Of a DNA stretch of 64,000 bases, positions 1 through 64,000 are shown in pieces (positions within the stretch are counted from its first letter, which is position 1; every line of letters starts with the position of its first letter). A program made the position numbers and the translations under genes. Where the stretch lies: assembly GCF_030165005.1 (NCBI RefSeq), contig NZ_JASNNW010000007.1:124001-188000 (forward strand), in the 5' to 3' direction. The notes beneath the pieces are model-generated. The model was not told where the DNA came from and made no database searches. It saw only the letters and a program-made list of their open reading frames with translations. The DNA comes from Blastococcus capsensis. GTDB taxonomy: Bacteria; Actinomycetota; Actinomycetes; Mycobacteriales; Geodermatophilaceae.

Positions 1-925
1 GCGGCACGCAGCGCACCAGGCCGTAGCCGCCACCGCCCAGGGCGATCCACCGGCCGTCGCAGAGCTGGTGGGCCAGGTCGTGCATGGCCTTGTAGCTGGC
101 CCGCTGCCCGTCGACGGTGAGCGCGAGGTCGGCCAGCGGGTCCTCGTGGTGGGCGTCGCAGCCGCACTGGGTGACGATGATCTGCGGCTGGAACGCCGTG
201 AGCACGCTGGGCACGACCGCGGTGAACGCCCGCAGCCAGGCGGAGTCGTCCGTGCCGTTGGGCAGCGCCAGGTTCACCGCGCTGCCCAGCGCCTTGTCCG
301 CGTCGCCGGTCTCCTCCGGGTAGCCGGTGCCCGGGAAGAGGGTGAGCGGCGTCTGGTGGATGCTCACCGTGAGCACGCGGGGGTCGTCGTAGAAGGCGAC
401 CTGCACGCCGTCGCCGTGGTGGACGTCGAGGTCGACGTAGGCGATCCGCTCGTAGCCCTGCCGCAGCAGCCAGGCGATGGCGACGGCGGCGTCGTTGAAC
501 ACGCAGAAACCCGAGGCCCGGTCCCGCATGGCGTGGTGCAGCCCGCCGGAGATGTTGACGGCGTGCTGCGCGGCGCCGCTGTGCACCTGCCGGGCGGCGA
601 GCACGCTGCCGCCGGTGATGAGGGCCGCGGCGTCGTACATGTCGGGGAAGATCGGGTTGTCCGGAGTGCCCATGCCGTGGCCGACGTCGGGGACGAACGG
701 TGCCTGCCGGACGGCCTCGAGGTAGCCCGGATCGTGGACGAGGGTCAGCAGGTCCTCGCCGGCGGGGCTCGGGGGAAGCACCCGCAGTCGGTCGGTGGCC
801 AGGACGCCGAGGCTGTCGGCCAGGCGCATGGTCAGGTCCAGCCGCACCGGGTGCAGTGGGTGGTCGCCGCCCATGGTGTAGCCGAGCAACGCGTCGTCCC
901 AGACGACCGCCACCGAGTCGCTCAT
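1..925 (-). CDS. acuC: Acetoin utilisation protein AcuC, histone-deacetylase family (3' end beyond window)
   Basis: Zn-dependent deacetylase of the arginase/HDAC superfamily. In Bacillus AcuC controls the acetylation state of acetyl-CoA synthetase; actinobacterial homologues are assumed to act on cytosolic acyl-lysines. The translation shows the HDAC core: the HH pair in GGLHHAM, the GFCVFND segment and the zinc-site motif DLDVHHGDG. It starts at the ATG complementary to 923-925, after MSDSVAVVW. The reading frame is open to base 1, so the C-terminal part (roughly 80 residues by family length) lies outside the window. It is divergent from ideR with about 150 bp between them, a usual actinobacterial arrangement. 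The family call is firm; the physiological substrate is not shown by sequence. Confidence 0.93.
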   Translation of the reverse strand, partial: MSDSVAVVWDDALLGYTMGGDHPLHPVRLDLTMRLADSLGVLATDRLRVLPPSPAGEDLLTLVHDPGYLEAVRQAPFVPDVGHGMGTPDNPIFPDMYDAAALITGGSVLAARQVHSGAAQHAVNISGGLHHAMRDRASGFCVFNDAAVAIAWLLRQGYERIAYVDLDVHHGDGVQVAFYDDPRVLTVSIHQTPLTLFPGTGYPEETGDADKALGSAVNLALPNGTDDSAWLRAFTAVVPSVLTAFQPQIIVTQCGCDAHHEDPLADLALTVDGQRASYKAMHDLAHQLCDGRWIALGGGGYGLVRCVP

Positions 926-1077
926 CGACCCCTCCCCCGGCGCGCCCGGCCGAGCGCGCCTGATCCAGCCGGACGCTACCGGTTCGGATCCCGGCACGTC
1001 CGTCCCCGGGCCCAGCTCGGCCACCCCGTCCGGAGTCCTGCGCCCCGTAGACTGGCCGCCGACACGGAGGAGTACCT

Positions 1078-1803
1078 GTGAACGACCTGATCGACACCAC
1101 GGAGATGTACCTCCGCACCATCTTCGAGCTGGAGGAAGAAGGCATCGTCCCCCTCCGGGCGCGGATCGCCGAGCGTCTGCACCAGAGCGGCCCCACGGTG
1201 AGCCAGACCGTCGCCCGCATGGAGCGGGACGGGCTGCTCACGGTCGAGGGAGACCGGCACCTGCAGCTCTCCGACCAGGGTCGGCAGGTGGCCACCGCCG
1301 TGATGCGCAAGCACCGGCTGGCCGAGTGCCTGCTCGTGGACGTCATCGGGCTGGACTACGCCGACGTCCACGAGGAGGCGTGCCGCTGGGAGCACGTCAT
1401 GAGCGAGGCGGTCGAGCGCCGCCTGCTGTCGCTGCTCGGCAACCCGACGGTCTCCCCGTTCGGCAACCCGATCCCGGGCCTGGAGGCACTGCGCGGCGAC
1501 GAGCCGGTTGGTGGTGGGACCTCCGCGGTGCTCGACTCGCTCACCCTGCTGGCGACCACGGCCACCGCGGCAGGCCGGCCGGTCGTCATCCGGCGGATCA
1601 GCGAGCAGTTGCAGGAGGACGCGCCGCTGCTGCGTGCCCTCGCCGAGCACCGCGTACGCCCCGGGGTCACGATGACCGCCCAGCTGGCCGACGGTTCGGT
1701 GAGCCTCGACGGGTACGTGCTGCCGGCCGGCGTCGCCCAGCACATGTTCGTGAGCGCGGTCGACGAGGAGCTCACCCCGCTCGAGGCCGCCCCTCTGCTC
1801 TGA
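1078..1803 (+). CDS. ideR: Iron-dependent transcriptional repressor IdeR (DtxR family)
   Basis: Fe(II)-activated repressor of iron uptake. It has an N-terminal winged helix (about residues 1-65), a dimerisation/metal domain (70-140) and a C-terminal SH3-like domain (about 150-241). All ligands of both DtxR/IdeR metal sites fall at the canonical numbers: Met10, His79, Glu83, His98, Cys102, Glu105 and His106. This separates it from MntR-type manganese sensors, which lack the Cys. GTG start with GGAGGAG 5-6 bases upstream. At 241 residues it is slightly longer than DtxR (226). A good match to its operator lies at 62006-62024 in this window, and an iron-type ABC transporter sits beside that site. 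Confidence 0.96.
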   Translation: MNDLIDTTEMYLRTIFELEEEGIVPLRARIAERLHQSGPTVSQTVARMERDGLLTVEGDRHLQLSDQGRQVATAVMRKHRLAECLLVDVIGLDYADVHEEACRWEHVMSEAVERRLLSLLGNPTVSPFGNPIPGLEALRGDEPVGGGTSAVLDSLTLLATTATAAGRPVVIRRISEQLQEDAPLLRALAEHRVRPGVTMTAQLADGSVSLDGYVLPAGVAQHMFVSAVDEELTPLEAAPLL

Positions 1804-1833
1804 GCGGCCGCCGCGCCAGGACGACCAGCGACC

Positions 1834-2162
1834 GTGGAGCCACCTGGTACCGATCCGCGGGAGCCCGACGGCCCCCGGTGCGGGCGACCGACGTCTGCAC
1901 CGCGCAGCCGCTCCCCCGGCACCTCGGGCCGCTGCTGCACCGGGCCCGGCTCGCCGGGTCGTTGGTCTGCGGCCGTGCTGACGGGGGTGGTTCCGGCGCC
2001 GTCGGTGCACGACCTCGTCGTCACCCGGCGGGACGACGGCACCGAGCTCCTGCGCGTCCCGGCCGGCGACCCCTCCGCCGCCGGCGACATGCTGCGGGCG
2101 GTCACGACGGAGCTGGACGAGCGCACCCCGGGGCCTTTCTGCAGGCCTGGGGCGTGCGCTGA
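1834..2162 (+). pseudogene. Decayed small gene with two apparent frameshifts
   Basis: No single frame reads through. Codon composition and protein-like text move between frames: about 1877-1975 (frame of 1326) reads ATDVCTAQPLPRHLG-like sequence, about 1976-2132 (frame of 1834) reads VHDLVVTRRDDGTELLRV, and the last codons return to the first frame as FLQAWGVR followed by TGA at 2160-2162. Spliced together this would be a protein of about 100 residues. I do not recognise the family. Sequencing indels could give the same picture. Same strand as ideR and the S9 peptidase. Confidence 0.35.
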
Positions 2163-2166
2163 CCGA

Positions 2167-2195
2167 TCCGCCGCGGCGAGCCCCGCCGCGGCGGA
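2167..2195. terminator. GC-rich hairpin, possible terminator
   Basis: A perfect 10-bp stem (TCCGCCGCGG at 2167-2176, CCGCGGCGGA at 2186-2195) with a 9-base loop lies just after the decayed gene and before the S9 peptidase. There is no T-tract, as is common for actinobacterial hairpins, so the terminator role is only inferred. Confidence 0.35.
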
Positions 2196-2264
2196 AGGGG
2201 GCGGCGGCGTCCGGCTCACTACGGTGGGGCGGATTCCTGCTCCCTCGCGAGAGAGAAGGCCCCG

Positions 2265-4343
2265 GTGAGCTCCTCCGCTGCTGAACCCGCAGACCCGGCC
2301 CCCGAGGCCCCGCCCACGCCGTTCCACCACCTGGCCGACTTCGTCGCGATACCGCGGATCGGTGCCCTGGCCCTGTCGCCGGACGGGTCGCGGCTGGCCG
2401 TGTCGCTGCACACGCTGGCCCCGGACCGGAAGACGTGGCAGTCGGCACTCTGGGAGCTGGACCCGCAGGGGCAGCGCCCCGCCCGGCGGCTGACCCGCAG
2501 CGCACCTGGTGAGTCCGCTCCTCGGTGGGCTCCCGACGGGTCGCTGCTGTTCCTCTCCGCCCGGCCGGATCCGGGCGCGGACGCCAAGGAGGAGCCCACC
2601 CCGGCGCTGTGGAGCCTGCCCGCCGACGGCGGCGAGGCCCGGCCGGCGATCGATCGCCCCGGCGGGATCAGCTCGTTCGCCGTGGCCGCCGACAGCGGCG
2701 ACGTGGTGGTCGTCGCCGCCACCATGCCCGGCGGCTCCGACCCCGACGCCGACCAGGAGCGGCGGAAGAAGCGCGAGGACGCCGGGGTCTCGGCCGTCCT
2801 GCACGAGGCCTACCCGGTGCGGTTCTGGGACCACGACCTCGGTCCCGCGAGTCCGCACGTGTTCTGGGCCGGCCGGCTCCCGGCCGACGAGGACCCGACC
2901 GGGCGCTCCCCGGTCCAGCTGCGCGACCTCACCCCGGACGCCCTTCCGCCCGCCGGTGCGGGAGACGGCATCGCGCTGTCCCCCGACGGGGCCCGCCTGG
3001 TCCGCGCCGACGACGTGCCCGACGGGCCGGCCGGACGCCGCAGCCGGCTGGTGCTCACCGAGACGGCCACCGGCGAGACCCGGGTGCTCGTCGACGACCC
3101 GCTGGCCGACGTCTACGCCGCCGCCTTCTCCCCCGACGGCACGCAGCTCGTCTGCGTGCGGGAGGCGATGTCGTCCTACGCCGAACCGCCGGACTACACG
3201 CTGCTCCTCGTGCAGGTCGCCGACGGCAGCGTCCGGGAGGTCACGCCCGACTTCGACCGGTGGCCCAGCGCGCCGCAGTTCGGTGCCGACGGCAGCGCCG
3301 TCTACTTCCTCGCGGACGACGACGGCCGGCACGCGGTGTTCCGGGTGCCGGTCGAGGGCGGGAAGCCGGTGCGGCTCACGGGGGACGGCGCCTACAGCGA
3401 CCTGCAGGTGGCCCGCGACGGCAGTGCGCTGTACGCCCTCCGGTCGGCCTACGACTCGCCGCCGGTGCCGGTCCGGCTGGACCCGTCGGCCCCGATGCAG
3501 GACCCCGAGCCGCTGCCCGGCCCCGCCACGGTGGAGCGCCTCCCGGGCACGCTGCACGAGCTGCGCGCGAGCGCCACCGACGGCACCGGGGTGCAGTCGT
3601 GGCTGATCCTCCCCGAGGGGGCGTCGGCGGCGCGGCCGGCTCCCCTGGTGCTGTGGATCCACGGCGGTCCGCTGATGAGCTGGAACTCGTGGTCCTGGCG
3701 CTGGTGCCCGTGGGTGCTGGCGGCCCAGGGGTACGCGGTCCTGCTGCCCAACCCCGCACTGTCCCAGGGGTTCGGCCAGGACTTCGTCCGCCGCGGCTGG
3801 GGCGAGTGGGGCGGGGCGCCCTACACCGACCTCATGGCGGCCGTGGACGCCGCCGAGCAGCGGCCGGAGATCGACGCGAGCCGCACGGCGGCGATGGGCG
3901 GCTCGTTCGGCGGCTACATGGCCAACTGGATCGCCACGCAGACCGACCGGTTCGCTGCGATCGTGACCCACGCCAGCCTGTGGAACCTCGAGGCGTTCAC
4001 CGGCACCACCGACTCGGCCTACTACTGGGAGAAGGAGTTCGGTGATCCGTTCACCGAACCGCGCCGCTACGAGCAGAACTCGCCGCACCGGTACGTGGAC
4101 CAGATCCGCACACCGATGCTGGTGATCCACGGCGACAAGGACTACCGCGTGCCGATCGGCGAGGCGCTGTCCCTCTGGTACGGGCTGCAGAAGCGCGGCA
4201 TCCCGTCCGGGTTCCTCTACTTCCCCGACGAGAACCACTGGGTCGTGACGCCGGGCAACTCCCAGGTCTGGTACTCGACCGTGCTGAACTTCCTCGCCGA
4301 GCACGTCCTCGGCGAGGAGTGGCGGCGACCCGAGCTGCTCTGA
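2265..4343 (+). CDS. S9 family peptidase (acylaminoacyl/dipeptidyl-peptidase type)
   Basis: Serine peptidase of the prolyl-oligopeptidase clan, expected to cleave short or N-acylated peptides in the cytosol; there is no signal peptide. The N-terminal ~400 residues form WD40-like/beta-propeller repeats with recurring LSPDG/FSPDG turns. The C-terminal alpha/beta-hydrolase domain carries the oxyanion HGGP motif, the nucleophile Ser547 in GGSFGGYMAN, the acid Asp in HGDKDYRVP and the base His in DENHWV. Length 692 matches the family. GTG start with weak GAGAGAAGG upstream. It stands alone, convergent with the DUF4192 gene 15 bp downstream. Substrate unknown. Confidence 0.93.
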   Translation: MSSSAAEPADPAPEAPPTPFHHLADFVAIPRIGALALSPDGSRLAVSLHTLAPDRKTWQSALWELDPQGQRPARRLTRSAPGESAPRWAPDGSLLFLSARPDPGADAKEEPTPALWSLPADGGEARPAIDRPGGISSFAVAADSGDVVVVAATMPGGSDPDADQERRKKREDAGVSAVLHEAYPVRFWDHDLGPASPHVFWAGRLPADEDPTGRSPVQLRDLTPDALPPAGAGDGIALSPDGARLVRADDVPDGPAGRRSRLVLTETATGETRVLVDDPLADVYAAAFSPDGTQLVCVREAMSSYAEPPDYTLLLVQVADGSVREVTPDFDRWPSAPQFGADGSAVYFLADDDGRHAVFRVPVEGGKPVRLTGDGAYSDLQVARDGSALYALRSAYDSPPVPVRLDPSAPMQDPEPLPGPATVERLPGTLHELRASATDGTGVQSWLILPEGASAARPAPLVLWIHGGPLMSWNSWSWRWCPWVLAAQGYAVLLPNPALSQGFGQDFVRRGWGEWGGAPYTDLMAAVDAAEQRPEIDASRTAAMGGSFGGYMANWIATQTDRFAAIVTHASLWNLEAFTGTTDSAYYWEKEFGDPFTEPRRYEQNSPHRYVDQIRTPMLVIHGDKDYRVPIGEALSLWYGLQKRGIPSGFLYFPDENHWVVTPGNSQVWYSTVLNFLAEHVLGEEWRRPELL

Positions 4344-4358
4344 GGCGCGCACCCCCGG

Positions 4359-5474
4359 TCAGGCCGGCCGACGCGCAGGGTCACCCGCGTCGGCCGCCTG
4401 TTCGAGGAGGGCACGCAGCTCCCGCGGGGGGAGGCAGGCGGCGAGCCCCTGGCTGAGCAGCCGGGCCAGCGCGAGGTCGGGATCGCTGCTCATCGCCCGG
4501 TCCAGCGCGACGTTGGCCATGGCGCCGTCGCCGCGCAGCCAGACGCTGACGGCCAGCAAGGTGGCCGGCACCGCGTCCAGCGGCGCAGGTGCCCGCCGGG
4601 TGCACTCGGTCCAGAGGGTCTCCGCCGCTGTCGCATCGGCACCCAGCGCGAGCTGGAGCGCGGAGTCACGCACCTGCGGGTCACGCAGGGCCCACAGCAG
4701 GTCGGCGACCTCGTGGTCCTCCAGCGGACCGTCGCCCCCGGGGCCCGGACGGCACCGGGCGACCGCTCGGACCAGTGCGGCCCACGACTCGTCGGCCAGC
4801 ACCTCCGGGCCCACCACCCGGCGCCGGGCCGTCCGCCGGGCGGCCACCCGGGCACAGGCGGCACGCATGCCGCCGCGGGCCCCCGGCGGCGCGGCGATCC
4901 GGGCCGACAGCGCCGCCCGGTCGGTCGCCACCACCTGCCCGGTGGCGACCGCCGCCACGGCCAGCTCGCTCACCCCGCCCGGGAGCGGGGTGCCCGCCCC
5001 GGGAGCGCAACAGGGGTAGGGGCAGTCGTAGGACCACCAGCGGCCACGACGCACCAGCAGCACGTCCCGCACCGGCAGGTCCGCCGCCGACAGGGCCAGC
5101 AGCAGCTCGTGCACCAACGGCCGGTGCGGCAGCTGGGTGCCGAGCACGAGGCCGCCGGTCTCTTCGTCACCGGCCCCAGGGTCGAAGTCGTCGGGGTCGT
5201 CCGACACCACGACCAGCAGCGCGGCGGTCGGCGCGTCGCTGCGCAGGCTCGCCACGAGCTGGCGTGCCGCCGTGCCGGTAGCTCCGGTCGATGGCAGGTC
5301 ACCCCGGACGGTGAGGCCGACCCGCCCGCCGGTCGGGCCGCCCAGTCCGACCAGGACCACCGACTCCCGGGGGTGGAACCCGAGCAGGTGCGGCAGCGCG
5401 GCGACCACCTCCCCCGGATCGGAGATCCGGACCTCGGGGTGGTCGGTGCCGTGTGCGTCGGGAGGAGCGTCCAT
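4359..5474 (-). CDS. DUF4192 family protein
   Basis: 371 residues with the DUF4192 pattern found almost only in actinobacteria: an opening ISDPGEVVAALPHLLGFHP segment, then VVLVGLGG, alternating beta/alpha Rossmann-like sequence and an Ala/Arg-rich helical C-terminus. No catalytic motif or membrane segment is visible and the function is unknown. The ATG complementary to 5472-5474 precedes MDAPPDAHG and fits the usual family start. A 185-bp gap separates it from the lipoprotein gene on the same strand; that gap holds two copies of CTGTGGACG but no convincing promoter. Confidence 0.85.
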   Translation of the reverse strand: MDAPPDAHGTDHPEVRISDPGEVVAALPHLLGFHPRESVVLVGLGGPTGGRVGLTVRGDLPSTGATGTAARQLVASLRSDAPTAALLVVVSDDPDDFDPGAGDEETGGLVLGTQLPHRPLVHELLLALSAADLPVRDVLLVRRGRWWSYDCPYPCCAPGAGTPLPGGVSELAVAAVATGQVVATDRAALSARIAAPPGARGGMRAACARVAARRTARRRVVGPEVLADESWAALVRAVARCRPGPGGDGPLEDHEVADLLWALRDPQVRDSALQLALGADATAAETLWTECTRRAPAPLDAVPATLLAVSVWLRGDGAMANVALDRAMSSDPDLALARLLSQGLAACLPPRELRALLEQAADAGDPARRPA

Positions 5475-5659
5475 GGCCCGACCTTTTCCGGCGGCAGGCG
5501 CGGCCGGGGCCCGTCGACGGATCTGTGGACGCAGCCGGGGGCTGTGGACGTGGCCCCGTCCAGAGGCTCACCCGAGCTCGCGAGTAGAAGGACCCGCTCC
5601 TCCCCGACCCTCGCACGCTCGGGCCGGGCCCCGGGAGCGGGCCTGAGACGTGGACTTCC

Positions 5660-6430
5660 TCAGCCGAGTGCGTCGGCCTGTGCCTCGTAGGCCTGCTCGA
5701 GGAGATCGGCGAAGGCCGCCGGGTCCGTGGCCGCAGCCGGGTCCTGGCCGGCGTCGATGTTGAGCAGGAGCAGCAGCCGGTCACCGTCCTCGACCGCCCC
5801 GATCAGGGTCGGCACGGACACCTGGGAACCATCGGGTGCGGCCAGAGAGGTGGTGTAGCGCACCAGGGCCGCGCCGTCGCCGAGGTCCTCGACCGGGAGG
5901 TTCTCGAAGGTGACGGTCGCCTGCCCGAACTCGGGGGAGCTGATCTGGGCCGTCGGGCAGCGTTGGGCCGCATCGGCCAGCTGGGCGACGGTTTCCTCCA
6001 GCGGGCCACCACGCAGCAGCATCTCCACCGTCGTCGACGCCCCGGTGGTGGCGGTTTGCGCGGCGATGTCCTCGAAGTCGTCGATGTCGGGCTGGGTGCC
6101 GGCGACCGTGGCCCGGCAGCTCTCCGGAGTGAGCTGCAGGTCCTCGCTCTCGGCAGCCAGGCCCGCCCCCTGCCGCAACTGCTCCGGCGACACCGCGATG
6201 ACCGTGGCCTCGGGCCCGAACGCCTCGGCCGGCAGCAGCCCGGAGGCCAGGTCCGGTGCGCGGGGCTCGTCGGCCGACGTCGACGTGGCGGTGGAGGTCT
6301 CGGTGGCCGCCGGGCCGACTCCGGGCTCCTCGTCCCCTCCGCACCCGACGAACAGGATGGCCGAGGCCAGTCCGGCGAGCAGCACCCCGGGGACCCGGTG
6401 CCGGCGGGGGACGCGGCGCGCAGACGACAT
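5660..6430 (-). CDS. Putative lipoprotein
   Basis: 256 residues. The N-terminus has a basic stretch, a hydrophobic core and a lipobox-like ILFVGC, so Cys would be lipidated, followed by a Thr/Ser-rich linker (about 35-60). The rest is acidic and mostly alpha/beta with two Cys residues (in ESCRAT and RCPTAQ) that could form a disulfide. It resembles in outline the extracellular sensor-like domains of mycobacterial and other actinobacterial lipoproteins, but I cannot assign a function. It is expressed alone or with the downstream DUF4192 gene. Confidence 0.75.
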   Translation of the reverse strand: MSSARRVPRRHRVPGVLLAGLASAILFVGCGGDEEPGVGPAATETSTATSTSADEPRAPDLASGLLPAEAFGPEATVIAVSPEQLRQGAGLAAESEDLQLTPESCRATVAGTQPDIDDFEDIAAQTATTGASTTVEMLLRGGPLEETVAQLADAAQRCPTAQISSPEFGQATVTFENLPVEDLGDGAALVRYTTSLAAPDGSQVSVPTLIGAVEDGDRLLLLLNIDAGQDPAAATDPAAFADLLEQAYEAQADALG

Positions 6431-6479
6431 GCCCCGAACCTAGCCGCCCACGGACCCGGACGTCCCTGGCCGCGACGCC

Positions 6480-6773
6480 TCAGGCGCGGTACTGGATGGC
6501 GCTGCGGGCGGCCAGGATCGGCCGGACGTGCTCGGCGATGACGGCGAGGTGCACCGGGTCCTGCGCGTAGCGGTAGAAGGCCTCGACGTCGGGGAACTCG
6601 GCGATGAGCACGGTGGAGGCGTTCCCGTCGACCAGCCCGGCGTCGTCGGCGACGACCAGCGACGACATCCCGCCCACCTCGCGCCGCAGGCCACGGAGGG
6701 CCTCAACGGTGGTGGCCCGCCGCTGCGGGTCGGCGTCGGCGGACCAGGTGAAGACCACGACGTGACGGATCAT
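6480..6773 (-). CDS. Dabb (stress-responsive A/B barrel) family protein
   Basis: A 97-residue ferredoxin-like dimeric barrel protein. The start MIRHVVVFTW, the central DDAGLVDGNAST/VLIAEF segment and the Dabb-like ending with DPVHLAVIAEHVRPI are typical. Members include stress proteins and small cyclases or decarboxylases; without an active-site signature no reaction can be assigned. ATG start; 96 bp separate it from the divergent GT4 gene. Confidence 0.88.
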   Translation of the reverse strand: MIRHVVVFTWSADADPQRRATTVEALRGLRREVGGMSSLVVADDAGLVDGNASTVLIAEFPDVEAFYRYAQDPVHLAVIAEHVRPILAARSAIQYRA

Positions 6774-6855
6774 GGCCCTACTGTGCCAGCCGCCCGGCCC
6801 GGGACCCCGCGATCGGGCGTTACCGGCGGGTAGCCGGGCGCCGGCAGCCGCTCGT

Positions 6856-6869
6856 TAGAGTCCGTTCCC
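6856..6869 (+). promoter_or_regulatory. Possible leaderless promoter of the GT4 cluster
   Basis: TAGAGT at 6856-6861 sits 8 bases before the ATG at 6870 and there is no Shine-Dalgarno sequence between them. This spacing puts transcription start at or next to the start codon, the usual layout of leaderless actinobacterial mRNAs. The -35 region is not recognisable. Inference from spacing only. Confidence 0.3.
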
Positions 6870-8132
6870 ATGGGACGGTCGTTGCGCATTGCACTGCTGT
6901 CCTACCGGAGCAAGCCGCACAGCGGTGGGCAGGGCATCTACGTCCGTGCCCTGTCCCGGGAGCTGGCCGAGCTCGGGCACCGCGTCGAGGTGCTCAGCGG
7001 CCAGCCCTATCCCGACCTCGACGAGGGGGTCCCGCTCACCCGCGTGCCGAGCCTGGACCTCTACCGCGAACCCGATCCGTTCCGCACGCCCCGGCCCTCG
7101 GAGATCCGCGACTGGATCGACGTCGCCGAGTGGGCCACGATGTGCACCGCCGGCTTCCCGGAGCCGCTCACCTTCACCGTCCGCGCGGCCCGCCACCTGC
7201 TGCCGCGCCGCGACCAGTTCGACGTGGTGCACGACAACCAGTCGCTGGGCTACGGGCTGCTGCGGCTGGTGCGCGCCGGGATCCCGACCGTCGCCACCGT
7301 CCACCACCCCGTCGCGATCGACCGCCGGCTGGAACTGGCCGCCGCCCCGACACTGCGGCGCAGGCTGACGCTGCACCGCTGGTACGCCTTCACCGCCATG
7401 CAGGCGCGGGTGGTCCGGCAGCTCGACGGGGTCACCACCGTCTCGGAGAGCTCACGCCGGGACATCTGCGAGCACATGGCCCTGGCTCCCGAGCGGATCG
7501 AGGTCGTCCCCGTCGGCATCGACCCGGGCCGGTTCACCCCGCCGCCGGCCGGGCAGGCTCGGGAGACGGACTCGATCCTGGCCGTCACGAGCGCCGACGT
7601 CGCGCTCAAAGGCCTGGTGCACCTGCTCGAGGCGCTGGCCAAGCTGCGCACCGAGCGGCCCGTCCGGCTGACCGTCGTCGGCACCGCCCGTCCCGGAGGG
7701 CCTGCGGAAGCGGCGCTGGACCGGCTCGCGCTCCACGACGCCGTCCGGTTCACCGGCCCGGTGGCCGAGGACGAGCTGATCGGTCTCTTCCAGCGGGCGA
7801 CGGTGGTGGCGATCCCCTCCCTCTACGAGGGCTTCTCGCTGCCGGCCATCGAGGCGATGGCGTGCGCGACGCCGCTGGTCACCACCGACGCCGGGGCGCT
7901 GCCCGAGGTGGTCGGCACGAAGGCCGGCCTCCGGGTCCTTGCCGGCGACGTCGGCGAGCTCACCGCCGCGCTGAAGCTGGTCCTGGACTCCCCGTCCCTG
8001 GCCGAGCAGCTCGGCCGGGCCGGACGGCGGCGGGTGCTCGACACCTACACCTGGCGGGCCACGGCCGAGCGGACCGCCGACTGGTACGCGCAGACGCTGG
8101 AACGGAAGGGGCGTCGTGAGAACGACGGGTGA
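6870..8132 (+). CDS. GT4-family glycosyltransferase
   Basis: GT-B retaining glycosyltransferase of 420 residues. The N-terminal Rossmann domain begins RIALLSYRSKPHSGGQGIYV with the acceptor-side GGQG loop. The C-terminal domain has the nucleotide-sugar EX7E motif in YEGFSLPAIEAM, then the family's GALPEVVG segment. Donor and acceptor cannot be told from sequence. It heads a plus-strand cluster with a methyltransferase, a toroid-fold protein and two GT2 enzymes, with gaps or overlaps under 60 bp, suggesting one operon that builds and modifies a glycolipid or surface glycan. Confidence 0.92.
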   Translation: MGRSLRIALLSYRSKPHSGGQGIYVRALSRELAELGHRVEVLSGQPYPDLDEGVPLTRVPSLDLYREPDPFRTPRPSEIRDWIDVAEWATMCTAGFPEPLTFTVRAARHLLPRRDQFDVVHDNQSLGYGLLRLVRAGIPTVATVHHPVAIDRRLELAAAPTLRRRLTLHRWYAFTAMQARVVRQLDGVTTVSESSRRDICEHMALAPERIEVVPVGIDPGRFTPPPAGQARETDSILAVTSADVALKGLVHLLEALAKLRTERPVRLTVVGTARPGGPAEAALDRLALHDAVRFTGPVAEDELIGLFQRATVVAIPSLYEGFSLPAIEAMACATPLVTTDAGALPEVVGTKAGLRVLAGDVGELTAALKLVLDSPSLAEQLGRAGRRRVLDTYTWRATAERTADWYAQTLERKGRRENDG

Positions 8133-8186
8133 GGGCGCGCCGGCGACCGACGAGCGGATCGGACCCGGAGTCGAACCGGAGCAACC

Positions 8187-8975
8187 GTGCTGACCGTCGA
8201 CTACGACCGCCTCGACCTGCGGCCGGGGATGACCGTCCTCGACCTCGGGTGCGGCGAGGGCCGGCACGCTTTCGAGGCCTACCGCCGGGGCGCGCACGTC
8301 GTCGCCGTCGACTGGGGGCAGCCGGAGGTCGAGACGACGAAGCGCTGGCTCGGGGCGATCGCCGAGGCCGGCGAGGCCCCGTCGGGGACCCGCTACGAGG
8401 TGGTCCGCGGCGACCTGCTGCGCCTGCCCTTCCCGGACGCGAGCGTCGACCGGGTGATGGCGTCGGAGGTGCTCGAGCACATCCCCGACGACGCCACGGC
8501 GATGGCCGAGATCTTCCGGGTCCTCAAGCCGGGTGGAAGGGCCGCGGTGACCGTCCCCCGCTACGGGCCCGAACGCGTCTGCTGGGCGCTGTCGGACGAG
8601 TACCACGCCAACGAAGGCGGGCACATCCGCATCTACCGTGGCGACGTCCTGCGGGCCCGGCTGGCCACCGCGGGCCTCGTCCCGGGCGCCAGCCACCACG
8701 CGCACGCCCTGCACGCGCCGTTCTGGTGGCTGAAGTGCGCCGTCGGCGTCGAGAAGGACTCTCCCCCGGTGCGCGCGTACCACCGGCTGCTGGTCTGGGA
8801 CCTCACGCACCGCCCGTGGCTGACCCGCACCGCCGAACGGCTGCTGGACCCGCTGTTCGGCAAGAGCTTCGTCGTCTACGCCGACAAGCCGACCGAGCCC
8901 GCCGCCCCAGCGGCGCGCACGTGGTCGGCGGGCGCCGGCCCCGCCGACCGGGAGCCTTCCGCTGCCGCCGGCTGA
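8187..8975 (+). CDS. Class I SAM-dependent methyltransferase
   Basis: Methyltransferase_11-type enzyme of 262 residues. SAM motif I is VLDLGCGEG (about residues 15-23), followed by the acidic VVAVD strand, motif VRGDLL and the EVLEHIPDD post-motif. The GTG start follows CCGGAG by 8-9 bases, and 54 bp separate it from the GT4 gene. An ending of Pro/Ala-rich residues is probably unstructured. The acceptor is unknown; position in the cluster suggests a sugar, lipid or isoprenoid intermediate. The downstream frame overlaps its 3' end if the toroid protein begins before 9010. Confidence 0.9.
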   Translation: MLTVDYDRLDLRPGMTVLDLGCGEGRHAFEAYRRGAHVVAVDWGQPEVETTKRWLGAIAEAGEAPSGTRYEVVRGDLLRLPFPDASVDRVMASEVLEHIPDDATAMAEIFRVLKPGGRAAVTVPRYGPERVCWALSDEYHANEGGHIRIYRGDVLRARLATAGLVPGASHHAHALHAPFWWLKCAVGVEKDSPPVRAYHRLLVWDLTHRPWLTRTAERLLDPLFGKSFVVYADKPTEPAAPAARTWSAGAGPADREPSAAAG

Positions 8976-9009
8976 CCGGGCGGGCCTCCTGCTGCCGGAG
9001 CTGCCCGGA

Positions 9010-10074
9010 GTGCTCGGCGCCGACCAGGTGCGGCAGACGGTCGCCTGGATCGCCGGCGAGCAGTCGGGGGACGGCGCGCTGCCGTGGTTCCGCACCGGTC
9101 AGCTGGATCCCTGGGACTCGGTCGAGGCGGCGATGGCGCTCGACGTCGGCGGCGAGCACGCCCGGGCCGCGGCGGCCTATCGCTGGCTGGCCGGTCGGCA
9201 GCGCCCCGGCGGCAGCTGGGCAGCCGAGTACCGCGAGGGCGCCGAGACCGCCCCGGCCGCGGAGAGCAACCACGCCGGCTACCTCGCCGTCGGGGTCTGG
9301 CACTCCTGGTTGGCCACCGGCGACGAGGCGCTCACCACCGAGCTGTGGCCGGCGGTGCGGGCCGCGCTGGACCTCGTCGTCCGGATGCAGCTGCCGGGCG
9401 GTGCCATCGGCTGGGCCCTGCGCCCGGACGGCACCCCCGACGACCTGGCGCTGCTCACCGGGAACGCCAGCCTGTTCCAGGCGCTGCGCTGCGGGCTGGC
9501 CCTGGCCGAGCTGACCGGCGAGGCGCAGCCGGACTGGGAGCTGGCCGTCGCCGACCTCGGCAGTGCCCTGCGGGAGCGGCCGGAGTCCTTCGCCGACCGG
9601 TCGCGCTACTCGATGGACTGGTACTACCCCGTGCTGGGCGGCGCGGTCACCGGCACGGCCGCCGGCGACCGGCTGGCGGAGGGCTGGGACCGGTTCGTCG
9701 TCCCGGGGCTGGGCATCCGCTGCGTCGCCGAGCGGCCCTGGGTGACCGGCGCCGAGACCTGCGAGCTCGCGCTGGCTCTCGTCGCCGCCGGCCAGCGCGA
9801 CGCGGCGCTGGAGCAGGTCGCGGCGATGCAGCACCTGCGCGACGACGACGGCGCGTACTGGACCGGGTACGTCTACCCCGACGACGCCCGGTGGCCGATC
9901 GAGCGGACCACCTGGACGGCGGCCGCGGTGGTCCTGGCCGCCGACGCCCTCTGCGGCGCGTCGTCCGCCGCCGGGCTGTTCGCCGATCCGTGGGCGCTGC
10001 CGCCCGCGGGAACGCGGGAAGTCACGCCGGACACCGATTGGCTCCCCGGGTCTGCGGGCAGGGTCTCCCCATGA
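9010..10074 (+). CDS. Alpha/alpha-toroid 'prenyltransferase-like' protein
   Basis: 354 residues of alpha-helical repeats of the terpene-cyclase/prenyltransferase toroid type, with repeated QxxxG..W motifs (QSGDGALPWF, QRPGGSW, MQLPGGAIGW). It lacks the DCTAE or DxDD acid motifs of hopene and diterpene cyclases, so cyclase activity is doubtful; databases often label such genes 'prenyltransferase'. The only usual start codon is GTG 9010, but the frame continues upstream through LLPELPGV, which resembles family N-termini, so the true start may be a rare codon inside the methyltransferase gene. It overlaps the next ATG by 4 bp. Confidence 0.72.
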   Translation: MLGADQVRQTVAWIAGEQSGDGALPWFRTGQLDPWDSVEAAMALDVGGEHARAAAAYRWLAGRQRPGGSWAAEYREGAETAPAAESNHAGYLAVGVWHSWLATGDEALTTELWPAVRAALDLVVRMQLPGGAIGWALRPDGTPDDLALLTGNASLFQALRCGLALAELTGEAQPDWELAVADLGSALRERPESFADRSRYSMDWYYPVLGGAVTGTAAGDRLAEGWDRFVVPGLGIRCVAERPWVTGAETCELALALVAAGQRDAALEQVAAMQHLRDDDGAYWTGYVYPDDARWPIERTTWTAAAVVLAADALCGASSAAGLFADPWALPPAGTREVTPDTDWLPGSAGRVSP

Positions 10075-10958
10075 CCACGCTGCCCGAGACCCAGACCGAG
10101 GCCTCCGGCCCGCCGGACGCCGAGGTCACGGTGGTCATCGCCAGCCGCAACCGCCGCGCCGACCTGCTCGCCACGCTGCCCCGCCACGAGGCCCCGGTGG
10201 TGCTCGTCGACAACGCATCCACCGACGGCACCGTCGCCGCGGTGCGCCAGGCCCATCCCGAGGTGACCCTCCTTCCGCTGGACCGCAACGAGGGGGCCCA
10301 CGGGCGCACCCTGGGGGCCGCGGAGGCGCACACCCCGTTCCTCGCCTTCGCCGACGACGACTCGTGGTGGGCCCCGGGTGACCTGGCGCGCGCGGTGGCG
10401 ATCATGCGCGCCCATCCCCGGCTGGCCCTGCTCAGCGCCCGGATCCTCGTCGGCCCGGACGAGCGGCTCGACTCCGTCTGTGCGGAGATGGCCCGGAGCC
10501 CGCTGGGCACGGCACCGGATCTGCCGGGCCCCTCGCTGCTCGGGTTCGTCGCCTGCGCCGCACTGGTCCGCACCGAGGCCTTCCAGGCCGTCGGCGGCTT
10601 CGACCCGGTCGTGCGCTTCCCCGGCGAGGAGGAGCGGGTGGCTCTGGACCTGGCCGGCGCCGGGTGGGGGCTGTCCTACGTCGACGAGGTGACCATCCAC
10701 CACCACCCCTCCCCCAGGCGCGAGGCGCCGGCCCGCCGGCAGGCCGGTATCTGGCGGAGCCGGGTCCTCACCGCGGCGATGCGCCTGCCGGCCGGCGAGC
10801 TGGTCCGGACGACCGGGCGGGCGGTGCTGGCCGGCCGGCCGGGGATCGAGGGGCTGCTGCGGGCGGCGCCGGACCTGCCGGCCGCGCTGCGCCGGCGGCG
10901 GCCGGTTCCTCCTGGCGTGCTGGCCGACCTGCACCGCCTCCAGGGGAGCCGGTCGTGA
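10071..10958 (+). CDS. GT2-family glycosyltransferase (first of a tandem pair)
   Basis: GT-A fold enzyme of 295 residues. It begins VTVVIASRNRRADLL and has VVLVDNASTDGT and the FADDDSWW segment carrying the DxD-like metal/nucleotide site; GGFDP and PGEEERVALD match the acceptor/base region of rhamnosyl- or mannosyl-type GT2 enzymes. ATG start overlaps the upstream stop (ATGA), and the stop overlaps the next GTG. About half the residues in the conserved core are the same in the next gene, so the pair is probably a tandem duplication. Confidence 0.9.
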   Translation: MTTLPETQTEASGPPDAEVTVVIASRNRRADLLATLPRHEAPVVLVDNASTDGTVAAVRQAHPEVTLLPLDRNEGAHGRTLGAAEAHTPFLAFADDDSWWAPGDLARAVAIMRAHPRLALLSARILVGPDERLDSVCAEMARSPLGTAPDLPGPSLLGFVACAALVRTEAFQAVGGFDPVVRFPGEEERVALDLAGAGWGLSYVDEVTIHHHPSPRREAPARRQAGIWRSRVLTAAMRLPAGELVRTTGRAVLAGRPGIEGLLRAAPDLPAALRRRRPVPPGVLADLHRLQGSRS

Positions 10959-11935
10959 GAACGGACCCTGCTGCCCCCCACCACTCGGAGAATGACCCCG
11001 TCCTCCCCGCGACGGGGCCAGGAACGCTGCATGAGGGTCAGACGGATCCGCGGGTCGCCGTCGTCGTCATCACCCATCAGCGCCGGGACGAGCTGCTGCT
11101 CGCCCTCGAGCGCCTGGTCGCCCTGCCCGAGCACCCGCACGTGGTCGTGGTGGACAACGGCTCGACCGACGGCACCGCCGACTCCGTCCGGGACCGGTTC
11201 CCGCAGGTGGAGCTGATCGCCAGCCGGGAGAACCTGGGCGCCGTTGGCCGCAACCTGGGGGTGGCTCGTCTCGAGACCCCGTACGTCGCCTTCTGCGACG
11301 ACGACACCTGGTGGGAACCCGGCGCCCTCCGCACGGCGGCCGACGCCCTCGACGCCCACCCGCGGCTGGCGGTCGTGACGGCGCGGATCCTGGTGGAGCC
11401 GGGAGGCACCGAGGACCCGATCGTCGCCGAGCTGCGCGACTCCCCCGTCCGGGGCGCCGACTGGCTGCCCGGGCCGGCGCTCGGGTCCTTCCTCGCCGGC
11501 GCCTCCGTGCTCCGGCGCGAGGCGTTCGAGGAGGTCGGCGGGTTCTCCGAACGGCTCTGGCTGGGCGGTGAGGAGGAGCTCATGGCCGGCGACCTGGCCG
11601 CTCGCGGCTGGGAGCTGTGCTACCTGCCGGCGCTGACCGTCCACCACCAGGCGAGCACCGCCCGCGACCCGCACCGGCGGCGCGCCGACGGCATCCGGAA
11701 CACCCTGTGGACGACGTGGCTGCGCCGCCCCTTCCGCCCGGCGCTACGGCGCACGCTGCACCTGCTGCGCACGGTGCCCCGCGACCGGGTGACCCTCCGC
11801 GGGCTGCTGCAGGCGGCCCGCGGCCTGCCGTGGGTGCTGCGGGAACGGCGGGTCCTACCGCCGCACGCCGAGGCACGCTTCGCCGCCCTGGAGGCGGCCC
11901 AGCAGAAATCCTCCGCCCGCCGCTACGTCAGCTGA
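10955..11935 (+). CDS. GT2-family glycosyltransferase (second of a tandem pair)
   Basis: 326 residues, paralogous to the preceding gene: VAVVVITHQRRDELL, VVVVDNGSTDGT, CDDDTWWEPG and the GGEEELMAGD segment occur in the same order. The C-terminus has an Arg-rich amphipathic tail suitable for membrane-surface binding. GTG 10955 overlaps the previous stop as GTGA. Last gene of the cluster and convergent with the DksA-like gene 33 bp away. The sugar transferred is unknown. Confidence 0.9.
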   Translation: MRTDPAAPHHSENDPVLPATGPGTLHEGQTDPRVAVVVITHQRRDELLLALERLVALPEHPHVVVVDNGSTDGTADSVRDRFPQVELIASRENLGAVGRNLGVARLETPYVAFCDDDTWWEPGALRTAADALDAHPRLAVVTARILVEPGGTEDPIVAELRDSPVRGADWLPGPALGSFLAGASVLRREAFEEVGGFSERLWLGGEEELMAGDLAARGWELCYLPALTVHHQASTARDPHRRRADGIRNTLWTTWLRRPFRPALRRTLHLLRTVPRDRVTLRGLLQAARGLPWVLRERRVLPPHAEARFAALEAAQQKSSARRYVS

Positions 11936-11968
11936 GCGCCGAGCGGGCGGGGGCAGCACCCGACGGCT

Positions 11969-12298
11969 TCAGCGGGCGCAGTCGATGCAGGTGCGTGCGG
12001 CCGGGCGGGCTTCCAGCCGCTCGGGCGCGATCGGCCGGCCGCAGCCCTCACACCGGCCGTAGGTGCCGGCCTCCACGGCGGTGACGGCGGCGTCGACGTC
12101 GGCCAGCCGCCGGCGGGCGTGCTCCAGCAGGGCGGCCACCTGCTGCCGCTCGAAGGCGATCGTGGCGCCCTCCGGATCGTGCTCGTCGTCGGCGTTGGAC
12201 GCCCTGGCGGCGGCGACCACCTCGTCGAACTCCCGGGTCAGCGCGTCGATCTGCGCGAGCACCGCCGCCCGCTCCGCCCCGAGCGGATCAGCGCTCAC
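11969..12298 (-). CDS. TraR/DksA-family zinc-finger protein
   Basis: 109 residues: a coiled-coil-like acidic/basic helical N-terminal two-thirds and a C-terminal four-Cys zinc finger (CEGCGRPI ... CIDC) typical of DksA/TraR proteins that act at the RNA-polymerase secondary channel. The EAGTYGRCEGCG lead-in is diagnostic. GTG start; the first 11 bases overlap the 3' end of the upstream methyltransferase gene. Role in stringent-type control is inferred from family only. Confidence 0.88.
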   Translation of the reverse strand: MSADPLGAERAAVLAQIDALTREFDEVVAAARASNADDEHDPEGATIAFERQQVAALLEHARRRLADVDAAVTAVEAGTYGRCEGCGRPIAPERLEARPAARTCIDCAR

Positions 12299-12947
12299 GG
12301 CGCAGCAGGCGCAGCGAGCCGGTGTCCGGCAACTCGGTGAAGTCACCGGACTCCAGCACCCGCCGGTAGACGCCGTAGGGCGCCTGCCCGCCGTCGGCCG
12401 GGTCGGGGAAGACGTCGTGGATCGCCAGGGTGCCGCCCACCCTGAGCTTGGCCACCCAGGCGTCCTGGTCGCGGCGAGCGGACTCCTCGGTGTGGCTGCC
12501 GTCGAGGAAGAGCAGCGCGAGCGGGGCGCCCCACAGCGGGGCCAGCGTCTCCGACCGGGTGACGACGGCGATGACGACGTCCTCGGCCCCGGCCTCGGCG
12601 ATGGTCCGGCGGAAGCGCGGCAGGGTGTCGATCCGCCCGACGGCGGGGTCCACCAGCGAGGGGTCGTGGTACTCCCAGCCGGGCTGGTGCTCCTCCGAGC
12701 CGCGATGGTGGTCGACGGTGACCACCTGCCGGCCGGTCTCCCGCGCGGCGGCGGCCAGGTACAGCGCGGACTTGCCCATCCAGCTGCCCACCTCGAGCAG
12801 CGGCCCGGGGACGGCGACGGCGCGGGCCGCCTCGTACAGGGCGGCGCCCTCATCATCGGGCATGAAGCCCGGGGCGGCCTGGGCGGCGGCGAGGAGACCG
12901 GCGCTCGGGGGCGGTACGGGCGGGAGCATGGGGACAGCCTCGCTCAT
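12288..12947 (-). CDS. Class I SAM-dependent methyltransferase (Methyltransf_24 / O-methyltransferase type)
   Basis: 219 residues. Motif I is VPGPLLEVGSWMGKSALYLA, then VVTVDHHRGSEE, a LALLFLDGSHTEE segment and GGTLAIHDVFPDP, the pattern of CmcI-like and Methyltransf_24 O-methyltransferases. ATG at 12947; an internal ATG 18 bases downstream is an alternative. It overlaps the YibE/F gene by 4 bp on one side and the DksA-like gene by 11 bp on the other, so the three are probably co-transcribed. Acceptor unknown. Confidence 0.87.
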   Translation of the reverse strand: MSEAVPMLPPVPPPSAGLLAAAQAAPGFMPDDEGAALYEAARAVAVPGPLLEVGSWMGKSALYLAAAARETGRQVVTVDHHRGSEEHQPGWEYHDPSLVDPAVGRIDTLPRFRRTIAEAGAEDVVIAVVTRSETLAPLWGAPLALLFLDGSHTEESARRDQDAWVAKLRVGGTLAIHDVFPDPADGGQAPYGVYRRVLESGDFTELPDTGSLRLLRRER

Positions 12948-14215
12948 CGGGCGAACCGGGCACGCAGCACAGTCAGCCCGCGCTCGGTGGCGGCTCCGGC
13001 CTGGGTGTCGGCGGCCTTCGCGAAGAAGGCGCCGGCAGCGGTGGTCACCGGGACGGCGAGCACCAGCGCGATGGCGCCGACCATGGTCCGGATGACCTCC
13101 TCGGCCAGCGCCGAGGAGGTCACGATGACCTGCCAGGGCTGGGAGTAGACCTCGAAGAGCAGCAGCAGCGGGAGCGCGGCACCGGCGTAGGCGAAGACGA
13201 TCGTGTAGACGGTCGAGGCGATGTGGTCGCGCCCCACCGTCATCCCGCGGGTGTAGAGCTCCCGCCAGGTCATCGACGGGTCCACCTCGTGCAGCTGCCA
13301 GATGGCCGACGCCTGGGTGATCGTGACGTCGTTGAGCACGCCGAGGCCGGCCACCACGATGCCGGCGAGCACCAGGCCGGAGAAGTCCAGCGTCGGGTCG
13401 AAGCTGTTCAGCTGCGCCGTCTCCTCGCTGGTGAGGCCGGTCAGCCGGGCGGCGGCCACGGACAGCGACCCGAGGACGGCGACCAGCGACAGCCCGAACA
13501 GCGTGCCGACCAGCGCGGTGGTCGTCCGGGCGGAGAAGCCGTGGGCCAGGTAGAGGACGACGAACATGATCGCCGCCGAGCCGACCAGGCTGACCAGCGC
13601 AGGCGAGTCGTAGGCGAGCAGCCCGGGCAGCACGAACTGCAGCAGCACGAAGAAGGCGAACGCCAGCCCGACGAGGGAGGCCAGCCCGCGCAGCCGGGCC
13701 ACCAGGCCGACCACGACCGCGAAGCCGACGGCCAGCGCGATCATCGGGGTGTCCCGCTCGTAGTCGAAGAACTGGTACGACGGGCCGCCCTCGGCCCCCG
13801 CGTCGCGGGTCAGCACGAGGGTGTCCCCTTCGGCCACGCCGTTGGCGACGACGTCGGACTGCAGGTCGAGCTGCGTGAAGTCCCCGGCCCCGTCGCCGTC
13901 GAGGACCTCCACGACGACGGACGCACAGGTGACGGGCACACCACCCGGGTCCCCGCACTCGACCCTCTCCACGGAGATCACACGTGCGTCGGGATAGGTG
14001 GTGCCCGGCGGCAGGTAGGTGGCCGCCACCTGCTCGGCGCGGGTGGGCTCGCCGTCCGGCCACAGGGCGACCAGTCCGATCACCGTGGCCAGCGCGGCCG
14101 GGACCAGGATGAGGAGCATCAGCCACACGGCGCGGCGCCGGCGGCCGAGGGCCTCCGCGGTGGGCGGAGGCGCGTCCGGGTCCGGACCGTGGCTGTGGGC
14201 GTGGGTGGACGACAC
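12944..14215 (-). CDS. YibE/F family membrane protein
   Basis: 423 residues. After a His-containing N-terminus (MSSTHAHSHG) comes one TM helix (about 30-52), an extracytoplasmic domain rich in Asp (to about 165), and then seven to eight TM helices with the YibE/F signature: TLFGLSLVAVLG, LNDVTITQASAIWQL and GRDHIASTVYTIVFAYAGA. Function unknown in this family. GTG start. The following SAM methyltransferase overlaps its stop. Confidence 0.9.
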   Translation of the reverse strand: MSSTHAHSHGPDPDAPPPTAEALGRRRRAVWLMLLILVPAALATVIGLVALWPDGEPTRAEQVAATYLPPGTTYPDARVISVERVECGDPGGVPVTCASVVVEVLDGDGAGDFTQLDLQSDVVANGVAEGDTLVLTRDAGAEGGPSYQFFDYERDTPMIALAVGFAVVVGLVARLRGLASLVGLAFAFFVLLQFVLPGLLAYDSPALVSLVGSAAIMFVVLYLAHGFSARTTTALVGTLFGLSLVAVLGSLSVAAARLTGLTSEETAQLNSFDPTLDFSGLVLAGIVVAGLGVLNDVTITQASAIWQLHEVDPSMTWRELYTRGMTVGRDHIASTVYTIVFAYAGAALPLLLLFEVYSQPWQVIVTSSALAEEVIRTMVGAIALVLAVPVTTAAGAFFAKAADTQAGAATERGLTVLRARFAR

Positions 14216-14264
14216 CCGGTCAGGCTAGGAGCCCGGTCGCCGCCGGCCCGCACCCGACACCTGA

Positions 14265-14702
14265 CTACGAGTGCCCGGCCGCCCGCTCACCGCCGGCCTC
14301 GGCGATGGTGAACCGGTACCACAGGCCGGTGAGCTGGAGCGGGCGGGCCACCGACGGCGGCGGGTCCACGAGCACGGTCTCGATGCCGCGCGGCACGCCG
14401 AGCTTCTGGACCTGGACCAGCACTGCGAGGCCGGCGGAGCTCATGAACGTCACCCCGCGCAGGTCCAGCTCGACCCGGCGCAGCGAGTGCTCGGCCAGGA
14501 GCACGTCGGTGACGGTGCGCACGAGCGGGCGTCGGGCGGTGTCGGTGAGTTCGCCGGTGATGCTGAGCCGGGCGGTCTCCCCTTCGACGGTGTGCTCGAC
14601 GGTGGGCTCCTCGTCCGCGACGGAGCGGTCGGGCGAGGCCTGCGGGGTGGCGCTGGTCGTCTCCTCCACGGGCTCTTCCTGCCCCGCCCGGCGCCGGTTC
14701 AC
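14265..14702 (-). CDS. STAS-domain protein (anti-sigma-factor-antagonist like)
   Basis: 145 residues: an acidic, probably flexible N-terminal 35 residues, then a STAS domain with ITGELTDTARR, VELDLRGVTFMSSAGL and VLVQ. The MSSAGL motif holds the Ser that is phosphorylated in SpoIIAA-type antagonists. No kinase or sigma factor gene is beside it, so its partner is elsewhere. GTG start without a strong Shine-Dalgarno sequence. 49 bp from the YibE/F gene. Confidence 0.85.
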   Translation of the reverse strand: MNRRRAGQEEPVEETTSATPQASPDRSVADEEPTVEHTVEGETARLSITGELTDTARRPLVRTVTDVLLAEHSLRRVELDLRGVTFMSSAGLAVLVQVQKLGVPRGIETVLVDPPPSVARPLQLTGLWYRFTIAEAGGERAAGHS

Positions 14703-14884
14703 GCCTGCCGGAGGGAGTTCCGCGTCATGGACGGGGGAGCTCCTCGTCCGATGCGGCGTTCACCTCGGCACCCGAGCGAGGCGCGTCGGCGGAGGTGATC
14801 GTCGGGCGGCAGGACGAGCTGGCCTGCGCCCGGGCCGGCCTGGCGCGGCTCCGGGACGGCGATGATCCCGATCCTGGCGACGCC

Positions 14885-14901
14885 TACCCTAGGGGGGTAT
14901 A
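14885..14901 (+). promoter_or_regulatory. CsoR-type operator overlapping a -10 element
   Basis: TACCCTAGGGGGGTATA: inverted TACCC/GGGTA around a G-rich centre, the form of CsoR/RcnR-family operators. The end of the site runs into TATAGT (14898-14903), a good -10 hexamer, so bound repressor would cover the promoter. It lies 47 bp before csoR, as expected for autoregulated copper cassettes. Confidence 0.75.
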
Positions 14902-14947
14902 GTTCAGCGCGGCATCGCGACCCCGCGGCGCCGACAGGAGGGACGAC

Positions 14948-15268
14948 GTGGAGACCACCGAGGGCGGCTGCAGCGGCCACGACCACGCGCACGGCTACAT
15001 CCACCGCAAGGACGACTACCTCAAGCGTCTGCGGCGGATCGAGGGCCAGGCTCGCGGCCTGCAGCGCATGGTGGAAGACGAGAAGTACTGCATCGACATC
15101 CTCACCCAGATCTCGGCCATGACGAAGGCGTTGCAGGCCGTTTCCCTCGGCCTGCTCGAGGAACACCTCAGCCACTGCGTCGTCGACGCCGCCCGAGCGG
15201 GCGGCCGCGAGGCCGAGGAGAAGGTCCGCGAGGCCACCGACGCCATCGCCCGGCTCGTCCGCTCCTGA
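14948..15268 (+). CDS. csoR: Copper-sensing transcriptional repressor CsoR
   Basis: All-helical DUF156 repressor of 106 residues that releases DNA on binding Cu(I). The copper ligands C-H-C are at Cys48, His73 and Cys77 with the exact spacing of mycobacterial CsoR (36/61/65). This argues for copper rather than the Ni/Co sensor RcnR or formaldehyde sensor FrmR. The N-terminus is unusually His-rich (CSGHDHAHGYIH). GTG start with GGAGGGACGAC upstream. First gene of the copper operon. Confidence 0.93.
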   Translation: METTEGGCSGHDHAHGYIHRKDDYLKRLRRIEGQARGLQRMVEDEKYCIDILTQISAMTKALQAVSLGLLEEHLSHCVVDAARAGGREAEEKVREATDAIARLVRS

Positions 15269-15293
15269 CCATCCACCTCCCGGGAGGAACCCC

Positions 15294-15506
15294 ATGACCA
15301 CCACCGCCAGCTACACCGTCACCGGTATGACCTGCGGGCACTGCGTCACCTCGGTCACCGAGGAGGTCTCGCAGCTGCCCGGTGTCACCGGTGTGGAGGT
15401 CGATCTCGCCACCGGCGGGCTGACCCTGACCAGCGCGGAGCCGGTCGACGAAGCTGCCGTGCGCGCCGCCGTCGAGGAGGCCGGATACGAGGTGAGCGGC
15501 CGCTGA
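15294..15506 (+). CDS. copZ: Copper chaperone, heavy-metal-associated domain (CopZ type)
   Basis: 70-residue ferredoxin-like HMA domain with the Cu(I)-binding MTCGHC motif (Cys14 and Cys17). It would pass copper to the P-type ATPase and to CsoR in the cytosol. ATG preceded by GGGAGGAACCCC. 25 bp after csoR, 13 bp before the secreted protein gene. Confidence 0.93.
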   Translation: MTTTASYTVTGMTCGHCVTSVTEEVSQLPGVTGVEVDLATGGLTLTSAEPVDEAAVRAAVEEAGYEVSGR

Positions 15507-15519
15507 CGCGGCCGGCGCC

Positions 15520-16452
15520 ATGAACACACCCACGAAGATCGCCGCGTTCGCCGTCGGCCTCGTCGCCGTGTTCGGCGCGGCCGTCGGCGTGGGCTCCGCG
15601 GTCGGCCCGGTCGGCCTGGGGGACGACTCCCCCGCGGCCGGGCATCCCGCGGCCGACGCGAGGCACGGGGACGGCGGCCACGTGACCGCCGCTCCCGCGC
15701 CCGCGGACCTGCCGGCCGGGCTCCAGGTCGCCGAGGACGGCTACACCCTCGACCTGGCCACGGACACCGCTCCCGCCGGCTCCGCCACCCCCGTCGCCTT
15801 CACCGTGCTGGGCCCCGGCGGCTCGCCGGTCACCGGGTACGAGGCCGACTCCGAGGTCGACCTGCACCTGGTCGCCGTGCGCCGCGACCTCACCGGCTAC
15901 CAGCACGTCCACCCCGAGCTCGGCGCCGACGGCGTCTGGCGGGCCCCGCTGGCGCTGGAGCCGGGCAGCTGGCGGCTGTTCGCCGACTTCACCGCCGCCG
16001 CCGACGGCGAGAACCGCGTGCTCGGCGCCGACCTCGCCGTCCCGGGCGGCTACGAGCCGCAGCCGCTGTCGGAGCCGTCGACGATCGCGGAGGTGGACGG
16101 CTACACGGTCGTGCTCACCGGCGGACTGACGCCGGGCTCGGCGTCGGAGCTGACGTTCAGCGTGAGCCGCGACGGCGTGCCGGTCACCGACCTGCAGCCC
16201 TACCTCGGCGCCTACGGGCACCTGGTGGCCCTGCGCGACGGCGACCTCGCCTACCTGCACGTCCACCCCGCCGGGCACGAAGCGGTCGAGCCCGCGCCCG
16301 GACCGCACGTCGAGTTCGCCACCACCGCCCCGTCGACGGGTACCTACCGGCTGTTCCTGGACTTCCGGCACGACGACGCGGTGCACACGGCCGCGTTCAC
16401 GGTGCCCGCCGGAAGGGCTCCCGCCGCCTCGCACGAGGAGCACGGATCATGA
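15520..16452 (+). CDS. Secreted or membrane-anchored two-repeat His-rich protein of the copper operon
   Basis: 310 residues. One N-terminal hydrophobic helix (about 6-30) directs export; there is no lipobox. Two tandem domains share a pattern: [18 protein letters not shown] then [12 protein letters not shown], and [19 protein letters not shown] then [12 protein letters not shown]. The HxHP motifs and a His/Asp-rich linker ([10 protein letters not shown]) suggest extracytoplasmic metal binding. Its place between copZ and copA, overlapping copA by 4 bp, supports copper. Function is otherwise undescribed to my knowledge; a periplasmic-side copper scavenger or donor is inference. Confidence 0.8.
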
Positions 16453-18776
16453 CCACCGCACCCGCGGGCACCACCAGCGACGTCGAGCTGCTGATCGGCG
16501 GGATGACCTGCGCCTCCTGCGCCGCCCGGGTGGAGAAGAAGCTCAACAAGCTCGACGGCGTCACCGCCACGGTCAACTACGCGACCGAGAAGGCGAAGGT
16601 CAGCTTCGGTGACGGCGTGCGCACCGAGGACCTGATCGCCACGATCGAGAAGACCGGCTACAGCGCGCGGCTGCCCGAACCCCCGCGGCCCGGGCTCGCC
16701 GAGGAGGCCGAGGCGGACCCGGCCGACGCACCGGTGCGCGCGCTACGCACGCGGCTGGTCGTCTCGGCGCTGCTCAGCGTGCCGGTGATCGCGATGGCCA
16801 TGATCCCCGCGCTGCAGTTCGAGTACTGGCAGTGGCTGTCGCTGACCCTCGCCGCCCCGGTGGTGGTGTGGGGCGGGGCCCCGTTCCACCGGGCGGCCTG
16901 GACCAACCTGCGCCACGGCGCGGCGACCATGGACACCCTGGTGTCGCTGGGCACGCTGGCCGCGTTCGGCTGGTCGCTGTACGCGCTGTTCTGGGGCACC
17001 GCCGGCGTGCCCGGCATGACACACCCGTTCGAGCTGACCATCGCCCGCACCGACGGCAGCGCCAACATCTACCTCGAGGCCGCGGCCGGGGTGACGACGT
17101 TCATCCTGGCCGGCCGCTGGTTCGAGGCGCGGTCCAAGCGCCGGGCCGGCGCGGCGCTGCGCGCACTGCTGGAGCTGGGTGCCAAGGAGGTCTCGGTGCT
17201 GCGCGGCGGCACCGAGCAGCGGGTCCCGGTCGGCGAGCTGGGTGCGGGCGACCTGTTCGTCGTCCGCCCCGGCGAGCGGATCGCCGCCGACGGCGAGGTG
17301 ACCGAGGGCTCGTCCGCCGTCGACGCCTCGATGCTGACCGGTGAGTCGGTGCCCGTCGAGGTCCGTCCCGGCGACCCGGTCACCGGTGGCACGGTCAACG
17401 CCGGCGGCCGGCTGGTCGTGCGCGCCACCCGCGTGGGTAGCGAGACCCAGCTGGCGCAGATGGCGCGGCTGGTCGAGGACGCGCAGAACGGCAAGGCCGA
17501 GGTGCAGCGGCTGGCCGACCGGATCTCCGGGATCTTCGTGCCGGTCGTGCTCGCGCTGGCCGTGGCGACCCTCGGCTTCTGGGTGGGCACCGGCGCCGGC
17601 CTGCCGGCCGCCTTCACCGCCGCGGTGGCCGTGCTGATCATCGCCTGCCCGTGCGCCCTGGGGCTGGCCACACCCACCGCGCTGATGGTGGGCACCGGCC
17701 GCGGCGCGCAGCTGGGCATCCTGATCAAGGGCCCCGAGGTGCTGGAGTCCACCCGCCGGGTGGACACCGTCGTGCTGGACAAGACCGGAACGGTCACGAC
17801 CGGCCGGATGACGCTGCTGGACGTCGTCCCCGCCGCCGGCGAGGACGCCGCCCGGGTGCTGCGGCTGGCCGGTGCGCTGGAGTCGGCGTCCGAGCACCCG
17901 ATCGCGCAGGCCGTGGCCCGGGGCGCGACCGAGCGCACCGGCGACCTCCCGCCGGTGGCCGACTTCGCCAACCTCGAGGGCCTGGGCGTCCAGGGCATGG
18001 TCGAGGGCTCGGCGGTGGTCGTCGGCCGCCGGCGCCTGCTGGCCGACCGGGCGATGTCGCTGCCCGCCGACCTCGACCGGGCCGTCACCGAGGCCGAGGG
18101 AGCCGGCCGCACCGCGATCGCGGTCGGCTGGGACGGCGCGGCACGGGGGGTGCTCGTCGTCGCCGACGCGGTCAAGCCGACCTCTGCGACCGCCGTCGCC
18201 CAGCTGCGCGCCCTCGGGCTGACGCCGATCCTGCTCACCGGCGACAACGAGAGGGCCGCGCGGGCCGTCGCCGCCCAGGTGGGCATCGACGAGGTGATCG
18301 CCGAGGTGCTCCCGCAGGACAAGGTGGCCGTCGTACGGCGGTTGCAGGACGAGGGCCGCACCGTGGCCATGGTGGGCGACGGCGTGAACGACGCACCGGC
18401 GCTGGCCCAGGCCGACCTCGGCCTGGCCATGGGGACCGGCACCGACGTCGCCATCCAGGCCGGCGACCTGACCCTGGTGCGTGGCGACCTCCGGGTGGCC
18501 GCGGACGCGATCCGGCTGTCCCGCCGGACGCTGGGCACGATCAAGGGCAACCTGTTCTGGGCCTTCGCCTACAACGTGGCCGCGCTGCCGCTGGCCGCCG
18601 CGGGGCTGCTGAACCCCATGATCGCCGGTGCGGCCATGGCGTTCAGCTCGGTGTTCGTGGTGTCCAACAGCCTGCGGCTGCGCGGCTTCTCGCCGCTGCC
18701 GGAGAACCGGGACGCGACCCTCGCCGTCGCCGGTGGACACCCAGCCGGTGCTGCGACCGCGGGCCGAGCGGGGTAG
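16449..18776 (+). CDS. copA: Copper-exporting P1B-type ATPase CopA
   Basis: 775 residues. One N-terminal HMA domain (MTCASC, Cys21 and Cys24), TM helices from about 95, actuator TGES, the channel motif CPC at 400-402, phosphorylation motif DKTGT (Asp444), [12 protein letters not shown], and the final TM region with YN and MAFSS, which mark Cu(I) pumps. It exports Cu(I) from the cytosol. ATG overlaps the previous stop. Last gene of the copper operon; the perfect hairpin at 18786 follows its stop by 9 bp. Confidence 0.95.
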
Positions 18777-18785
18777 TACCTGCCG

Positions 18786-18827
18786 ACAGTCTGGCTCTGA
18801 GTGCCACGGCACTCAGAGCCAGACTGT
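18786..18827. repeat. Perfect 20-bp inverted repeat (hairpin) after copA
   Basis: Arms 18786-18805 (ACAGTCTGGCTCTGAGTGCC) and 18808-18827 are exact reverse complements with only 2 bases between them. It may serve as a terminator for the copper operon, but there is no T-tract, the stem is unusually long and uninterrupted, and its base composition is lower in GC than the surroundings. A dispersed REP-like element is an alternative. Confidence 0.75.
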
Positions 18828-18941
18828 GCACGGACCCCGCACGTGGTGGCCCTTCTCCCCCGCGCGCAGTCGGTCGCTGCCCACCATCGTCGGCAGAGAC
18901 CGACCGTCCGCACATCCACGTCCCTGCCCGGAGGCGTCACG

Positions 18942-19314
18942 GTGAACAGTGCCATCGACCGCACTCGGTGACGAGCTGCCCGCGGGATCTCCGGCACCGG
19001 TCTCGCCGCCGGCCTCCTCCTGCTCGCGCGTCCCGCCGCGGTCGCCGCGGCGGTCGACCCGCGGTTCTCGCACGACCGGCTGTGGCATCGCCCGCGTGCT
19101 CGGCGCGCGGCCGGTCGCCCAGCACGCGCTCGTGCTGACCCGGCCGGACGGGGCGAGCCTGCGGCTGGCCGCCGCGGTCGACGGCCTGCACGCGGCCAGC
19201 ATGCTGCCGGTCCTCGCCGTGCCCCGCTACCGCCGGGCCGCCGCGGTCACCGGTGGCCTGGCCGCGGCGTCCGGGCTGGCCGGCCAGTCCGTCGCCGGGT
19301 CAGGACGCCGTTAG
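18942..19314 (+). pseudogene. Broken gene for a small membrane protein (in-frame stop plus frameshift)
   Basis: GTG 18942 follows GGAGGCGTCACG, but its frame meets TGA at codon 10 (18969-18971). The same frame then continues GISGTGLAAGLLLLARPAAV, a TM-like stretch, to about 19082. Protein-like sequence then shifts to the frame of 18949: GIARVLGARPVAQHALVL, then DGLHAASMLPVLAV and a final hydrophobic segment, ending at 19314. Joined, this resembles a small actinobacterial membrane protein of about 120 residues. Its end overlaps the 3' end of the convergent quinone oxidoreductase gene. Not Sec: no selenocysteine context. Confidence 0.5.
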
Positions 19315-20292
19315 GAGCAGGACCTTGCCCACGTGGCTGCTGCCCTCGAGGAGTGCGTGCGCGTCCGCGGCCCGGCTCATGGGCAGCCGCCGATCCACGA
19401 CCGGCCGGATCACGCCCTTCTCGACATCGGGCCAGACCTCGGCGCGCACGGCGGCGACGACCTCGGCCTTGCTGCCCGGGCCGGTGGCCGGGCGGCCACG
19501 GAGCGTGGTGGCCCGCACGGTCCCCCGCTTCCGCATGAGGACGCCGAAGTCCAGCTCACCCCGCGTGCCGCCTTGCATGCCGATGGTCACCAGCTGCCCG
19601 CCGGTGGCCAGGACGTCGACGTTGCGCCCCAGGTAGGCGGCGCCCATGTTGTCCAGCACCACGTCGGCACCGTGCCCGTCCGTGGCCTGCCGCACCTCGG
19701 CCACGAAGTCCTGCTCGCGGTAGTTCACCAGGATCTCGGCACCGAGTTCCCGGCACGCGTCCAGCTTCGCGGCGCTGCCGGCCGTGGTGGCCACCCGGGC
19801 ACCGGCGCGGGCGGCCAGCTGGATCGCCATCGTCCCGATGCCGCTCGAGCCGCCGTGCACGAGGAACACCTGCCCGGCGCGCAGCCCGGCGAGCATGAAT
19901 ACGTTCGACCAGACCGTGCAGGCCACCTCGGGCAGTGCGGCGGCGGTCGCCAGGTCCACCCCGGCGGGCGGCGGCAGCAGCTGCCCGCTGGGCACGGCGA
20001 CCCGTTCGGCGTAACCGCCGCCGGAGAGCAGCGCGCACACCTCGTCGCCGACCGACCACCCGGTCACCTCCGGGCCGACCTCGCTGATGACGCCGCTGCA
20101 CTCCAGCCCGAGGATCTCGCTGACCCCGGGCGGCGGCGGGTAGTTCCCCTCCCGCTGCATGATGTCGGCGCGGTTGACGGCCGCGGCGACCACGTCGACG
20201 ACCACCTCCCCCGGACCGCACACGGGGTCCGGCGCCTCTCCCCAGCCGAGCACCTCCGGGCCGCCGTGCTCCGACATCGTCACCGCGCGCAT
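19300..20292 (-). CDS. NAD(P)H:quinone oxidoreductase (PIG3-type MDR)
   Basis: 330-residue zinc-free medium-chain reductase. It has AVNRADIMQREGNYPPPPG, the GLECSG segment, NADPH-binding GGSSGIGTMAIQLA and VVLDNMGAAYLG, which match the TIGR02824-type quinone oxidoreductases. ATG with GAGGAGCGG upstream. It is the last of the minus-strand series and 53 bp downstream of the succinate-semialdehyde dehydrogenase gene. Confidence 0.9.
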   Translation of the reverse strand: MRAVTMSEHGGPEVLGWGEAPDPVCGPGEVVVDVVAAAVNRADIMQREGNYPPPPGVSEILGLECSGVISEVGPEVTGWSVGDEVCALLSGGGYAERVAVPSGQLLPPPAGVDLATAAALPEVACTVWSNVFMLAGLRAGQVFLVHGGSSGIGTMAIQLAARAGARVATTAGSAAKLDACRELGAEILVNYREQDFVAEVRQATDGHGADVVLDNMGAAYLGRNVDVLATGGQLVTIGMQGGTRGELDFGVLMRKRGTVRATTLRGRPATGPGSKAEVVAAVRAEVWPDVEKGVIRPVVDRRLPMSRAADAHALLEGSSHVGKVLLLTAS

Positions 20293-20345
20293 CCACCGCT
20301 CCTCACTGCACGTGCACCTGTCCCCCTACCGGCCCGGCCGGAAGG

Positions 20346-21770
20346 TCACTCCGCGGCGGCACCTGCGGTGCTGCCCTTCGCCTGCTCGCTGCTGGGGCCG
20401 CCGACCCAGACGGTCTTGGCGTTCATGAACTCGTACATCCCGACCTCGGTCAGCTCCCGGCCGTAGCCGCTCTGCTTGATCCCGCCGAAGGGCAGCTCGG
20501 GGTAGCTGGCGGTCATCCCGTTGATGAACGCCATGCCCGAGGCGATGTCGCGGACGAACTGCGCCCGCTCGTCCTCGTCCTCGCTCCACAGGTTCGACCC
20601 CAGCCCGTAGACGTGGCTGTTGGCCAGCTCGATCGCCTCCTCCAGCGAGTCCACGGTGTACAGCGCGGCGACCGGGCCGAACACCTCCTCGGAGTGCATT
20701 CCCATCTCCGGGGTCACGCCGGTGACGAGGGTGGGCTGGTAGAACCAGCCCGGCCGGTCCACCCGCTCCCCGCCGACGACGACGGTGGCCCCCTTGCTGC
20801 GGGCGTCATCGACGTAGCCCTCGACGTCGCGCAGCCCCGACTCGGTGGCCAGCGGGCCGACCTGGGTCTCCTCGTCCATCGGGTCCCCGACGGTCAGGGC
20901 GGCGATCTTCTCGGCGAACAGCCGGGTGAACTCCTCGACGACGTCGCGGTGCACGAAGAACCGCTTGGCCGCGATGCAGCTCTGCCCGTTGTTCTGGTTG
21001 CGGGCGGTCGTGGCCACCTCGGCAGCGGTGTCCAGGTGTGCCGAGGGCATGACGATGAACGGGTCGGACCCGCCGAGTTCCAGCACGGTCTTCTTCAGCG
21101 CGTCCCCGGCGATCGCGGCCACCGACTGCCCGGCCGGGCCGCTGCCGGTCAGCGTCGCGGCGATGACGCGGTCGTCCCGCAGCACCCGCTCCACGGTGCC
21201 GGAACCGATGAGCAGGGTCTGGAAGACGTCGGCGGGGAAGCCGGCCCGGCGGAACAGCTGCTCCAGGTACAGCGCTGTCTGCGGCACGTTGCTCGCGTGC
21301 TTGAGCAGCCCCACGTTGCCGGCCATCAGCGCCGGGGCGGCGAACCGCATCGCCTGCCACAGCGGGAAGTTCCACGGCATGATCGCCAGCACCACACCCA
21401 GCGGCTGGTGGACCACGTAGGCCTGCTGCGCACCCACCGCCTGCGCGTCCTTGACCTGCGGCTCGAGGAACTCCGGCCCCCGCTCGGCGTAGAACCGCAG
21501 CGCCGTCACGCACTTGCCGGCCTCCGCCTTCGCCGATGCGAGCGTCTTTCCCATCTCGGTGACCATCAGCTCCGCGACCGCGTCGATCTCGTCCGCCAGC
21601 ACATCGGCGGCGGCCGACAGCCAGCCGGCCCGCTCCTGCGGTGCGGTCAGCCGGTAGTCGGCGAACGCGGCAGCCGCGCGGGCGAGCTTCTCCTCCAGCG
21701 CCTCGTCGGGAAGCGCGTCGTAGGTCTTGAGCGTCTCCCCGGTGGCCGGGTTGATCGTGGCGATCGCCAT
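20346..21770 (-). CDS. NAD(P)-dependent succinate-semialdehyde dehydrogenase (ALDH superfamily)
   Basis: 474 residues. Catalytic Cys265 in NNGQSCIAAKR and Glu231 in LELGGSDPF; MPWNFPLWQ and KHASNVPQTA belong to the GabD/YneI clade that oxidises succinate semialdehyde or related short aldehydes. The final PFGGIKQSGYGREL segment is intact. ATG with GGGAGAAC upstream. A heavily deleted relative of this protein lies at 47143-47436. Gene symbol withheld, because GabD and YneI subtypes cannot be separated here. Confidence 0.88.
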   Translation of the reverse strand: MAIATINPATGETLKTYDALPDEALEEKLARAAAAFADYRLTAPQERAGWLSAAADVLADEIDAVAELMVTEMGKTLASAKAEAGKCVTALRFYAERGPEFLEPQVKDAQAVGAQQAYVVHQPLGVVLAIMPWNFPLWQAMRFAAPALMAGNVGLLKHASNVPQTALYLEQLFRRAGFPADVFQTLLIGSGTVERVLRDDRVIAATLTGSGPAGQSVAAIAGDALKKTVLELGGSDPFIVMPSAHLDTAAEVATTARNQNNGQSCIAAKRFFVHRDVVEEFTRLFAEKIAALTVGDPMDEETQVGPLATESGLRDVEGYVDDARSKGATVVVGGERVDRPGWFYQPTLVTGVTPEMGMHSEEVFGPVAALYTVDSLEEAIELANSHVYGLGSNLWSEDEDERAQFVRDIASGMAFINGMTASYPELPFGGIKQSGYGRELTEVGMYEFMNAKTVWVGGPSSEQAKGSTAGAAAE

Positions 21771-21833
21771 GGTGTTCTCCCGTGTGGGTGTCGTGGTCCG
21801 GCAGCGGGTGCTGCGGAGGTCGGCGGGTGGGGA

Positions 21834-23396
21834 TCAGCTGTGCTGCTCGCGCAGCAGGTTCTTCTGCACCTTGCCGGTGGAGGTCTTCGGCAGGTCGCCG
21901 CGGACGAACCGCTTCGGCACCTTGAACGAGGCCAGCCGGGACCGGACGAAGTCGGCCAGTTCCTGGTCGGTGACGTCCGCCTCGGCCCGCAGCGTCACGT
22001 AGGCCACCGGGACCTCACCCCACTTCTCGTGCGGTTCGGCCACCACGGCGGACTCGGCGACGGCGGCGTGCGCGTCGAGGGCGCGCTCGACCTCCACCGA
22101 GGAGATGTTCTCGCCCCCGGAGATGATGATGTCCTTGCTGCGGTCCCGGATCTCCACGTAGCCGTCCGGGTGGACGACCGCGAGGTCACCGGTGCGGAAC
22201 CAGCCCCGCTGCCCGTCCGCGTCGGCGAGGGTGACCGCCGCTGTGGCCTCGTCGTCGCGGTAGTAGCCGAGCATCACGTCGTTGCCGCGGGCGACGATCT
22301 CCCCGACCGTCGTGGCGTCGCGGGGCACGTCGGCACCCTTGTCGTCCACGACGCGCAGCGGATCCGCGACCACGTTCCCCACACCCTGCCGGGCCTTGAG
22401 CTCCGCCTGCTGCTCGGTGTCCAGGTCGTCCCACTCCGGATGCCACTCGTTGAGCGCCAGCGGACCGTAGGTCTCGGTGAGCCCGTACAGGTGGGTGACG
22501 TCCATGTTCAGCGCCGACATGCGCGCCAGCAGGGTGGGCGTCGGGGGCGCTCCGCCGGTCTGCACCTCCACCCGTGGTTCCACCGGCCCCTCGGCCGCCT
22601 CGTCGGCGTTGAGGATCATCGTCAGGACGGTGGGCGCCGCGCTGAAGTGCGTGATGCCCTCGGTGCGCAGCAGCTGCCAGATGCGCGCCGGCTCGATCCG
22701 CGGCAGGCAGACGTGGGTGGCGCCGGCGGCCGAGACGGCCCACGGGAAGCACCAGCCGTTGCAGTGGAACATCGGCAGGGTCCAGAGGTACTGGCTGGTG
22801 GACCCCAGCCCGGTGTGCATCGCCATCGCCAGGGCCTGGAGGTAGGCCCCCCGGTGCGCGTACATCACCCCCTTCGGCCGTCCCGTGGTGCCGGACGTGT
22901 AGTTCAGGGCGAGCAACCCGGTCTCGTCCGCGCAGGGCAGCGCCAACGGTTCGCCGCCGGCCAGCAGCTGCTCGTACTCGCTGTCCCGATCACCGGCCAG
23001 CACCAGCGGGACGCCGACCGCCGCCGCCACCTCGGTCGCGGTCGCGGCGAACTGGGGGTCGGCGACCAGGAGCGAGGCCCCGGAGTGCTCCAGGACGTAT
23101 CCGAGCTCCCCGGGGGAGAGGCGGGTGTTCAGCGGAACGATCACCGCGCCGGCCCACGGGATCCCGTTGTGCAGCTCCAGCATCGTGGCGCTGTTGGCGC
23201 ACAGTGCCGCCACCCGGTCGCCGGGTGCGATGCCACGCGCGGCCAGCCCACCGGCCAGCCGGCGGGACCGGTCGGCGAACTCCCGGTAGGTGGAGCGACG
23301 GTCCCCGTCGATGATCGCGGTGCGATCGGGGAACACCCGCGCCGACCTCTCGAGGTACGCGGTGGGGCTGAGCTGGCTGAACGTGAACGAGGCCAT
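21834..23396 (-). CDS. Acyl-CoA synthetase (AMP-binding, AlkK/DmdB-like)
   Basis: 520 residues of the ANL superfamily, forming acyl-AMP and then acyl-CoA. P-loop YTSGTTGRPKGVMY, the A5-like YGLTETYGP, GWFRTGDL, and the C-terminal Lys in LPKTSTGKVQK are all present. WTLPMFHCNGWCFPW is characteristic of medium-chain and 3-methylmercaptopropionate CoA ligases. The ATG at 23396 follows CAGGAGATCCGG and gives MASFTFSQLSPTAYLERSA, the family start. Substrate not determinable; it may feed the same degradation route as the genes upstream. Confidence 0.9.
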   Translation of the reverse strand: MASFTFSQLSPTAYLERSARVFPDRTAIIDGDRRSTYREFADRSRRLAGGLAARGIAPGDRVAALCANSATMLELHNGIPWAGAVIVPLNTRLSPGELGYVLEHSGASLLVADPQFAATATEVAAAVGVPLVLAGDRDSEYEQLLAGGEPLALPCADETGLLALNYTSGTTGRPKGVMYAHRGAYLQALAMAMHTGLGSTSQYLWTLPMFHCNGWCFPWAVSAAGATHVCLPRIEPARIWQLLRTEGITHFSAAPTVLTMILNADEAAEGPVEPRVEVQTGGAPPTPTLLARMSALNMDVTHLYGLTETYGPLALNEWHPEWDDLDTEQQAELKARQGVGNVVADPLRVVDDKGADVPRDATTVGEIVARGNDVMLGYYRDDEATAAVTLADADGQRGWFRTGDLAVVHPDGYVEIRDRSKDIIISGGENISSVEVERALDAHAAVAESAVVAEPHEKWGEVPVAYVTLRAEADVTDQELADFVRSRLASFKVPKRFVRGDLPKTSTGKVQKNLLREQHS

Positions 23397-23443
23397 CCGG
23401 ATCTCCTGGGGGGTCGGCGGGAGCGGATCGTGTGGAGCCTGGG

Positions 23444-24352
23444 TCACACCCTGCCCGGTCCAGGTGCAACCGGCTCGGGGGACGCCGTCCCAGCGGGACC
23501 GAACCCGTACCGGCGGGCGGGGTTGTCGACCAGGACGGCGTGCCGGACGGCCGGGTCGGGCACCCACCGCTCCAGCCGCCCGCGCATCCCGGCGGCGTCG
23601 GGCACGGGCAGCTGGACGCCCACGTGCGGCCAGTCGCTGCCCCACAGCAGGTTCTGCGGGCGCACCTCGACGAGCGCGCGGACCCGGGCGGCGATCGCCT
23701 CCTCGTGCCGTTCCCACGCCTCGGCGAACGCGGCGCCGCCGGCCTCGGCGTCGACCCCGGGCGGCAGCAGCCGCTCCAGCCCCGACAGCGTCACCCAGAT
23801 CCGGTCCTCCTCCAGCAGCTCCAGCACCAGCCGGACGGCGGGGTCGTCGAGTCCCACGTCCGACGGCAGGTAGCCGAGGTGGTCGAGGACCACCGGCGCC
23901 GGGCAGCGGCGGACGGCGTCGCCGAGCCGGTCGACGTGCCGGCGGACGTCGGTCCAGACCTCCACGTGCCAGCCCAGCGGCGCCACCGTCTCGCCGACCT
24001 CCACCAGGGACTCGACGGGCACACCACCGGGGTAGCCGTCCTGCACGCGGGTGCCGCGCACACCCACGGCGTGCATCTCGGCCAGCTCCTGCGGAGACGT
24101 GCCCGGCGCGACGCACGCCACGCCGCGCAGGGCGTCGGGCCGGGTCCGCAGCGCGGCGAGCAGGCACCGGTGGTCGTCGCCGTAGGCGCTGGGCTGGACC
24201 AGCACCCCGCGGTCGCACCCCGCGGCCCGCAGGTGCTCCGCGTGGTCGTGCACGTCGAACGCCGGTGGGTCGTAGGCGGCGCCACCGACGAGCCGGGACA
24301 TGTCGACGCCGTCGGCGACGAAGACGTGGCAGTGGGCATCGATACCGCTCAT
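23444..24352 (-). CDS. Amidohydrolase of the TIM-barrel LigI-like family
   Basis: 302 residues. DAHCHVF gives the HxH of strand 1, LDHLGY the strand-6/7 His, and LLWGSDWPH the final Asp, the layout of metal-independent or mononuclear 2-pyrone-4,6-dicarboxylate lactonase-like hydrolases. It probably opens a lactone or cleaves a C-C/C-O bond in a catabolic intermediate. ATG overlaps the upstream alpha/beta-hydrolase stop by 4 bp. Confidence 0.85.
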   Translation of the reverse strand: MSGIDAHCHVFVADGVDMSRLVGGAAYDPPAFDVHDHAEHLRAAGCDRGVLVQPSAYGDDHRCLLAALRTRPDALRGVACVAPGTSPQELAEMHAVGVRGTRVQDGYPGGVPVESLVEVGETVAPLGWHVEVWTDVRRHVDRLGDAVRRCPAPVVLDHLGYLPSDVGLDDPAVRLVLELLEEDRIWVTLSGLERLLPPGVDAEAGGAAFAEAWERHEEAIAARVRALVEVRPQNLLWGSDWPHVGVQLPVPDAAGMRGRLERWVPDPAVRHAVLVDNPARRYGFGPAGTASPEPVAPGPGRV

Positions 24353-25227
24353 CGGCGGTCCTCCGAAGGCTCGGCCGGGCCGTCGCCGGTGCGGGCCGCG
24401 GCCAGCTCGGCCAGCACCGGCAGCAGGTGGGTGCGGAACAGGGGGTAGTTCTCCGCCATGGGGAAGTGCCCGATCCCCGGCATGGTCCCGCCGCGGGCGC
24501 CCGGGATGGCCGCCAGCGCCGCTGCGGTGCCCTCGGGGCTGCAGGCGTGGTCGTACTCGCCGGTCAGCAGGTACACCGGGCACCGTGCGGTGTCGATGTC
24601 GCCGGCCCTCCCGCGCAGGTCCAGGTCCTCCGAGTAGAAGAACGTGTCCCCCCGGTAGATCCCCGGCCCGCCCTGGCTGTAGGTCCACCACACCTCGCGG
24701 CGGGCGACCTCGGGGCTGGACGGCGACATCAGGCTCGCCGTCCAGGAGGCGACGGCCTGCTGGGCGTTGATGTCGGGGTGCAGCGGCCAGTCCTGGAACC
24801 GCCCCTCGACGTGCAGCGCACCCGACAGCCCGATCACCCCGGCCCAGCGTTCCGGGTCCCGCCGGGCCAGCTCGATCACCAGCGAACCGGCCATGGAACA
24901 GCCGAGGACGACGGGCCGGTCGAGTTCCAGCGCCGCGCAGACGTCCTCGACGAGGGCCACGTACCGGTCGGTGGTGAGCAGGTACTCCTCGGTCCACCAG
25001 CCCTCCGGCGGCAGCGACCGGCCGTGCCAGGGCAGGTCGAAGGCGACCACCCGGTGCCGGCCGGTCACCTCCGGGTCGGTCAGCAGGTGCCGGAACTGGC
25101 GGCTGTCCGACCCCGCGGTGTGCAGGGCGAGCAGCACCGGCCCGCTGCCGGCCTCCTCGAAGTAGACGCGGTAGTCGGTGCCGGACGACCGGAGGTGGAC
25201 GTACCGGCCGACGACGTCCTCGATCAC
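24349..25227 (-). CDS. Alpha/beta-hydrolase
   Basis: 292 residues. The nucleophile elbow is LGCSMAGSL, with oxyanion HTAGSDSRQF, FDLPWHGRS, and an acid in LTGEYDHACSPEG and base His in GIGHFPM. Such enzymes act as C-C bond hydrolases or esterases (MhpC- or lactone-type). The GTG start at 25227 is chosen because GGAGGTGA lies 7 bases upstream and the stop of the SCP2-like gene overlaps it (GTGA). Substrate unknown. Confidence 0.87.
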   Translation of the reverse strand: MIEDVVGRYVHLRSSGTDYRVYFEEAGSGPVLLALHTAGSDSRQFRHLLTDPEVTGRHRVVAFDLPWHGRSLPPEGWWTEEYLLTTDRYVALVEDVCAALELDRPVVLGCSMAGSLVIELARRDPERWAGVIGLSGALHVEGRFQDWPLHPDINAQQAVASWTASLMSPSSPEVARREVWWTYSQGGPGIYRGDTFFYSEDLDLRGRAGDIDTARCPVYLLTGEYDHACSPEGTAAALAAIPGARGGTMPGIGHFPMAENYPLFRTHLLPVLAELAAARTGDGPAEPSEDRR

Positions 25228-25622
25228 CGCCGGATCACCTCCCCGCGCGCCGCCCGGTCGTGGAGCCTCGCGAGCTCCACCAGCCGGGTGATCACCCGCA
25301 GGTGCCGGATGAGCTGCTCGCGGCCGGCGACCACCTCGAGGCCGTCGGCCGCCTTGGTCAGGGCCAGCAGGTCGTGCCGGCGTGGCGCGGCGCCGGCGTC
25401 CACCAGCTCGCGCCAGGCGCCGACCGGCCCGCGCAGCTCCAGGTCTGCACCGGGGGTGCCGTCGTCGACGGAGACCGTGCCCCGGTCGTAGCGGAGCAGG
25501 ACGTCTCCCTCGTCGTCGGCCACCAGGCGGGCGGTGAAGACGGAGAACCGGCCGATGTGGGCGTTCTCCGGATCGGCGGCCACCGCGCGGGCCCAGCCGG
25601 CCAGCCACTCCCGCCCGGTCAT
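25224..25622 (-). CDS. Small protein, possibly SCP2-like lipid-binding
   Basis: 132 residues: MTGREWLAGWARAVAADPE, then a beta-rich centre (FSVFTARLVADDEGDVLLRY, PGADLELRGPVGAWREL) and a C-terminal helix. The profile resembles sterol-carrier-protein-2-like single-domain proteins that bind acyl-CoA or hydrophobic ligands, but the match is by eye and weak. It overlaps both neighbours by 4 bp and is therefore part of the operon. Confidence 0.6.
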   Translation of the reverse strand: MTGREWLAGWARAVAADPENAHIGRFSVFTARLVADDEGDVLLRYDRGTVSVDDGTPGADLELRGPVGAWRELVDAGAAPRRHDLLALTKAADGLEVVAGREQLIRHLRVITRLVELARLHDRAARGEVIRR

Positions 25623-26476
25623 GCCGGTAGCCTCCCGAGCACCCCGGCGATGCCGGCGAGCTCCGGCGACACCGGTTCGAGCCGGTCGAGCACGCCGGCG
25701 TCGTGGCCGGTGAGGACGTGCTCGACCGCCCCGGAGGCGAGCAGGTCGCGGACCGTCTGGAGACCCTGGTATGCGCCGGGCAGGTCGGTGACCGCGATGA
25801 AGGGCATGTCCCGTTCCAGCTCCTCGGTGAAGTGCACGGCGTCGGAGGCCAGCAGCACGACGCCCGCACCGGTCCGGACGGTGACCATGGCCTGCCCCGG
25901 CGTGTGCCCGCCGACCTCGGTGACGACGACGCCCGGCGCCACCTCCACGGAGCCGGTGAACCGGCGCAGCCGGCCCTCGGCCTCGGCCCGGGTCAGGGCC
26001 GCCACCTCGTCGGCCTCGGTGAAGTGCCCGATCAGCGGCTTGGCGGCCATCGGGGAGGTCCAGAAGTCGACCTCGGCACCGCTGACCACCACCGTCGCCG
26101 CGGGGAAGAGGTCGACGTTGCCGATGTGGTCGTAGTGCGCGTGGGTGACGACCAGGGGATGCGGCGCGGCGGTGTCCACCCCCAGCCGCCGGTACGCCTC
26201 GGCGGGGTCGACCAGCACCGTGCGCCCCCGCGCCTGCGCCGGCCCGCGGCCGAAGCCGGTGTCGACCAGGACGGTCGTGCTCCGGCTGCGCAGGATCCAC
26301 AGGTAGTAGTCGACAGTGAAGTCGGCGTCCGGCTCGCCGTACTGGGCGTAGTTCAGGAACACCTCGCTCCGCCGCGCCCGGCGGGTGCCGTGCCGGACGA
26401 CGACCACCTCGTAGACGTCGTCCGGCGTGGCGTCCGCTCCGGCTGCCATGCCCGCCATATCCCTCACCCCGGCCAT
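25619..26476 (-). CDS. MBL-fold metallo-hydrolase (quorum-lactonase-like)
   Basis: 285 residues. The metal-binding motif THAHYDHIGN (HxHxDH), later GGHTPGQAMV and LLASDAVHF supply the dinuclear zinc site of the AHL-lactonase/N-acyl-homoserine-lactonase branch. In this operon a catabolic lactone is the likelier substrate than a signal. The start is set at ATG 26476 because it overlaps the upstream stop as TGATG; a longer Arg-rich upstream extension is not protein-like. Confidence 0.85.
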   Translation of the reverse strand: MAGVRDMAGMAAGADATPDDVYEVVVVRHGTRRARRSEVFLNYAQYGEPDADFTVDYYLWILRSRSTTVLVDTGFGRGPAQARGRTVLVDPAEAYRRLGVDTAAPHPLVVTHAHYDHIGNVDLFPAATVVVSGAEVDFWTSPMAAKPLIGHFTEADEVAALTRAEAEGRLRRFTGSVEVAPGVVVTEVGGHTPGQAMVTVRTGAGVVLLASDAVHFTEELERDMPFIAVTDLPGAYQGLQTVRDLLASGAVEHVLTGHDAGVLDRLEPVSPELAGIAGVLGRLPA

Positions 26477-26886
26477 CAGGCCCCGCGGCCGCCCTCGTGC
26501 ACGGCGACGGTCGGCTCGAGGCCGTCGGCGCCGACGACCTCGCGCCACGCGTCGAAGCCGGCCTGGAACGCCACGATGCCGGCCTCCGGGAGGGCGATCT
26601 CGATGGCCTCGAGGATCTCCTGGGGGCTGACGCCCAGGTCAAGCGCCACCCGGATGTGGCTCTGGATGTGCCCCTTGGACGCCCGGATCACCGTCAGGCT
26701 GACGATGAAGATCAGTTCCTTGGTCTTGCGGTCGAGCCTGCGCTGGTCCAGATAGGCCGCGCCGACCAGCCCGTTGGCCGCCTGCAGGACCGGGAAGTCG
26801 TGCTTGGCCATGACCTTGTGGTAGTCGAGGACATAGCCCCGGGATCGGGCCATGTCGTCGATGTAGGCCTGCGGGTCGTCGGTCAC
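26476..26886 (-). CDS. Carboxymuconolactone decarboxylase-like (AhpD superfamily) protein
   Basis: 136 residues with the CMD core: LDRKTKELIFIVSLTVIRA, HIQSHIRVALDLGVSPQEI, then a helix with EIALPEAG. The catalytic CxxC of AhpD-type peroxidase partners is absent, being replaced by the SKGHIQSH region, so this is not an alkylhydroperoxidase; a decarboxylase or lactone-processing role or a structural role remains possible. ATG overlaps the dehydrogenase stop by 4 bp. Confidence 0.85.
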   Translation of the reverse strand: MTDDPQAYIDDMARSRGYVLDYHKVMAKHDFPVLQAANGLVGAAYLDQRRLDRKTKELIFIVSLTVIRASKGHIQSHIRVALDLGVSPQEILEAIEIALPEAGIVAFQAGFDAWREVVGADGLEPTVAVHEGGRGA

Positions 26887-27821
26887 GGGGTCTCCTCGTC
26901 GTCGGTTCCGGGTGGTGCCTGTCGGTCCCCGGTCCCGCTGCGCAGCGGGGCCCGGTTGACCGACTCGTAGTGGCGGGCGATCTCGGTGTGGTCTAGGCCG
27001 GCGCCGCCGAGGGCCTCGCGGGCCCGGACCGCCGCGGCGTACGCGGCGTCGGTGACCGGCGTGCTCGCCTCCTGCGCCGCCGCCAGCGACCGGGCGATGC
27101 CGAGGTCCTTGATCATCAGGTCCATGGCGAAGCCGGAGTCGTAGCTGCCGGTCAGGACGTGCTTCGGGTACTTGACCTCGGTGGCCTGGGACCGGCCGGT
27201 GGAGGCGTTCAGCACCTGGACCATCACCTCCGGCGCGATGCCGAAGCCCGCGGCGACGGTGAGCACCTCGGCGGCTGCCGCCAGGTTCGTCGCCGACAGC
27301 AGGTTGTTCAGCGCCTTGGCGGCGTGCCCGGCACCCGCGGCGCCCACCACGAGCACCGCACTCCCCAGCGGCTCCAGGTGCGGCCGGGCGCGCTCGACGT
27401 CCTCCGGATCGCCTCCGACCATGATCGACAGCTCTCCGGTGACGGCGCGGGCGACGCCCCCGGAGACGGGCGCGTCCACGTACCCGGTGCCGCGTGCCCG
27501 CGCGTCGGCGGCCAGCCGCCGGGTGCTGGCCGGCTCGGAGGAGCCCATGTCGACGACCAGCGCCCCGGCCGGCAGCCGGGCGAGCAGCCCGTCGGTCAGG
27601 AGCACCGCCTCGACGACCCGGCTGTCGGGCAGCATCAGGACGACGGTGTCGACGTGGTCCGGGACCTCGGCCAGGGTCGGCAGCGCCCGACAGCCCAGCT
27701 CCCCGGCCAGCGCGGCGGCGACCGCGGGGTCGGCGTCGAACAGCACCGTGTCGAATCGGGCGGCATGGCGGCGGGCCATGGGTGCACCCATGCGCCCCAG
27801 GCCCACGAAGAGGGTGCTCAC
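26883..27821 (-). CDS. NAD(P)-dependent beta-hydroxyacid dehydrogenase (3-hydroxyisobutyrate dehydrogenase family)
   Basis: 312 residues. N-terminal Rossmann GLGRMGAPMA, substrate-binding DAPVSGGVARA, and catalytic Lys in AGHAAKALNNLL mark the HIBADH/tartronate-semialdehyde-reductase family. The C-terminal 25 residues are Arg/Gly/Asp-rich and probably disordered. GTG 27821 overlaps the CoA-ligase stop (GTGA). Actual substrate unknown. Confidence 0.88.
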   Translation of the reverse strand: MSTLFVGLGRMGAPMARRHAARFDTVLFDADPAVAAALAGELGCRALPTLAEVPDHVDTVVLMLPDSRVVEAVLLTDGLLARLPAGALVVDMGSSEPASTRRLAADARARGTGYVDAPVSGGVARAVTGELSIMVGGDPEDVERARPHLEPLGSAVLVVGAAGAGHAAKALNNLLSATNLAAAAEVLTVAAGFGIAPEVMVQVLNASTGRSQATEVKYPKHVLTGSYDSGFAMDLMIKDLGIARSLAAAQEASTPVTDAAYAAAVRAREALGGAGLDHTEIARHYESVNRAPLRSGTGDRQAPPGTDDEETP

Positions 27822-29515
27822 GAGCCCGCGAACCGGGTGCGCAGCTCCACCTTGCGGATCTTCCCGCTCGGCGTCTTGGGGAGCGAGTCGACCAGTTCCA
27901 GCCGTTCGGGCAGGAAGTGCTTGGACAGCCCCTGGGCCAGGAGGAAGTCGCACACCTCGGCCAGGGCCGGCGTGGCGGCGCCCTGGGGCACGACGACCGC
28001 GCAGGCCCGCTCGCCCAGCCGGACGTCGGGGATCCCGATGACCGAGGCCTCGACGATCTGCGGATGCTGGAACAGCAGGCTCTCCACCACGGTCACGGGG
28101 ATGTTCTCCCCGCCGCGGATCACGATGTCCTTCGTGCGCCCTTCGAGGAGGATGTAGCCCTCCTCGGTGCGCCGGGCGGTGTCGCCGGTGGTGAACCAGC
28201 CGTCGGCGTCGATCTCCCGGGCGGTCGCCTCGGGCAGGTCGAGGTAGCCCAGGAAGAGCCCGGGCCCCCGGATCCGCAGCGCCCCGATGACGCCGGGCGC
28301 GGCCTCCACCCCCGCCGTGTCGACGATGCTGACGTCGGTGCCCGGCACCGGGACGCCGTCGGTCGCCTGCGCGGCGGCGGGCAGGGAGGGCGCGCAGGAG
28401 ATCCCGATGCCGAGCTCCGTCATGCCCCAGGCCGGGCAGACGTAGCAGCCGAACAGCTCACCGGCCACCGTCGGGAGGGTCCGCGGCACGGGAGCGCCGG
28501 CCAGCACCACGGTGCGCAGGGAGCACTGCTCGTCGTGCGCCAGCTCGGTCAGCACCAGGTCCTGCAGGAACGTGGGCGCCGAGAACATGGTGGTGACGCC
28601 CTCCTCCCGGACCACGGCGACTGCCTGCTCGGGCACCCAGCGGTCCAGGTACACCGCCGTGCCGCGCAGGTAGGTGGTCAGCAGGACGCCCCACAGGAAG
28701 CCGGTGTGGTGGCCGACCGGCGAGGCGGTCAGGTTGACCAGGGGCTCGCCGAGGGTCTCCCGGCCCACGTGCGCCACCCAGTTCCGCAGCACGGCGGACA
28801 GGGTCTGGTGGGTGTTCATGACGCCCTTCGGCTCCCCGGTCGTGCCCGAGGTGAAGCCGACGTGGCAGAGGGCACGCGGGTCGGGCGCGGGCAGCTCCAC
28901 CTCGGGTGCGTCCAGCAGCGAGGACAGGGGCCGGACGCCGTCGCCGGCCGGGTCGCCGTCGGCCGGATCGCCGGCCACCACGACGTGCCGGACCGACGGC
29001 AACCCGCCCCGCAGGCCCTGCACCAGCGCCCGCGGGCTGTTGCTGCCGAACCGCTCCGCCACGACCACGACGGCGGCGCCGGTCCGGCGCAGGATGACCT
29101 CGACCTCCCGCTCGCCGTAGGCCACCGGGATGCCGCTGTAGACGGCACCCAGTTCGTTGATCGCGAAGATGAGCGCCGCGAAGTCGGTCGAGTTCGGCAG
29201 CATCACCGCGACGAAGTCACCGGCGCGGACGCCGAGGGCGTGCAGGCCGCGGGCGTACCGGGAGGCCCGCTCGTCGAGCTCGGCGTAGGTCGTCCGCCGG
29301 GCGCCCGGCGCCCCGCTGATCCGGTCGATCGCCGCCACCCGGTCCGGGTGCTCGGCGGCCGCGGCCGTGAGCAGTGCACGGAGCGGTTCCGCGGCCCAGG
29401 CTCCGCTGTGCTCGTAGTCGCGGGCGAGTTCGGCCGTCAGCCGGCTGTCGGGCCGGATACCCGGATGCGCTCCGGCGGGGGTGGGGGACGGCGTGCTGGT
29501 TCGCTGATCGGTCAC
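27818..29515 (-). CDS. Acyl-CoA synthetase (AMP-binding; cyclohexanecarboxylate-CoA-ligase-like candidate)
   Basis: 565 residues of the ANL superfamily: VGFTSGTTGEPKGVMN, the PAWGMTELG acceptor motif, GWFTTGDTA, KDIVIRGGENI and the C-terminal Lys in TPSGKIRK. SPVGHHTGFLWG resembles alicyclic and aromatic acid ligases of the AliA branch, as judged by eye. GTG at 29515 is 8 bases from AGGAG; GTG 29518 is the alternative. It would supply the CoA thioester for the ring-degradation enzymes of this operon. 44 bp from the next gene upstream. Confidence 0.85.
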   Translation of the reverse strand: MTDQRTSTPSPTPAGAHPGIRPDSRLTAELARDYEHSGAWAAEPLRALLTAAAAEHPDRVAAIDRISGAPGARRTTYAELDERASRYARGLHALGVRAGDFVAVMLPNSTDFAALIFAINELGAVYSGIPVAYGEREVEVILRRTGAAVVVVAERFGSNSPRALVQGLRGGLPSVRHVVVAGDPADGDPAGDGVRPLSSLLDAPEVELPAPDPRALCHVGFTSGTTGEPKGVMNTHQTLSAVLRNWVAHVGRETLGEPLVNLTASPVGHHTGFLWGVLLTTYLRGTAVYLDRWVPEQAVAVVREEGVTTMFSAPTFLQDLVLTELAHDEQCSLRTVVLAGAPVPRTLPTVAGELFGCYVCPAWGMTELGIGISCAPSLPAAAQATDGVPVPGTDVSIVDTAGVEAAPGVIGALRIRGPGLFLGYLDLPEATAREIDADGWFTTGDTARRTEEGYILLEGRTKDIVIRGGENIPVTVVESLLFQHPQIVEASVIGIPDVRLGERACAVVVPQGAATPALAEVCDFLLAQGLSKHFLPERLELVDSLPKTPSGKIRKVELRTRFAGS

Positions 29516-29559
29516 CACGATCGCTCCTCGTACGGGTGGGTGGGGCTCGGATGCAGGGC

Positions 29560-30551
29560 TCAGCTCGGTGCGGCGGCGGCCGGGGTGCAGGTGAGGACGA
29601 CCTTTCCGGCGACGCTGCCGGACGCGACGGCCTCGAGGGCGGCACCGGCCTGCTCGAGCGGGTAGGTGCGGGCGACCGGGACGGTGAGCCGCCCGTCGAC
29701 GTACAGCTGCAGCAGGTGCTCGATCGCGGCCCGCACCGACTCCGGTTCGCGGTCGCGGTAGTCGGAGACCTGCAGCCCGAGGACGGCGAGGTTCTTGACC
29801 AGGACGTGGCCGGCCTTGATGGTCGGCAGGTCGCCGGAGGCGAAGCCGATCACGACCAGCCGCCCCTCCCATGCGGTACAGCGCAGCGACTGGGCGAACA
29901 CGTCACCCCCCACGAGCTCGAGGACCACGTCCGCCCCGCGGCCCTCGGTCAGCGCCAGGACGTCGTCCCGCATGGACGTGCCCGCCATCACCACCGAGTC
30001 GGCCCCTTGCTGCCGGGCGAGCGCGGCCCGTTCCTCGTCCTGGGCCACGGCGATCACCGTCGCGCCGAGCGCCCTGGCGATCTGCACGCCGGCCGAGCCG
30101 ACGCCGCCGCCGGCGCCGGTGACCAGGACGGTCTCCCCCGGCCGCAGACCGGCCCGCCGCACCAGCGCGAAGTGCGCGGTGATGGCGCCCAGCCCGAAAG
30201 CGGCCGCGTCGACGAAGGGCACCTCGTCGGGCAGGGTCACCACCTGGGGCTCGGGCACGGCGACCAGCTCGGCGTAGCCGCCGTGCTCGATCTGGGCGAG
30301 GACCCGGTCGCCGACGGTGAGCCGGTCGACCCCCTCCCCGACCGCGCGGACGGTTCCGGCGATCTCCTTGCCGGGGCTGAACGGGCGCTCCGGGAGGATC
30401 TGGTAGCTGCCGGCCACGACGAGGACGTCCGGGAAGTTGACCCCGGCCGCCGCCACCTCGACGAGCACCTCGCCCGGCCCGGCCACCGGATCGGCGAGCT
30501 CGCCGGTGACGAGGGTCTCCGGCGGGCCGAACTCCTGCACCAGTGCTGCTT

Positions 30552-30555
<4 letters not shown>
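29560..30555 (-). CDS. Zinc-free NADPH:quinone oxidoreductase-type MDR
   Basis: 331 residues. MKAALVQEFGPPE start, VNFPDVLVVAGSYQ, nucleotide-binding VTGAGGGVGSAGVQIA and VVLELVGGDVF fit the quinone/enoyl reductase branch with bound NADPH. It overlaps the CaiB gene by 4 bp. It may reduce an enoyl-CoA or quinone in the pathway; no substrate evidence. Confidence 0.9.
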
Positions 30556-31714
<1,159 letters not shown>

Positions 31715-31718
<4 letters not shown>

Positions 31719-32749
31719 CCGCCGGCCCCCACCAGCGTGCGCGCCGCCGTCCGGGCGGCCTCGACGGCGCCGCAGGCGGCCCGCAGCGACACCGCGTCCC
31801 GCAGCAGGCCCTCCACGGGGTACTCGGTCATGTAGCCGTAGCCACCGTGCGACTGCACGGCGGCCGCCGCGACGTCGATGGCCGCGTCGCAGGCGGGGAG
31901 GAGGGCCGCGGCCACGGCGTCCGGCCGGTCGAGGTTGGCGGTGACCGCGGAAACGAGGAGCGCCCGGGCGGTGGCGGCCTGCGCCGACAGCGACGCGCGG
32001 ACGGTCGGGAGCTCGGTGAGCGGGGCGCCGAACTGCACGCGGCCGGCGCTGTAGGCCAGCGCCGCGGCGGCAGCGGCCTCGGCGATGCCGGCGGCGACGG
32101 CGGCCGCGCCGGCGTCCAGGAGGGTGCGGGCCCGCCTGACGTGCGGTCCGCGCAGCACGTCGCCCTCGGGCACCGCCGCGTCCAGCCGGACGCCGACGGT
32201 CAGCGCGCCGTCGAGGCCGGTACGCGCGACCGGGGTCCCGAACGAGATGCCCTCCGGCGGGACGAGGACGGCGGTGTCGGCGTCGAGCAGCAGCACCAGC
32301 CGGGGCTCCCGGCCGGCCGGGTCGATCCGGTCCAGGGCGCCGGTCAGCCGCCCCCCGGTGAGCGTGACCGACCCCGGGTCGCCCGCCGTCACCGCCACCG
32401 GGGCGCCGTCGTGCAGGCCGTCGAGCAGCGCGGGCGTCCGGCGCGCGGCCGCCAGGGCCGGCGCCGCGGCGTGCGCCTGCACCGACGCCCACGCCAGCGC
32501 CGGCCACGTGCCCCCGAGCCGGGCCAGGGCGACCAGCGTGGTCGGCGCCGGCGCTCCCCCGCCGCCGTCGGACTCCGCCACGCCGAGCGTCCACAACCCC
32601 TGGTCGGCGAGGACCCGGCGGGCGGCGTCGACGTCGTCCGGCCGGTCGTCGCCCACGCGGGCGAGCGGGCCCCCGGTGAGGTCGTCGACGAGGTCGAGGA
32701 CCGCCTGCTGCTCGTCGTCGAGCCGGGGGCCGGCCCAGGGCCGCCTCAC
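31715..32749 (-). CDS. Acyl-CoA-dehydrogenase-like protein, divergent
   Basis: 344 residues, shorter than usual (about 380) and Ala-rich. The C-terminal half retains the fold marker QSHGGYGYMTEYPVEGLLRD and AYSAGRVQFGAPL, but the middle beta domain is short and the FAD-contact motif (V/I)TEPGAGSD and the YEGT/YDGT base motif are missing. This is the look of a non-catalytic partner as in alpha2beta2 acyl-CoA dehydrogenases of actinobacterial steroid breakdown. The start GTG 32749 overlaps the BadI-like gene (GTGA). Confidence 0.78.
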
Positions 32750-33525
32750 GACCAGAACGTTTCCGGGTCCGGCGTCCGCTTGGCGCCGAAGGCGTTCCCC
32801 GTCTCGTGCGCCTCCTTGGTGGCCAGGTAGAGGGTGAGCTGCTGGTCGTGGGCCATGCGCGCCTGCCCCAGCACCCCGGTGTGCCGGGCGGAGAACGCAC
32901 CCTTGAGCGCCCCGATGGCCATCGGGCTGCGGGTGGCGATCTCCGCGGCCACCTCCTGCGCCCGCGACACCGCCTGGCCGGCCGGGACGACCTCGTTGAC
33001 CAGTCCCATGGCCAGCGCCTGGGCCGCGGTGTACTTGCGGTTGAGGTACCACATCTCCTTGGCCCGCTTCCGGCCGATGGAGTCCTCCAGGTACCAGGTG
33101 CCGTAGCCGGCGTCGAAGCTGCCGACCATGGGCCCGACCTGCCGGAAGACGGCGTTCTCCGACGCGATGGTCAGATCGCAGATGTTGTGCAGCACGTTGC
33201 CGCCACCCACCGCGAAGCCGTTCACCGCCGCGACGACCGGCTTGGCGATGGTGTCGATCGCCTCGTACACGTCGATGATCGGCAGCACCTGGGAGTAGTC
33301 CAGCGACGTGGTCTCGTCGTGCTCCCCGCCGATGCAGAAGAACTTGTCGCCCGCCCCGGTGAGCACCGCGGCACGCAACGCGGGATCGGTGCGGAACCGC
33401 TGGAGGGCGTCCTTGAGCTCCAGCAGGGTCTGCGCCCGCAGCTTGTTGCCGGCGTCCTCCCGGTCGATGGTCAGGGTCAGGACCGGCCCCGAGGTCTCGC
33501 TCCGGATGTCGGTGTAGTCGCTCAT
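32746..33525 (-). CDS. Crotonase-family hydrolase of the MenB/BadI clade (2-ketocyclohexanecarboxyl-CoA hydrolase-like)
   Basis: 259 residues. The oxyanion segment GFAVGGGNVLHNICDLTIAS, VGPMVGSFDAGYG and KRAKEMWYLNRKYTA are characteristic of naphthoate synthase (MenB) and BadI, which condense or hydrolyse beta-keto-CoA rings by (retro-)Dieckmann chemistry. No other men genes are present, and the neighbours are acyl-CoA catabolic enzymes, so a BadI-type ring cleavage that would yield a dicarboxyl-CoA is more plausible than menaquinone synthesis. ATG start; overlaps both neighbours by 4 bp. Confidence 0.82.
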   Translation of the reverse strand: MSDYTDIRSETSGPVLTLTIDREDAGNKLRAQTLLELKDALQRFRTDPALRAAVLTGAGDKFFCIGGEHDETTSLDYSQVLPIIDVYEAIDTIAKPVVAAVNGFAVGGGNVLHNICDLTIASENAVFRQVGPMVGSFDAGYGTWYLEDSIGRKRAKEMWYLNRKYTAAQALAMGLVNEVVPAGQAVSRAQEVAAEIATRSPMAIGALKGAFSARHTGVLGQARMAHDQQLTLYLATKEAHETGNAFGAKRTPDPETFWS

Positions 33526-34397
33526 CGAACCTCTCCGTGCTCGGTGGTGCCCGCGCGGAAGCCTCGGCCGCTCTTGGTGCCGAGGTAGCCGGCCGCGACC
33601 ATCTGGTGCAGCAACGGCGGCGGGGCGAACTGGGGATCGAGCGTCGCCTCGTAGGCGGACTCGGTGGCGTGCCGGTGCACGTCGATGCCGATCAGGTCCA
33701 GCAGTGCCAGCGGGCCGAGCTTGTAGCCCAGCCCCAGCTGGATCGCGACGTCGATGTCCTCGGCGCTGGCCAGGCCGTCGTCGTACTCCTGCACGACGTC
33801 GTTGAGGTAGGGCATCAGCAGCCGGTTGACCAGGAAGCCGGGCCGGTCCTTGACCTCCACCGGCGACTTGCCGATGTCCTCGACGAACGCGACCAGGTCG
33901 GCCACGACGTCGGCGTCGGTCTGCAGCGCCCGCACCACCTCGACCAGCGCCATCACCGGCGCCGGGTTGAAGAAATGCAGCCCGGCCATGCGGCCGGGGG
34001 CGGACAGCGACGCGGCCAGGTCGGTCACCGACAGCGCCGAGGTGTTGGTCGTGAGCACCGTCTCCGGCCCGACGGTCTCCGCGACCCGCCCGAGCAGGTC
34101 GACCTTGACGTCGTGCTGCTCGACGACCGCCTCGATCACCAGGTCGACACCGGCGAGGTCGGCGAGGTCGGCGGTGCCCCTGATCCGGCCGAGGACGGCG
34201 TCCCGCTCCTCGGCGGTGGTCTTGCCGCGGCTGACCCCGCCGTCGAGGAAGGTGCGCACCGCCTCGGTGCCGCGGTCGATCCGCGCCTGCTCGGTCTCCA
34301 GGACGACGACGTCGCGGCCGGAGGCGGCCACGACCTGGGCGATCCCGGCCCCCATCGTCCCGAAACCCAGGACGGCGACCCGCGGGAAGGTCCTCAT
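33522..34397 (-). CDS. 3-hydroxyacyl-CoA dehydrogenase (first copy)
   Basis: 291 residues. GFGTMGAGIAQ for NAD, IEAVVEQHDVK, and the catalytic-His segment GLHFFNPAPVM with the DRPGFLVNRLL signature. Oxidises L-3-hydroxyacyl-CoA to 3-ketoacyl-CoA. The ATG at 34397 has CGGAG 7 bases upstream; a longer N-terminus is possible but less protein-like. 25 bp after the second copy. Confidence 0.92.
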   Translation of the reverse strand: MRTFPRVAVLGFGTMGAGIAQVVAASGRDVVVLETEQARIDRGTEAVRTFLDGGVSRGKTTAEERDAVLGRIRGTADLADLAGVDLVIEAVVEQHDVKVDLLGRVAETVGPETVLTTNTSALSVTDLAASLSAPGRMAGLHFFNPAPVMALVEVVRALQTDADVVADLVAFVEDIGKSPVEVKDRPGFLVNRLLMPYLNDVVQEYDDGLASAEDIDVAIQLGLGYKLGPLALLDLIGIDVHRHATESAYEATLDPQFAPPPLLHQMVAAGYLGTKSGRGFRAGTTEHGEVR

Positions 34398-34422
34398 GCT
34401 CGAACTCCGTTCGCTTCGGGTC

Positions 34423-35301
34423 TCAGGCACCGAAGGCCCTGGTGGTCTCGTAGGTGTAGAAGCCGCGGCCGGTCTTCCGGCCCAGGTCGCCGGCGGCGAT
34501 CATGCGGTCGACCAGCGGCGGCGGCGCGAAGCGCGGCTCGCGCAGCTGCTCGTACAGCCGCATCGACACCGCCTTGTGCACGTCGAGGCCCACCACGTCG
34601 AGCAGCTGGAAGGGACCCATGGGGTGACGGAGCGCGCCCAGCACGGCCCGGTCGATCGACTCCACGGTGCCCAGTCCGGCCTCCAGGGCCCGGATGCAGT
34701 TGTTCTCCCACGGGATGAGGAAGCGGTTGAGGATGAAGCCGGGGCGGTCCTTGGTGATGACCGTCGTCTTGCCCACGCCGGCGAGGAACTCCAGCGACCG
34801 TTTCGTGGCCTCCGGAGCGGTGTGCCGGCCCTCGGCCACCTCGACCAGCTTCATCAGCTGGGCGGGGTTGCAGTAGTGGGTGCCGACCACCCGCTCGGGG
34901 TGCCGGGAACCCGAGGCGATCGACGTGACCGACAGCGTCGAGGTGTTGGTGTGGAACAGCGTGTCGCGGGAGACGACGTCGTCCAGCTCGGCGAAGAGGG
35001 TCTTCTTCACCTCCAGGTCCTCGAACACCGCCTCGACGACCACGTCCGCCGGGGCGAGGTCGCGCAGCTCGGTGGTGCCCGACAGGTTGGCCAGGGCGGC
35101 CTCGAGCTGGTCCTCGGTGAGCTTGCCGAGCGATGCACTCCTGCGCAGGAAGCTCTCGACGGTGTCGAGGCCGCGCTGCACGGCGGCGTCGTCGAGGTCC
35201 CGGAGGATGGTGCGGTGTCCCGCTCGGGCGGCCACGACGGCGATCCCCGCCCCCATGGTGCCGCCGCCGATGACGGCGACGGTGAGCTGGTCCTGGGTCA
35301 T
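34423..35301 (-). CDS. 3-hydroxyacyl-CoA dehydrogenase (second copy)
   Basis: 292 residues, paralogous to the neighbour: AVIGGGTMGAGIAV, VEAVFEDLEVKK, GTHYCNPAQLMKLVE and DRPGFILNRFL. The HYCNP rather than HFFNP environment suggests a different acyl group from the first copy, so the pair may act at different steps (ring or open chain). ATG; 49 bp from the SDR gene. Confidence 0.92.
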   Translation of the reverse strand: MTQDQLTVAVIGGGTMGAGIAVVAARAGHRTILRDLDDAAVQRGLDTVESFLRRSASLGKLTEDQLEAALANLSGTTELRDLAPADVVVEAVFEDLEVKKTLFAELDDVVSRDTLFHTNTSTLSVTSIASGSRHPERVVGTHYCNPAQLMKLVEVAEGRHTAPEATKRSLEFLAGVGKTTVITKDRPGFILNRFLIPWENNCIRALEAGLGTVESIDRAVLGALRHPMGPFQLLDVVGLDVHKAVSMRLYEQLREPRFAPPPLVDRMIAAGDLGRKTGRGFYTYETTRAFGA

Positions 35302-35350
35302 CGGTCCTTCTTCTTCCTCGCCGGGGCGGGAGTCGGGTGCGGGTGAGCGG

Positions 35351-36130
35351 TCATCGGGCCGTCTGGCCGCCGTCGACGACGACCACCTCGCCGGTCATGA
35401 AGTCCGACGCGGGGCCGGCCAGCAGCAGCAGCCAGGGGGCGAGTTCGTGCGGCTCGCCCATCCGGCGGGCGGGGACCGCGCGCAGCACCCGGGAGAGCGC
35501 CTCGCCGTCGGCCCGCAGCCCGGCGTTCATGTCGGTGGCGAAGTAGCCGGGCGCCAGGGCGTTGACCTGGACCCCGTGGCGGGCCCACTCCACGGCCATC
35601 GACCGGGTGAAGGCCACGACCGCGGCCTTGGAGGCGCAGTAGGCCGCGTGGCCGGATACCCCCTTGAACGCGAAGTTGGAGGCGATGTTGATCACCTTGC
35701 CCGAGCACTGGGCCACCATGTGCGCGCCGGCGGCGCGGGTGGCCAGGTAGGTGCCTCGGACGTTGGTGTCCATGACCCGGTCCCAGTCCGACGGGTCCTG
35801 GTCGAGCAGCGGGGTGCTGTCGATGACCCCGGAGTTGTTCACCAGGACGTCCAGGCCGCCGAGCTCGGCGACCGTGGTGTCGACCAGCCGCTGGACGGCC
35901 GCGGGGTCGGTGACGTCGGTCGGCACGACCAGCGCCCGCCGTCCGGTGCTCTCGATCTCGGCGGCGACCGACTCCAGCTGGTCCCGGCTGCGCGCGGCCA
36001 CCGCCACGTCGGCGCCGGCACCGGCCAGCGCCACCGCCAGGGCCCGGCCGAGCCCACGGCCGGCGCCGGTGACGACGGCGACCTTGCCCAGCAGGGGCTG
36101 CTGCTCCGGGGCTTGCTGCGCGGCGGTCAC
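35351..36130 (-). CDS. SDR-family dehydrogenase/ketoreductase
   Basis: 259 residues. VTGAGRGLGRA, NNSG, catalytic Ser in INIASNFA and YCASK (Tyr/Lys), and PGYFATDM. Classical SDR, able to oxidise a ring hydroxyl to a ketone, the step done by BadH in cyclohexanecarboxylate breakdown. GTG start overlaps the acyl-CoA dehydrogenase stop by 4 bp. Confidence 0.9.
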   Translation of the reverse strand: MTAAQQAPEQQPLLGKVAVVTGAGRGLGRALAVALAGAGADVAVAARSRDQLESVAAEIESTGRRALVVPTDVTDPAAVQRLVDTTVAELGGLDVLVNNSGVIDSTPLLDQDPSDWDRVMDTNVRGTYLATRAAGAHMVAQCSGKVINIASNFAFKGVSGHAAYCASKAAVVAFTRSMAVEWARHGVQVNALAPGYFATDMNAGLRADGEALSRVLRAVPARRMGEPHELAPWLLLLAGPASDFMTGEVVVVDGGQTAR

Positions 36131-37383
36131 CGGAGGGCCCCCTTCAGCCGTCCAGCGGTGTCACGGGCGATCAGGAGCCGTTGCACTTCGTTCGTCCCGT
36201 CGTAGATCTGGGTCACCTTGGCGTCCCGGAGATAGCGCTCGATCCCGTGCACGGCCAGGTCGCCGACCCGTCCGAGCACCTTCGTGGCCGCCACGGCGAC
36301 CTGCCAGCCGATGTCGGTGCAGGTCTGCTTCATCAGCGCGATCGTGCCGCCGGCCGCCCCGCCGGTCCGGTCCACCTCGCGGGCGACGCCGAGGAGCGTG
36401 AGCCGGCCGCGCAGGATGGCGCCGCGCATGTCGGCCAGGGCGAAGGCCACGTCGGGCGGCAGGTCGGCGCCGTGCACCCGGTGCAGTGCGGCCAGCGCGT
36501 GCGCGTAGGCCCCCCGCGCCAGCCCGACGCCCTGCGCGGCCGCGCTGATCCGGGACTTCGTCACCGAGCTGACCACGATCGCCCAGCCCTCGCCCTCCCC
36601 GCCGAGGCGGTGGGAGACGGGTACCGGCGTCCGGTCGAAGAACACCTCCGCGGTGGTGGAGCCGTGCATCCCGGTCTTGGCCATGGGCGCGCCCCGGGAG
36701 AGCCCCGGGGCGTCGCCGTCGACGACGAACGCGGTGATGCCGCGCCGGCCGGCGCGCGGGTCGACGGTGGCGAAGCAGATGACCACGTCGGAGCGGTCGC
36801 CGGTGGTGATGAAGGTCTTCGACCCGGTGATCGCGTACCCGCATGCCCGCCCGTCCGCGTCCGTCTCGGCCACCGCGCGGGTCCGCAGGGACGAGGCGTC
36901 GCTGCCGGCCCCCGGTTCGGTGACGCCGAGCGAGCCGTACCGGCTGCCGTCGACCAGGCCGGGGACGTACTGCCGCGCGAGGTCGGGGCTGCCCGAGTGC
37001 AGGATCGGGGAGGCGGCGTGCATCTGGGTCATGTAGACCAGGCTCGTGGCCGGGCACCCGGCGGTGATCTCCTCCATCGCCGCCGCGTAGGCCACCGTGC
37101 TGTCCGCGCTCCCGCCGTGCTCCTCCGGCACCAGCAGACCGCCGAGACCGGCCCGGGCCAGCGCCTGGTAGCTGTCGTGGGCGAAGACGTGGTCCCGGTC
37201 GCGGGCGGCCGCGCCCGGGGCGACGTGCTCGGCGACCACCTCGCGGGTGCGCGTCCGTACCTCGCGCTCCCGAGGGTCGAGCAGCGCGTCGGCGACCTCC
37301 TCGTCCAGCGCGCCGTGCAGCGCGAGGTAGGCGTCCGGCTCGGCGTCGAACAGCGGTTCCCCGGCGGTGCGGGAGCCGGTCAT
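36127..37383 (-). CDS. Acyl-CoA dehydrogenase
   Basis: 418 residues with the full fold: GLLVPEEHGG, VTEPGAGSDASSLRT for FAD, KTFITTGD, and IYDGTNEVQR. The base position carries Asp (YDGT) instead of the commoner Glu (YEGT); this variant is also seen in ordinary actinobacterial enzymes, so by itself it does not prove alicyclic substrates. An unusual N-terminal extension of about 30 residues. It could introduce the ring double bond. ATG overlaps the hydratase stop. Confidence 0.92.
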   Translation of the reverse strand: MTGSRTAGEPLFDAEPDAYLALHGALDEEVADALLDPREREVRTRTREVVAEHVAPGAAARDRDHVFAHDSYQALARAGLGGLLVPEEHGGSADSTVAYAAAMEEITAGCPATSLVYMTQMHAASPILHSGSPDLARQYVPGLVDGSRYGSLGVTEPGAGSDASSLRTRAVAETDADGRACGYAITGSKTFITTGDRSDVVICFATVDPRAGRRGITAFVVDGDAPGLSRGAPMAKTGMHGSTTAEVFFDRTPVPVSHRLGGEGEGWAIVVSSVTKSRISAAAQGVGLARGAYAHALAALHRVHGADLPPDVAFALADMRGAILRGRLTLLGVAREVDRTGGAAGGTIALMKQTCTDIGWQVAVAATKVLGRVGDLAVHGIERYLRDAKVTQIYDGTNEVQRLLIARDTAGRLKGALR

Positions 37384-38186
37384 GCCTCCTCCTCCGGACG
37401 CGGGGCGGCGGCGAACCGCGGGGGGCGACGGGCCTTGAAGGCGGCGATGCCCTCGGCCGCCTCGGCGGAGCCGGTGACCAGGCCGGCCAGCGCGGTCTCG
37501 AACGCCAGGCCGGTCTCGAGCGGCGCGTCGGCTCCGTGCCGCAGCGCCAGCAGCACCGCCCGCACCGCCCGGGGCCCGCGGGCCGCCACCTGGGCGGCCA
37601 GCTCCTGCGCCGTCGCCAGCACGTCGTCGACCGGGACCGGCGGCACCGGCGTCAGGCCGAGGGCGTAGGCGCGGTCGGCGGGGATCCGGGCCCCGGTGAG
37701 CATGGTGTGCGCCGCGACCGGCTGCCCGACCCTGCGGACCAGCCGCTGGGTGCCGCCGTAGCCGGGCACGAGCCCGAGCCCGGTCTCGGGCAGGCCGAGC
37801 TGGGCGTTGTCGGCCAGGACCGCGAACGTGCACGCCAGCACCACCTCGAAACCGCCGCCCAGAGCCAGCCCGTTGACGGCGGCGACCACCGGGACGGGGC
37901 AGCGCTCGATCCGCCCGACCACCGCCTGACCGGCGCCGAGGACGTCGTAGGCGTCGTCGGCCGACAGCCCGGCGAGCTCGTCGAGGTCGGCGCCGGCGCT
38001 GAAGGCGCGGTGCCCGGTGCCGGTGAGCACGATCGCCCGGGCGCCATCGGCCGGGAGCCCGGCGAGTGCCGCGTCGAGGTCGCGCAGCACCCGGGCGTTC
38101 AGCGCGTTGTACACGTCGGGCCGGGTGATCCGGATGGTCGCCACCGGGCCGTCCCGGTCGACCTCGACGACGGCGGAGCCGCTCAC
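37380..38186 (-). CDS. Enoyl-CoA hydratase
   Basis: 268-residue crotonase: RPDVYNALNARVL, AFSAGADLDEL, LALGGGFEVVLAC, and LPETGLGLVPGYGGTQRL with one catalytic Glu. The first Glu of rat hydratase is replaced (LADNAQLG), as in many bacterial members with altered mechanism. It would hydrate the ring enoyl-CoA (BadK-like step). GTG overlaps the CaiB stop. Confidence 0.9.
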   Translation of the reverse strand: MSGSAVVEVDRDGPVATIRITRPDVYNALNARVLRDLDAALAGLPADGARAIVLTGTGHRAFSAGADLDELAGLSADDAYDVLGAGQAVVGRIERCPVPVVAAVNGLALGGGFEVVLACTFAVLADNAQLGLPETGLGLVPGYGGTQRLVRRVGQPVAAHTMLTGARIPADRAYALGLTPVPPVPVDDVLATAQELAAQVAARGPRAVRAVLLALRHGADAPLETGLAFETALAGLVTGSAEAAEGIAAFKARRPPRFAAAPRPEEEA

Positions 38187-39451
38187 GACACCCTCCTGCC
38201 GGCGGTGGGAGCAGGCGCGGCGACGGCGCCGGAGGCGAGGAGGCCGTCGATGGCCCCGGCATCGAATCCGGCCTGCCGCAGCACCTCGACCGTGTGCTCC
38301 CCGAGCTCGGGGAACCGCTCGTTGCGGGGCTCGGGGATCGACGCCAGCCGGAAGGGGCTGCGCACGCCGTTGAGCACGCCGTCGAAACCGGGGACCGGCA
38401 GGATCGCGCCCCGGGCGACCACCTGCGGGTCGGCCGTCACCTCGGCCAGCCCCTGCACGAGGGAGGCCGGCACGCCGGCGTCTCCCAGGACGGCGAGCCA
38501 CTCGGCCGCCGGCCGTCGCGCGAGGACCCCGGTGATCGCGGCGATGAGCTCCCCCCGGTGCGCACGCCGGCCGGCGTTGTCGCGGAGCCGGTCGTCGTCG
38601 GCGAGGGCGGTGAGGCCGACGGCGGCGCAGAACCGCCGCCAGATCACGTCGTTGCCGATCGCGATGACGATGTCCCGGTCGGCGGTCGGGAAGGGCTGGT
38701 ACACGGCCAGGACCGAGTCGGTCCCCCCGCTGGGAGCCGGCTCCGGCTCACCGGCCAGGTAGGCCGCCACCCGCGGCGCGAGCAGGGCCAGGTCGGAATC
38801 CAGGAGCGAGACGTCGACGAGGTCGCCCTGCCCGGTGGCGCGCTGCCGGACGACGGCGGCGGTGACGGCCAGCGCCGCCGCCATCCCGGTGACGATGTCG
38901 GAGAGCGCCGTCGAGACGCGCTGGGGGGATCCACCGGCCGGGCCGGTGACCGACATCAGGCCGGACCGGGCCTGGGCGACGAGGTCGTACCCGGGCAGCG
39001 CGGCGTCGGGCCCGGTCAGCCCGAGGCCCGACATCGCGCAGTAGACCAGCCGCGGATGGCGTGCCCGGACGTCGTCGGGGGTCAGCCCGAGGGGCGCGAG
39101 CTTCGACGGGTTGAGGTTCTCGACGAGGACGTCGGCGCCGGCTAGGAGCCGGTGGAGGACGGCGATCCCGTCCCCGGACCGGAGGTCGACCGCGACGCTG
39201 CGCTTGTTGCGGTTGGCCGAGGCGAACCAGGCGGATGCGCCGTCGACGCTCGGCGGGCTCCACCAGCGGGCGTCGTCACCGGTGCGTGGGCGCTCCACCT
39301 TCACGACGTCGGCGCCGAGGTCAGCCAAATACATGGAGGCGGTCGGGCCGGCGTAGGACGTCGACATGTCGATCACCCGGAGCCCCTCCAGGGGCGCCTG
39401 GCACCCCGCCCCGGTTCTCGTCGATGACACTGTTCCGCACCGCCCCTTCAT
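38183..39451 (-). CDS. CaiB/BaiF family CoA-transferase (second copy, operon head)
   Basis: 422 residues. LRVIDMSTSYAGPTASMYLADLGADVVKVE, NRNKRSVAVDLRS, catalytic Asp in LPGYDLVAQARSG, and FRLASIPEPR. Transfers CoA to a carboxylic acid, a likely entry reaction for the pathway. ATG 39451 is 20 bases after a -10 element; a GTG at 39430 preceded by AAGGGGCGG is an alternative start. Expressed from the divergent promoter at 39471-39500. Confidence 0.92.
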   Translation of the reverse strand: MKGRCGTVSSTRTGAGCQAPLEGLRVIDMSTSYAGPTASMYLADLGADVVKVERPRTGDDARWWSPPSVDGASAWFASANRNKRSVAVDLRSGDGIAVLHRLLAGADVLVENLNPSKLAPLGLTPDDVRARHPRLVYCAMSGLGLTGPDAALPGYDLVAQARSGLMSVTGPAGGSPQRVSTALSDIVTGMAAALAVTAAVVRQRATGQGDLVDVSLLDSDLALLAPRVAAYLAGEPEPAPSGGTDSVLAVYQPFPTADRDIVIAIGNDVIWRRFCAAVGLTALADDDRLRDNAGRRAHRGELIAAITGVLARRPAAEWLAVLGDAGVPASLVQGLAEVTADPQVVARGAILPVPGFDGVLNGVRSPFRLASIPEPRNERFPELGEHTVEVLRQAGFDAGAIDGLLASGAVAAPAPTAGRRVS

Positions 39452-39470
39452 GTCTCGCGGCCTGGGCCGA

Positions 39471-39500
39471 AACGTAGGCAGTCGACGCCGCGGGTGTCAA
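39471..39500 (-). promoter_or_regulatory. Promoter for the minus-strand catabolic operon
   Basis: On the minus strand, TTGACA (39500-39495) and TACGTT (39476-39471) with an 18-base spacer. The -35 is perfect. The palindrome at 39499-39511 overlaps the -35, so a bound repressor would block polymerase. Confidence 0.65.
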
Positions 39501-39511
39501 TGTCGGACATT
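39499..39511. promoter_or_regulatory. Operator-like palindrome 1
   Basis: AATGTCGGACATT: perfect AATGTC/GACATT inverted repeat around one G. Contains GT-N3-AC, the form recognised by FadR/FCD-type GntR regulators. A near-identical site lies at 39673-39685. Confidence 0.65.
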
Positions 39512-39657
39512 TAGGTGATCGCGATCCGCAACACAGCAGGCCCGCTTCCGGGACGCGATCGTGCGAGCCGCGCGGCGCTCACCAGGGGTGATAGGTACGA
39601 CAGCGTGTCGCAGTCGGCCGTGCCGTACGGACGCGACCGGCAACTGGACGGTGAGTC
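39512..39657. other. Non-coding divergent region, no gene seen
   Basis: Part of the 425-bp gap between the catabolic operon and the transporter gene. Apart from the two promoters and two palindromes annotated separately I see no open frame with coding character, no hairpin over 8 bp and no repeat. The 189 bases from 39688 to 39876 would be the transporter's 5' leader. Confidence 0.5.
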
Positions 39658-39687
39658 TTGACACAGCTGCTTAATGACCGACATTAT
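39658..39687 (+). promoter_or_regulatory. Promoter for the MHS transporter gene
   Basis: TTGACA (39658-39663), 18-base spacer and CATTAT (39682-39687). Palindrome 2 covers the -10. The transcript would have a leader of about 180 bases. Confidence 0.6.
39673..39685. promoter_or_regulatory. Operator-like palindrome 2
   Basis: AATGACCGACATT, differing at two of 13 positions from palindrome 1, and located on the -10 of the transporter promoter. The GntR regulator downstream (41260) is the obvious candidate to bind both. Confidence 0.6.
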
Positions 39688-39876
39688 CCCGGCACGCGTT
39701 TCCCGACCGCTCGACCGGTGGGCGGTGAGCGCGGCAGCGGAACCCCACAGGGCTCCTCCCGGCGACTCCGCCGGCTCCCGCCACGGCGGGCCCGGCCACC
39801 ACCTCGACGGGAGTCCCCCGGTCCCGACAGCAGGATCCGCGCTCGCGGAACCTGGCCCTGAGACGGAGGAAGAGGC

Positions 39877-41217
39877 ATGACGACAGCCGCGCAGGCCACC
39901 GACGAGCACGAACGGAATCGCAAGCACGCCCAGCGAGGCGCCTTCTACGGGTTCTACGTGGACATGTTCGACATCTACCTGCCGATCATCGCCCTGGCGC
40001 CCGCGATCGGGTACTTCATCTCCCCCGATCTCGACGCGTCCACCACGGCCGTCATCACCGGCATGATCTTCGCCGCGACGCTGGTCGGCCGGCCCCTCGG
40101 GGCGCTCATCTTCGGCCGCTACGCGGACATGCACGGGCGCAAGAACGCCACCGTCATCGCGGTCGCCGGCTTCGGCATCCTGACGATCGTCGTCGGACTG
40201 CTGCCCGGGTACCAGACCTGGGGGATCGGCTCGGTCGTCGTCTTCGTGCTGCTGCGCTTCGTCATCGGCATCTTCGTCGGCGGCGAGTACACCGCGGCCA
40301 GCCCTCTGGCGATGGAGTACTCCCCGAAGGAGAAGCGCGGTCTCAACGGTGGCCTGATCATGACCGGCTTCCCGCTCGCCTACGTCTCGGTCGCCGTGAT
40401 CACGTTCGTCATGCTGCAGATCGCCCCGGCCGGCGACCTCGACTCGCCGTACGTGCAGTGGGGATGGCGCATCCCGTTCTTCATCGGTGGCGCCATGGCC
40501 CTGGCCTTCGTCGCGTACTACCTGAAGAGCGTCCGGGAGTCGGAGCTGTTCGAGGGCAGCGGCGGCGGCGGGACCCCGGTGAAGGATCTGTTCACCGGCC
40601 AGAACCGCAAGAGCTTCATCCAGGTCTTCGTCCTCATGACCGGCTTCTGGCTCTCCTTGAACACCGTCACCGCCATCCTGCCCGGCCTGCTGGGCACCCA
40701 GAGCAACCTCACCCCGACCCAGATCAGCGTGACCCTCATCGTGGCGTACCTCGTGGTGGCCGTCATGTACGTCGTCTGCGCCGTCATCAGCCAGCGGACC
40801 GGCCGCCGGCCGTTCCTGATGGTGTGGGGCGGGATCGCCGGCATCGGCGGCACCGCGGTCTACGCCCTCTACCTGGCGACGAAGCCGCAGAACCTGTTCG
40901 TGGTCATGATCATGGTCACGGTCATCGCCGTGCTCGTGGTCTCGGTGTGGGGCCTCACGACCGTCTACATCAACGAGCGCTTCCAGACCGGGGTCCGGGC
41001 GACCGGCTTCGGGCTCGGCTACAGCCTGGCGGTGGTCATCCCCTCCTTCTACGCCTTCTACCAGTCCGGCCTGTCCGCCTTCATGCCCTTCGAGTGGACG
41101 GTGCTGCCGCTGCTGGTGATCGGCTGCGCGTTCATCACGGTCGGGGCGGCGATGGGTCCGGAGACCAAGGACGTCGACTTCGCCGCGGCGACGAAGGAGC
41201 CGGCACTCGAGCACTGA
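39877..41217 (+). CDS. MFS transporter, metabolite:H+ symporter (MHS) family
   Basis: 446 residues, 12 predicted TM helices. The loop-2/3 motif GRYADMHGRKNA, the F-VGGEYTAA segment and the paired-glycine cytoplasmic loops are MHS-like (relatives carry dicarboxylates, shikimate, proline or aromatic acids). ATG with GGAGGAAGAGG upstream. As the divergent partner of the catabolic operon it is the likely uptake system for the operon's substrate acid. Followed by its presumed regulator. Confidence 0.9.
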   Translation: MTTAAQATDEHERNRKHAQRGAFYGFYVDMFDIYLPIIALAPAIGYFISPDLDASTTAVITGMIFAATLVGRPLGALIFGRYADMHGRKNATVIAVAGFGILTIVVGLLPGYQTWGIGSVVVFVLLRFVIGIFVGGEYTAASPLAMEYSPKEKRGLNGGLIMTGFPLAYVSVAVITFVMLQIAPAGDLDSPYVQWGWRIPFFIGGAMALAFVAYYLKSVRESELFEGSGGGGTPVKDLFTGQNRKSFIQVFVLMTGFWLSLNTVTAILPGLLGTQSNLTPTQISVTLIVAYLVVAVMYVVCAVISQRTGRRPFLMVWGGIAGIGGTAVYALYLATKPQNLFVVMIMVTVIAVLVVSVWGLTTVYINERFQTGVRATGFGLGYSLAVVIPSFYAFYQSGLSAFMPFEWTVLPLLVIGCAFITVGAAMGPETKDVDFAAATKEPALEH

Positions 41218-41259
41218 CGGTCACCGACGCGACGGAGCCCTCCGCAGACGGGTGGCCAC

Positions 41260-42075
41260 ATGGAAGACAAACCCGGAACCCACCCCGAGCCCCCGCCGGG
41301 CGCCCCGGCCGGGGCGGGCCCTGGCAGACGAGGGGACGCAGTGGCGGAATCCGTGTCGGTGCACGGCAGCATCGGCAAGAAGGTGCTGCGGCCCCGCCAG
41401 CAGGTCGAGGACCAGATCAAGGCGGCCATTCTCTCCGGCTCGGTGCGTCCGGGCGACCGGCTGCCGGGCGAGGTCGAACTGGCCCGGCAGTTCGCGGTCA
41501 GCCGCACGACCGTGCGCGAGGCCCTGCGGTCCCTGTCCACGCAGAGCCTGATCACCAAGACCCCCGGGGCCGGGGGCGGCAGCTTCGTCCGCAACGTCGA
41601 CCACTCCGCGCTGCGCAGCGCGCTCGTCGACTCCGTGCACCACCTGCTCGCGCTCGGCACGATCGAGTTCGAGGAGGTCGCGCTGGTCCGGCAGCACCTC
41701 GAGGTGCCGGCCGTGCGCCTGGCGGCCGTCCACCGCACCGAGGAGGACCTGCAGGAACTGCGGGACATCGTGGCCCTGCAGAAGTCGATCTCGGTGGAGG
41801 ATCCCCGGGTGCCGGCCCTGGACGAGCAATTCCACGGGGCGATCGCCCGGGCCTCCGGCAACCGGGTGCTGGCCTCGTTCGTGAGCGCGCTGCACCTCGA
41901 GACCGAGCCGGTGCACTACCTCGACCTCTCCCCCGAGGTGGGCCGGACCACCGTGCGCCAGCACCAGCGGATCGTGCGCGCGCTCGCCGACCGGGATCCC
42001 GCAGCCGGCGAGGAAGCGATGATCGAGCACCTCACCTACCTGCGCGAGCACCTGCTGGCCTACCAGCAGCGCTGA
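41260..42075 (+). CDS. GntR-family regulator with FCD (FadR-like) effector domain
   Basis: 271 residues (or 244 from GTG 41341 with GAGGGGACG upstream). Winged helix about 40-105 with PGDRLPGEVELARQF and SRTTVREALRSL, then an FCD all-helical domain with conserved Asp/His (DEQFHGAIAR, EHLTYL). FCD domains bind small organic acids through a metal. 42 bp downstream of the transporter; candidate repressor of both divergent transcripts through the palindromes in the 39.5-39.7 kb gap. Confidence 0.9.
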   Translation: MEDKPGTHPEPPPGAPAGAGPGRRGDAVAESVSVHGSIGKKVLRPRQQVEDQIKAAILSGSVRPGDRLPGEVELARQFAVSRTTVREALRSLSTQSLITKTPGAGGGSFVRNVDHSALRSALVDSVHHLLALGTIEFEEVALVRQHLEVPAVRLAAVHRTEEDLQELRDIVALQKSISVEDPRVPALDEQFHGAIARASGNRVLASFVSALHLETEPVHYLDLSPEVGRTTVRQHQRIVRALADRDPAAGEEAMIEHLTYLREHLLAYQQR

Positions 42076-42138
42076 GCGGCCCGCCCCGCCCAGGGGCAGC
42101 AGGCCGCGCTGTCGTACCCGTGCGGCACGGTGCCCGGC

Positions 42139-42693
42139 ATGGACGTCTCCTTCACCGGTTCGGTCTTCCTCGGCATGAGCGTCGACGGGTTCATCGCCCG
42201 CCTCGACGGCGATCTCTCCTGGCGCACCGGCGGCGGCGAGGCCGGCGGTGCACCGGACGACGGCGCCGGCGGCGACTTCGGATTCGCCGAGTTCCTCTCC
42301 GGCGTCGACGCCCTGGTCATGGGCCGCGCCACCTACGAGTTCATCGCGCCGTTCGCCGACTGGCCCTACCAGGGGAAGCCGGTGCACGTGCTGAGCACCT
42401 CGCTGCCGGCCGACGTCGATCCGCGGATCACCGTGCACCGGTCGTTGGGGGAGACGGTGGCAGCGCTGGACGCGGCCGGGTACCGGCGGGTGTACGTCGA
42501 CGGCGGCCGGACGGTGCACGCGTTCCTCGCGGCCGGCCTGGTCTCGGACCTGACGCTGTCACGGGTCCCGGTGCTGATCGGCACCGGGTTGACGCCGTTC
42601 GGCGAGCTGGCCGCCGACGTGCCGCTCGAGCACGTCGGCACGCGCAGCTTCGCCGGCGGGATGGTGCAGAGCACCTACCGGGTGCGGCGGTAG
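42139..42693 (+). CDS. RibD/dihydrofolate-reductase-family protein
   Basis: 184 residues. FLGMSVDGFIARLDGDLSW, VMGRATYEF, and YVDGGRTVHAFLAAGL mark the RibD C-terminal/YyaP-like DHFR-fold family that reduces pterin-, pyrimidine- or other ring substrates with NADPH. The ATG 42139 is preferred; GTG 42130 would add three residues. No operon partner. Confidence 0.85.
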   Translation: MDVSFTGSVFLGMSVDGFIARLDGDLSWRTGGGEAGGAPDDGAGGDFGFAEFLSGVDALVMGRATYEFIAPFADWPYQGKPVHVLSTSLPADVDPRITVHRSLGETVAALDAAGYRRVYVDGGRTVHAFLAAGLVSDLTLSRVPVLIGTGLTPFGELAADVPLEHVGTRSFAGGMVQSTYRVRR

Positions 42694-42698
42694 CGCCC

Positions 42699-43328
42699 TC
42701 AGGCCGCCGGGGCGTCGACCGGGATCTCCGGCCCGAGGGCGGCGCCCTGCTGGAGCTCGAGGTCGTCGCCGGACCAGAAGCTGCCCGGGTCGTACCAGTT
42801 GCGCGGCCGGTCGCCGCTGAGCAGGCCCATCGCTGTGTACGTGGCGGCCACCAGCTCGGCGCAGTACACCGCCTCGGTGGTGGTCCCCCGGCGCAGCCGG
42901 CCGTTGACCCACCCGCCGGCCAGGTGCCGGGTGGTCGGGAAGGGCCGGCCGTCCATGCGGGCGATCGTGCGGAGGACGGCGTTCTCCATCTCCGGGGAAA
43001 CGCCACCGTCGTCCGCGGGGCCGACGAGCTGGCGGAGCCACGCCCGCTGGCCGTACTTCTGCCGCCAGGTCAGCACGGCGTCGCGCAGGTCGTGCAGCTG
43101 GACGCCGCGCTGGTGCCGGCCGGCCCACACGTCGGGCAGCGACCGGCCGAGCTCGGCGTGCCACAGCAGCGGAGGCAGGTCCTCCAGCACCACGGCCATG
43201 CCGACGTGGTTGACCGGGGCGTTGGTGAGGGTCTGGATGGCCCGGTCGGCGACCGAGGCGCCGCGGAAGACCCACACGTCGCCGGTGCGGGTGAGGTCGA
43301 CCGCCTCGTCGAGGGTCAGCGGGGGCAC
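42699..43328 (-). CDS. Papain-like hydrolase resembling permuted NlpC/P60 (YiiX/C92-type)
   Basis: 209 residues. A conserved His comes first (PVNHVGMAVVL) and the Cys late (AVYCAELVAATY), the order seen in permuted NlpC/P60 proteins (peptidase family C92). FRGASVADRAIQ resembles the family's opening. No signal peptide, so it would work in the cytosol. Function unknown; members act on lipid- or peptide-amide bonds. GTG start; convergent with the reductase by 5 bp. Confidence 0.65.
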   Translation of the reverse strand: MPPLTLDEAVDLTRTGDVWVFRGASVADRAIQTLTNAPVNHVGMAVVLEDLPPLLWHAELGRSLPDVWAGRHQRGVQLHDLRDAVLTWRQKYGQRAWLRQLVGPADDGGVSPEMENAVLRTIARMDGRPFPTTRHLAGGWVNGRLRRGTTTEAVYCAELVAATYTAMGLLSGDRPRNWYDPGSFWSGDDLELQQGAALGPEIPVDAPAA

Positions 43329-43345
43329 GGCGCTACGTTACGGAC

Positions 43346-43579
43346 GTGCGCCTCTGGAAGCTCCTGGGACTGGCCGGGCTCGCCGGCGTCGCCGCGACCG
43401 GCACCGTGCTGGCCCGCAATGAGCGGCAGCGCCGTGCGTACTCGCCCGACGACGTCCGCAGTCGCCTGCACGAACGGCACGCGGCCCTCGCCGCCGTCGC
43501 GGAGCCGGACCCCGTTCCGGGAGCCGAGCTGACCGCCGGCCGGAAGCACCGCCTCGCCCGCGTGCTGCGCCGCAGCTGA
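43346..43579 (+). CDS. Small membrane-anchored protein, unknown
   Basis: 77 residues. N-terminal TM helix LLGLAGLAGVAATGTVLA followed by a basic tail with two Arg-rich helices. GTG start 17 bp divergent from the previous gene. Such actinobacterial microproteins are common and unassigned; high third-position GC supports coding. Confidence 0.6.
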   Translation: MRLWKLLGLAGLAGVAATGTVLARNERQRRAYSPDDVRSRLHERHAALAAVAEPDPVPGAELTAGRKHRLARVLRRS

Positions 43580-43590
43580 CCGCGGGCGGC

Positions 43591-44079
43591 TCAGCCGGCC
43601 GACGGAGCGCCCGGCAGGACCACGATGCCGTCCTCGTCGGCGCACAGCCACTCTCCCTCGCGGAAGAGGACCCCGGCGAAGAGGACCGGCAGCCCGGTCT
43701 GGCCCGAGTGCAGACCGAGCTCGCTCTTGCGCGGGAACGCAGCGAGCGCCCGCACGCCGATCGGCTGCGCGGCGAGTTCGGCGACGTCCCGGACGCAGCC
43801 GTGCACGACCACCCCTGCCCAGCCGTTGGTCGCGGCGGCGACCCCGAGGTTCCCGCCCAACAGCGAGCACCGGCGCGATCCTCCGCCGTCCACCACCAGC
43901 ACCCGACCCTCCCCCGGCCTGCCGACCGCCTCGCGCACCAACGTGTTGTCCTCGAACACTTTCAGCGTCGTGATCGGGCCGGCGAAGGCCGACCGGCCGC
44001 CGAACGACTGAAGAACCGGCTCGCAGACCTGGGCCGAGGGGTGGGCGTCGCAGAGGTCGGTGGTGGCGGGAACAGGCAC
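43591..44079 (-). CDS. RraA / 4-hydroxy-4-methyl-2-oxoglutarate aldolase family protein
   Basis: 162 residues: [33 protein letters not shown], and GIVVLPG at the end. RraA itself (an RNase E inhibitor) has VRQ where this protein has Arg97-Asp98; the RD pair is what binds metal and pyruvate in HMG/CHA aldolases. Aldolase or oxaloacetate decarboxylase activity is therefore the better guess, and the organic-acid neighbours fit. GTG start; divergent from the GntR gene across a palindrome. Confidence 0.85.
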
Positions 44080-44110
44080 GGCAACTCGCTCTCGGAGGCG
44101 ACAGGCTCTC

Positions 44111-44125
44111 GTTATAACCTATAAC
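44111..44125. promoter_or_regulatory. Palindrome between aldolase-like and GntR genes
   Basis: GTTATAACCTATAAC: perfect GTTATA/TATAAC arms around ACC, AT-rich in a GC-rich setting. It falls where both divergent promoters must lie and 26 bp before the GntR gene, so it is likely an operator of that regulator. TATAAC at 44120-44125 can also be the -10 of the GntR promoter. Confidence 0.6.
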
Positions 44126-44151
44126 AGTCGCCGTCACCAGAGGAGGAGTTC

Positions 44152-44856
44152 ATGGCCAGAGGAGCTGGCGAGGACCTCCCCTTCATGACGAAGGGCGACC
44201 TCGCCTACGCCCGCATCCGCGAACTCATCCTCTCCGGAGATCTCATCCCGGGCGCCGTGCTGCCGCAGGTCGCACTCGCCCGGACCATCGGCATGAGCAC
44301 CACTCCTCTGCGCGAGGCGCTCTGCCGGCTCAAGCAGGAAGGCCTGGTCGAGCTCGATGCGCACCGGGACGCCCGAGTACGCCCGCTGGATGCCACCGAG
44401 GCCCGCGATCTGCTGGAGGTGCGGGGTGCCCTCGACCCGCTGGCGGCGTCCCTCGCCACGCAGCGCCGGACCGACGCCGACCTCGCCGAGATCGCGGCCG
44501 CCCTCGCCGGCCTGGAGGCACTGCCCACCCGCCCCTCCACCGCCCAGCTGGAGAGCCACCACCGGTTCCACGCGGCCATCCACCAGGCCTCCCACAACGC
44601 CCTGCTGGTGCAGACGCTGGACGGCCTCTGGGTCAAGAGCGACCGTTACCGGCGGCACGGGCTCGAGACCGGGCGCAGCCAGGCCGAGCGCGATGCCCGG
44701 GCGACCGAGCACCGACTGCTGTTCGAGGCCGTCCGTGATCAGGACGCGGTGGCCGCGGCGGAGCTGATGCGCCGGCACGTGGCGAGCAGCCTCGGGGCCC
44801 GATCGGCCGATCGGCTGGCCGACGGCGGTGCCGGCACCGACCACCCCAGCCCGTGA
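44152..44856 (+). CDS. GntR-family regulator with FCD domain (VanR type)
   Basis: 234 residues. Winged helix with LILSGDLIPGAVLPQVALA and MSTTPLREALCRL, then an FCD domain (ESHHRFHAAIHQAS; EHRLLFEAVRD). AGGAGGAG precedes the ATG. The LDV-like divergent aldolase gene is the likely target. Overlaps the next MFS gene by 4 bp, so it may also control it. Confidence 0.9.
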   Translation: MARGAGEDLPFMTKGDLAYARIRELILSGDLIPGAVLPQVALARTIGMSTTPLREALCRLKQEGLVELDAHRDARVRPLDATEARDLLEVRGALDPLAASLATQRRTDADLAEIAAALAGLEALPTRPSTAQLESHHRFHAAIHQASHNALLVQTLDGLWVKSDRYRRHGLETGRSQAERDARATEHRLLFEAVRDQDAVAAAELMRRHVASSLGARSADRLADGGAGTDHPSP

Positions 44857-46031
44857 GCGCCGACCCCGCGCGGCGGATGCTCGCCGTGCTCCTGCTGCAC
44901 GCCGCGCTCACCCAGGTGATCACCTTCGTGCTGCGCCCCACGTCGGCCTACCGGGCGCTCGAGCTCGACGTTCCGGCGGCCTGGCTCGGGGCGCTCACCG
45001 CGTCCTTCGCCGTCGTCCCGCTGCTCCTCGCCGTGCCGTCGGGCCAGGCCACCGACCGCTTCGGGGAGCGGCGGGTGATGCTCGTCGGCGCGGTGCTCAT
45101 GACCCTCGCCGCCGCCGTCTTCGCCACCGAACGCGGCGGCGCGGCCGGGCTCGTCGTCGGCAGCGTCGTGCTGGGCACGGGCCATCTGCTCGCCGTCGTG
45201 GGTCAGCAGTCCGCCGTCGCCAACACCGCCGGGCCCGGCCGGTTCGACACCGCGTTCGGCTACTACACCTTCGCCGCCTCCCTCGGGCAGGCAGCCGGAC
45301 CGGCACTGATCACGTTGATCGGCGGTTCGGGCGCGCTCCCGCAGACGGCACCGATATTCCTGACCGCCACCGTGCTCGGCGTCGCGCTGCTGGGGTGCAC
45401 CGCGTTCCTCCACATGCCTGCCCGCGCCGCGCCGGGATCCGCCCCCCAGCAGGGCGGGATGGGCACGCTGCTGCGACTGCCAGGTCTGCTCCGCGCCCTG
45501 CTGGTCAGCTGTGTGGTGCTGGCCGCCGTCGACATCACGCTGGTCTACCTGCCTGCCCTCGGGGCCGACCGGGGCCTGGCAGCGGGCTTCGTCGGGCTCC
45601 TGCTGACCCTGCGCGCGGTGGCCTCGATGGCCTCGCGCCTGTTCCTCGGCCGACTCGTCACCCTGGTCGGGCGGCGCCGGCTGATGATCGCCAGCGTGGC
45701 CCTGTCGGCGGGGGCGATGGGCGTCGTCGCCGCACCACTCCCCCCGCTCGCCATGGCCGCCGTCGTGGTGCTGCTCGGTCTCGGGCTGGGCGTCGGCCAA
45801 CCGCTCACGATGTCGTGGCTCGCCGAGGTCGCCCCCGCCGGGCTGCGCGGCCGGGCCATGTCGCTGCGGCTCACCGGCAACCGGCTCGGTCAGGTGCTCA
45901 TCCCGAGCACGGTCGGACTGGTCGCCGTCGGGGTGGGAGCGGCCGGCGTCCTCTGGGCCACCGCCGCCGCGCTCGCGGTGGTCGGCGTCGCCGCCCGGCG
46001 GCTGGCTGTGGACGGCCGCCCCGGCTCCTGA
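44853..46031 (+). CDS. MFS transporter
   Basis: 392 residues, 12 predicted TM helices with the loop-2/3 motif GQATDRFGERRVM. The family (drug-efflux-like) does not tell substrate. GTG overlaps the regulator's stop by 4 bp, suggesting translational coupling and that it exports or imports the regulator's ligand. Convergent with the tartrate-type dehydrogenase 11 bp away. Confidence 0.87.
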   Translation: MSADPARRMLAVLLLHAALTQVITFVLRPTSAYRALELDVPAAWLGALTASFAVVPLLLAVPSGQATDRFGERRVMLVGAVLMTLAAAVFATERGGAAGLVVGSVVLGTGHLLAVVGQQSAVANTAGPGRFDTAFGYYTFAASLGQAAGPALITLIGGSGALPQTAPIFLTATVLGVALLGCTAFLHMPARAAPGSAPQQGGMGTLLRLPGLLRALLVSCVVLAAVDITLVYLPALGADRGLAAGFVGLLLTLRAVASMASRLFLGRLVTLVGRRRLMIASVALSAGAMGVVAAPLPPLAMAAVVVLLGLGLGVGQPLTMSWLAEVAPAGLRGRAMSLRLTGNRLGQVLIPSTVGLVAVGVGAAGVLWATAAALAVVGVAARRLAVDGRPGS

Positions 46032-46042
46032 GCGGCCCGGCC

Positions 46043-47125
46043 TCAGGCCCCGGCGATACGCGCGACGACCGCGTCGGCGAACTCCCCGGTCGAGGCGGTG
46101 CCACCGAGGTCGGAGGTGCTGACGCCGCTGCGGACCGTCGCCCGCACCCCGGCGTCGATCCGCGCGGCGGCATCGATCGCCCGCCGGTCGGCGAACCGGG
46201 TCCCGAGCCAGTCCAGCAGCATCCCCGCGGACAGGATCATCGCGATCGGGTTGGCCAGCCCACGCCCGGCGATGTCCGGCGCGGACCCATGGGCGGCCTG
46301 CGCCATCGCGCGGTCGTCGGAGGCGTTGACCGATGGCGCGATGCCGAGCGACCCGGCGAGCTCGCCGGCCAGATCGGAGAGGATGTCGCCGAACATGTTC
46401 TCCGTGACGACGACGTCGAACTCCCGCGCCCGCCGGAGCAGGTGCACGGTCATGGCGTCGATGTGGAAGTCGTCCACCGCCACGTCGGGGTAGCCCTCGC
46501 CCACCTCCAGGCACACCCGCTTGAACAGCCCCGAGCTCAGCTGCAGCACGTTCGCCTTGTGCACGATCGTGAGCTTGTTCCGGCGGCGCCGGGCCAGCTC
46601 GAAGGCGGCGCGCGCGATCCGCTCGATCTTCGGGCGGGTGAAGATCCCCATCGCGATCGCGACGCCGGGGGCGGGCATGAACTCCCCGGACCCGGCCACG
46701 GTGTTGCGGTCGGCGTAGAAGCCCTCGGTGTTCTCCCGGACGATCACCAGGTCGGTGTCCGGCGCGATGGCCGTCCCGCCCTCGAAGCCGCGGGCGGGAC
46801 GGATGTTGGCGTAGAGGTCGAAGCGCTTGCGCAGCGATCCGCTGGGGTTGAGCTGCGACCGATGCGGCTCGGGGTACGCCGCGCTGTCGTGCGGGCCGAG
46901 CAACCAGCCGTCCAGCTCGGCCAGCGTCTCGACCGTGACCGCCGGCAGCGCGCTGCCGTGCGTCTCGATCGCGGCGGCCCCGAGCGGCAGGTCGTGCCAC
47001 TCGGCCGGCGGGGCGCCGGCGGCCGCGAGGGCGGCGTCGATCGCCCGGACGGCTGCGGGCACGATCTCCGGTCCGATGCCATCGCCGGGCAGGACGCCCA
47101 GCCGGTAGGGACGCATCGTGGACAT
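46043..47125 (-). CDS. Isocitrate/isopropylmalate/tartrate dehydrogenase family enzyme
   Basis: 360 residues of the NAD-dependent beta-decarboxylating dehydrogenases: LGVLPGDGIGPEI, YANIRPARGFEG, VRENTEGFYAD, catalytic Lys in VHKANVLQLSSG and acidic ligands in VDDFHIDAM and TENMFGDILSD. The surroundings favour a tartrate- or malate-like substrate over leucine biosynthesis, but sequence alone does not settle it. ATG 47125 with GAGGAGAG upstream. Confidence 0.9.
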   Translation of the reverse strand: MSTMRPYRLGVLPGDGIGPEIVPAAVRAIDAALAAAGAPPAEWHDLPLGAAAIETHGSALPAVTVETLAELDGWLLGPHDSAAYPEPHRSQLNPSGSLRKRFDLYANIRPARGFEGGTAIAPDTDLVIVRENTEGFYADRNTVAGSGEFMPAPGVAIAMGIFTRPKIERIARAAFELARRRRNKLTIVHKANVLQLSSGLFKRVCLEVGEGYPDVAVDDFHIDAMTVHLLRRAREFDVVVTENMFGDILSDLAGELAGSLGIAPSVNASDDRAMAQAAHGSAPDIAGRGLANPIAMILSAGMLLDWLGTRFADRRAIDAAARIDAGVRATVRSGVSTSDLGGTASTGEFADAVVARIAGA

Positions 47126-47142
47126 GGCTGTTCTCTCCTCGG

Positions 47143-47436
47143 CTACTCGGGCGCGGGCCCGGTGGCGGCGGGCTGCTCCATGACCCACCACGTGCGGACG
47201 TCGACGAACTCCCGGACCCCGGAGGCGGCCGGCTCCCGGCCGTAGCCGCTGGCCCGGGTGCCGCCGAACGGCGATCGCACATCGGTGGCGACGACTGCGT
47301 CGACGAAGACGGCGCCCAGCCGGCCTGCGCGGCGGCCGCGCGGTCCAGTGCCGCATCGACGTCGTCGCCGGAGAAGGGCCGGGTACTCGGCGAGTCGCTC
47401 ACCCGTCGCCGGGTCGACGGTGACGACGGCGCTCAC
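47143..47436 (-). pseudogene. Internally deleted aldehyde dehydrogenase remnant
   Basis: The frame opens from GTG 47436 as MSAVVTVDPATGERLAEYPA, an ALDH N-terminus; the next ALDH text (SGDDVDAALDRAAAAQAGW) is in a shifted frame; the last 50 codons return to VFVDAVV...SPFGGTRASGYGRE and VREFVDVRTWWV, an ALDH C-terminus. About 380 residues with the catalytic Cys and Glu are missing. This is a clear remnant of a succinate-semialdehyde-type dehydrogenase (compare 20346-21770). Confidence 0.85.
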
Positions 47437-47876
47437 GCGGGGGTCGCACCGCGGTCGCTGTCGGACAGGTGCTCGAACGTCTCACCGGTGGCGGTGACGG
47501 TGCGGGTGACGTCGCGGCCGCCGTAGACCCAGTAGATGGTCATCGAGCCCTGCCCGCGGTTGCGGAAGCAGTGCGGGACGCCGGCCGGGACCCAGGTGGC
47601 CTGGCCGGCCACCAGCTCGAACTCGTCGTCGCCGACGACCGCGGTCGCCTCTCCCTCGAACACCAGCACCGTCTCCTCGACGTTGTGCGAGTGCAGCGGG
47701 ATACCGGTGCCGGGCGAGAACACGGTCATCCCGGTGGTGACCCGGTTGTCCGCACAGTTCCACTTCCCGACGAACGGCAGGGTGGCGACGCCGTTGCCGC
47801 GGTCGAAGCGCTCGATCTCCTCCGGCCGCAGCACCATCGACGGCGGGGCGGGCTGGGCTGCGGGCACGGTGCTCAT
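47433..47876 (-). CDS. Cupin-domain protein
   Basis: 147 residues with a single cupin barrel: PLHSHNVEETVLVFEGEA (motif 1, His/His/Glu) and GVPHCFRNRG (motif 2 His). Metal-binding sugar or organic-acid isomerase/oxygenase or a small-molecule sensor. ATG overlaps the ABM gene stop by 4 bp; its own stop overlaps the ALDH remnant start. Confidence 0.9.
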   Translation of the reverse strand: MSTVPAAQPAPPSMVLRPEEIERFDRGNGVATLPFVGKWNCADNRVTTGMTVFSPGTGIPLHSHNVEETVLVFEGEATAVVGDDEFELVAGQATWVPAGVPHCFRNRGQGSMTIYWVYGGRDVTRTVTATGETFEHLSDSDRGATPA

Positions 47877-48184
47877 GCGGACTCCTCGCAAGCGTGGGTG
47901 ACCAGCAGCCGGCCGGGGGTGTTGGCCTGACCGACGAGGACCTGCTCGGCCACGGTGCGCCACCGCGCGAAGTGCGGCGCCGCCTTGTGGGCCGCGAAGG
48001 CCGCGGCGTCGGTGTAGAGCTCGTAGAGGAGGAAGCGGTTCTCGTCGCCCTCCACCGAGCAGACGTCGAAGCGCAGGCACCCCGGCTCGTCGCGCACCGA
48101 CGCCTCCGCGTTGGCCGCGATCCCGGCGAGGAACTCCTCCCGCCGATCCGGCCGCACTTCCATCTGCACCAGCAGGCTGAACAT
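47873..48184 (-). CDS. Antibiotic-biosynthesis-monooxygenase (ABM) family protein
   Basis: 103-residue ferredoxin-like barrel: MFSLLVQMEVRPDRREEFL, DEPGCLRFDVCSVEGDENRFLLYELY and HFARWR. YgiN-like quinol monooxygenase or related. ATG with GGAGGATCGGAG upstream. First gene of a short operon with the cupin, divergent from the malate/lactate dehydrogenase. Confidence 0.9.
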   Translation of the reverse strand: MFSLLVQMEVRPDRREEFLAGIAANAEASVRDEPGCLRFDVCSVEGDENRFLLYELYTDAAAFAAHKAAPHFARWRTVAEQVLVGQANTPGRLLVTHACEESA

Positions 48185-48222
48185 CCGTCGCTCTCCGATC
48201 CTCCGGGGCTGTGTATGCGTTA

Positions 48223-48232
48223 CTGTATACAG
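48223..48232. promoter_or_regulatory. Palindrome at the dehydrogenase start
   Basis: CTGTATACAG, a perfect 10-bp palindrome between the divergent ABM and dehydrogenase genes. TGTATACA is a common core for FCD-type GntR regulators; the GntR gene at 49298 is the candidate. It ends 1 base before the ATG at 48234 and overlaps TACTGT (48221-48226), a possible -10 for a leaderless mRNA. Confidence 0.55.
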
Positions 48233-48233
48233 C

Positions 48234-49301
48234 ATGGCATCCAGTCCGGTGCGGCTCTCCGCCCACGATCTCCGCGCCTTCGGCACCGACGTCCTCGGGT
48301 CGCTGGGCGTGCCCGCCGGCGATGCCGCCCTCGTCGCCGACAGCCTCATGCAGGCCGACCTCTGGGGCCACCAGTCGCACGGCCTGCTCCGGCTGCCCTG
48401 GTACGCCGCCCGGCTGCGTTCGCGGGCCATGCGCGCGGTCACCGACCCCGCCGTCCTCTCCGACACCGGTCCCCTGCTGCTGCTCGACGGGCGCGACGGC
48501 GTCGGCCAGGTGCTCACCGACCGCGCCCGGCGGCTGGCGAGCGAGCGGGCCCGTGCCCACGGCGTCGGCGTCGTGGGGGTCCGGAACTCCAACCACTTCG
48601 GCACCGCCATGTACTTCACCCGGCGTGCCGCGGCCGACGGGCTGGTCGCCGTCCTGACCACCAACGCCAGCCCGGCGATGGCGCCCTGGGGCGGGCGGGA
48701 GAAGCGGATCGGCACGAACCCCTGGTCGATCGCCGCGCCCGGCCCCGACGGCCGGGTCGTGGTGGTCGACATCGCGAACACCGCCGTGGCCCGCGGGAAG
48801 ATCTACCTGGCACAGAACCGCGGTGAGCCCATCCCGGAGACGTGGGCGCTCACCGCCGCCGGCGCGCCGACCACCGATCCCGCCGAAGGCGTGCTGGGCG
48901 TGATCCTGCCGATGGCCGGGCACAAGGGCTATGCGATCAGCTTCCTGATGGACGTGCTCTCGGGCGCGCTCACCGGCAGCGCCGTGGGTACGGGCGTGCA
49001 CGGCCCGTACGAGTCCGACCGGCCCAGCGGCTGCGGCCACCTCTTCCTGGCCCTCGACCCGGCCGCCTTCGGCGACCCCGCCGGGTACGAGCAGCGGGTG
49101 CGGCAACTCGTCGACGAGGTCAAGGACGTCCCGCTCGCCCAGGGCTTCGACGAGATCTTCTACCCCGGGGAGGTGGAGGACCGCGCCGAGACGGCGAACC
49201 TCGCCGCGGGCGGCGTCCTGCTGGCCGACCAGTCGCTGGCCGAGCTGCGCGCGCTGGCCGACGAGACCGGGGTGCACTTTCCGGCCGGAGCGTCGCGATG
49301 A
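48234..49301 (+). CDS. Ldh-family NAD(P)-dependent dehydrogenase (malate/L-lactate type)
   Basis: 355 residues of the L-sulfolactate/malate dehydrogenase family: DLWGHQSHGLLRLP, VVGVRNSNHFGTAMY, APWGGREKRIGTNPWSIA, and VARGKIYLAQ with MAGHKGYAIS. Oxidises 2-hydroxyacids to 2-oxoacids. The ATG has no Shine-Dalgarno sequence; a -10-like TACTGT ends 7 bases upstream, which suggests a leaderless mRNA. Overlaps the GntR gene by 4 bp. Confidence 0.9.
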   Translation: MASSPVRLSAHDLRAFGTDVLGSLGVPAGDAALVADSLMQADLWGHQSHGLLRLPWYAARLRSRAMRAVTDPAVLSDTGPLLLLDGRDGVGQVLTDRARRLASERARAHGVGVVGVRNSNHFGTAMYFTRRAAADGLVAVLTTNASPAMAPWGGREKRIGTNPWSIAAPGPDGRVVVVDIANTAVARGKIYLAQNRGEPIPETWALTAAGAPTTDPAEGVLGVILPMAGHKGYAISFLMDVLSGALTGSAVGTGVHGPYESDRPSGCGHLFLALDPAAFGDPAGYEQRVRQLVDEVKDVPLAQGFDEIFYPGEVEDRAETANLAAGGVLLADQSLAELRALADETGVHFPAGASR

Positions 49302-50014
49302 CCACCGGGACGGCACCGGACTCCCCGGCCGAGGTCAGCAAGGCCGAGCTGGTGCACCGGCGGCTCAGGGAGGAGATCGAGCTCGGCGAGCTGGCTCCGG
49401 GCACCCCGCTGTCGGAGCTGTGGCTGGTCGAGCGCACCGGGGCTTCCCGGACACCGGTCCGCGAGGCGCTGCGCCGGCTGGCGGCCGAGGGGCTGGTGGA
49501 CCTGGTGCCCCGGCAGGGCGCCCGCGTGTCCCGGGTGTCGCTGCAGAGCGTCCGCGACCTGTTCGACTTCCGGGCGCTACTCGAGCCCGCGGCGATCCGC
49601 CAGGCCACCGAGGCCGCCGCCTGCGACCCCGCCGTCCGCCGGTCGTTCGCCGCGATGCGTGGCGAGTTCGCCCGCATCCAGCGCCGCGCCGCGTCGCCGG
49701 CCCGCGCCCGGGACTTCTACGCGCTGGCCGACCGCTTCGACTGGGCGGTCATCGGGGCGACCCGCAACGAGCACCTGCGGCGGACCATCGGCGAGCTGCG
49801 TCCGCACACCGCGCGGCTGCGCAACCTGTCGCACGTCGATCCGGCGCGCGTCGACGTCTCGGTCGTCGAGCACCTGGCCATCTGCGACGCGCTGCTGCGC
49901 GGGGACGCCGACACCGCGGCCGCCCTGACCGCCGATCACCTGGCCGACAGCGTCGCGACGATCTTCCGGAATCTCGCCTCCACCCCCGCCGCCGGCCTCG
50001 ACGTGCTGCGCTGA
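49298..50014 (+). CDS. GntR-family regulator with FCD domain
   Basis: 238 residues. Winged helix: PGTPLSELWLVERTGASRTPVREALRRLA; FCD domain residues ASPARARDFYALADRFDWAV and SVVEHLAICDALL. The ATG overlaps the preceding stop. Its natural target is the palindrome at 48223 before the same operon and the divergent ABM/cupin genes. Ligand probably the hydroxy acid metabolised by the dehydrogenase. Confidence 0.9.
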   Translation: MTTGTAPDSPAEVSKAELVHRRLREEIELGELAPGTPLSELWLVERTGASRTPVREALRRLAAEGLVDLVPRQGARVSRVSLQSVRDLFDFRALLEPAAIRQATEAAACDPAVRRSFAAMRGEFARIQRRAASPARARDFYALADRFDWAVIGATRNEHLRRTIGELRPHTARLRNLSHVDPARVDVSVVEHLAICDALLRGDADTAAALTADHLADSVATIFRNLASTPAAGLDVLR

Positions 50015-50024
50015 GGCGAGGCCG

Positions 50025-50417
50025 TCAGTAGGAGGCCTTGACCGCCAGGACGGGGCAGTGCGCGTCGAGCAGGATGCGCTGCGCCGAGCTGCCGGTGATC
50101 AGCTTGCCGGTGGGCGTGCGGCGCCGCATGCCGATCACCAGCAGGCTCGCCTTCACGCGGTCGGCGACCTCGACCAGTTCCTCGGCCGGCACGTGGCCCA
50201 CCTGCTGGTCGATCTCGAACACGATGCCGGACTGCTCCAGCGTTTCCCGGACGGTCGCCAGCGCCTCGGCCGAGGCGAAGCGGGGATCCACCAGCGAGTC
50301 GCCGCGGGTGGTGTTGACGACGTGCAACGGCTCGTCCCGCAGCCGCGCCTCGCGGATGCCGGCGGTGAGCGCGGCCTCGCCCTCGGGGGTGGGGACGTAG
50401 CCCACGACGATGGTCAT
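50025..50417 (-). CDS. Universal stress protein (UspA family)
   Basis: 130 residues. ATP-binding motif GMRRRTPTGKLITGSSAQRIL (G-2x-G-9x-GS) is complete. The start MTIVVGYVPTPEG and ending HCPVLAVKASY are typical. Its only operon-like neighbour is 80 bp away (the response regulator) on the same strand but transcribed upstream of it. Confidence 0.9.
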   Translation of the reverse strand: MTIVVGYVPTPEGEAALTAGIREARLRDEPLHVVNTTRGDSLVDPRFASAEALATVRETLEQSGIVFEIDQQVGHVPAEELVEVADRVKASLLVIGMRRRTPTGKLITGSSAQRILLDAHCPVLAVKASY

Positions 50418-50497
50418 GCGGGCATCCTGGCCGATGGGGACGGGCGCGGCAGCATTGTGCAGCTAACGGTCGTTTCGGTCGTTGCGTCGGCGTGGGT

Positions 50498-51184
50498 TCA
50501 GCGCGCCGACCGGAGCGTGAACCGGCGTTCGGGCCGACCGGCCGTCCCGTACCGCTGGCGGACTTCGGCCTGCCCCTGGGCGACCAGCTGCTCCAGGTAC
50601 CGCCGGGCGCTCACCCGCGCCAGCCCCGTCCGCTCGCTGCACTCCGACGCCGAGAGCCCGTCGGTCCCCGCCTCGCCCAGCACCGTGCGCACCAGCTCGA
50701 GGGTCTCCGGGGCGATCCCCTTGGGCGTGGCCGCCGGGGCCGGGGCGGCGCCGCGGGCAGCGGCGAACACCCGGTCGACGTCGGCCTGCCCCGCCTGGTC
50801 GAGGACGTCGAGATCGGCCCGCACCCGCGCGTAGTGCTGCATCCGGTCCTCGAACGCCCGGCGATCGAACGGCTTCACCAGGTACTGCAGGACGCCGCCG
50901 TGCAGCGCGCTGCGGATGCTGTCGACATCCCGCGCCGCGCTGATGACCATGACGTCGACCGACGAGCCGCCCGCCCGCAGGCGCTTCAGCACGTCCAGCC
51001 CCGTCATGTCCGGGAGATAGACGTCGAGGAGCACCAGGTCCGGCGCCAGCCGGTCCACGGCCGCCAGGGCCTCGGTGCCGGTCGCGGCCGTGCCGACCAC
51101 CTCGAAGCCCTCCAGTGCGCCGACGAAGCCGGCGTGCACCTTGGCCACCATGAAGTCGTCGTCGACGATCAGCACGCCGATCAC
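50498..51184 (-). CDS. Response regulator, CitB/DpiA type
   Basis: 228 residues. Receiver with Asp54 in LVLLDVYLPDM and Lys104 in YLVKPF; DNA-binding C-terminus with SASECSERTGLARVSARRYLEQL (HTH). CitB-class regulators respond to citrate/dicarboxylates. GTG overlaps the kinase gene stop. Divergent tctCBA is the likely target. Confidence 0.92.
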   Translation of the reverse strand: MIGVLIVDDDFMVAKVHAGFVGALEGFEVVGTAATGTEALAAVDRLAPDLVLLDVYLPDMTGLDVLKRLRAGGSSVDVMVISAARDVDSIRSALHGGVLQYLVKPFDRRAFEDRMQHYARVRADLDVLDQAGQADVDRVFAAARGAAPAPAATPKGIAPETLELVRTVLGEAGTDGLSASECSERTGLARVSARRYLEQLVAQGQAEVRQRYGTAGRPERRFTLRSAR

Positions 51185-52806
51185 GAGCTGACCAGTGCCG
51201 GCTCGACGGGCAGCCGGGCGGTGAACGTGGAGACGCCGTCCGAGGACGCCGTCACCTCCCCGCCCCGCCGGGTGCAGACCAGGTGAACCAGGGAGAGGCC
51301 GATGCCGCGCTCCTTCGAGGGGAGTCCGCCGGCGTCGCCGGCCGACGACGGCAGCGGCGTCCCGCCCTTGGTGGACACCCCGCGGCGGAACACCTCCCGC
51401 TCCATCCCGGCCGGCACCCCGGCTCCGGAGTCGCGCACGACCACCTCCACGTCGCCGTCGACGGAGCCGAGCGCGACCTCCACCCACCGGTGCGCCGACG
51501 TCGCGGCGGCGTCCAGGGCGTTGTCCACGAGGTTCCCGACGACGGTGGCGACGTCGGAGCTGAGCTCGCCGTCGAGGACCGGCAGCGCGGACTCCGGGGC
51601 GATCCGCAGCTCGACCCCGAGCTCGGCGGCCTGGCTGGCCTTGGCGATCAGCAGCGCCGCCACGGAGGGATCGCGGACGGCGTCGGTGACGGCTCCGGTG
51701 AGCTCCGACCGGCTGGAGCTGATCCGGTGGACGAAGCGCACCGCCTCCTCTGCCTCGCCCAGCTCGATCAACCCGGCGATGGTGTGCAACCGGTTGCTGA
51801 ACTCGTGGGCCTGGGCGCGCAACGTGTCGGTCACGTGCCGGGTCAGGTCGAGCTCCCGGCGCAGCTCGAGCAGCTCGGTCCGGTCGCGGAGGGTGGTGAC
51901 CGAGCCGATGCGCCGCCCGCGGCTGGTGAGGGGCAGCCGGTTGACCACCAGCACCCGGCCGGCGCTGGCCACCGCGCGGTCCCGTTCGACCTCTCCGGAG
52001 AGCAGCACCTGGCGCATCTCCTCGCCCACGCCCAGGTCCTCCAGCGTGCGGCCGAGGGCGTCGCCGGGGATGCGCAGCAACCGGATCGCCTCGTCGCTGA
52101 TCAGCGTGACCCGGCCACGCAGGTCGAGGCCGACGACGCCCTCCCGGATGCCGTGCAGCATCGCATCCCGGTGCTCCACCAGGCCGGTGATCTCGGCCGG
52201 CTCCAGACCCAGGGTCTGCCGCTTGACGCGGCGGGCCACCAGCAGCGACCCACCGATGCCGATCGCGCTGGCCACACCGAGGTAGGTGAGCAGGTTCGGC
52301 GTCGCGGCGGCCAGGCCGTCGAGCAGCGAGGGGTAGCGGCGCTGGACGGCCACGAAACCGGCCACCTCCCGCTGCGGGCCGGTCAGCACCGGCACCATCG
52401 CGATCGCGGCGGGGCTGGTCTCGTACTCCCGCTCCCCCACCCAGGCCCGGCCCTCGAGCACGGCGCTGTTCCCGAGCGGGAAGCGGGTGCCCAGCTGCGC
52501 CGGGTCCGCGCTGGCCAGCACCCTCCGGTCGGCATCGGCCACCACGACCGACGCCGAGCCCGAGACGCTGCGGGTGCTCTCGGCGGCCACGCGGATGTAG
52601 GCCTCCCCGCCCTCGGCCACCGCCTCGCGGAGGATCCGGGCGTTGGCCAGCGTCTCGGCGACGGCGAGGGCGCGCCGTCCCTCGGTCTCCTGGGCCCGCT
52701 TGGTCGACTGCGCGACGGTCACGGCGGCGACACCGACCAGCACGACGCAGATGATCACCACCTGCAGGGCCAGCAGCTGGCCGGCGAGCGAGAGCCGCCG
52801 GGTCAT
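51181..52806 (-). CDS. Sensor histidine kinase, CitA/DcuS type
   Basis: 541 residues: two TM helices (about 10-32 and 172-190) around an extracytoplasmic PAS/CACHE-like domain, a cytoplasmic PAS (about 205-310), the SPOB_a-type phospho-His334 in RAQAHEFSNRLHT, and HATPase motifs NLVDNALDAA and GIGLSLVH. The extracytoplasmic domain probably senses citrate or another tricarboxylate transported by TctCBA. ATG start. Confidence 0.93.
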   Translation of the reverse strand: MTRRLSLAGQLLALQVVIICVVLVGVAAVTVAQSTKRAQETEGRRALAVAETLANARILREAVAEGGEAYIRVAAESTRSVSGSASVVVADADRRVLASADPAQLGTRFPLGNSAVLEGRAWVGEREYETSPAAIAMVPVLTGPQREVAGFVAVQRRYPSLLDGLAAATPNLLTYLGVASAIGIGGSLLVARRVKRQTLGLEPAEITGLVEHRDAMLHGIREGVVGLDLRGRVTLISDEAIRLLRIPGDALGRTLEDLGVGEEMRQVLLSGEVERDRAVASAGRVLVVNRLPLTSRGRRIGSVTTLRDRTELLELRRELDLTRHVTDTLRAQAHEFSNRLHTIAGLIELGEAEEAVRFVHRISSSRSELTGAVTDAVRDPSVAALLIAKASQAAELGVELRIAPESALPVLDGELSSDVATVVGNLVDNALDAAATSAHRWVEVALGSVDGDVEVVVRDSGAGVPAGMEREVFRRGVSTKGGTPLPSSAGDAGGLPSKERGIGLSLVHLVCTRRGGEVTASSDGVSTFTARLPVEPALVSS

Positions 52807-52898
52807 CGGTGTCTCCTGACGGTCGGAGGAGTGGGCGCGGGCAGTCCACCACGCAGGTCACGAGGCCGTGAGCGTGGACACAACGACCACAAAGCTCA

Positions 52899-52910
52899 TT
52901 GCGCACGCAA
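52899..52910. promoter_or_regulatory. Small palindrome between the kinase and tctC
   Basis: TTGCGCACGCAA: perfect 5-base arms around CA. It lies in the 180-bp divergent region, 77 bp before tctC, where the response regulator should bind, but a 12-base palindrome is expected by chance at moderate frequency, so low weight. Confidence 0.3.
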
Positions 52911-52986
52911 GGGTGACACCACCCACGGCCGTTGCCATCTTCGCCTCACGCGGTGGTTCCCCCCACCCGAGACTCAGGAGGACAAG

Positions 52987-53991
52987 ATGCGCACTGCTTC
53001 CCTGCGGAAGCTCACCGTCGGCGCGGTCGCCGCCGGGCTGGTGCTCACCGGCTGCGGCACGACCGCCGAGGGCGGCTCGGCGTCGGGCAGCGGCGAGGAC
53101 GGACCGGTCAGCGGCCTCCGGGTCCTGGTCCCCAACTCCCCGGGCAGCGGGTACGACACCACGGCCCGCGTCGTCGCCAAGACGATGGAGGACGTCGAGC
53201 TGGCCAGCGGCATCGAGGTGTTCAACCTCGAGGGCGCCGGTGGCACGGTCGGCCTCCAGCGGCTCGTGAACGAGGACGGCAACGCCGATCTGCTGATGCA
53301 GATGGGCCTGGGCGTCGTCGGCGCCTCGTACACCAACGAGTCCGAGGCGACGCTCGAGGACACCACGCCCATCGCGCGGCTGATCGAGGAGTCCGAAGCG
53401 ATCGTCGTCCCGGCCGACTCCCCCTATCAGACGCTGGACCAGCTCATCGAGGCCTGGAAGGCCGACCCGGGCGCCGTCCCGGTCGGCGGCGCTTCGAACC
53501 CCGGTGGCCCCGACCACCTGACGCCGATGCTGCTGGCCGACGCCGTGGGCCTGGACCCGACCACCGTCAACTACGTCTCCTACGACGGTGGCGGAGAACT
53601 GCTGGCCGCGATCCTCGGCAACCAGATCGCCTTCGGCGCGACCGGGATCGGCGAGGTCGCCGAGCAGGCAGCCGCCGGCGATGTGCGCATCCTGGCCGTC
53701 ACCAGCGAGGAGCCCGTCGAGGGCGTGGACGCGCCGACGTTGACGGACGAGGGCGTCGACCTGGTCTTCACCAACTGGCGCGGCATCGTCGCCGCCCCCG
53801 GGATCTCCGAGGAGGAGACCCAGCGCCACGTCGACCTCGTCACCGAGATGCACGACAGCGAGGAGTGGCAGCAGGCGCTGGAGACCAACGGCTGGACCGA
53901 CGCCTTCCTGACCGGTGACGAGTTCAGCGAGTTCCTCGGCGAGGAGAGCCAGCGCGTCCAGACCATCCTCGGCGAGCTGGGGCTGGCGTGA
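52987..53991 (+). CDS. tctC: Tripartite tricarboxylate transporter substrate-binding protein
   Basis: 334 residues with a lipoprotein signal ending at LTGC. The family (Bug) pattern includes [44 protein letters not shown] and [15 protein letters not shown]. It captures citrate or a related carboxylate outside the membrane for TctAB. ATG with AGGAGGA upstream. Confidence 0.94.
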
Positions 53992-54500
53992 CCTCTGCCG
54001 CCCCCGGCAGCACCAGGGAGCAGGGCCGCTCCGAGTTCGGAGTGGCCCTGTTCCTCGGCGCGCTCGGCGTCCTCGTCATCGTCCAGGCGCTGCTCCTGCC
54101 GGAGAGCCTGATCGTCCGGGGTCCGGTCGGACCCAAGGCGGTGCCCCTGGTCGTGGGAACCCTGCTGGTGATCGTCGCCGTCGTGCTGGCCGTCGACATC
54201 GCGCGTGGTGGGCGCGGCGAGCCCGAGGGCGGCGAGGACGTCGACCTGACCGGCCGCAGCGACTGGGCCACCATGGCACTCCTGGTCGCGGCGTTCGCGG
54301 CCAACGCGCTGCTCATCGAGAGCTTGGGCTGGCCGATCTCGGGCGCGATCCTCTTCTGGGGAGCCGCCTTCGCACTCGGCAGCCGGCACTACGTCAGGGA
54401 CGTGGTGATCGCGCTCGTGCTGTCGGTCGGCAGCTGGTACCTGTTCGTCCTCGGGCTGGGCATCGCCCTCCCGGTCGGCGTGCTGCGGGGGATCCTCTGA
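53988..54500 (+). CDS. tctB: Tripartite tricarboxylate transporter small membrane subunit
   Basis: 170 residues with four predicted TM helices ([39 protein letters not shown]; others), the TctB layout, and a charged loop of about 20 residues. GTG overlaps the tctC stop. Works as a complex with TctA. Confidence 0.9.
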
Positions 54501-56095
54501 TGGGCGCGCTCGGCGAACTGCTCAACGGGTTCGGCACCGCCCTGTCCCCCGAGAACCTCCTGTACGCCTTCCTCGGCGTGCTGCTGGGCACCGCCATCGG
54601 GGTCCTGCCCGGCATCGGGCCGGCCATGACGCTCGCCCTGCTGCTCCCGCTGACCTACGCCCTGCCGGTGACCAGCGCGTTGATCATGTTCGCCGGCATC
54701 TACTACGGCGGCATGTACGGCGGGTCCACCACCTCGATCCTGCTGAACACGCCCGGCGAGAGCGCGTCGGTGGTCACCGCCATCGAGGGCAACCGGATGG
54801 CCAAACGGGGGCGGGCGGCCCAGGCGCTGGCCACCGCCGCCATCGGGTCGTTCGTCGCCGGCACCATCGCGACGCTGCTGCTGGCGTTGCTGGCGCCGAC
54901 CGTCGCGGAGATCGCGCTCCTCATCGGTCCGGCGGACTTCTTCGCCATCATCGTCCTGGCCTTCATCGCGGTGACGTCCGTGCTCGGCAGCTCCCGGGTG
55001 CGCGGCCTCGCCGCCCTGGGACTCGGCTTGACGATCGGCCTGGTCGGGATCGACGCGACCTCGGGTCAGCAGCGGCTGACCTTCGGCATCCCCGAGCTGG
55101 CCGACGGCATCGACATCGTGATCGTCGCGGTCGGGCTGTTCGCCGTCGGCGAGGCCCTGTGGACCGCCGCGCACCTGCGCCGGGCACCGATCCAGATCAT
55201 CCCCGTCGGCAGCGGCCACATGAGCCGCGACGACTGGCGGCGGTCCTGGAAGCCGTGGCTGCGCGGCACCGCGATCGGCTTTCCCTTCGGCGCCGTTCCG
55301 GCCGGCGGGGCGGAGATCCCCACCTTCCTCTCCTACGTCACCGAGCGGAAGCTCTCCAAGCACCCCGAGGAGTTCGGGCACGGCGCCATCGAGGGCGTGG
55401 CCGGACCGGAGGCCACCAACAACGCCTCGGCCGCGGGCGGCCTGGTCCCCCTGCTGACACTCGGACTCCCGACGACCGCCACCGCCGCGATCCTGCTGGT
55501 CGCCATCCAGACCTACGGCATCGAGCCGGGACCGCGGCTGTTCGACACCGAGCCCGAACTCGTGTGGGGCCTGATCGCCAGCCTCTTCATCGGCAACACG
55601 ATGCTGCTCGTGCTCAACCTCCCCCTGGCACCGCTGTGGGCACGGCTGCTGCGGATCCCGCGTTCGTACCTCTACGCCGGGATCCTGTTCTTCTCCGCCC
55701 TGGGCGCGTACGCGGTCAACGCCTCGCCGTTCGACCTCTTCCTGCTCCTGGCGATCGGTGGCCTGGGCTTCATGATGCGGCGCTACGGGCTGCCGGTGCT
55801 GCCGGCGATCATCGGCGTCATCCTCGGGCCCTTCGCCGAGGAGCGGCTGCGCACCGCGCTGCAGATCAGCGACGGGGACCTCGGCGGGCTCGTCACCCCG
55901 CTCTCGGTGACCGTCTACGTGATCGTCGTGCTCGTCCTGCTCTGGCCGCTGGTCCGCCGGCTGCTGCCCGGCAAGGCCGCGGTGCCCGTCCTCTCCGAGG
56001 CAGCGCACGAGGTCGAGGAGTCGCACTCCCACCACGGGCTGACCGAGTCCGTGTCGGCCGAGCGGGGCGTCGGCGGCGAGGACCGGACGCCCTGA
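54500..56095 (+). CDS. tctA: Tripartite tricarboxylate transporter large membrane subunit
   Basis: 531 residues, about 11-12 TM helices. Signature [17 protein letters not shown] and the second, mirrored [47 protein letters not shown] and [16 protein letters not shown] are conserved in TctA. ATG overlaps the tctB stop as TGATG. Last gene of the transporter operon. Confidence 0.95.
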
Positions 56096-56103
56096 GCTCC
56101 GCT

Positions 56104-56137
56104 GCCGGGGAGGGCGCGTGCACCCGCCCTCCCCGGC
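56104..56137. terminator. Hairpin between convergent tctA and SDR genes
   Basis: Perfect 13-bp arms (56104-56116 GCCGGGGAGGGCG; 56125-56137) with an 8-base loop. GC-rich and symmetrical, so it can stop transcripts from both sides. No T-tract. Confidence 0.7.
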
Positions 56138-56143
56138 CGTCGC

Positions 56144-57043
56144 TCACCGGGCGGCCGAGCGCCCGTCGACGGCGTTGCCGGCCGGATTGGACCGGAAGAC
56201 GTTGCCCTCGGTGGGGCCGACCGGCTCGTCGGCCATCGCCAGCCGCCGCAGCAGCGGCTCGACCAGCAGGTCGTAGACGCCGGGCAGCAGCCGGAAACCG
56301 GCGGTGATCAGCGGGTTGAGCAGCCCCGCCTGCACGACGCGCCGGGGCCGGTCCAGCGTCGAGAGGATGATGCCGGCCGCCCGCTGCGCCGAGTAGACGG
56401 GCGGCGGGGGTGACCCGTGGACCCCGGCGTACGTGGCTGCCTGCACGTAGATGGGCGTGTCGACCCCACCGGGCTGCACGATGGAGACCGAGATGCCGGG
56501 CTCGTCCCGGGTCTCCTGCTGCAGCACCCGCGCCAGCGCCAGCTGCCCCCACTTGGCGACGGTGTAGCTGCCCAGCAGCGGGGTCGTCACGGTGCCGAGG
56601 AGCGAGTTCACGATCACCAGGTGTCCGGCGTGCTGCCGGCGGAACACCGGGAGCACCTGCCGGGCCACCGTCGCCGTGCCGTTCAGCGACGTGGCGACGA
56701 CCCGCTCGTAGACCTCCTTGGGCACGTCCTCGATCCGGCCGTAGGCCATCACCTGGGCGGAGTGCACGACGACGTCGAGCCGGCCGAACTCCGCCACCGT
56801 CGCGGCGACGACCCCCGCGACGGCCTCCTCGTCGAGCACGTCGGCCGGGCAGACCCGCACCGCGGCCGCCCCCGCGGCTCGCACCTCCTCCGCGGCCTCC
56901 TCCAGCGACTCCCGTCCGCGGGCGACCAGCACCACACGGGCGCCGCGCTCGCCGAGCTGCACCGCGGTGGCCCGGCCGATGCCGCTGGAGGCGCCGGTGA
57001 CCAGGGCGGTGAGCGGGCGTCGGGTGCCCTCGGGGATCGACAC
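56144..57043 (-). CDS. SDR-family oxidoreductase
   Basis: 299 residues. TGASSGIGRA, ADVLDEEAV, the NSLLG Ser and SYTVAKWGQL (Tyr/Lys). A C-terminal extension with many basic residues and hydrophobic ITAGFRLLPGVYDLLV may attach it to membrane. GTG start with GAGGAG. Substrate unknown. Confidence 0.87.
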   Translation of the reverse strand: MSIPEGTRRPLTALVTGASSGIGRATAVQLGERGARVVLVARGRESLEEAAEEVRAAGAAAVRVCPADVLDEEAVAGVVAATVAEFGRLDVVVHSAQVMAYGRIEDVPKEVYERVVATSLNGTATVARQVLPVFRRQHAGHLVIVNSLLGTVTTPLLGSYTVAKWGQLALARVLQQETRDEPGISVSIVQPGGVDTPIYVQAATYAGVHGSPPPPVYSAQRAAGIILSTLDRPRRVVQAGLLNPLITAGFRLLPGVYDLLVEPLLRRLAMADEPVGPTEGNVFRSNPAGNAVDGRSAAR

Positions 57044-57102
57044 GGGTTCTCCTCGCCAGCAGAGGGGCGCCGCATCCCCGGCCGCCCGATGTCGGTCGCG
57101 CA

Positions 57103-57513
57103 CTACCCGGTCGTGCCGCCGGTCATGCCGTCGAGCCGGGCCAGACACGCCAGCAGCCAGCCCGGACCGACCCGGTCGGCCCGGTCGGGCAGCCGCGCCC
57201 GCAGCCCCCGGTCGGCGGTCACCACCAGCGTCGGGGAGTCGAGCTCCGCCACCGCTGCGACCAGCGCGTCGTCGCCGCTGCCGGGCGCCCGCACCACCGG
57301 GACGCCGTCCGGCGCCGCCACATCCCGCGCCGCCCCCTCCACGACGGCCACGACGCCGGTGCAGGTCAGCGGCGTGCCCTCCGGCCCCTCGACGGTGGCA
57401 CCCGGCAGCCCGGCCAGCCGGCCCAGCAGCCGGCCGGCGGCCCCGGCCCGGTCCCGCCACCAGCCGTCGGGACGGCTGCCCACCACGTTGGCGACATCCA
57501 CCACGACGAGCAC
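57103..57513 (-). CDS. PIN/NYN-like domain protein
   Basis: 136 residues. MLVVVDVANVVGSRPDGWW is the YacP/NYN-type opening with an acidic Asp-Asn site; DDALVAAV and LVVTADRGLRARL supply the other acidic residues. Possible RNase. GTG start; 39 bp divergent from the DUF2277 gene. Confidence 0.7.
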   Translation of the reverse strand: MLVVVDVANVVGSRPDGWWRDRAGAAGRLLGRLAGLPGATVEGPEGTPLTCTGVVAVVEGAARDVAAPDGVPVVRAPGSGDDALVAAVAELDSPTLVVTADRGLRARLPDRADRVGPGWLLACLARLDGMTGGTTG

Positions 57514-57551
57514 CGCGCTCCCCCCTCCCCCCGACTCCTACGCTGCGGCGC

Positions 57552-57821
57552 ATGTGCCGCAACATCCGCCCGCTGGCCCATTTCGAGCCGCCCGCCGCGG
57601 ACGACGAGATCCGCGCTGCCGCGCTGCAGTACGTCCGCAAGATCAGCGGTACGGCCAAGCCGTCGCGGGCCAACGGCGAGGCGTTCGACCGCGCGGTGGC
57701 CGAGGTGGCCGCCGCCTCGGCCCGGCTGCTGGAGAGCCTGGTGACCACGGCACCGCCCAAGGACCGGGAGGTCGAGGCGGCCAAGGCGCGGGCCCGGTCA
57801 GCCGCCCGCTTCGGCAGCTGA
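57552..57821 (+). CDS. DUF2277 family protein
   Basis: 89 residues. MCRNIRPLAHFEPPA and LQYVRKISGTAKPSRAN are near-invariant in DUF2277, with the catalytic-looking Cys2. Function unknown. ATG with no clear Shine-Dalgarno sequence. Confidence 0.92.
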   Translation: MCRNIRPLAHFEPPAADDEIRAAALQYVRKISGTAKPSRANGEAFDRAVAEVAAASARLLESLVTTAPPKDREVEAAKARARSAARFGS

Positions 57822-57839
57822 CCGCCGGCCCGTCGTCGG

Positions 57840-58085
57840 TCAGTTCTCCGACGCCGGCCCGATGTCGTGCGGGTCGGGCGTGCGGAACGGCGGTTCCTCC
57901 GGCGGGTCGGTCTGCGCGTCGCCTCCCTCGGCCGGTGGGCGGGTCGCCTCGGCGGGACGGTCGGGTTCCTCCCCGGCGGGGCCGTATCCCTCCGCGGGTG
58001 GGGGTGCGCCAGGCCCCGGGTCAGCGGCGGGGATGCCGTCGTCAGGACGGCCGAGGTGCGGTTCGAACGGGCTCGACATCGACAT
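57840..58085 (-). CDS. Proline-rich hypothetical protein
   Basis: 81 residues from ATG 58085 (MSMSSPFEPH). Nearly all Pro, Gly, Asp and Glu, so probably disordered. No motif. Codon use fits the surroundings. Longer starts upstream exist but are less convincing. Confidence 0.45.
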   Translation of the reverse strand: MSMSSPFEPHLGRPDDGIPAADPGPGAPPPAEGYGPAGEEPDRPAEATRPPAEGGDAQTDPPEEPPFRTPDPHDIGPASEN

Positions 58086-58203
58086 GGTCCGGTCCCTACC
58101 CCGCGACGGCGTCCGCATCCCATCCGGCTCGCGGGCGGTCCGCTGCCGCACCATGTCGGGCCGGGTGCCCGACGGCCAGGAGAGGGTCACCTAACCTGCA
58201 GGG

Positions 58204-59652
58204 GTGACGACTGCGACGGAGGTGGGGTCGCCGGCCGGCTCGCGGACGGATGCCGGAGCCGAAGCAGGGGCGCCCTGGTCGCCGGTCGAGCTGCTGCCCG
58301 CGCTCCTCGTCGCCGTCCTGGGCGTCGTGCTGCTCGCCCCCGGGCACGGCCTGTGGTTCGACGAGCTCTTCACCGCCGAGGTGGGCCGACTGCCGCTGGG
58401 CGACATCCTCACCGCGATCACCACCGGAGTGGGTACCACCAGCTACCTGGCCGACGTCCCGCCGTCGTACAACGCCCCCTACTACCTCGTCATGTACGTG
58501 TGGCACGCCGTCCCGGGGCTGGGCGGGGACACGTCGCTGCGGGTGCTCTCCCTCCTGGCCACGGCGGGTGGGCTCACCCTGGCCACCCGGGCGCTCACCC
58601 GCCTCGCCGGCCGGGGCACCGGCCTCCTCGCGGGCCTCGTCCTCGCGGCGAACCCGCTGGTGCTCGAGCAGGCCGTGGAGGCGCGCAGCTACGGGCTGGC
58701 CGTGCTCGCCACCGGGGCGACGGCGCTCGGGCTGGCCCGCTGGCTGCAGGAGGCGCCCCGGGGACTGCTGCTGTTCGGGCTCGCCGGGGCCGGCATGGGG
58801 CTGGCTCATTGGTACGCGGTCACCGTGCTCGCCGCCTTCGTCACCGCGGCGGTGCTGCTGCGGCGCCGCCGCGCGATCCCGGTCGTGCTCACCGGGGCGC
58901 TGGCCGCCCTGCCGCCCGTGGGTTTCGTGGCCCTCGCGGTGCTCAACGGCACCGGTGCGCGCAACGCCGAGCACCTGCGCGACACCGACGGCGGGCTCGT
59001 CGGGATGGCCGCGGAGGCGTGGGCGGGCGGGCGCACCCCGCTGCTCTACCTCACCCTCGTGCTCGCGCTGGTCGGCGCGGTCCGCGCCCGCGGTGCCCGC
59101 GTCGTCGCCACCAGCTGGGTGGTGGTGCCGCTGCTGCTGCTGCTCGCCGCCGAGCTCGTGCGGCCGGTCTTCCTCCCCCGCTACCTGCTGGCCGGCCTGC
59201 TGGGGCTGGGCGTGCTCGCTGCCGCGGGGGCGATGTCCCTGCCGCGCGTGGCCCGGGTGCCGGTCGCGGCCGTGCTGGTCGGCTGCTCGCTGCTCGCCGC
59301 CGCGCCGCTGGCGGAGCGGGGACCGCGCGAGCGGGCCGACGAGGTCGTGGCGCTCCTGACCGAGCTGCACGAGGCCGGCGAGCCGATCGTCGCCGCCGAC
59401 CAGCGCTCGGCGATCGGCCTGGACCACTACGTGCGCACGTCCGCCCCGCAGCTGCGGCCCGACGTCGTCCTCCCCCCGGACGACGCCCCGGCCGACGCGG
59501 ACCGGGTGTGGCTGGTCCGCCGCATCGTCCGCGGCGAGCCGATACCCACCGACGACGACGCGATCCTGCGGGACGCCGGCCTGCGCATGGTCCGGCAGTA
59601 CGAGTTCCCCGCGGACAAGACGTTCCTGGCCCTCCAGACGTGGGCGCGCTGA
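58204..59652 (+). CDS. GT-C-type membrane glycosyltransferase (mannosyltransferase-like)
   Basis: 482 residues with about ten TM helices. The first extracytoplasmic loop carries the GT-C acidic motif (LWFDELFTAEV), and the YNAPYY and EARSYGLAVL segments resemble PMT/ArnT-like enzymes that use polyprenyl-phosphate sugars. The last 130 residues are soluble and extracytoplasmic. GTG start; TAACCT ends 6 bases before it, a leaderless-type layout. Convergent with a polyprenyl-phosphate-type GT2, a possible donor supplier. Confidence 0.85.
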   Translation: MTTATEVGSPAGSRTDAGAEAGAPWSPVELLPALLVAVLGVVLLAPGHGLWFDELFTAEVGRLPLGDILTAITTGVGTTSYLADVPPSYNAPYYLVMYVWHAVPGLGGDTSLRVLSLLATAGGLTLATRALTRLAGRGTGLLAGLVLAANPLVLEQAVEARSYGLAVLATGATALGLARWLQEAPRGLLLFGLAGAGMGLAHWYAVTVLAAFVTAAVLLRRRRAIPVVLTGALAALPPVGFVALAVLNGTGARNAEHLRDTDGGLVGMAAEAWAGGRTPLLYLTLVLALVGAVRARGARVVATSWVVVPLLLLLAAELVRPVFLPRYLLAGLLGLGVLAAAGAMSLPRVARVPVAAVLVGCSLLAAAPLAERGPRERADEVVALLTELHEAGEPIVAADQRSAIGLDHYVRTSAPQLRPDVVLPPDDAPADADRVWLVRRIVRGEPIPTDDDAILRDAGLRMVRQYEFPADKTFLALQTWAR

Positions 59653-59662
59653 GCCCTTCCGT

Positions 59663-60361
59663 TCAGCGGCGGGCGCGCAGCGCCCAGGACAGCGACCGGG
59701 CCGACTGCCGCAGCCGCGCACCGGGCGTCCAGGCCGACCGCCCGACCGGACGCTGGTCCCGGACCACCGGCACGCTGGTCGTCGTCCGGCCGGACCGGCC
59801 GACGGCGAGGACCACGCTGGGCGCGCCGCGCTGCTCCACCGCCGCCACGACGGCGGCGCGCACGGCCGGGCCCATGGCGAGGAAGGCGCCGGCGTCCGGG
59901 GGCAGCCCGGTGAGCGCGGCGGCCACCCGCCGGTGCAGCGTGCCGGTGGCGCGGCGCAGCGGGGACTCGTAGCGACCGCGCCGGCCGGCGAAGACCGCCG
60001 CCACGTCGCCGGCGGCCAGCCGGTCCAGCAGCAGCGGGACGGCCTCCGGCGGGTCCTGCAGGTCGGCGTCCAGGCACACCCACACGTCCGCGTCGGGCTC
60101 CTCCGCGAGCCCCCGGGCCAGCGCGGCGTGCTGACCGACGTTGACCGTCAGCCCGGTGACCGCGATCCGCCCGTCCCGCGCGGCCAGCTCGCGGGCGACC
60201 CGGGCGCTGTCGTCCGGGGAGGCGTCGATGACCAGCCGCAGCCGCCAGTCCCGGCCGGGAAGCGCGGCGGCCAGCCGGTCGGCGAGCTCGGGCAGGGTTG
60301 CCTCGTTCCCGTACACCGGCACGACCACGGCCACCCGCGACCCGGTGCCCGCGTCGCTCAC
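59663..60361 (-). CDS. GT2-family glycosyltransferase, polyprenyl-phosphate type
   Basis: 232 residues. VAVVVPVYGNEATLPEL and VCLDADLQDPPEAVPLL; DADLQDPPE is the hallmark of DPM1/GtrB-like enzymes that load a sugar on polyprenyl phosphate. Lacks the C-terminal TM helices of GtrB, so it is a soluble DPM1-like form. GTG overlaps the epimerase stop. Third gene of the iron-box operon. Confidence 0.88.
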   Translation of the reverse strand: MSDAGTGSRVAVVVPVYGNEATLPELADRLAAALPGRDWRLRLVIDASPDDSARVARELAARDGRIAVTGLTVNVGQHAALARGLAEEPDADVWVCLDADLQDPPEAVPLLLDRLAAGDVAAVFAGRRGRYESPLRRATGTLHRRVAAALTGLPPDAGAFLAMGPAVRAAVVAAVEQRGAPSVVLAVGRSGRTTTSVPVVRDQRPVGRSAWTPGARLRQSARSLSWALRARR

Positions 60362-61209
60362 CCGGCCGCCCAGGTACGTGCCAACCCCTCGGCGAGGTCG
60401 ACCGTCGGCGACCAGCCGAGCAGCCGGCGGGCCAGCGCCGGGTCGCAGACCCAGTCCGCGGTGTCCCAGCCACGGCCGGGGTGCGCGCCCGGCACGGTCG
60501 CGATCGGCCGTCCGGTGACCCGCTCGGCGACCGCCACGAGCTCCTCGGTGCTGGTCTGCACGCCGGTGCCGATGTTGAGCACCACGCCCGGCGGCAGGCC
60601 GTCGTCCACGGCGGCCCGGAGGCACGCGTCGACGACGTCACCCACCCAGACCCAGTCCCGCCGGCTCAGCCGGGCGGGCAGGTCGACGGTGCCCCCGTCG
60701 CGGGCCGCGGCCATCACCACCGGGACCAGCCGGGTGGGGTGGTCGCCGGGCCCGTAGACCTGGAAGGCGCGCAGCACCGCGGCCCGGATGCCCCGCTCGG
60801 CGGCGGCCGCCTGGAGGAGCAGCGAGCCGGCCGCCTTGGTGGCGCCGAAGAAGCCGCGCGGTTCCAGGGGCGCGTCCTCCGCCAGGGGGCGGGAGGCGGC
60901 GGCGTACTCGGTCGACGAGCCCAGCCGGACCACGGTGCGGCAGCGATCGGGCAGCGCGTCGACCAGCCAGGGGCTGGTGTTGACCGCCACCGTGGCCGCC
61001 CGTTCGGCCGGCGTGCCCTTGGCCCGCCCTGCGGCGAGGCTGAACGCGACGTCGGGGTCGGCCGCCCGCACCGCGGCCGCAGCGGCGACCGGATCGGCGA
61101 GGTCGACGTCGCGGCGGGTCAGGCCCGTGACCTGCCAGCCCTCGTGCTGCAGCCGTGCCACCAGGTGCCGCCCGACGAAGCCGCCGGCACCGGTCACCAG
61201 TGCTCTCAC
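60358..61209 (-). CDS. NAD-dependent epimerase/dehydratase (extended SDR)
   Basis: 283 residues. GAGGFVGRHL for NAD; the active-site Ser/Thr (GSSTEY, 98-100) and Lys125 are present, but the YxxxK Tyr is Phe121 (GFFGATKAA). Without the Tyr the normal hydride/proton relay should be weak or absent. C-terminal sugar-nucleotide binding region looks intact (VYGPGDHPTRL, DWVWVGDVV). GTG start; overlaps both neighbours by 4 bp. Confidence 0.88.
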   Translation of the reverse strand: MRALVTGAGGFVGRHLVARLQHEGWQVTGLTRRDVDLADPVAAAAAVRAADPDVAFSLAAGRAKGTPAERAATVAVNTSPWLVDALPDRCRTVVRLGSSTEYAAASRPLAEDAPLEPRGFFGATKAAGSLLLQAAAAERGIRAAVLRAFQVYGPGDHPTRLVPVVMAAARDGGTVDLPARLSRRDWVWVGDVVDACLRAAVDDGLPPGVVLNIGTGVQTSTEELVAVAERVTGRPIATVPGAHPGRGWDTADWVCDPALARRLLGWSPTVDLAEGLARTWAAG

Positions 61210-62000
61210 GCCGGCTGCGCCACCTGGGCCCCGGGCAGCCCGGCGACGGCCGCGGCGAACGCATCCCGGAGCTCCAGGGCCCGCTCGGCGTCGGCGCGGC
61301 GCAGCTCGTCCAGCCCGGCGAGCAGCCGGGGCACCTCGACGAAGGGGTCGCGACCGGCCATGTCGGCGGTGAACGCACGGCGCAGGAAGGTGAATCGAGC
61401 ACCGATCCGCACCAGCTCGGCGGCCAGCAGGTCCCCCGCCAGCGGGAAGCCGTGCCCGGGCAGCGTCAGGCCGCCCACCCCGAACGGCATCGGTACCTGC
61501 GCCCGCACGTCGTCGACCGTGCCGTCGACGAGCGGCCGGAACAGCTCGGTGGACCGGCGGTCGATGCGCAGGTCGTTGAGCCCCACGTAGATCCGGGCGA
61601 GCGGCCGCCGGACGAGCTCGCCCACCCGGTCGACGGCGTCCTGGGTCTCGACGAGGATGCCCAGGGGGATGCGGCCGGCGACGACGTCCAGTGCCCGGTC
61701 GACCTCCTCGGCCGACCGCACCATGGGCAGGAGCAGTTCGTCGGCCCCGCGGTCGACCGCCTCGGCGACCTCCTCGGCGGTCCACGGCCCCAGGCCGTTG
61801 ATCCGGCAGAGCAGCCGGCCGGGGGTGGCCGCCCGCACCCGCGACAGGTCCGCAGGGGTGTCGGCGTTGATCTGCGTACCCTCACCCGCTTGGCGGTGCA
61901 GCTTGCCGCGCCGCTCCCAGTCGACGACGAGCCCTGCCGCACCCGCGGCGACCACGTCGCGGCCCCAGGCGGCGTCGGTGGTGAACAGGAACAGATCCAT
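61206..62000 (-). CDS. HpcH/HpaI (CitE-like) aldolase/lyase family protein
   Basis: 264 residues of a TIM barrel: GLVVDWERRGK near the N-terminus, LLPMVRSAEEV, ILVETQDAV (Glu119) and YVGLNDLRID (Asp143) provide the metal ligands for a pyruvate- or acetyl-CoA-type carbonyl. No Shine-Dalgarno before the ATG; the iron box and -10 lie directly upstream. It may condense or cleave a ketoacid used by the epimerase product, but the reaction is not known. Confidence 0.85.
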   Translation of the reverse strand: MDLFLFTTDAAWGRDVVAAGAAGLVVDWERRGKLHRQAGEGTQINADTPADLSRVRAATPGRLLCRINGLGPWTAEEVAEAVDRGADELLLPMVRSAEEVDRALDVVAGRIPLGILVETQDAVDRVGELVRRPLARIYVGLNDLRIDRRSTELFRPLVDGTVDDVRAQVPMPFGVGGLTLPGHGFPLAGDLLAAELVRIGARFTFLRRAFTADMAGRDPFVEVPRLLAGLDELRRADAERALELRDAFAAAVAGLPGAQVAQPA

Positions 62001-62005
62001 GCCGG

Positions 62006-62024
62006 GTAGCTTAGGCTCTCCTAA
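62006..62024 (-). promoter_or_regulatory. IdeR/DtxR iron box overlapping a leaderless-type promoter
   Basis: Minus-strand TTAGGAGAGCCTAAGCTAC matches the 19-base consensus TTAGGTTAGSCTAACCTAA at 15 positions. The -10-like TAAGCT inside it ends 7 bases before the ATG at 62000, so a repressor would cover the promoter. It also overlaps the last codon of the ABC ATPase gene. Strong sequence match; binding is inferred. Confidence 0.72.
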
Positions 62025-63145
62025 CTGATCGGCTCGACGGCCCGTCGGCGCGTCGGGCCCGCACCGGCGGGACCGACGACGACGGCCGGCCCGGCACCCC
62101 CCGCCGCATCGCCCGCGGCGGGGAAGGCGACGGCCGCACCGGACACCTCGATACCGACGTCCTGACCGACCGAGGGCAGGTCGGCGCCCTCCAGACGGGC
62201 GGTGACGGAGCACCCGCCGGGGAGGTCGAGGCGCACCCGGGAGTCGTGGCCGTAGAAGTCGACGCTCCGCACCCGTCCGCGCGGCACGGCGCCGACCGGA
62301 GGGACCAGCCGGAGCTGCTCCGGGCGCAGCAGGATGCGGGCCGGGCCCGGGACGGCGGCCCCCGTGACGACCAGGCTGCCCAGCACCGACTCCGCGCGCC
62401 CGTCCCGGACGTCGGCGGCCAGGACGACCGACTCCCCCACGAACGCGGCCACGTCGAGGTCCGCCGGGCGCTGGTAGAGGGTGCGCGGGTCGCTCAGCTG
62501 GACCAGCCGTCCCCCGCGCAGCACCGCGACCTGGTCGGCCATCGACAGCGCCTCCGCCTGGTCGTGGGTGACCAGCAACCCGGTGGCCCCGGCCGCGGTC
62601 AGCGCCGCGCTGACGGCCTGCCGGGTCTCCTCGCGGAGGGCGGCGTCGAGGGAGGAGAAGGGCTCGTCGAGCAGCACCAGGGAGGGCTCGGGCGCCAGCG
62701 CCCGGGCCAGCGCCACCCGCTGCTGCTGGCCGCCGGAGAGCTGGTGCGGCGACCGGTCGGACAGGGCGGCGTCCAGACCGACGAGGTCCAGCAGCTCGCG
62801 GACCCGGCCGGAGTCGCGCCGCTGCTGCCGGGGCAGGCCGAAGGTGATGTTGCCGGCCACGGACAGGTGCGGGAACAGGCCGCCCTCCTGCGGGACGAAC
62901 CCGATGCCGCGCTTGCGGGCGGGCACGCCCCTCCCCGCACCGGCCACGACGCGGTCGCCGAGGACGACGGTTCCGCTGTCGGGGTCGTCGAACCCGGCCA
63001 CCAACCGCAGCAGCGTCGTCTTGCCGCAGCCCGAGGGGCCCAGCAGGGCGACCAGGCCACCGGCCGGCACGTGCAGGTCCACCCCGGTGAGCACCGGGGT
63101 GGCACCGAAAGCCTTGGTCAGCGCGGTCACGGTGAGGGAGCTCAT
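62021..63145 (-). CDS. ABC transporter ATP-binding protein, iron/FbpC-like
   Basis: 374 residues. Walker A GPSGCGKTT, Q-loop PQEGGLFPHL, signature LSGGQQQRVALARAL, Walker B LVLLDEPFSSLD and H-loop VTHDQ; the C-terminal TOBE domain follows. Best fit is the FbpC/PotA group. ATG overlaps the permease stop by 4 bp. IdeR-box adjacency supports an iron role. Periplasmic binding protein gene must be beyond the window. Confidence 0.9.
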   Translation of the reverse strand: MSSLTVTALTKAFGATPVLTGVDLHVPAGGLVALLGPSGCGKTTLLRLVAGFDDPDSGTVVLGDRVVAGAGRGVPARKRGIGFVPQEGGLFPHLSVAGNITFGLPRQQRRDSGRVRELLDLVGLDAALSDRSPHQLSGGQQQRVALARALAPEPSLVLLDEPFSSLDAALREETRQAVSAALTAAGATGLLVTHDQAEALSMADQVAVLRGGRLVQLSDPRTLYQRPADLDVAAFVGESVVLAADVRDGRAESVLGSLVVTGAAVPGPARILLRPEQLRLVPPVGAVPRGRVRSVDFYGHDSRVRLDLPGGCSVTARLEGADLPSVGQDVGIEVSGAAVAFPAAGDAAGGAGPAVVVGPAGAGPTRRRAVEPIS

Positions 63146-64000
63146 GGGGTCAGACCTCGTCGGGTGTCTCGGGACAGCAGCACGGTGGCAGGTACGGACA
63201 GCAGCACCATGACCACCGCGTACGGGGCGGCGGCCCCGTACTCGAAGGCACTGCTCGCCGACCAGAACGCCGTGGCCAGCGTCGTCGTACCGGTGGGCGC
63301 GAGCAGCAGGGTGGCGGTCAGCTCGGTGACCACCGCGAGGAAGACCAGCGCCGCCCCCGCGCCCATCCCGGGCGCGAGCAGCGGCAGGGTGACCCGGCGC
63401 AGCCGGTCGGCGCCCGAGGAGCCCAGCGACGCCGCCACGTCGTCGTACAGCGGCGGGGACTGCTCGACCGCCGCCCGGACGGGAACGACCGCCCGCGGGA
63501 GGAACAGGATGGCGTAGGCGGCGACCAGGACCGGCACGGTCTGGTACAGCCACGGGGTGGCCCGGATGCTGAGCGTCACCAGCGCCAGGGCGACGACGAT
63601 GCCGGGGACCGCGCTGCCGACGTAGGTGGCCCGCTCCAGCAACGTCGCCACCCGGCTCCGGGCGCGCACCGCGAGCCAGCCGGTGGGCAGCGCCATCGCC
63701 GTGGTGACCAGCGCCGCCGCGGCGGCCAGCGCCAGCGTGCTGGCCGTGGTGGCGGCGAGCTCGGCCGCGTCGAGGCTGCTGGAGGCGCCGGCGAGCAACC
63801 AGTACGCCATCCCGCCGAGGGGAACGAGCAGAGCCGCGGCCACCAGCACGGCGAGCGCGGCCAGCGCCGGGACGGTCAGCCGGCGCAGCGCGGTCGGCCG
63901 GACCGGGCGGACGGCGCCGCGACCGCTGCCGGCGTAGCCGCGGGCTCCTCGCAACCGCAGCTCCCCCACCAGCAGGAACAGGCACAGCAGCACGAGCACC
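63142..64000 (-). CDS. ABC transporter permease, FbpB-like (5' end beyond window)
   Basis: The visible 286 residues hold one complete set of six TM helices with the EAA loop DDVAASLGSSGADRLRRVTLPLLAPG. The frame continues past base 64000, and the start beyond is expected to contain the first permease half of a fused FbpB-type protein. Ends with a basic RDTRRGLTP tail. Confidence 0.88.
   Translation of the reverse strand, partial: VLVLLCLFLLVGELRLRGARGYAGSGRGAVRPVRPTALRRLTVPALAALAVLVAAALLVPLGGMAYWLLAGASSSLDAAELAATTASTLALAAAAALVTTAMALPTGWLAVRARSRVATLLERATYVGSAVPGIVVALALVTLSIRATPWLYQTVPVLVAAYAILFLPRAVVPVRAAVEQSPPLYDDVAASLGSSGADRLRRVTLPLLAPGMGAGAALVFLAVVTELTATLLLAPTGTTTLATAFWSASSAFEYGAAAPYAVVMVLLSVPATVLLSRDTRRGLTP

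What the first reader, a model, noticed from the sequence alone, without database searches (positions are those of the whole stretch)
23444..39451. A compact operon fit for breakdown of an alicyclic (ring) carboxylic acid
The sequence shows, on one strand and mostly with 1-4 bp overlaps, AMP-ligase, two CaiB/BaiF CoA-transferases, acyl-CoA dehydrogenases, enoyl-CoA hydratase, SDR, two 3-hydroxyacyl-CoA dehydrogenases, and a MenB/BadI-clade hydrolase (32746-33525). Established knowledge: in Rhodopseudomonas cyclohexanecarboxylate degradation, AliA-AliB-BadK-BadH-BadI perform the same order of reactions. Each step has a candidate here, plus extra lactonase/LigI/hydrolase genes. The substrate could be a ring acid of different structure, e.g. 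a terpenoid or naphthenic acid. I know of no described actinobacterial set with exactly this content.
Basis: partly seen in the sequence, partly recalled or inferred. Interest (0 to 1): 0.72.

Follow-up and report, generated by a model that had tools for sequence, protein, structure and literature searches.

The report
Uncharacterised alicyclic-acid ring-opening operon
An actinobacterium carries an 18-gene set that probably breaks down a greasy ring-shaped acid by opening its ring with a little-known cousin of two vitamin K and benzoate enzymes; its core recurs in many other bacteria, and I found no paper that describes it.

Summary
The gene set is real: 18 minus-strand genes (39451 down to 21834; 15 of 17 junctions overlap by 1-8 bp) beside a divergent MFS transporter and GntR regulator. 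The hydrolase (32746-33525) is neither MenB nor BadI: it falls in a third clade (bootstrap 100, SH-aLRT 100) yet keeps MenB/BadI active-site residues in 76 of 76 sampled clade members. The genome has its own MenB elsewhere and no BadI. Core genes A, B, E, F, G each recur in 42-44 of 44 actinobacterial loci and, rearranged, in proteobacteria. Of 12 chosen genomes with this clade, 2 also hold an over-cut-off BadI and 3 a BadI-type protein, so the substrate is probably not plain cyclohexanecarboxylate.

Corrections: the two acyl-CoA dehydrogenases look like complementary halves of a split (alpha2beta2-type) enzyme known from steroid degradation; one 'CaiB/BaiF transferase' has racemase residues; an unnamed small protein models as SCP2-like. 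I infer a hydrophobic, probably branched ring acid (terpenoid, naphthenic or steroid-derived). Substrate and ring hydrolysis are untested. Actinobacterial bad/ali clusters are in print, but this is a different lineage. Verdict: new variant of a known kind.

The parts
38183..39451 (-). A: family III (CaiB/BaiF) CoA-transferase; best PDB sequence match succinate-HMG CoA-transferase
   Evidence: PF02515 411 bits; 9br6 E 5e-78; transferase-type Tyr155 and Asp185 in 61 of 61 rows (roles recalled)
37380..38186 (-). B: enoyl-CoA hydratase
   Evidence: PF00378 183.5 bits; present in 42 of 44 actinobacterial loci
36127..37383 (-). C: acyl-CoA dehydrogenase, catalytic half of a proposed split pair (acid kept, FAD-contact motifs lost)
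   Evidence: Asp at catalytic site 39 of 39, GG and RxQ[FS]G motifs 0 of 39
35351..36130 (-). D: short-chain dehydrogenase/reductase
   Evidence: PF00106/PF13561
34423..35301 (-). E: 3-hydroxyacyl-CoA dehydrogenase
   Evidence: PF02737+PF00725; 43 of 44 loci
33522..34430 (-). F: second 3-hydroxyacyl-CoA dehydrogenase
   Evidence: PF02737+PF00725; 43 of 44 loci
32746..33525 (-). G: third-clade MenB/BadI-type crotonase, proposed ring-opening beta-keto-acyl-CoA hydrolase
31715..32749 (-). H: degenerate acyl-CoA dehydrogenase, proposed partner half (FAD-contact motifs kept, catalytic acid lost)
   Evidence: GG and RxQ[FS]G motifs 38 of 38, acid at catalytic site 0 of 38
30552..31718 (-). I: family III protein of alpha-methylacyl-CoA racemase type
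   Evidence: near-full-length match to racemases 2g04/8rmw/1x74; His146/Asp176/Glu261 in 42 of 42 rows
29560..30555 (-). J: PIG3/zinc-ADH-type MDR reductase
   Evidence: PF00107; TIGR02824 245 of 296.8 bits
27818..29518 (-). K: acid-CoA ligase, nearest model cyclohexanecarboxylate-CoA ligase (AliA)
   Evidence: TIGR03208 437 of 792 bits, next best 360
26883..27821 (-). L: 3-hydroxyisobutyrate-dehydrogenase-like beta-hydroxyacid dehydrogenase
   Evidence: PF03446+PF14833
26476..26886 (-). M: carboxymuconolactone-decarboxylase-family protein
   Evidence: PF02627
25619..26476 (-). N: metallo-beta-lactamase-fold lactonase-like protein
   Evidence: PF00753; AidB-like 73 of 360 bits
25224..25622 (-). 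O: small protein without family hit; model looks SCP2-like (sterol-carrier fold)
   Evidence: 0 families; AF2 pLDDT only 67; the 14 Foldseek hits at E<=0.001 are all sterol-carrier-protein or UbiJ-SCP2 entries
24349..25227 (-). P: alpha/beta hydrolase
   Evidence: PF00561
23444..24352 (-). Q: Amidohydro_2 (LigI-family) hydrolase
   Evidence: PF04909 125 bits
21834..23447 (-). R: second acyl-CoA ligase
   Evidence: PF00501; NF006020 638 of 677 bits
20346..21770 (-). S: NADP succinic-semialdehyde dehydrogenase type; membership of the operon uncertain
   Evidence: NF006915 773.5, cut-off 730; 63 bp gap
19300..20292 (-). T: PIG3-type quinone reductase; membership uncertain
   Evidence: TIGR02824 449, cut-off 296.8; 53 bp gap
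39877..41217 (+). divergent MFS transporter
   Evidence: PF07690; kept in 8 of 10 loci of the near subclade and 0 of 34 of the rest at the thresholds
41260..42075 (+). GntR/FCD regulator, probable regulator of the operon
   Evidence: PF07729+PF00392; kept in 30 of 44 actinobacterial loci

Best explanation
An operon for the CoA-dependent catabolism of a hydrophobic, probably alkyl-branched alicyclic carboxylic acid. Inferred route: the acid becomes a CoA thioester (ligase K, or transferase A); the alpha carbon is epimerised if needed (racemase I); the C/H split acyl-CoA dehydrogenase makes the ring alpha,beta-enoyl-CoA; B hydrates it; D, E or F oxidises the ring hydroxyl to a beta-ketone; G opens the ring hydrolytically (reverse Dieckmann), giving a dicarboxylic mono-CoA that goes through further beta-oxidation (E/F, J, and thiolases elsewhere in the genome). 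L-R are accessory steps (lactone or ester opening, hydroxyacid and aldehyde oxidation, a lipid carrier) found mainly in near relatives. Shown by sequence: gene content and order, conservation, clade, active-site residues, the complementary losses in C and H, the residue types of A and I. Inferred: substrate, order of steps, that C and H form one enzyme, that G hydrolyses a ring.
For: Core genes G 44, E 43, F 43, A 42, B 42 of 44 actinobacterial loci, then C 39, H 38, D 37, K 28, I 25 (loci chosen as the best matches to G, several cut by contig ends, L073 and L074 from one genome). Rearranged set in 36 other loci: K 33, B 25, C 24, E 21, A 21, J 20, D 19, I 17. G forms its own clade, 100/100 (76 rows), with Gln, Gly, Ser, Asp, Trp and oxyanion glycines of the MenB/BadI site in 76 of 76 rows and the Tyr in 74 (roles recalled, E. 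coli positions counted on the alignment). The 44 best-ranked Foldseek hits of the G model are MenB entries, before any other crotonase. C and H: acid kept 39 of 39 against 0 of 38, FAD motifs 0 of 39 against 38 of 38; proteobacterial single homolog has acid and GG in 20 of 20 and RxQ in 19 of 20; the arrangement described for steroid acyl-CoA dehydrogenases (PMC8399759, passages). Racemase residues in I 42 of 42. SCP2-like model of O. Steroid-type genes beside the operon in some relatives. Own MenB over its cut-offs on another contig (497.6 of 378); no BadI in the genome.
Against: No experiment. No thiolase in the Blastococcus set. G carries clade-only invariant residues (Arg128, Glu147 in 76 of 76, Trp144 in 74 of 76) and a shorter active-site loop, so its reaction could differ. 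D matches no BadH model among those shown and C fits AliB poorly. The accessory L-M-N genes are a general module: 0 of 20 loci with an N homolog in the order of Lacisediminimonas have a BadI or G homolog nearby, so they give no link to ring opening. Whether the clade is nearer BadI or MenB is not settled. The G model is middling, with its weakest part at model residues 130-145, around the catalytic Asp; the O model is weak (pLDDT 67). The C-H complex was not modelled.
Confidence: 0.6

Rival explanations
1. G cleaves an open-chain, alpha-branched beta-ketoacyl-CoA by hydrolysis (a stand-in for thiolase), so the operon degrades a branched linear acid and no ring is involved.
For: No thiolase in the Blastococcus operon; racemase-like I fits alpha-methyl acids; reverse-Claisen chemistry is the same for rings and chains (recalled).
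Against: Nine actinobacterial loci hold a gene of one protein cluster (cl2) of which two members were checked and are thiolases, within 10 kb of G, so there G is not a replacement for thiolase; the nearest characterised kin (MenB, BadI) make or break rings; the split dehydrogenase and the SCP2-like protein point to bulky substrates.
Confidence: 0.2
2. It is an ordinary bad/ali cyclohexanecarboxylate pathway that has merely diverged.
For: Same step logic; ligase K nearest AliA; cyclohexane-1-carbonyl-CoA dehydrogenase is the second-best model for C.
Against: Separate clade; of 12 chosen genomes with a G-clade protein, 2 also carry an over-cut-off BadI (531 and 476 bits) and 3 a BadI-type protein of 326-337 bits, below cut-off; a bad/ali-like set with its own clade of hydrolase exists in the same family without the G operon at that place (G029, locus L041; its hydrolase scores 315 on BadI and 339 on MenB, under both cut-offs).
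Confidence: 0.12
3. G is a synthase (MenB-like Dieckmann cyclisation) and the operon is biosynthetic.
For: MenB fold and residues.
Against: Beta-oxidation enzymes, GntR regulator, MFS or ABC uptake genes, ligases and hydrolases around it; the genome's MenB (over cut-off) is on C50 and menD on C27, away from the operon.
Confidence: 0.05

Closest known systems
bad/ali pathway (Rhodopseudomonas palustris, Aromatoleum sp. CIB; BadI = 2-ketocyclohexanecarboxyl-CoA hydrolase)
   Same: Order of chemical steps; AliA-like ligase; BadI-type active site in G
   Different: G outside the BadI clade and below its cut-off; split dehydrogenase; racemase-like I; two HADHs; CoA-transferase; different gene order
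chcpca cluster of Rhodococcus aetherivorans BCP1 (PMC5906575, passages)
   Same: Actinobacterial, aerobic, ring-acid catabolism with BadI-like protein, SDR, ligase, dehydrogenases
   Different: The paper's table, as shown in the passage, lists no CaiB or HADH gene; R. koreensis holds a cluster of that general make-up (L182) as well as the G operon
KstR2 steroid ring C/D module (EchA20, IpdAB, IpdC; IpdE1-IpdE2)
   Same: Ring-opening crotonase with an alpha2beta2 acyl-CoA dehydrogenase
   Different: EchA20 (placed by gene order) lies outside the MenB/BadI/G group; no IpdAB-type CoA-transferase family among the Pfam hits of genes A-T
mrc ring-cleavage genes of Castellaniella defragrans (PMC4109377, passages)
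   Same: Terpenoid acid, hydratase-dehydrogenase-hydrolase logic
   Different: MrcE is 88% identical to an Azoarcus BadI according to the paper, so it would belong to the BadI clade (not placed in my trees)
[quoted passage not shown]
   Same: Fold, about 40% identity, catalytic residues
   Different: Separate clade; genome has its own MenB; catabolic neighbours

Membership tests
BadI (TIGR03210) | score over curated cut-off 467.6 | tested here: not met
   217 bits
BadI (TIGR03210) | falls in the BadI clade | tested here: not met
   BadI-type rows 95/89 and G rows 100/100 are separate
BadI (TIGR03210) | MenB/BadI catalytic residues | tested here: met
   76 of 76 rows for Gln, Gly, Ser, Asp, Trp (roles recalled)
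BadI (TIGR03210) | hydrolyses 2-ketocyclohexanecarboxyl-CoA | not testable with these tools
   needs enzyme assay
MenB (PRK07396/TIGR01929) | score over curated cut-off | tested here: not met
   251 of 380 and 234 of 342.7 bits; the genome's own MenB scores 410.5 of 342.7 on TIGR01929 and 497.6 of 378 on PRK08321
MenB (PRK07396/TIGR01929) | the MenB of the genome, or linked to men genes | tested here: not met
   own MenB on C50, menD on C27
EchA20 | groups with EchA20 | tested here: not met
   two EchA20 rows, identified by gene order only, lie outside
alpha2beta2 acyl-CoA dehydrogenase (ChsE4/5, IpdE1/E2 type), genes C and H | only one partner has the catalytic acid | tested here: met
   C 39 of 39 Asp, H 0 of 38; here Asp, whereas the review names glutamate
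alpha2beta2 acyl-CoA dehydrogenase (ChsE4/5, IpdE1/E2 type), genes C and H | FAD bound at the interface of the two partners | tested here: inconclusive
   FAD-contact motifs only in H (38 of 38 against 0 of 39; motifs recalled); complex not modelled
alpha2beta2 acyl-CoA dehydrogenase (ChsE4/5, IpdE1/E2 type), genes C and H | adjacent genes | tested here: not met
   D, E, F and G lie between C and H in the window; the review passage states adjacency for Scd1A/Scd1B only
alpha-methylacyl-CoA racemase (gene I) | His/Asp/Glu catalytic set | tested here: met
   42 of 42 rows; roles recalled
alpha-methylacyl-CoA racemase (gene I) | racemase activity | not testable with these tools
   needs assay
AliA (TIGR03208), gene K | score over cut-off 792.3 | tested here: not met
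   437 bits, best model for K

The most novel reading that the evidence does not exclude
The G clade and its core partners are a further bacterial route of CoA-dependent alicyclic ring opening, beside bad/ali and the steroid EchA20-IpdAB route: a widespread, partly plasmid-borne common lower pathway for branched ring acids left over from terpenoids, steroid-like polycycles or naphthenic acids, into which different upstream modules (HsaA/HsaC-like, KstD/KshA-like, lactonase-rich as in Blastococcus) feed. The clade's invariant Arg128/Glu147/Trp144 would recognise a feature that plain cyclohexane acids lack.
Probability: 0.35. Interest if true: 0.75.

Novelty: new variant of a known kind. Interest (0 to 1): 0.55.

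Why it matters
Ring-cleaving hydrolases known to me in this group are few (BadI, EchA20, with MenB running the reverse reaction). A third conserved clade with a steroid-type split dehydrogenase, found in actinobacteria and, on chromosomes and plasmids, in proteobacteria, would point to a general way of mineralising terpenoid and naphthenic ring acids. It gives named genes, tractable strains and a single decisive enzyme assay.

Tried and rejected
Rejected: G as MenB or as BadI. G as EchA20.

Rejected as evidence: the accessory genes. L, P, N and a CMD gene stand beside a bona fide BadI in Lacisediminimonas (L185), and L and N homologs beside G in L117, L118 and L121. It looked like an independent link, but a control showed N-like genes in 46 of 300 genomes of that order (the query's own genome is one of the 46). 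Of 20 such loci fetched (one per genome, from the best 24 rows after the query's own; some cut by contig ends), 10 keep CMD and/or HIBADH at over 100 bits and 0 hold a BadI or G homolog. That the order is Burkholderiales is recalled.

The IpdAB-like CoA-transferase pair of R. opacus pROB02 is only 27-30% identical to the pair in a KstR2-like region, and neither got an NCBIfam hit at E<=1e-20, so it is not named IpdAB. Literature: search (open-licence PMC papers only) gave no paper on this gene content; papers were seen as listings or passages, none in full; subscription papers are not covered.

Group labels: MenB type I/II, BadI-type and 'mid' were set by me from resemblance. A check put the own MenB and 4 of the 6 type I rows over MenB cut-offs. 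The actinobacterial BadI-type rows are under the BadI cut-off: L014 scores higher on MenB (339) than on BadI (315), L035 higher on BadI (351); most join the true BadI rows at 95/89.

Rows dropped: one search left out, before the tree, near copies and unrelated hydratases (26 loci: L001, L002, L004, L006-L012, L029-L032, L143, L144, L156-L162, L166, L173, L177) and 19 further loci, mostly proteobacterial, to thin the set; rows under 230 residues or with a stop were also skipped; 110 rows went in. The tree used 26 of the 76 G rows. In some searches homologs covering under 70% of the query, under set identity floors or with stops were skipped (kept beside the window's own: C 38+20, H 37, I 24+17, A 41+19). 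The place of the G clade differs between runs: nearer MenB (88), nearer BadI (96/96); one search is unrooted.

Full report
The window is part of a Blastococcus genome (nearest named relatives of gene G: Blastococcus sp. VKM Ac-2987 and B. saxobsidens, 97-98% identity); it is contig C46, 124001-188000, of a 4.39 Mb assembly.

What is there. On the minus strand, genes A to R run from 39451 to 21834 with 15 of 17 junctions overlapping (13 by 4 bp, one by 8, one by 1) and two gaps of 49 and 41 bp. Pfam and NCBIfam give: A CoA-transferase III, B enoyl-CoA hydratase, C acyl-CoA dehydrogenase, D SDR, E and F 3-hydroxyacyl-CoA dehydrogenases, G MenB/BadI-type crotonase, H a protein with only the acyl-CoA dehydrogenase C-terminal domain, I family III protein, J PIG3-type reductase, K AMP-ligase, L HIBADH-like, M CMD-like, N metallo-beta-lactamase fold, O no family, P alpha/beta hydrolase, Q Amidohydro_2, R AMP-ligase; S and T follow after gaps. 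Divergently lie an MFS transporter and a GntR/FCD regulator.

The hydrolase. G scores 251 of 380 bits against MenB (PRK07396), 234 of 342.7 against TIGR01929 and 217 of 467.6 against BadI. The genome's own MenB is on contig C50 (39% identity to G; 497.6 of 378 bits on PRK08321), menD on C27, and no protein in the genome scores above G on the BadI model. A quick tree of 110 rows puts 76 G-type rows on one side of a branch (SH-aLRT 100); careful trees of 61 and 58 rows give 100/100 for 26 G rows, and in the latter 100/97 for MenB and 95/89 for the BadI-type rows. Whether G is nearer BadI or MenB differs between runs. Proteins identified as EchA20 by gene order (two SDRs, crotonase, IpdA-like, IpdB-like; order from Table 1 of PMC5380842, passages) fall outside. 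Of 12 genomes that I chose because they hold a G-type protein, 2 also hold a BadI over the cut-off (531.5 and 475.7 bits) and 3 a BadI-type protein below it (325.6-336.9). So G is a paralogous third clade. The BadI-type label of the actinobacterial rows rests on the tree and neighbours; one of them, L014, scores higher on the MenB model.

Active site. Counting on the HMMER alignment to E. coli MenB (4els), Gln154, Gly156, Ser161, Asp163, Trp184 and Tyr258 (roles recalled) correspond to window residues 129, 131, 136, 138, 159 and 233. The first five, and the oxyanion glycines, are kept in 76 of 76 G-clade rows, the Tyr in 74; in the MAFFT alignment the Tyr column is mixed Phe/Tyr/Ala in the other groups. 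Arg128 and Glu147 (76 of 76) and Trp144 (74 of 76) are special to the clade: the 32 MenB, BadI-type and 'mid' rows have Gly, Lys or Ala at the first, Ala or Ser at the second, and Ala, Gly or Ser at the third with one Trp. The loop after the GGE motif is shorter than in MenB. The AF2 model (pLDDT 74.7, weakest at model residues 130-145) finds MenB in its 44 best PDB matches.

The split dehydrogenase. In the actinobacterial loci C keeps an acid at the catalytic site (YDGT, 39 of 39) but has neither FAD-contact motif (0 of 39); H keeps these motifs (38 of 38) but has no acid at the catalytic site (0 of 38). The single proteobacterial homolog keeps the acid and the GG motif in 20 of 20 and the RxQ motif in 19 of 20. 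This is the division of labour described for alpha2beta2 steroid acyl-CoA dehydrogenases (PMC8399759, passages), though there the acid is glutamate, and here four genes lie between C and H. The catalytic position (YEGT of MCAD) and the motifs are recalled.

Transferase and racemase. A has the transferase-type GYD Tyr and the Asp in 61 of 61 rows; I has GHD His, Asp and Glu in 42 of 42 and aligns nearly full-length with alpha-methylacyl-CoA racemases, although its best E-value is a CoA-transferase over the N-terminal 270 residues. A racemase suits a branched or ring acid with a chiral alpha carbon.

Conservation. Among 44 actinobacterial loci, which were fetched as best matches to G (several cut by contig ends; two from one Amycolatopsis genome): G 44, E 43, F 43, A 42, B 42, C 39, H 38, D 37, GntR 30, K 28, I 25, J 19; M, N, P, Q in 7 each, all within a near subclade of 10 loci; L in 10, two of them outside it (thresholds 45% identity, 38% for H-T, 80 bits). 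Among 36 other loci (Pseudomonadota and one Myxococcota): K 33, B 25, C 24, E 21, A 21, J 20, D 19, I 17, and L and N in 3 each (80 bits, strand of G). Annotated plasmids show such sets, with a sigma-54 activator in three of the four proteobacterial plasmids read and GntR or IclR in the four actinobacterial ones. In the genus, 3 of 22 other genomes have G at 97-98%; a fourth has a 44% relative of another clade. In the class sample, 9 of 394 genomes have a match at E <= 1e-60, the window's own included; six of the nine, the window included, are at 64% or more.

Substrate clues. O models as an SCP2-like carrier (pLDDT 67; the 14 Foldseek matches at E <= 0.001 are sterol-carrier or UbiJ-SCP2 entries). 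Some relatives carry, beside the operon, BphC/HsaC-like and HsaA-like genes (L073, L074, L075, L082 share these gene clusters; one protein of each was typed, both below curated cut-offs) or KstD-like (699 of 789 bits), KshA-like and FMO-like genes (R. koreensis L080). R. opacus B4 has a mycofactocin-coupled SDR about 19 kb upstream of G. All point to greasy polycyclic or terpenoid acids, none proves it. Nine loci (cl2) hold a gene of a cluster whose two checked members are thiolases.

Comparison with print. bad/ali and chcpca are described (PMC9795900, PMC5906575, PMC4591350: passages); Castellaniella MrcE is 88% identical to a BadI according to the paper (PMC4109377, passages); a limonene ring-cleavage operon in a methanogenic culture names a hydrolase LrcA whose clade I could not test (PMC12583861, passages). 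My searches found no paper on this operon.

Conclusion.

Noticed in passing
window 25619-27821 (L, M, N) and loci L222-L241: A CMD-HIBADH-metallo-beta-lactamase unit recurs in the order of Lacisediminimonas without any ring hydrolase nearby (10 of 20 N-type loci keep CMD and/or HIBADH); its own function is unclear.
   Followed up: partly
L073/L074/L075/L082 and L080: The core operon sits beside steroid-like aromatic-ring genes (extradiol dioxygenase, HsaA-like monooxygenase; KstD-like and KshA-like in R. koreensis).
   Followed up: partly
L143, L148 (R. opacus plasmids), L098: A type I CoA-transferase gene or pair lies just before a second family III gene and A in reduced clusters that lack C and H.
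   Followed up: partly
L015, L017, L019, L020 (G052, G030, G008, G027): A further small clade next to the actinobacterial BadI-type proteins, present in another genome of the same genus (G008); context not studied.
   Followed up: no
window 43591-47356: A second GntR/FCD regulator with an MFS gene, an RraA-like gene and an isocitrate/isopropylmalate-dehydrogenase-type gene: perhaps another small catabolic set.
   Followed up: no
L041:6804-11224 (same family, G029): A separate bad/ali-like set (ligase, SDR, dehydrogenase, BadI-type protein) in the family of the window's genome.
   Followed up: partly
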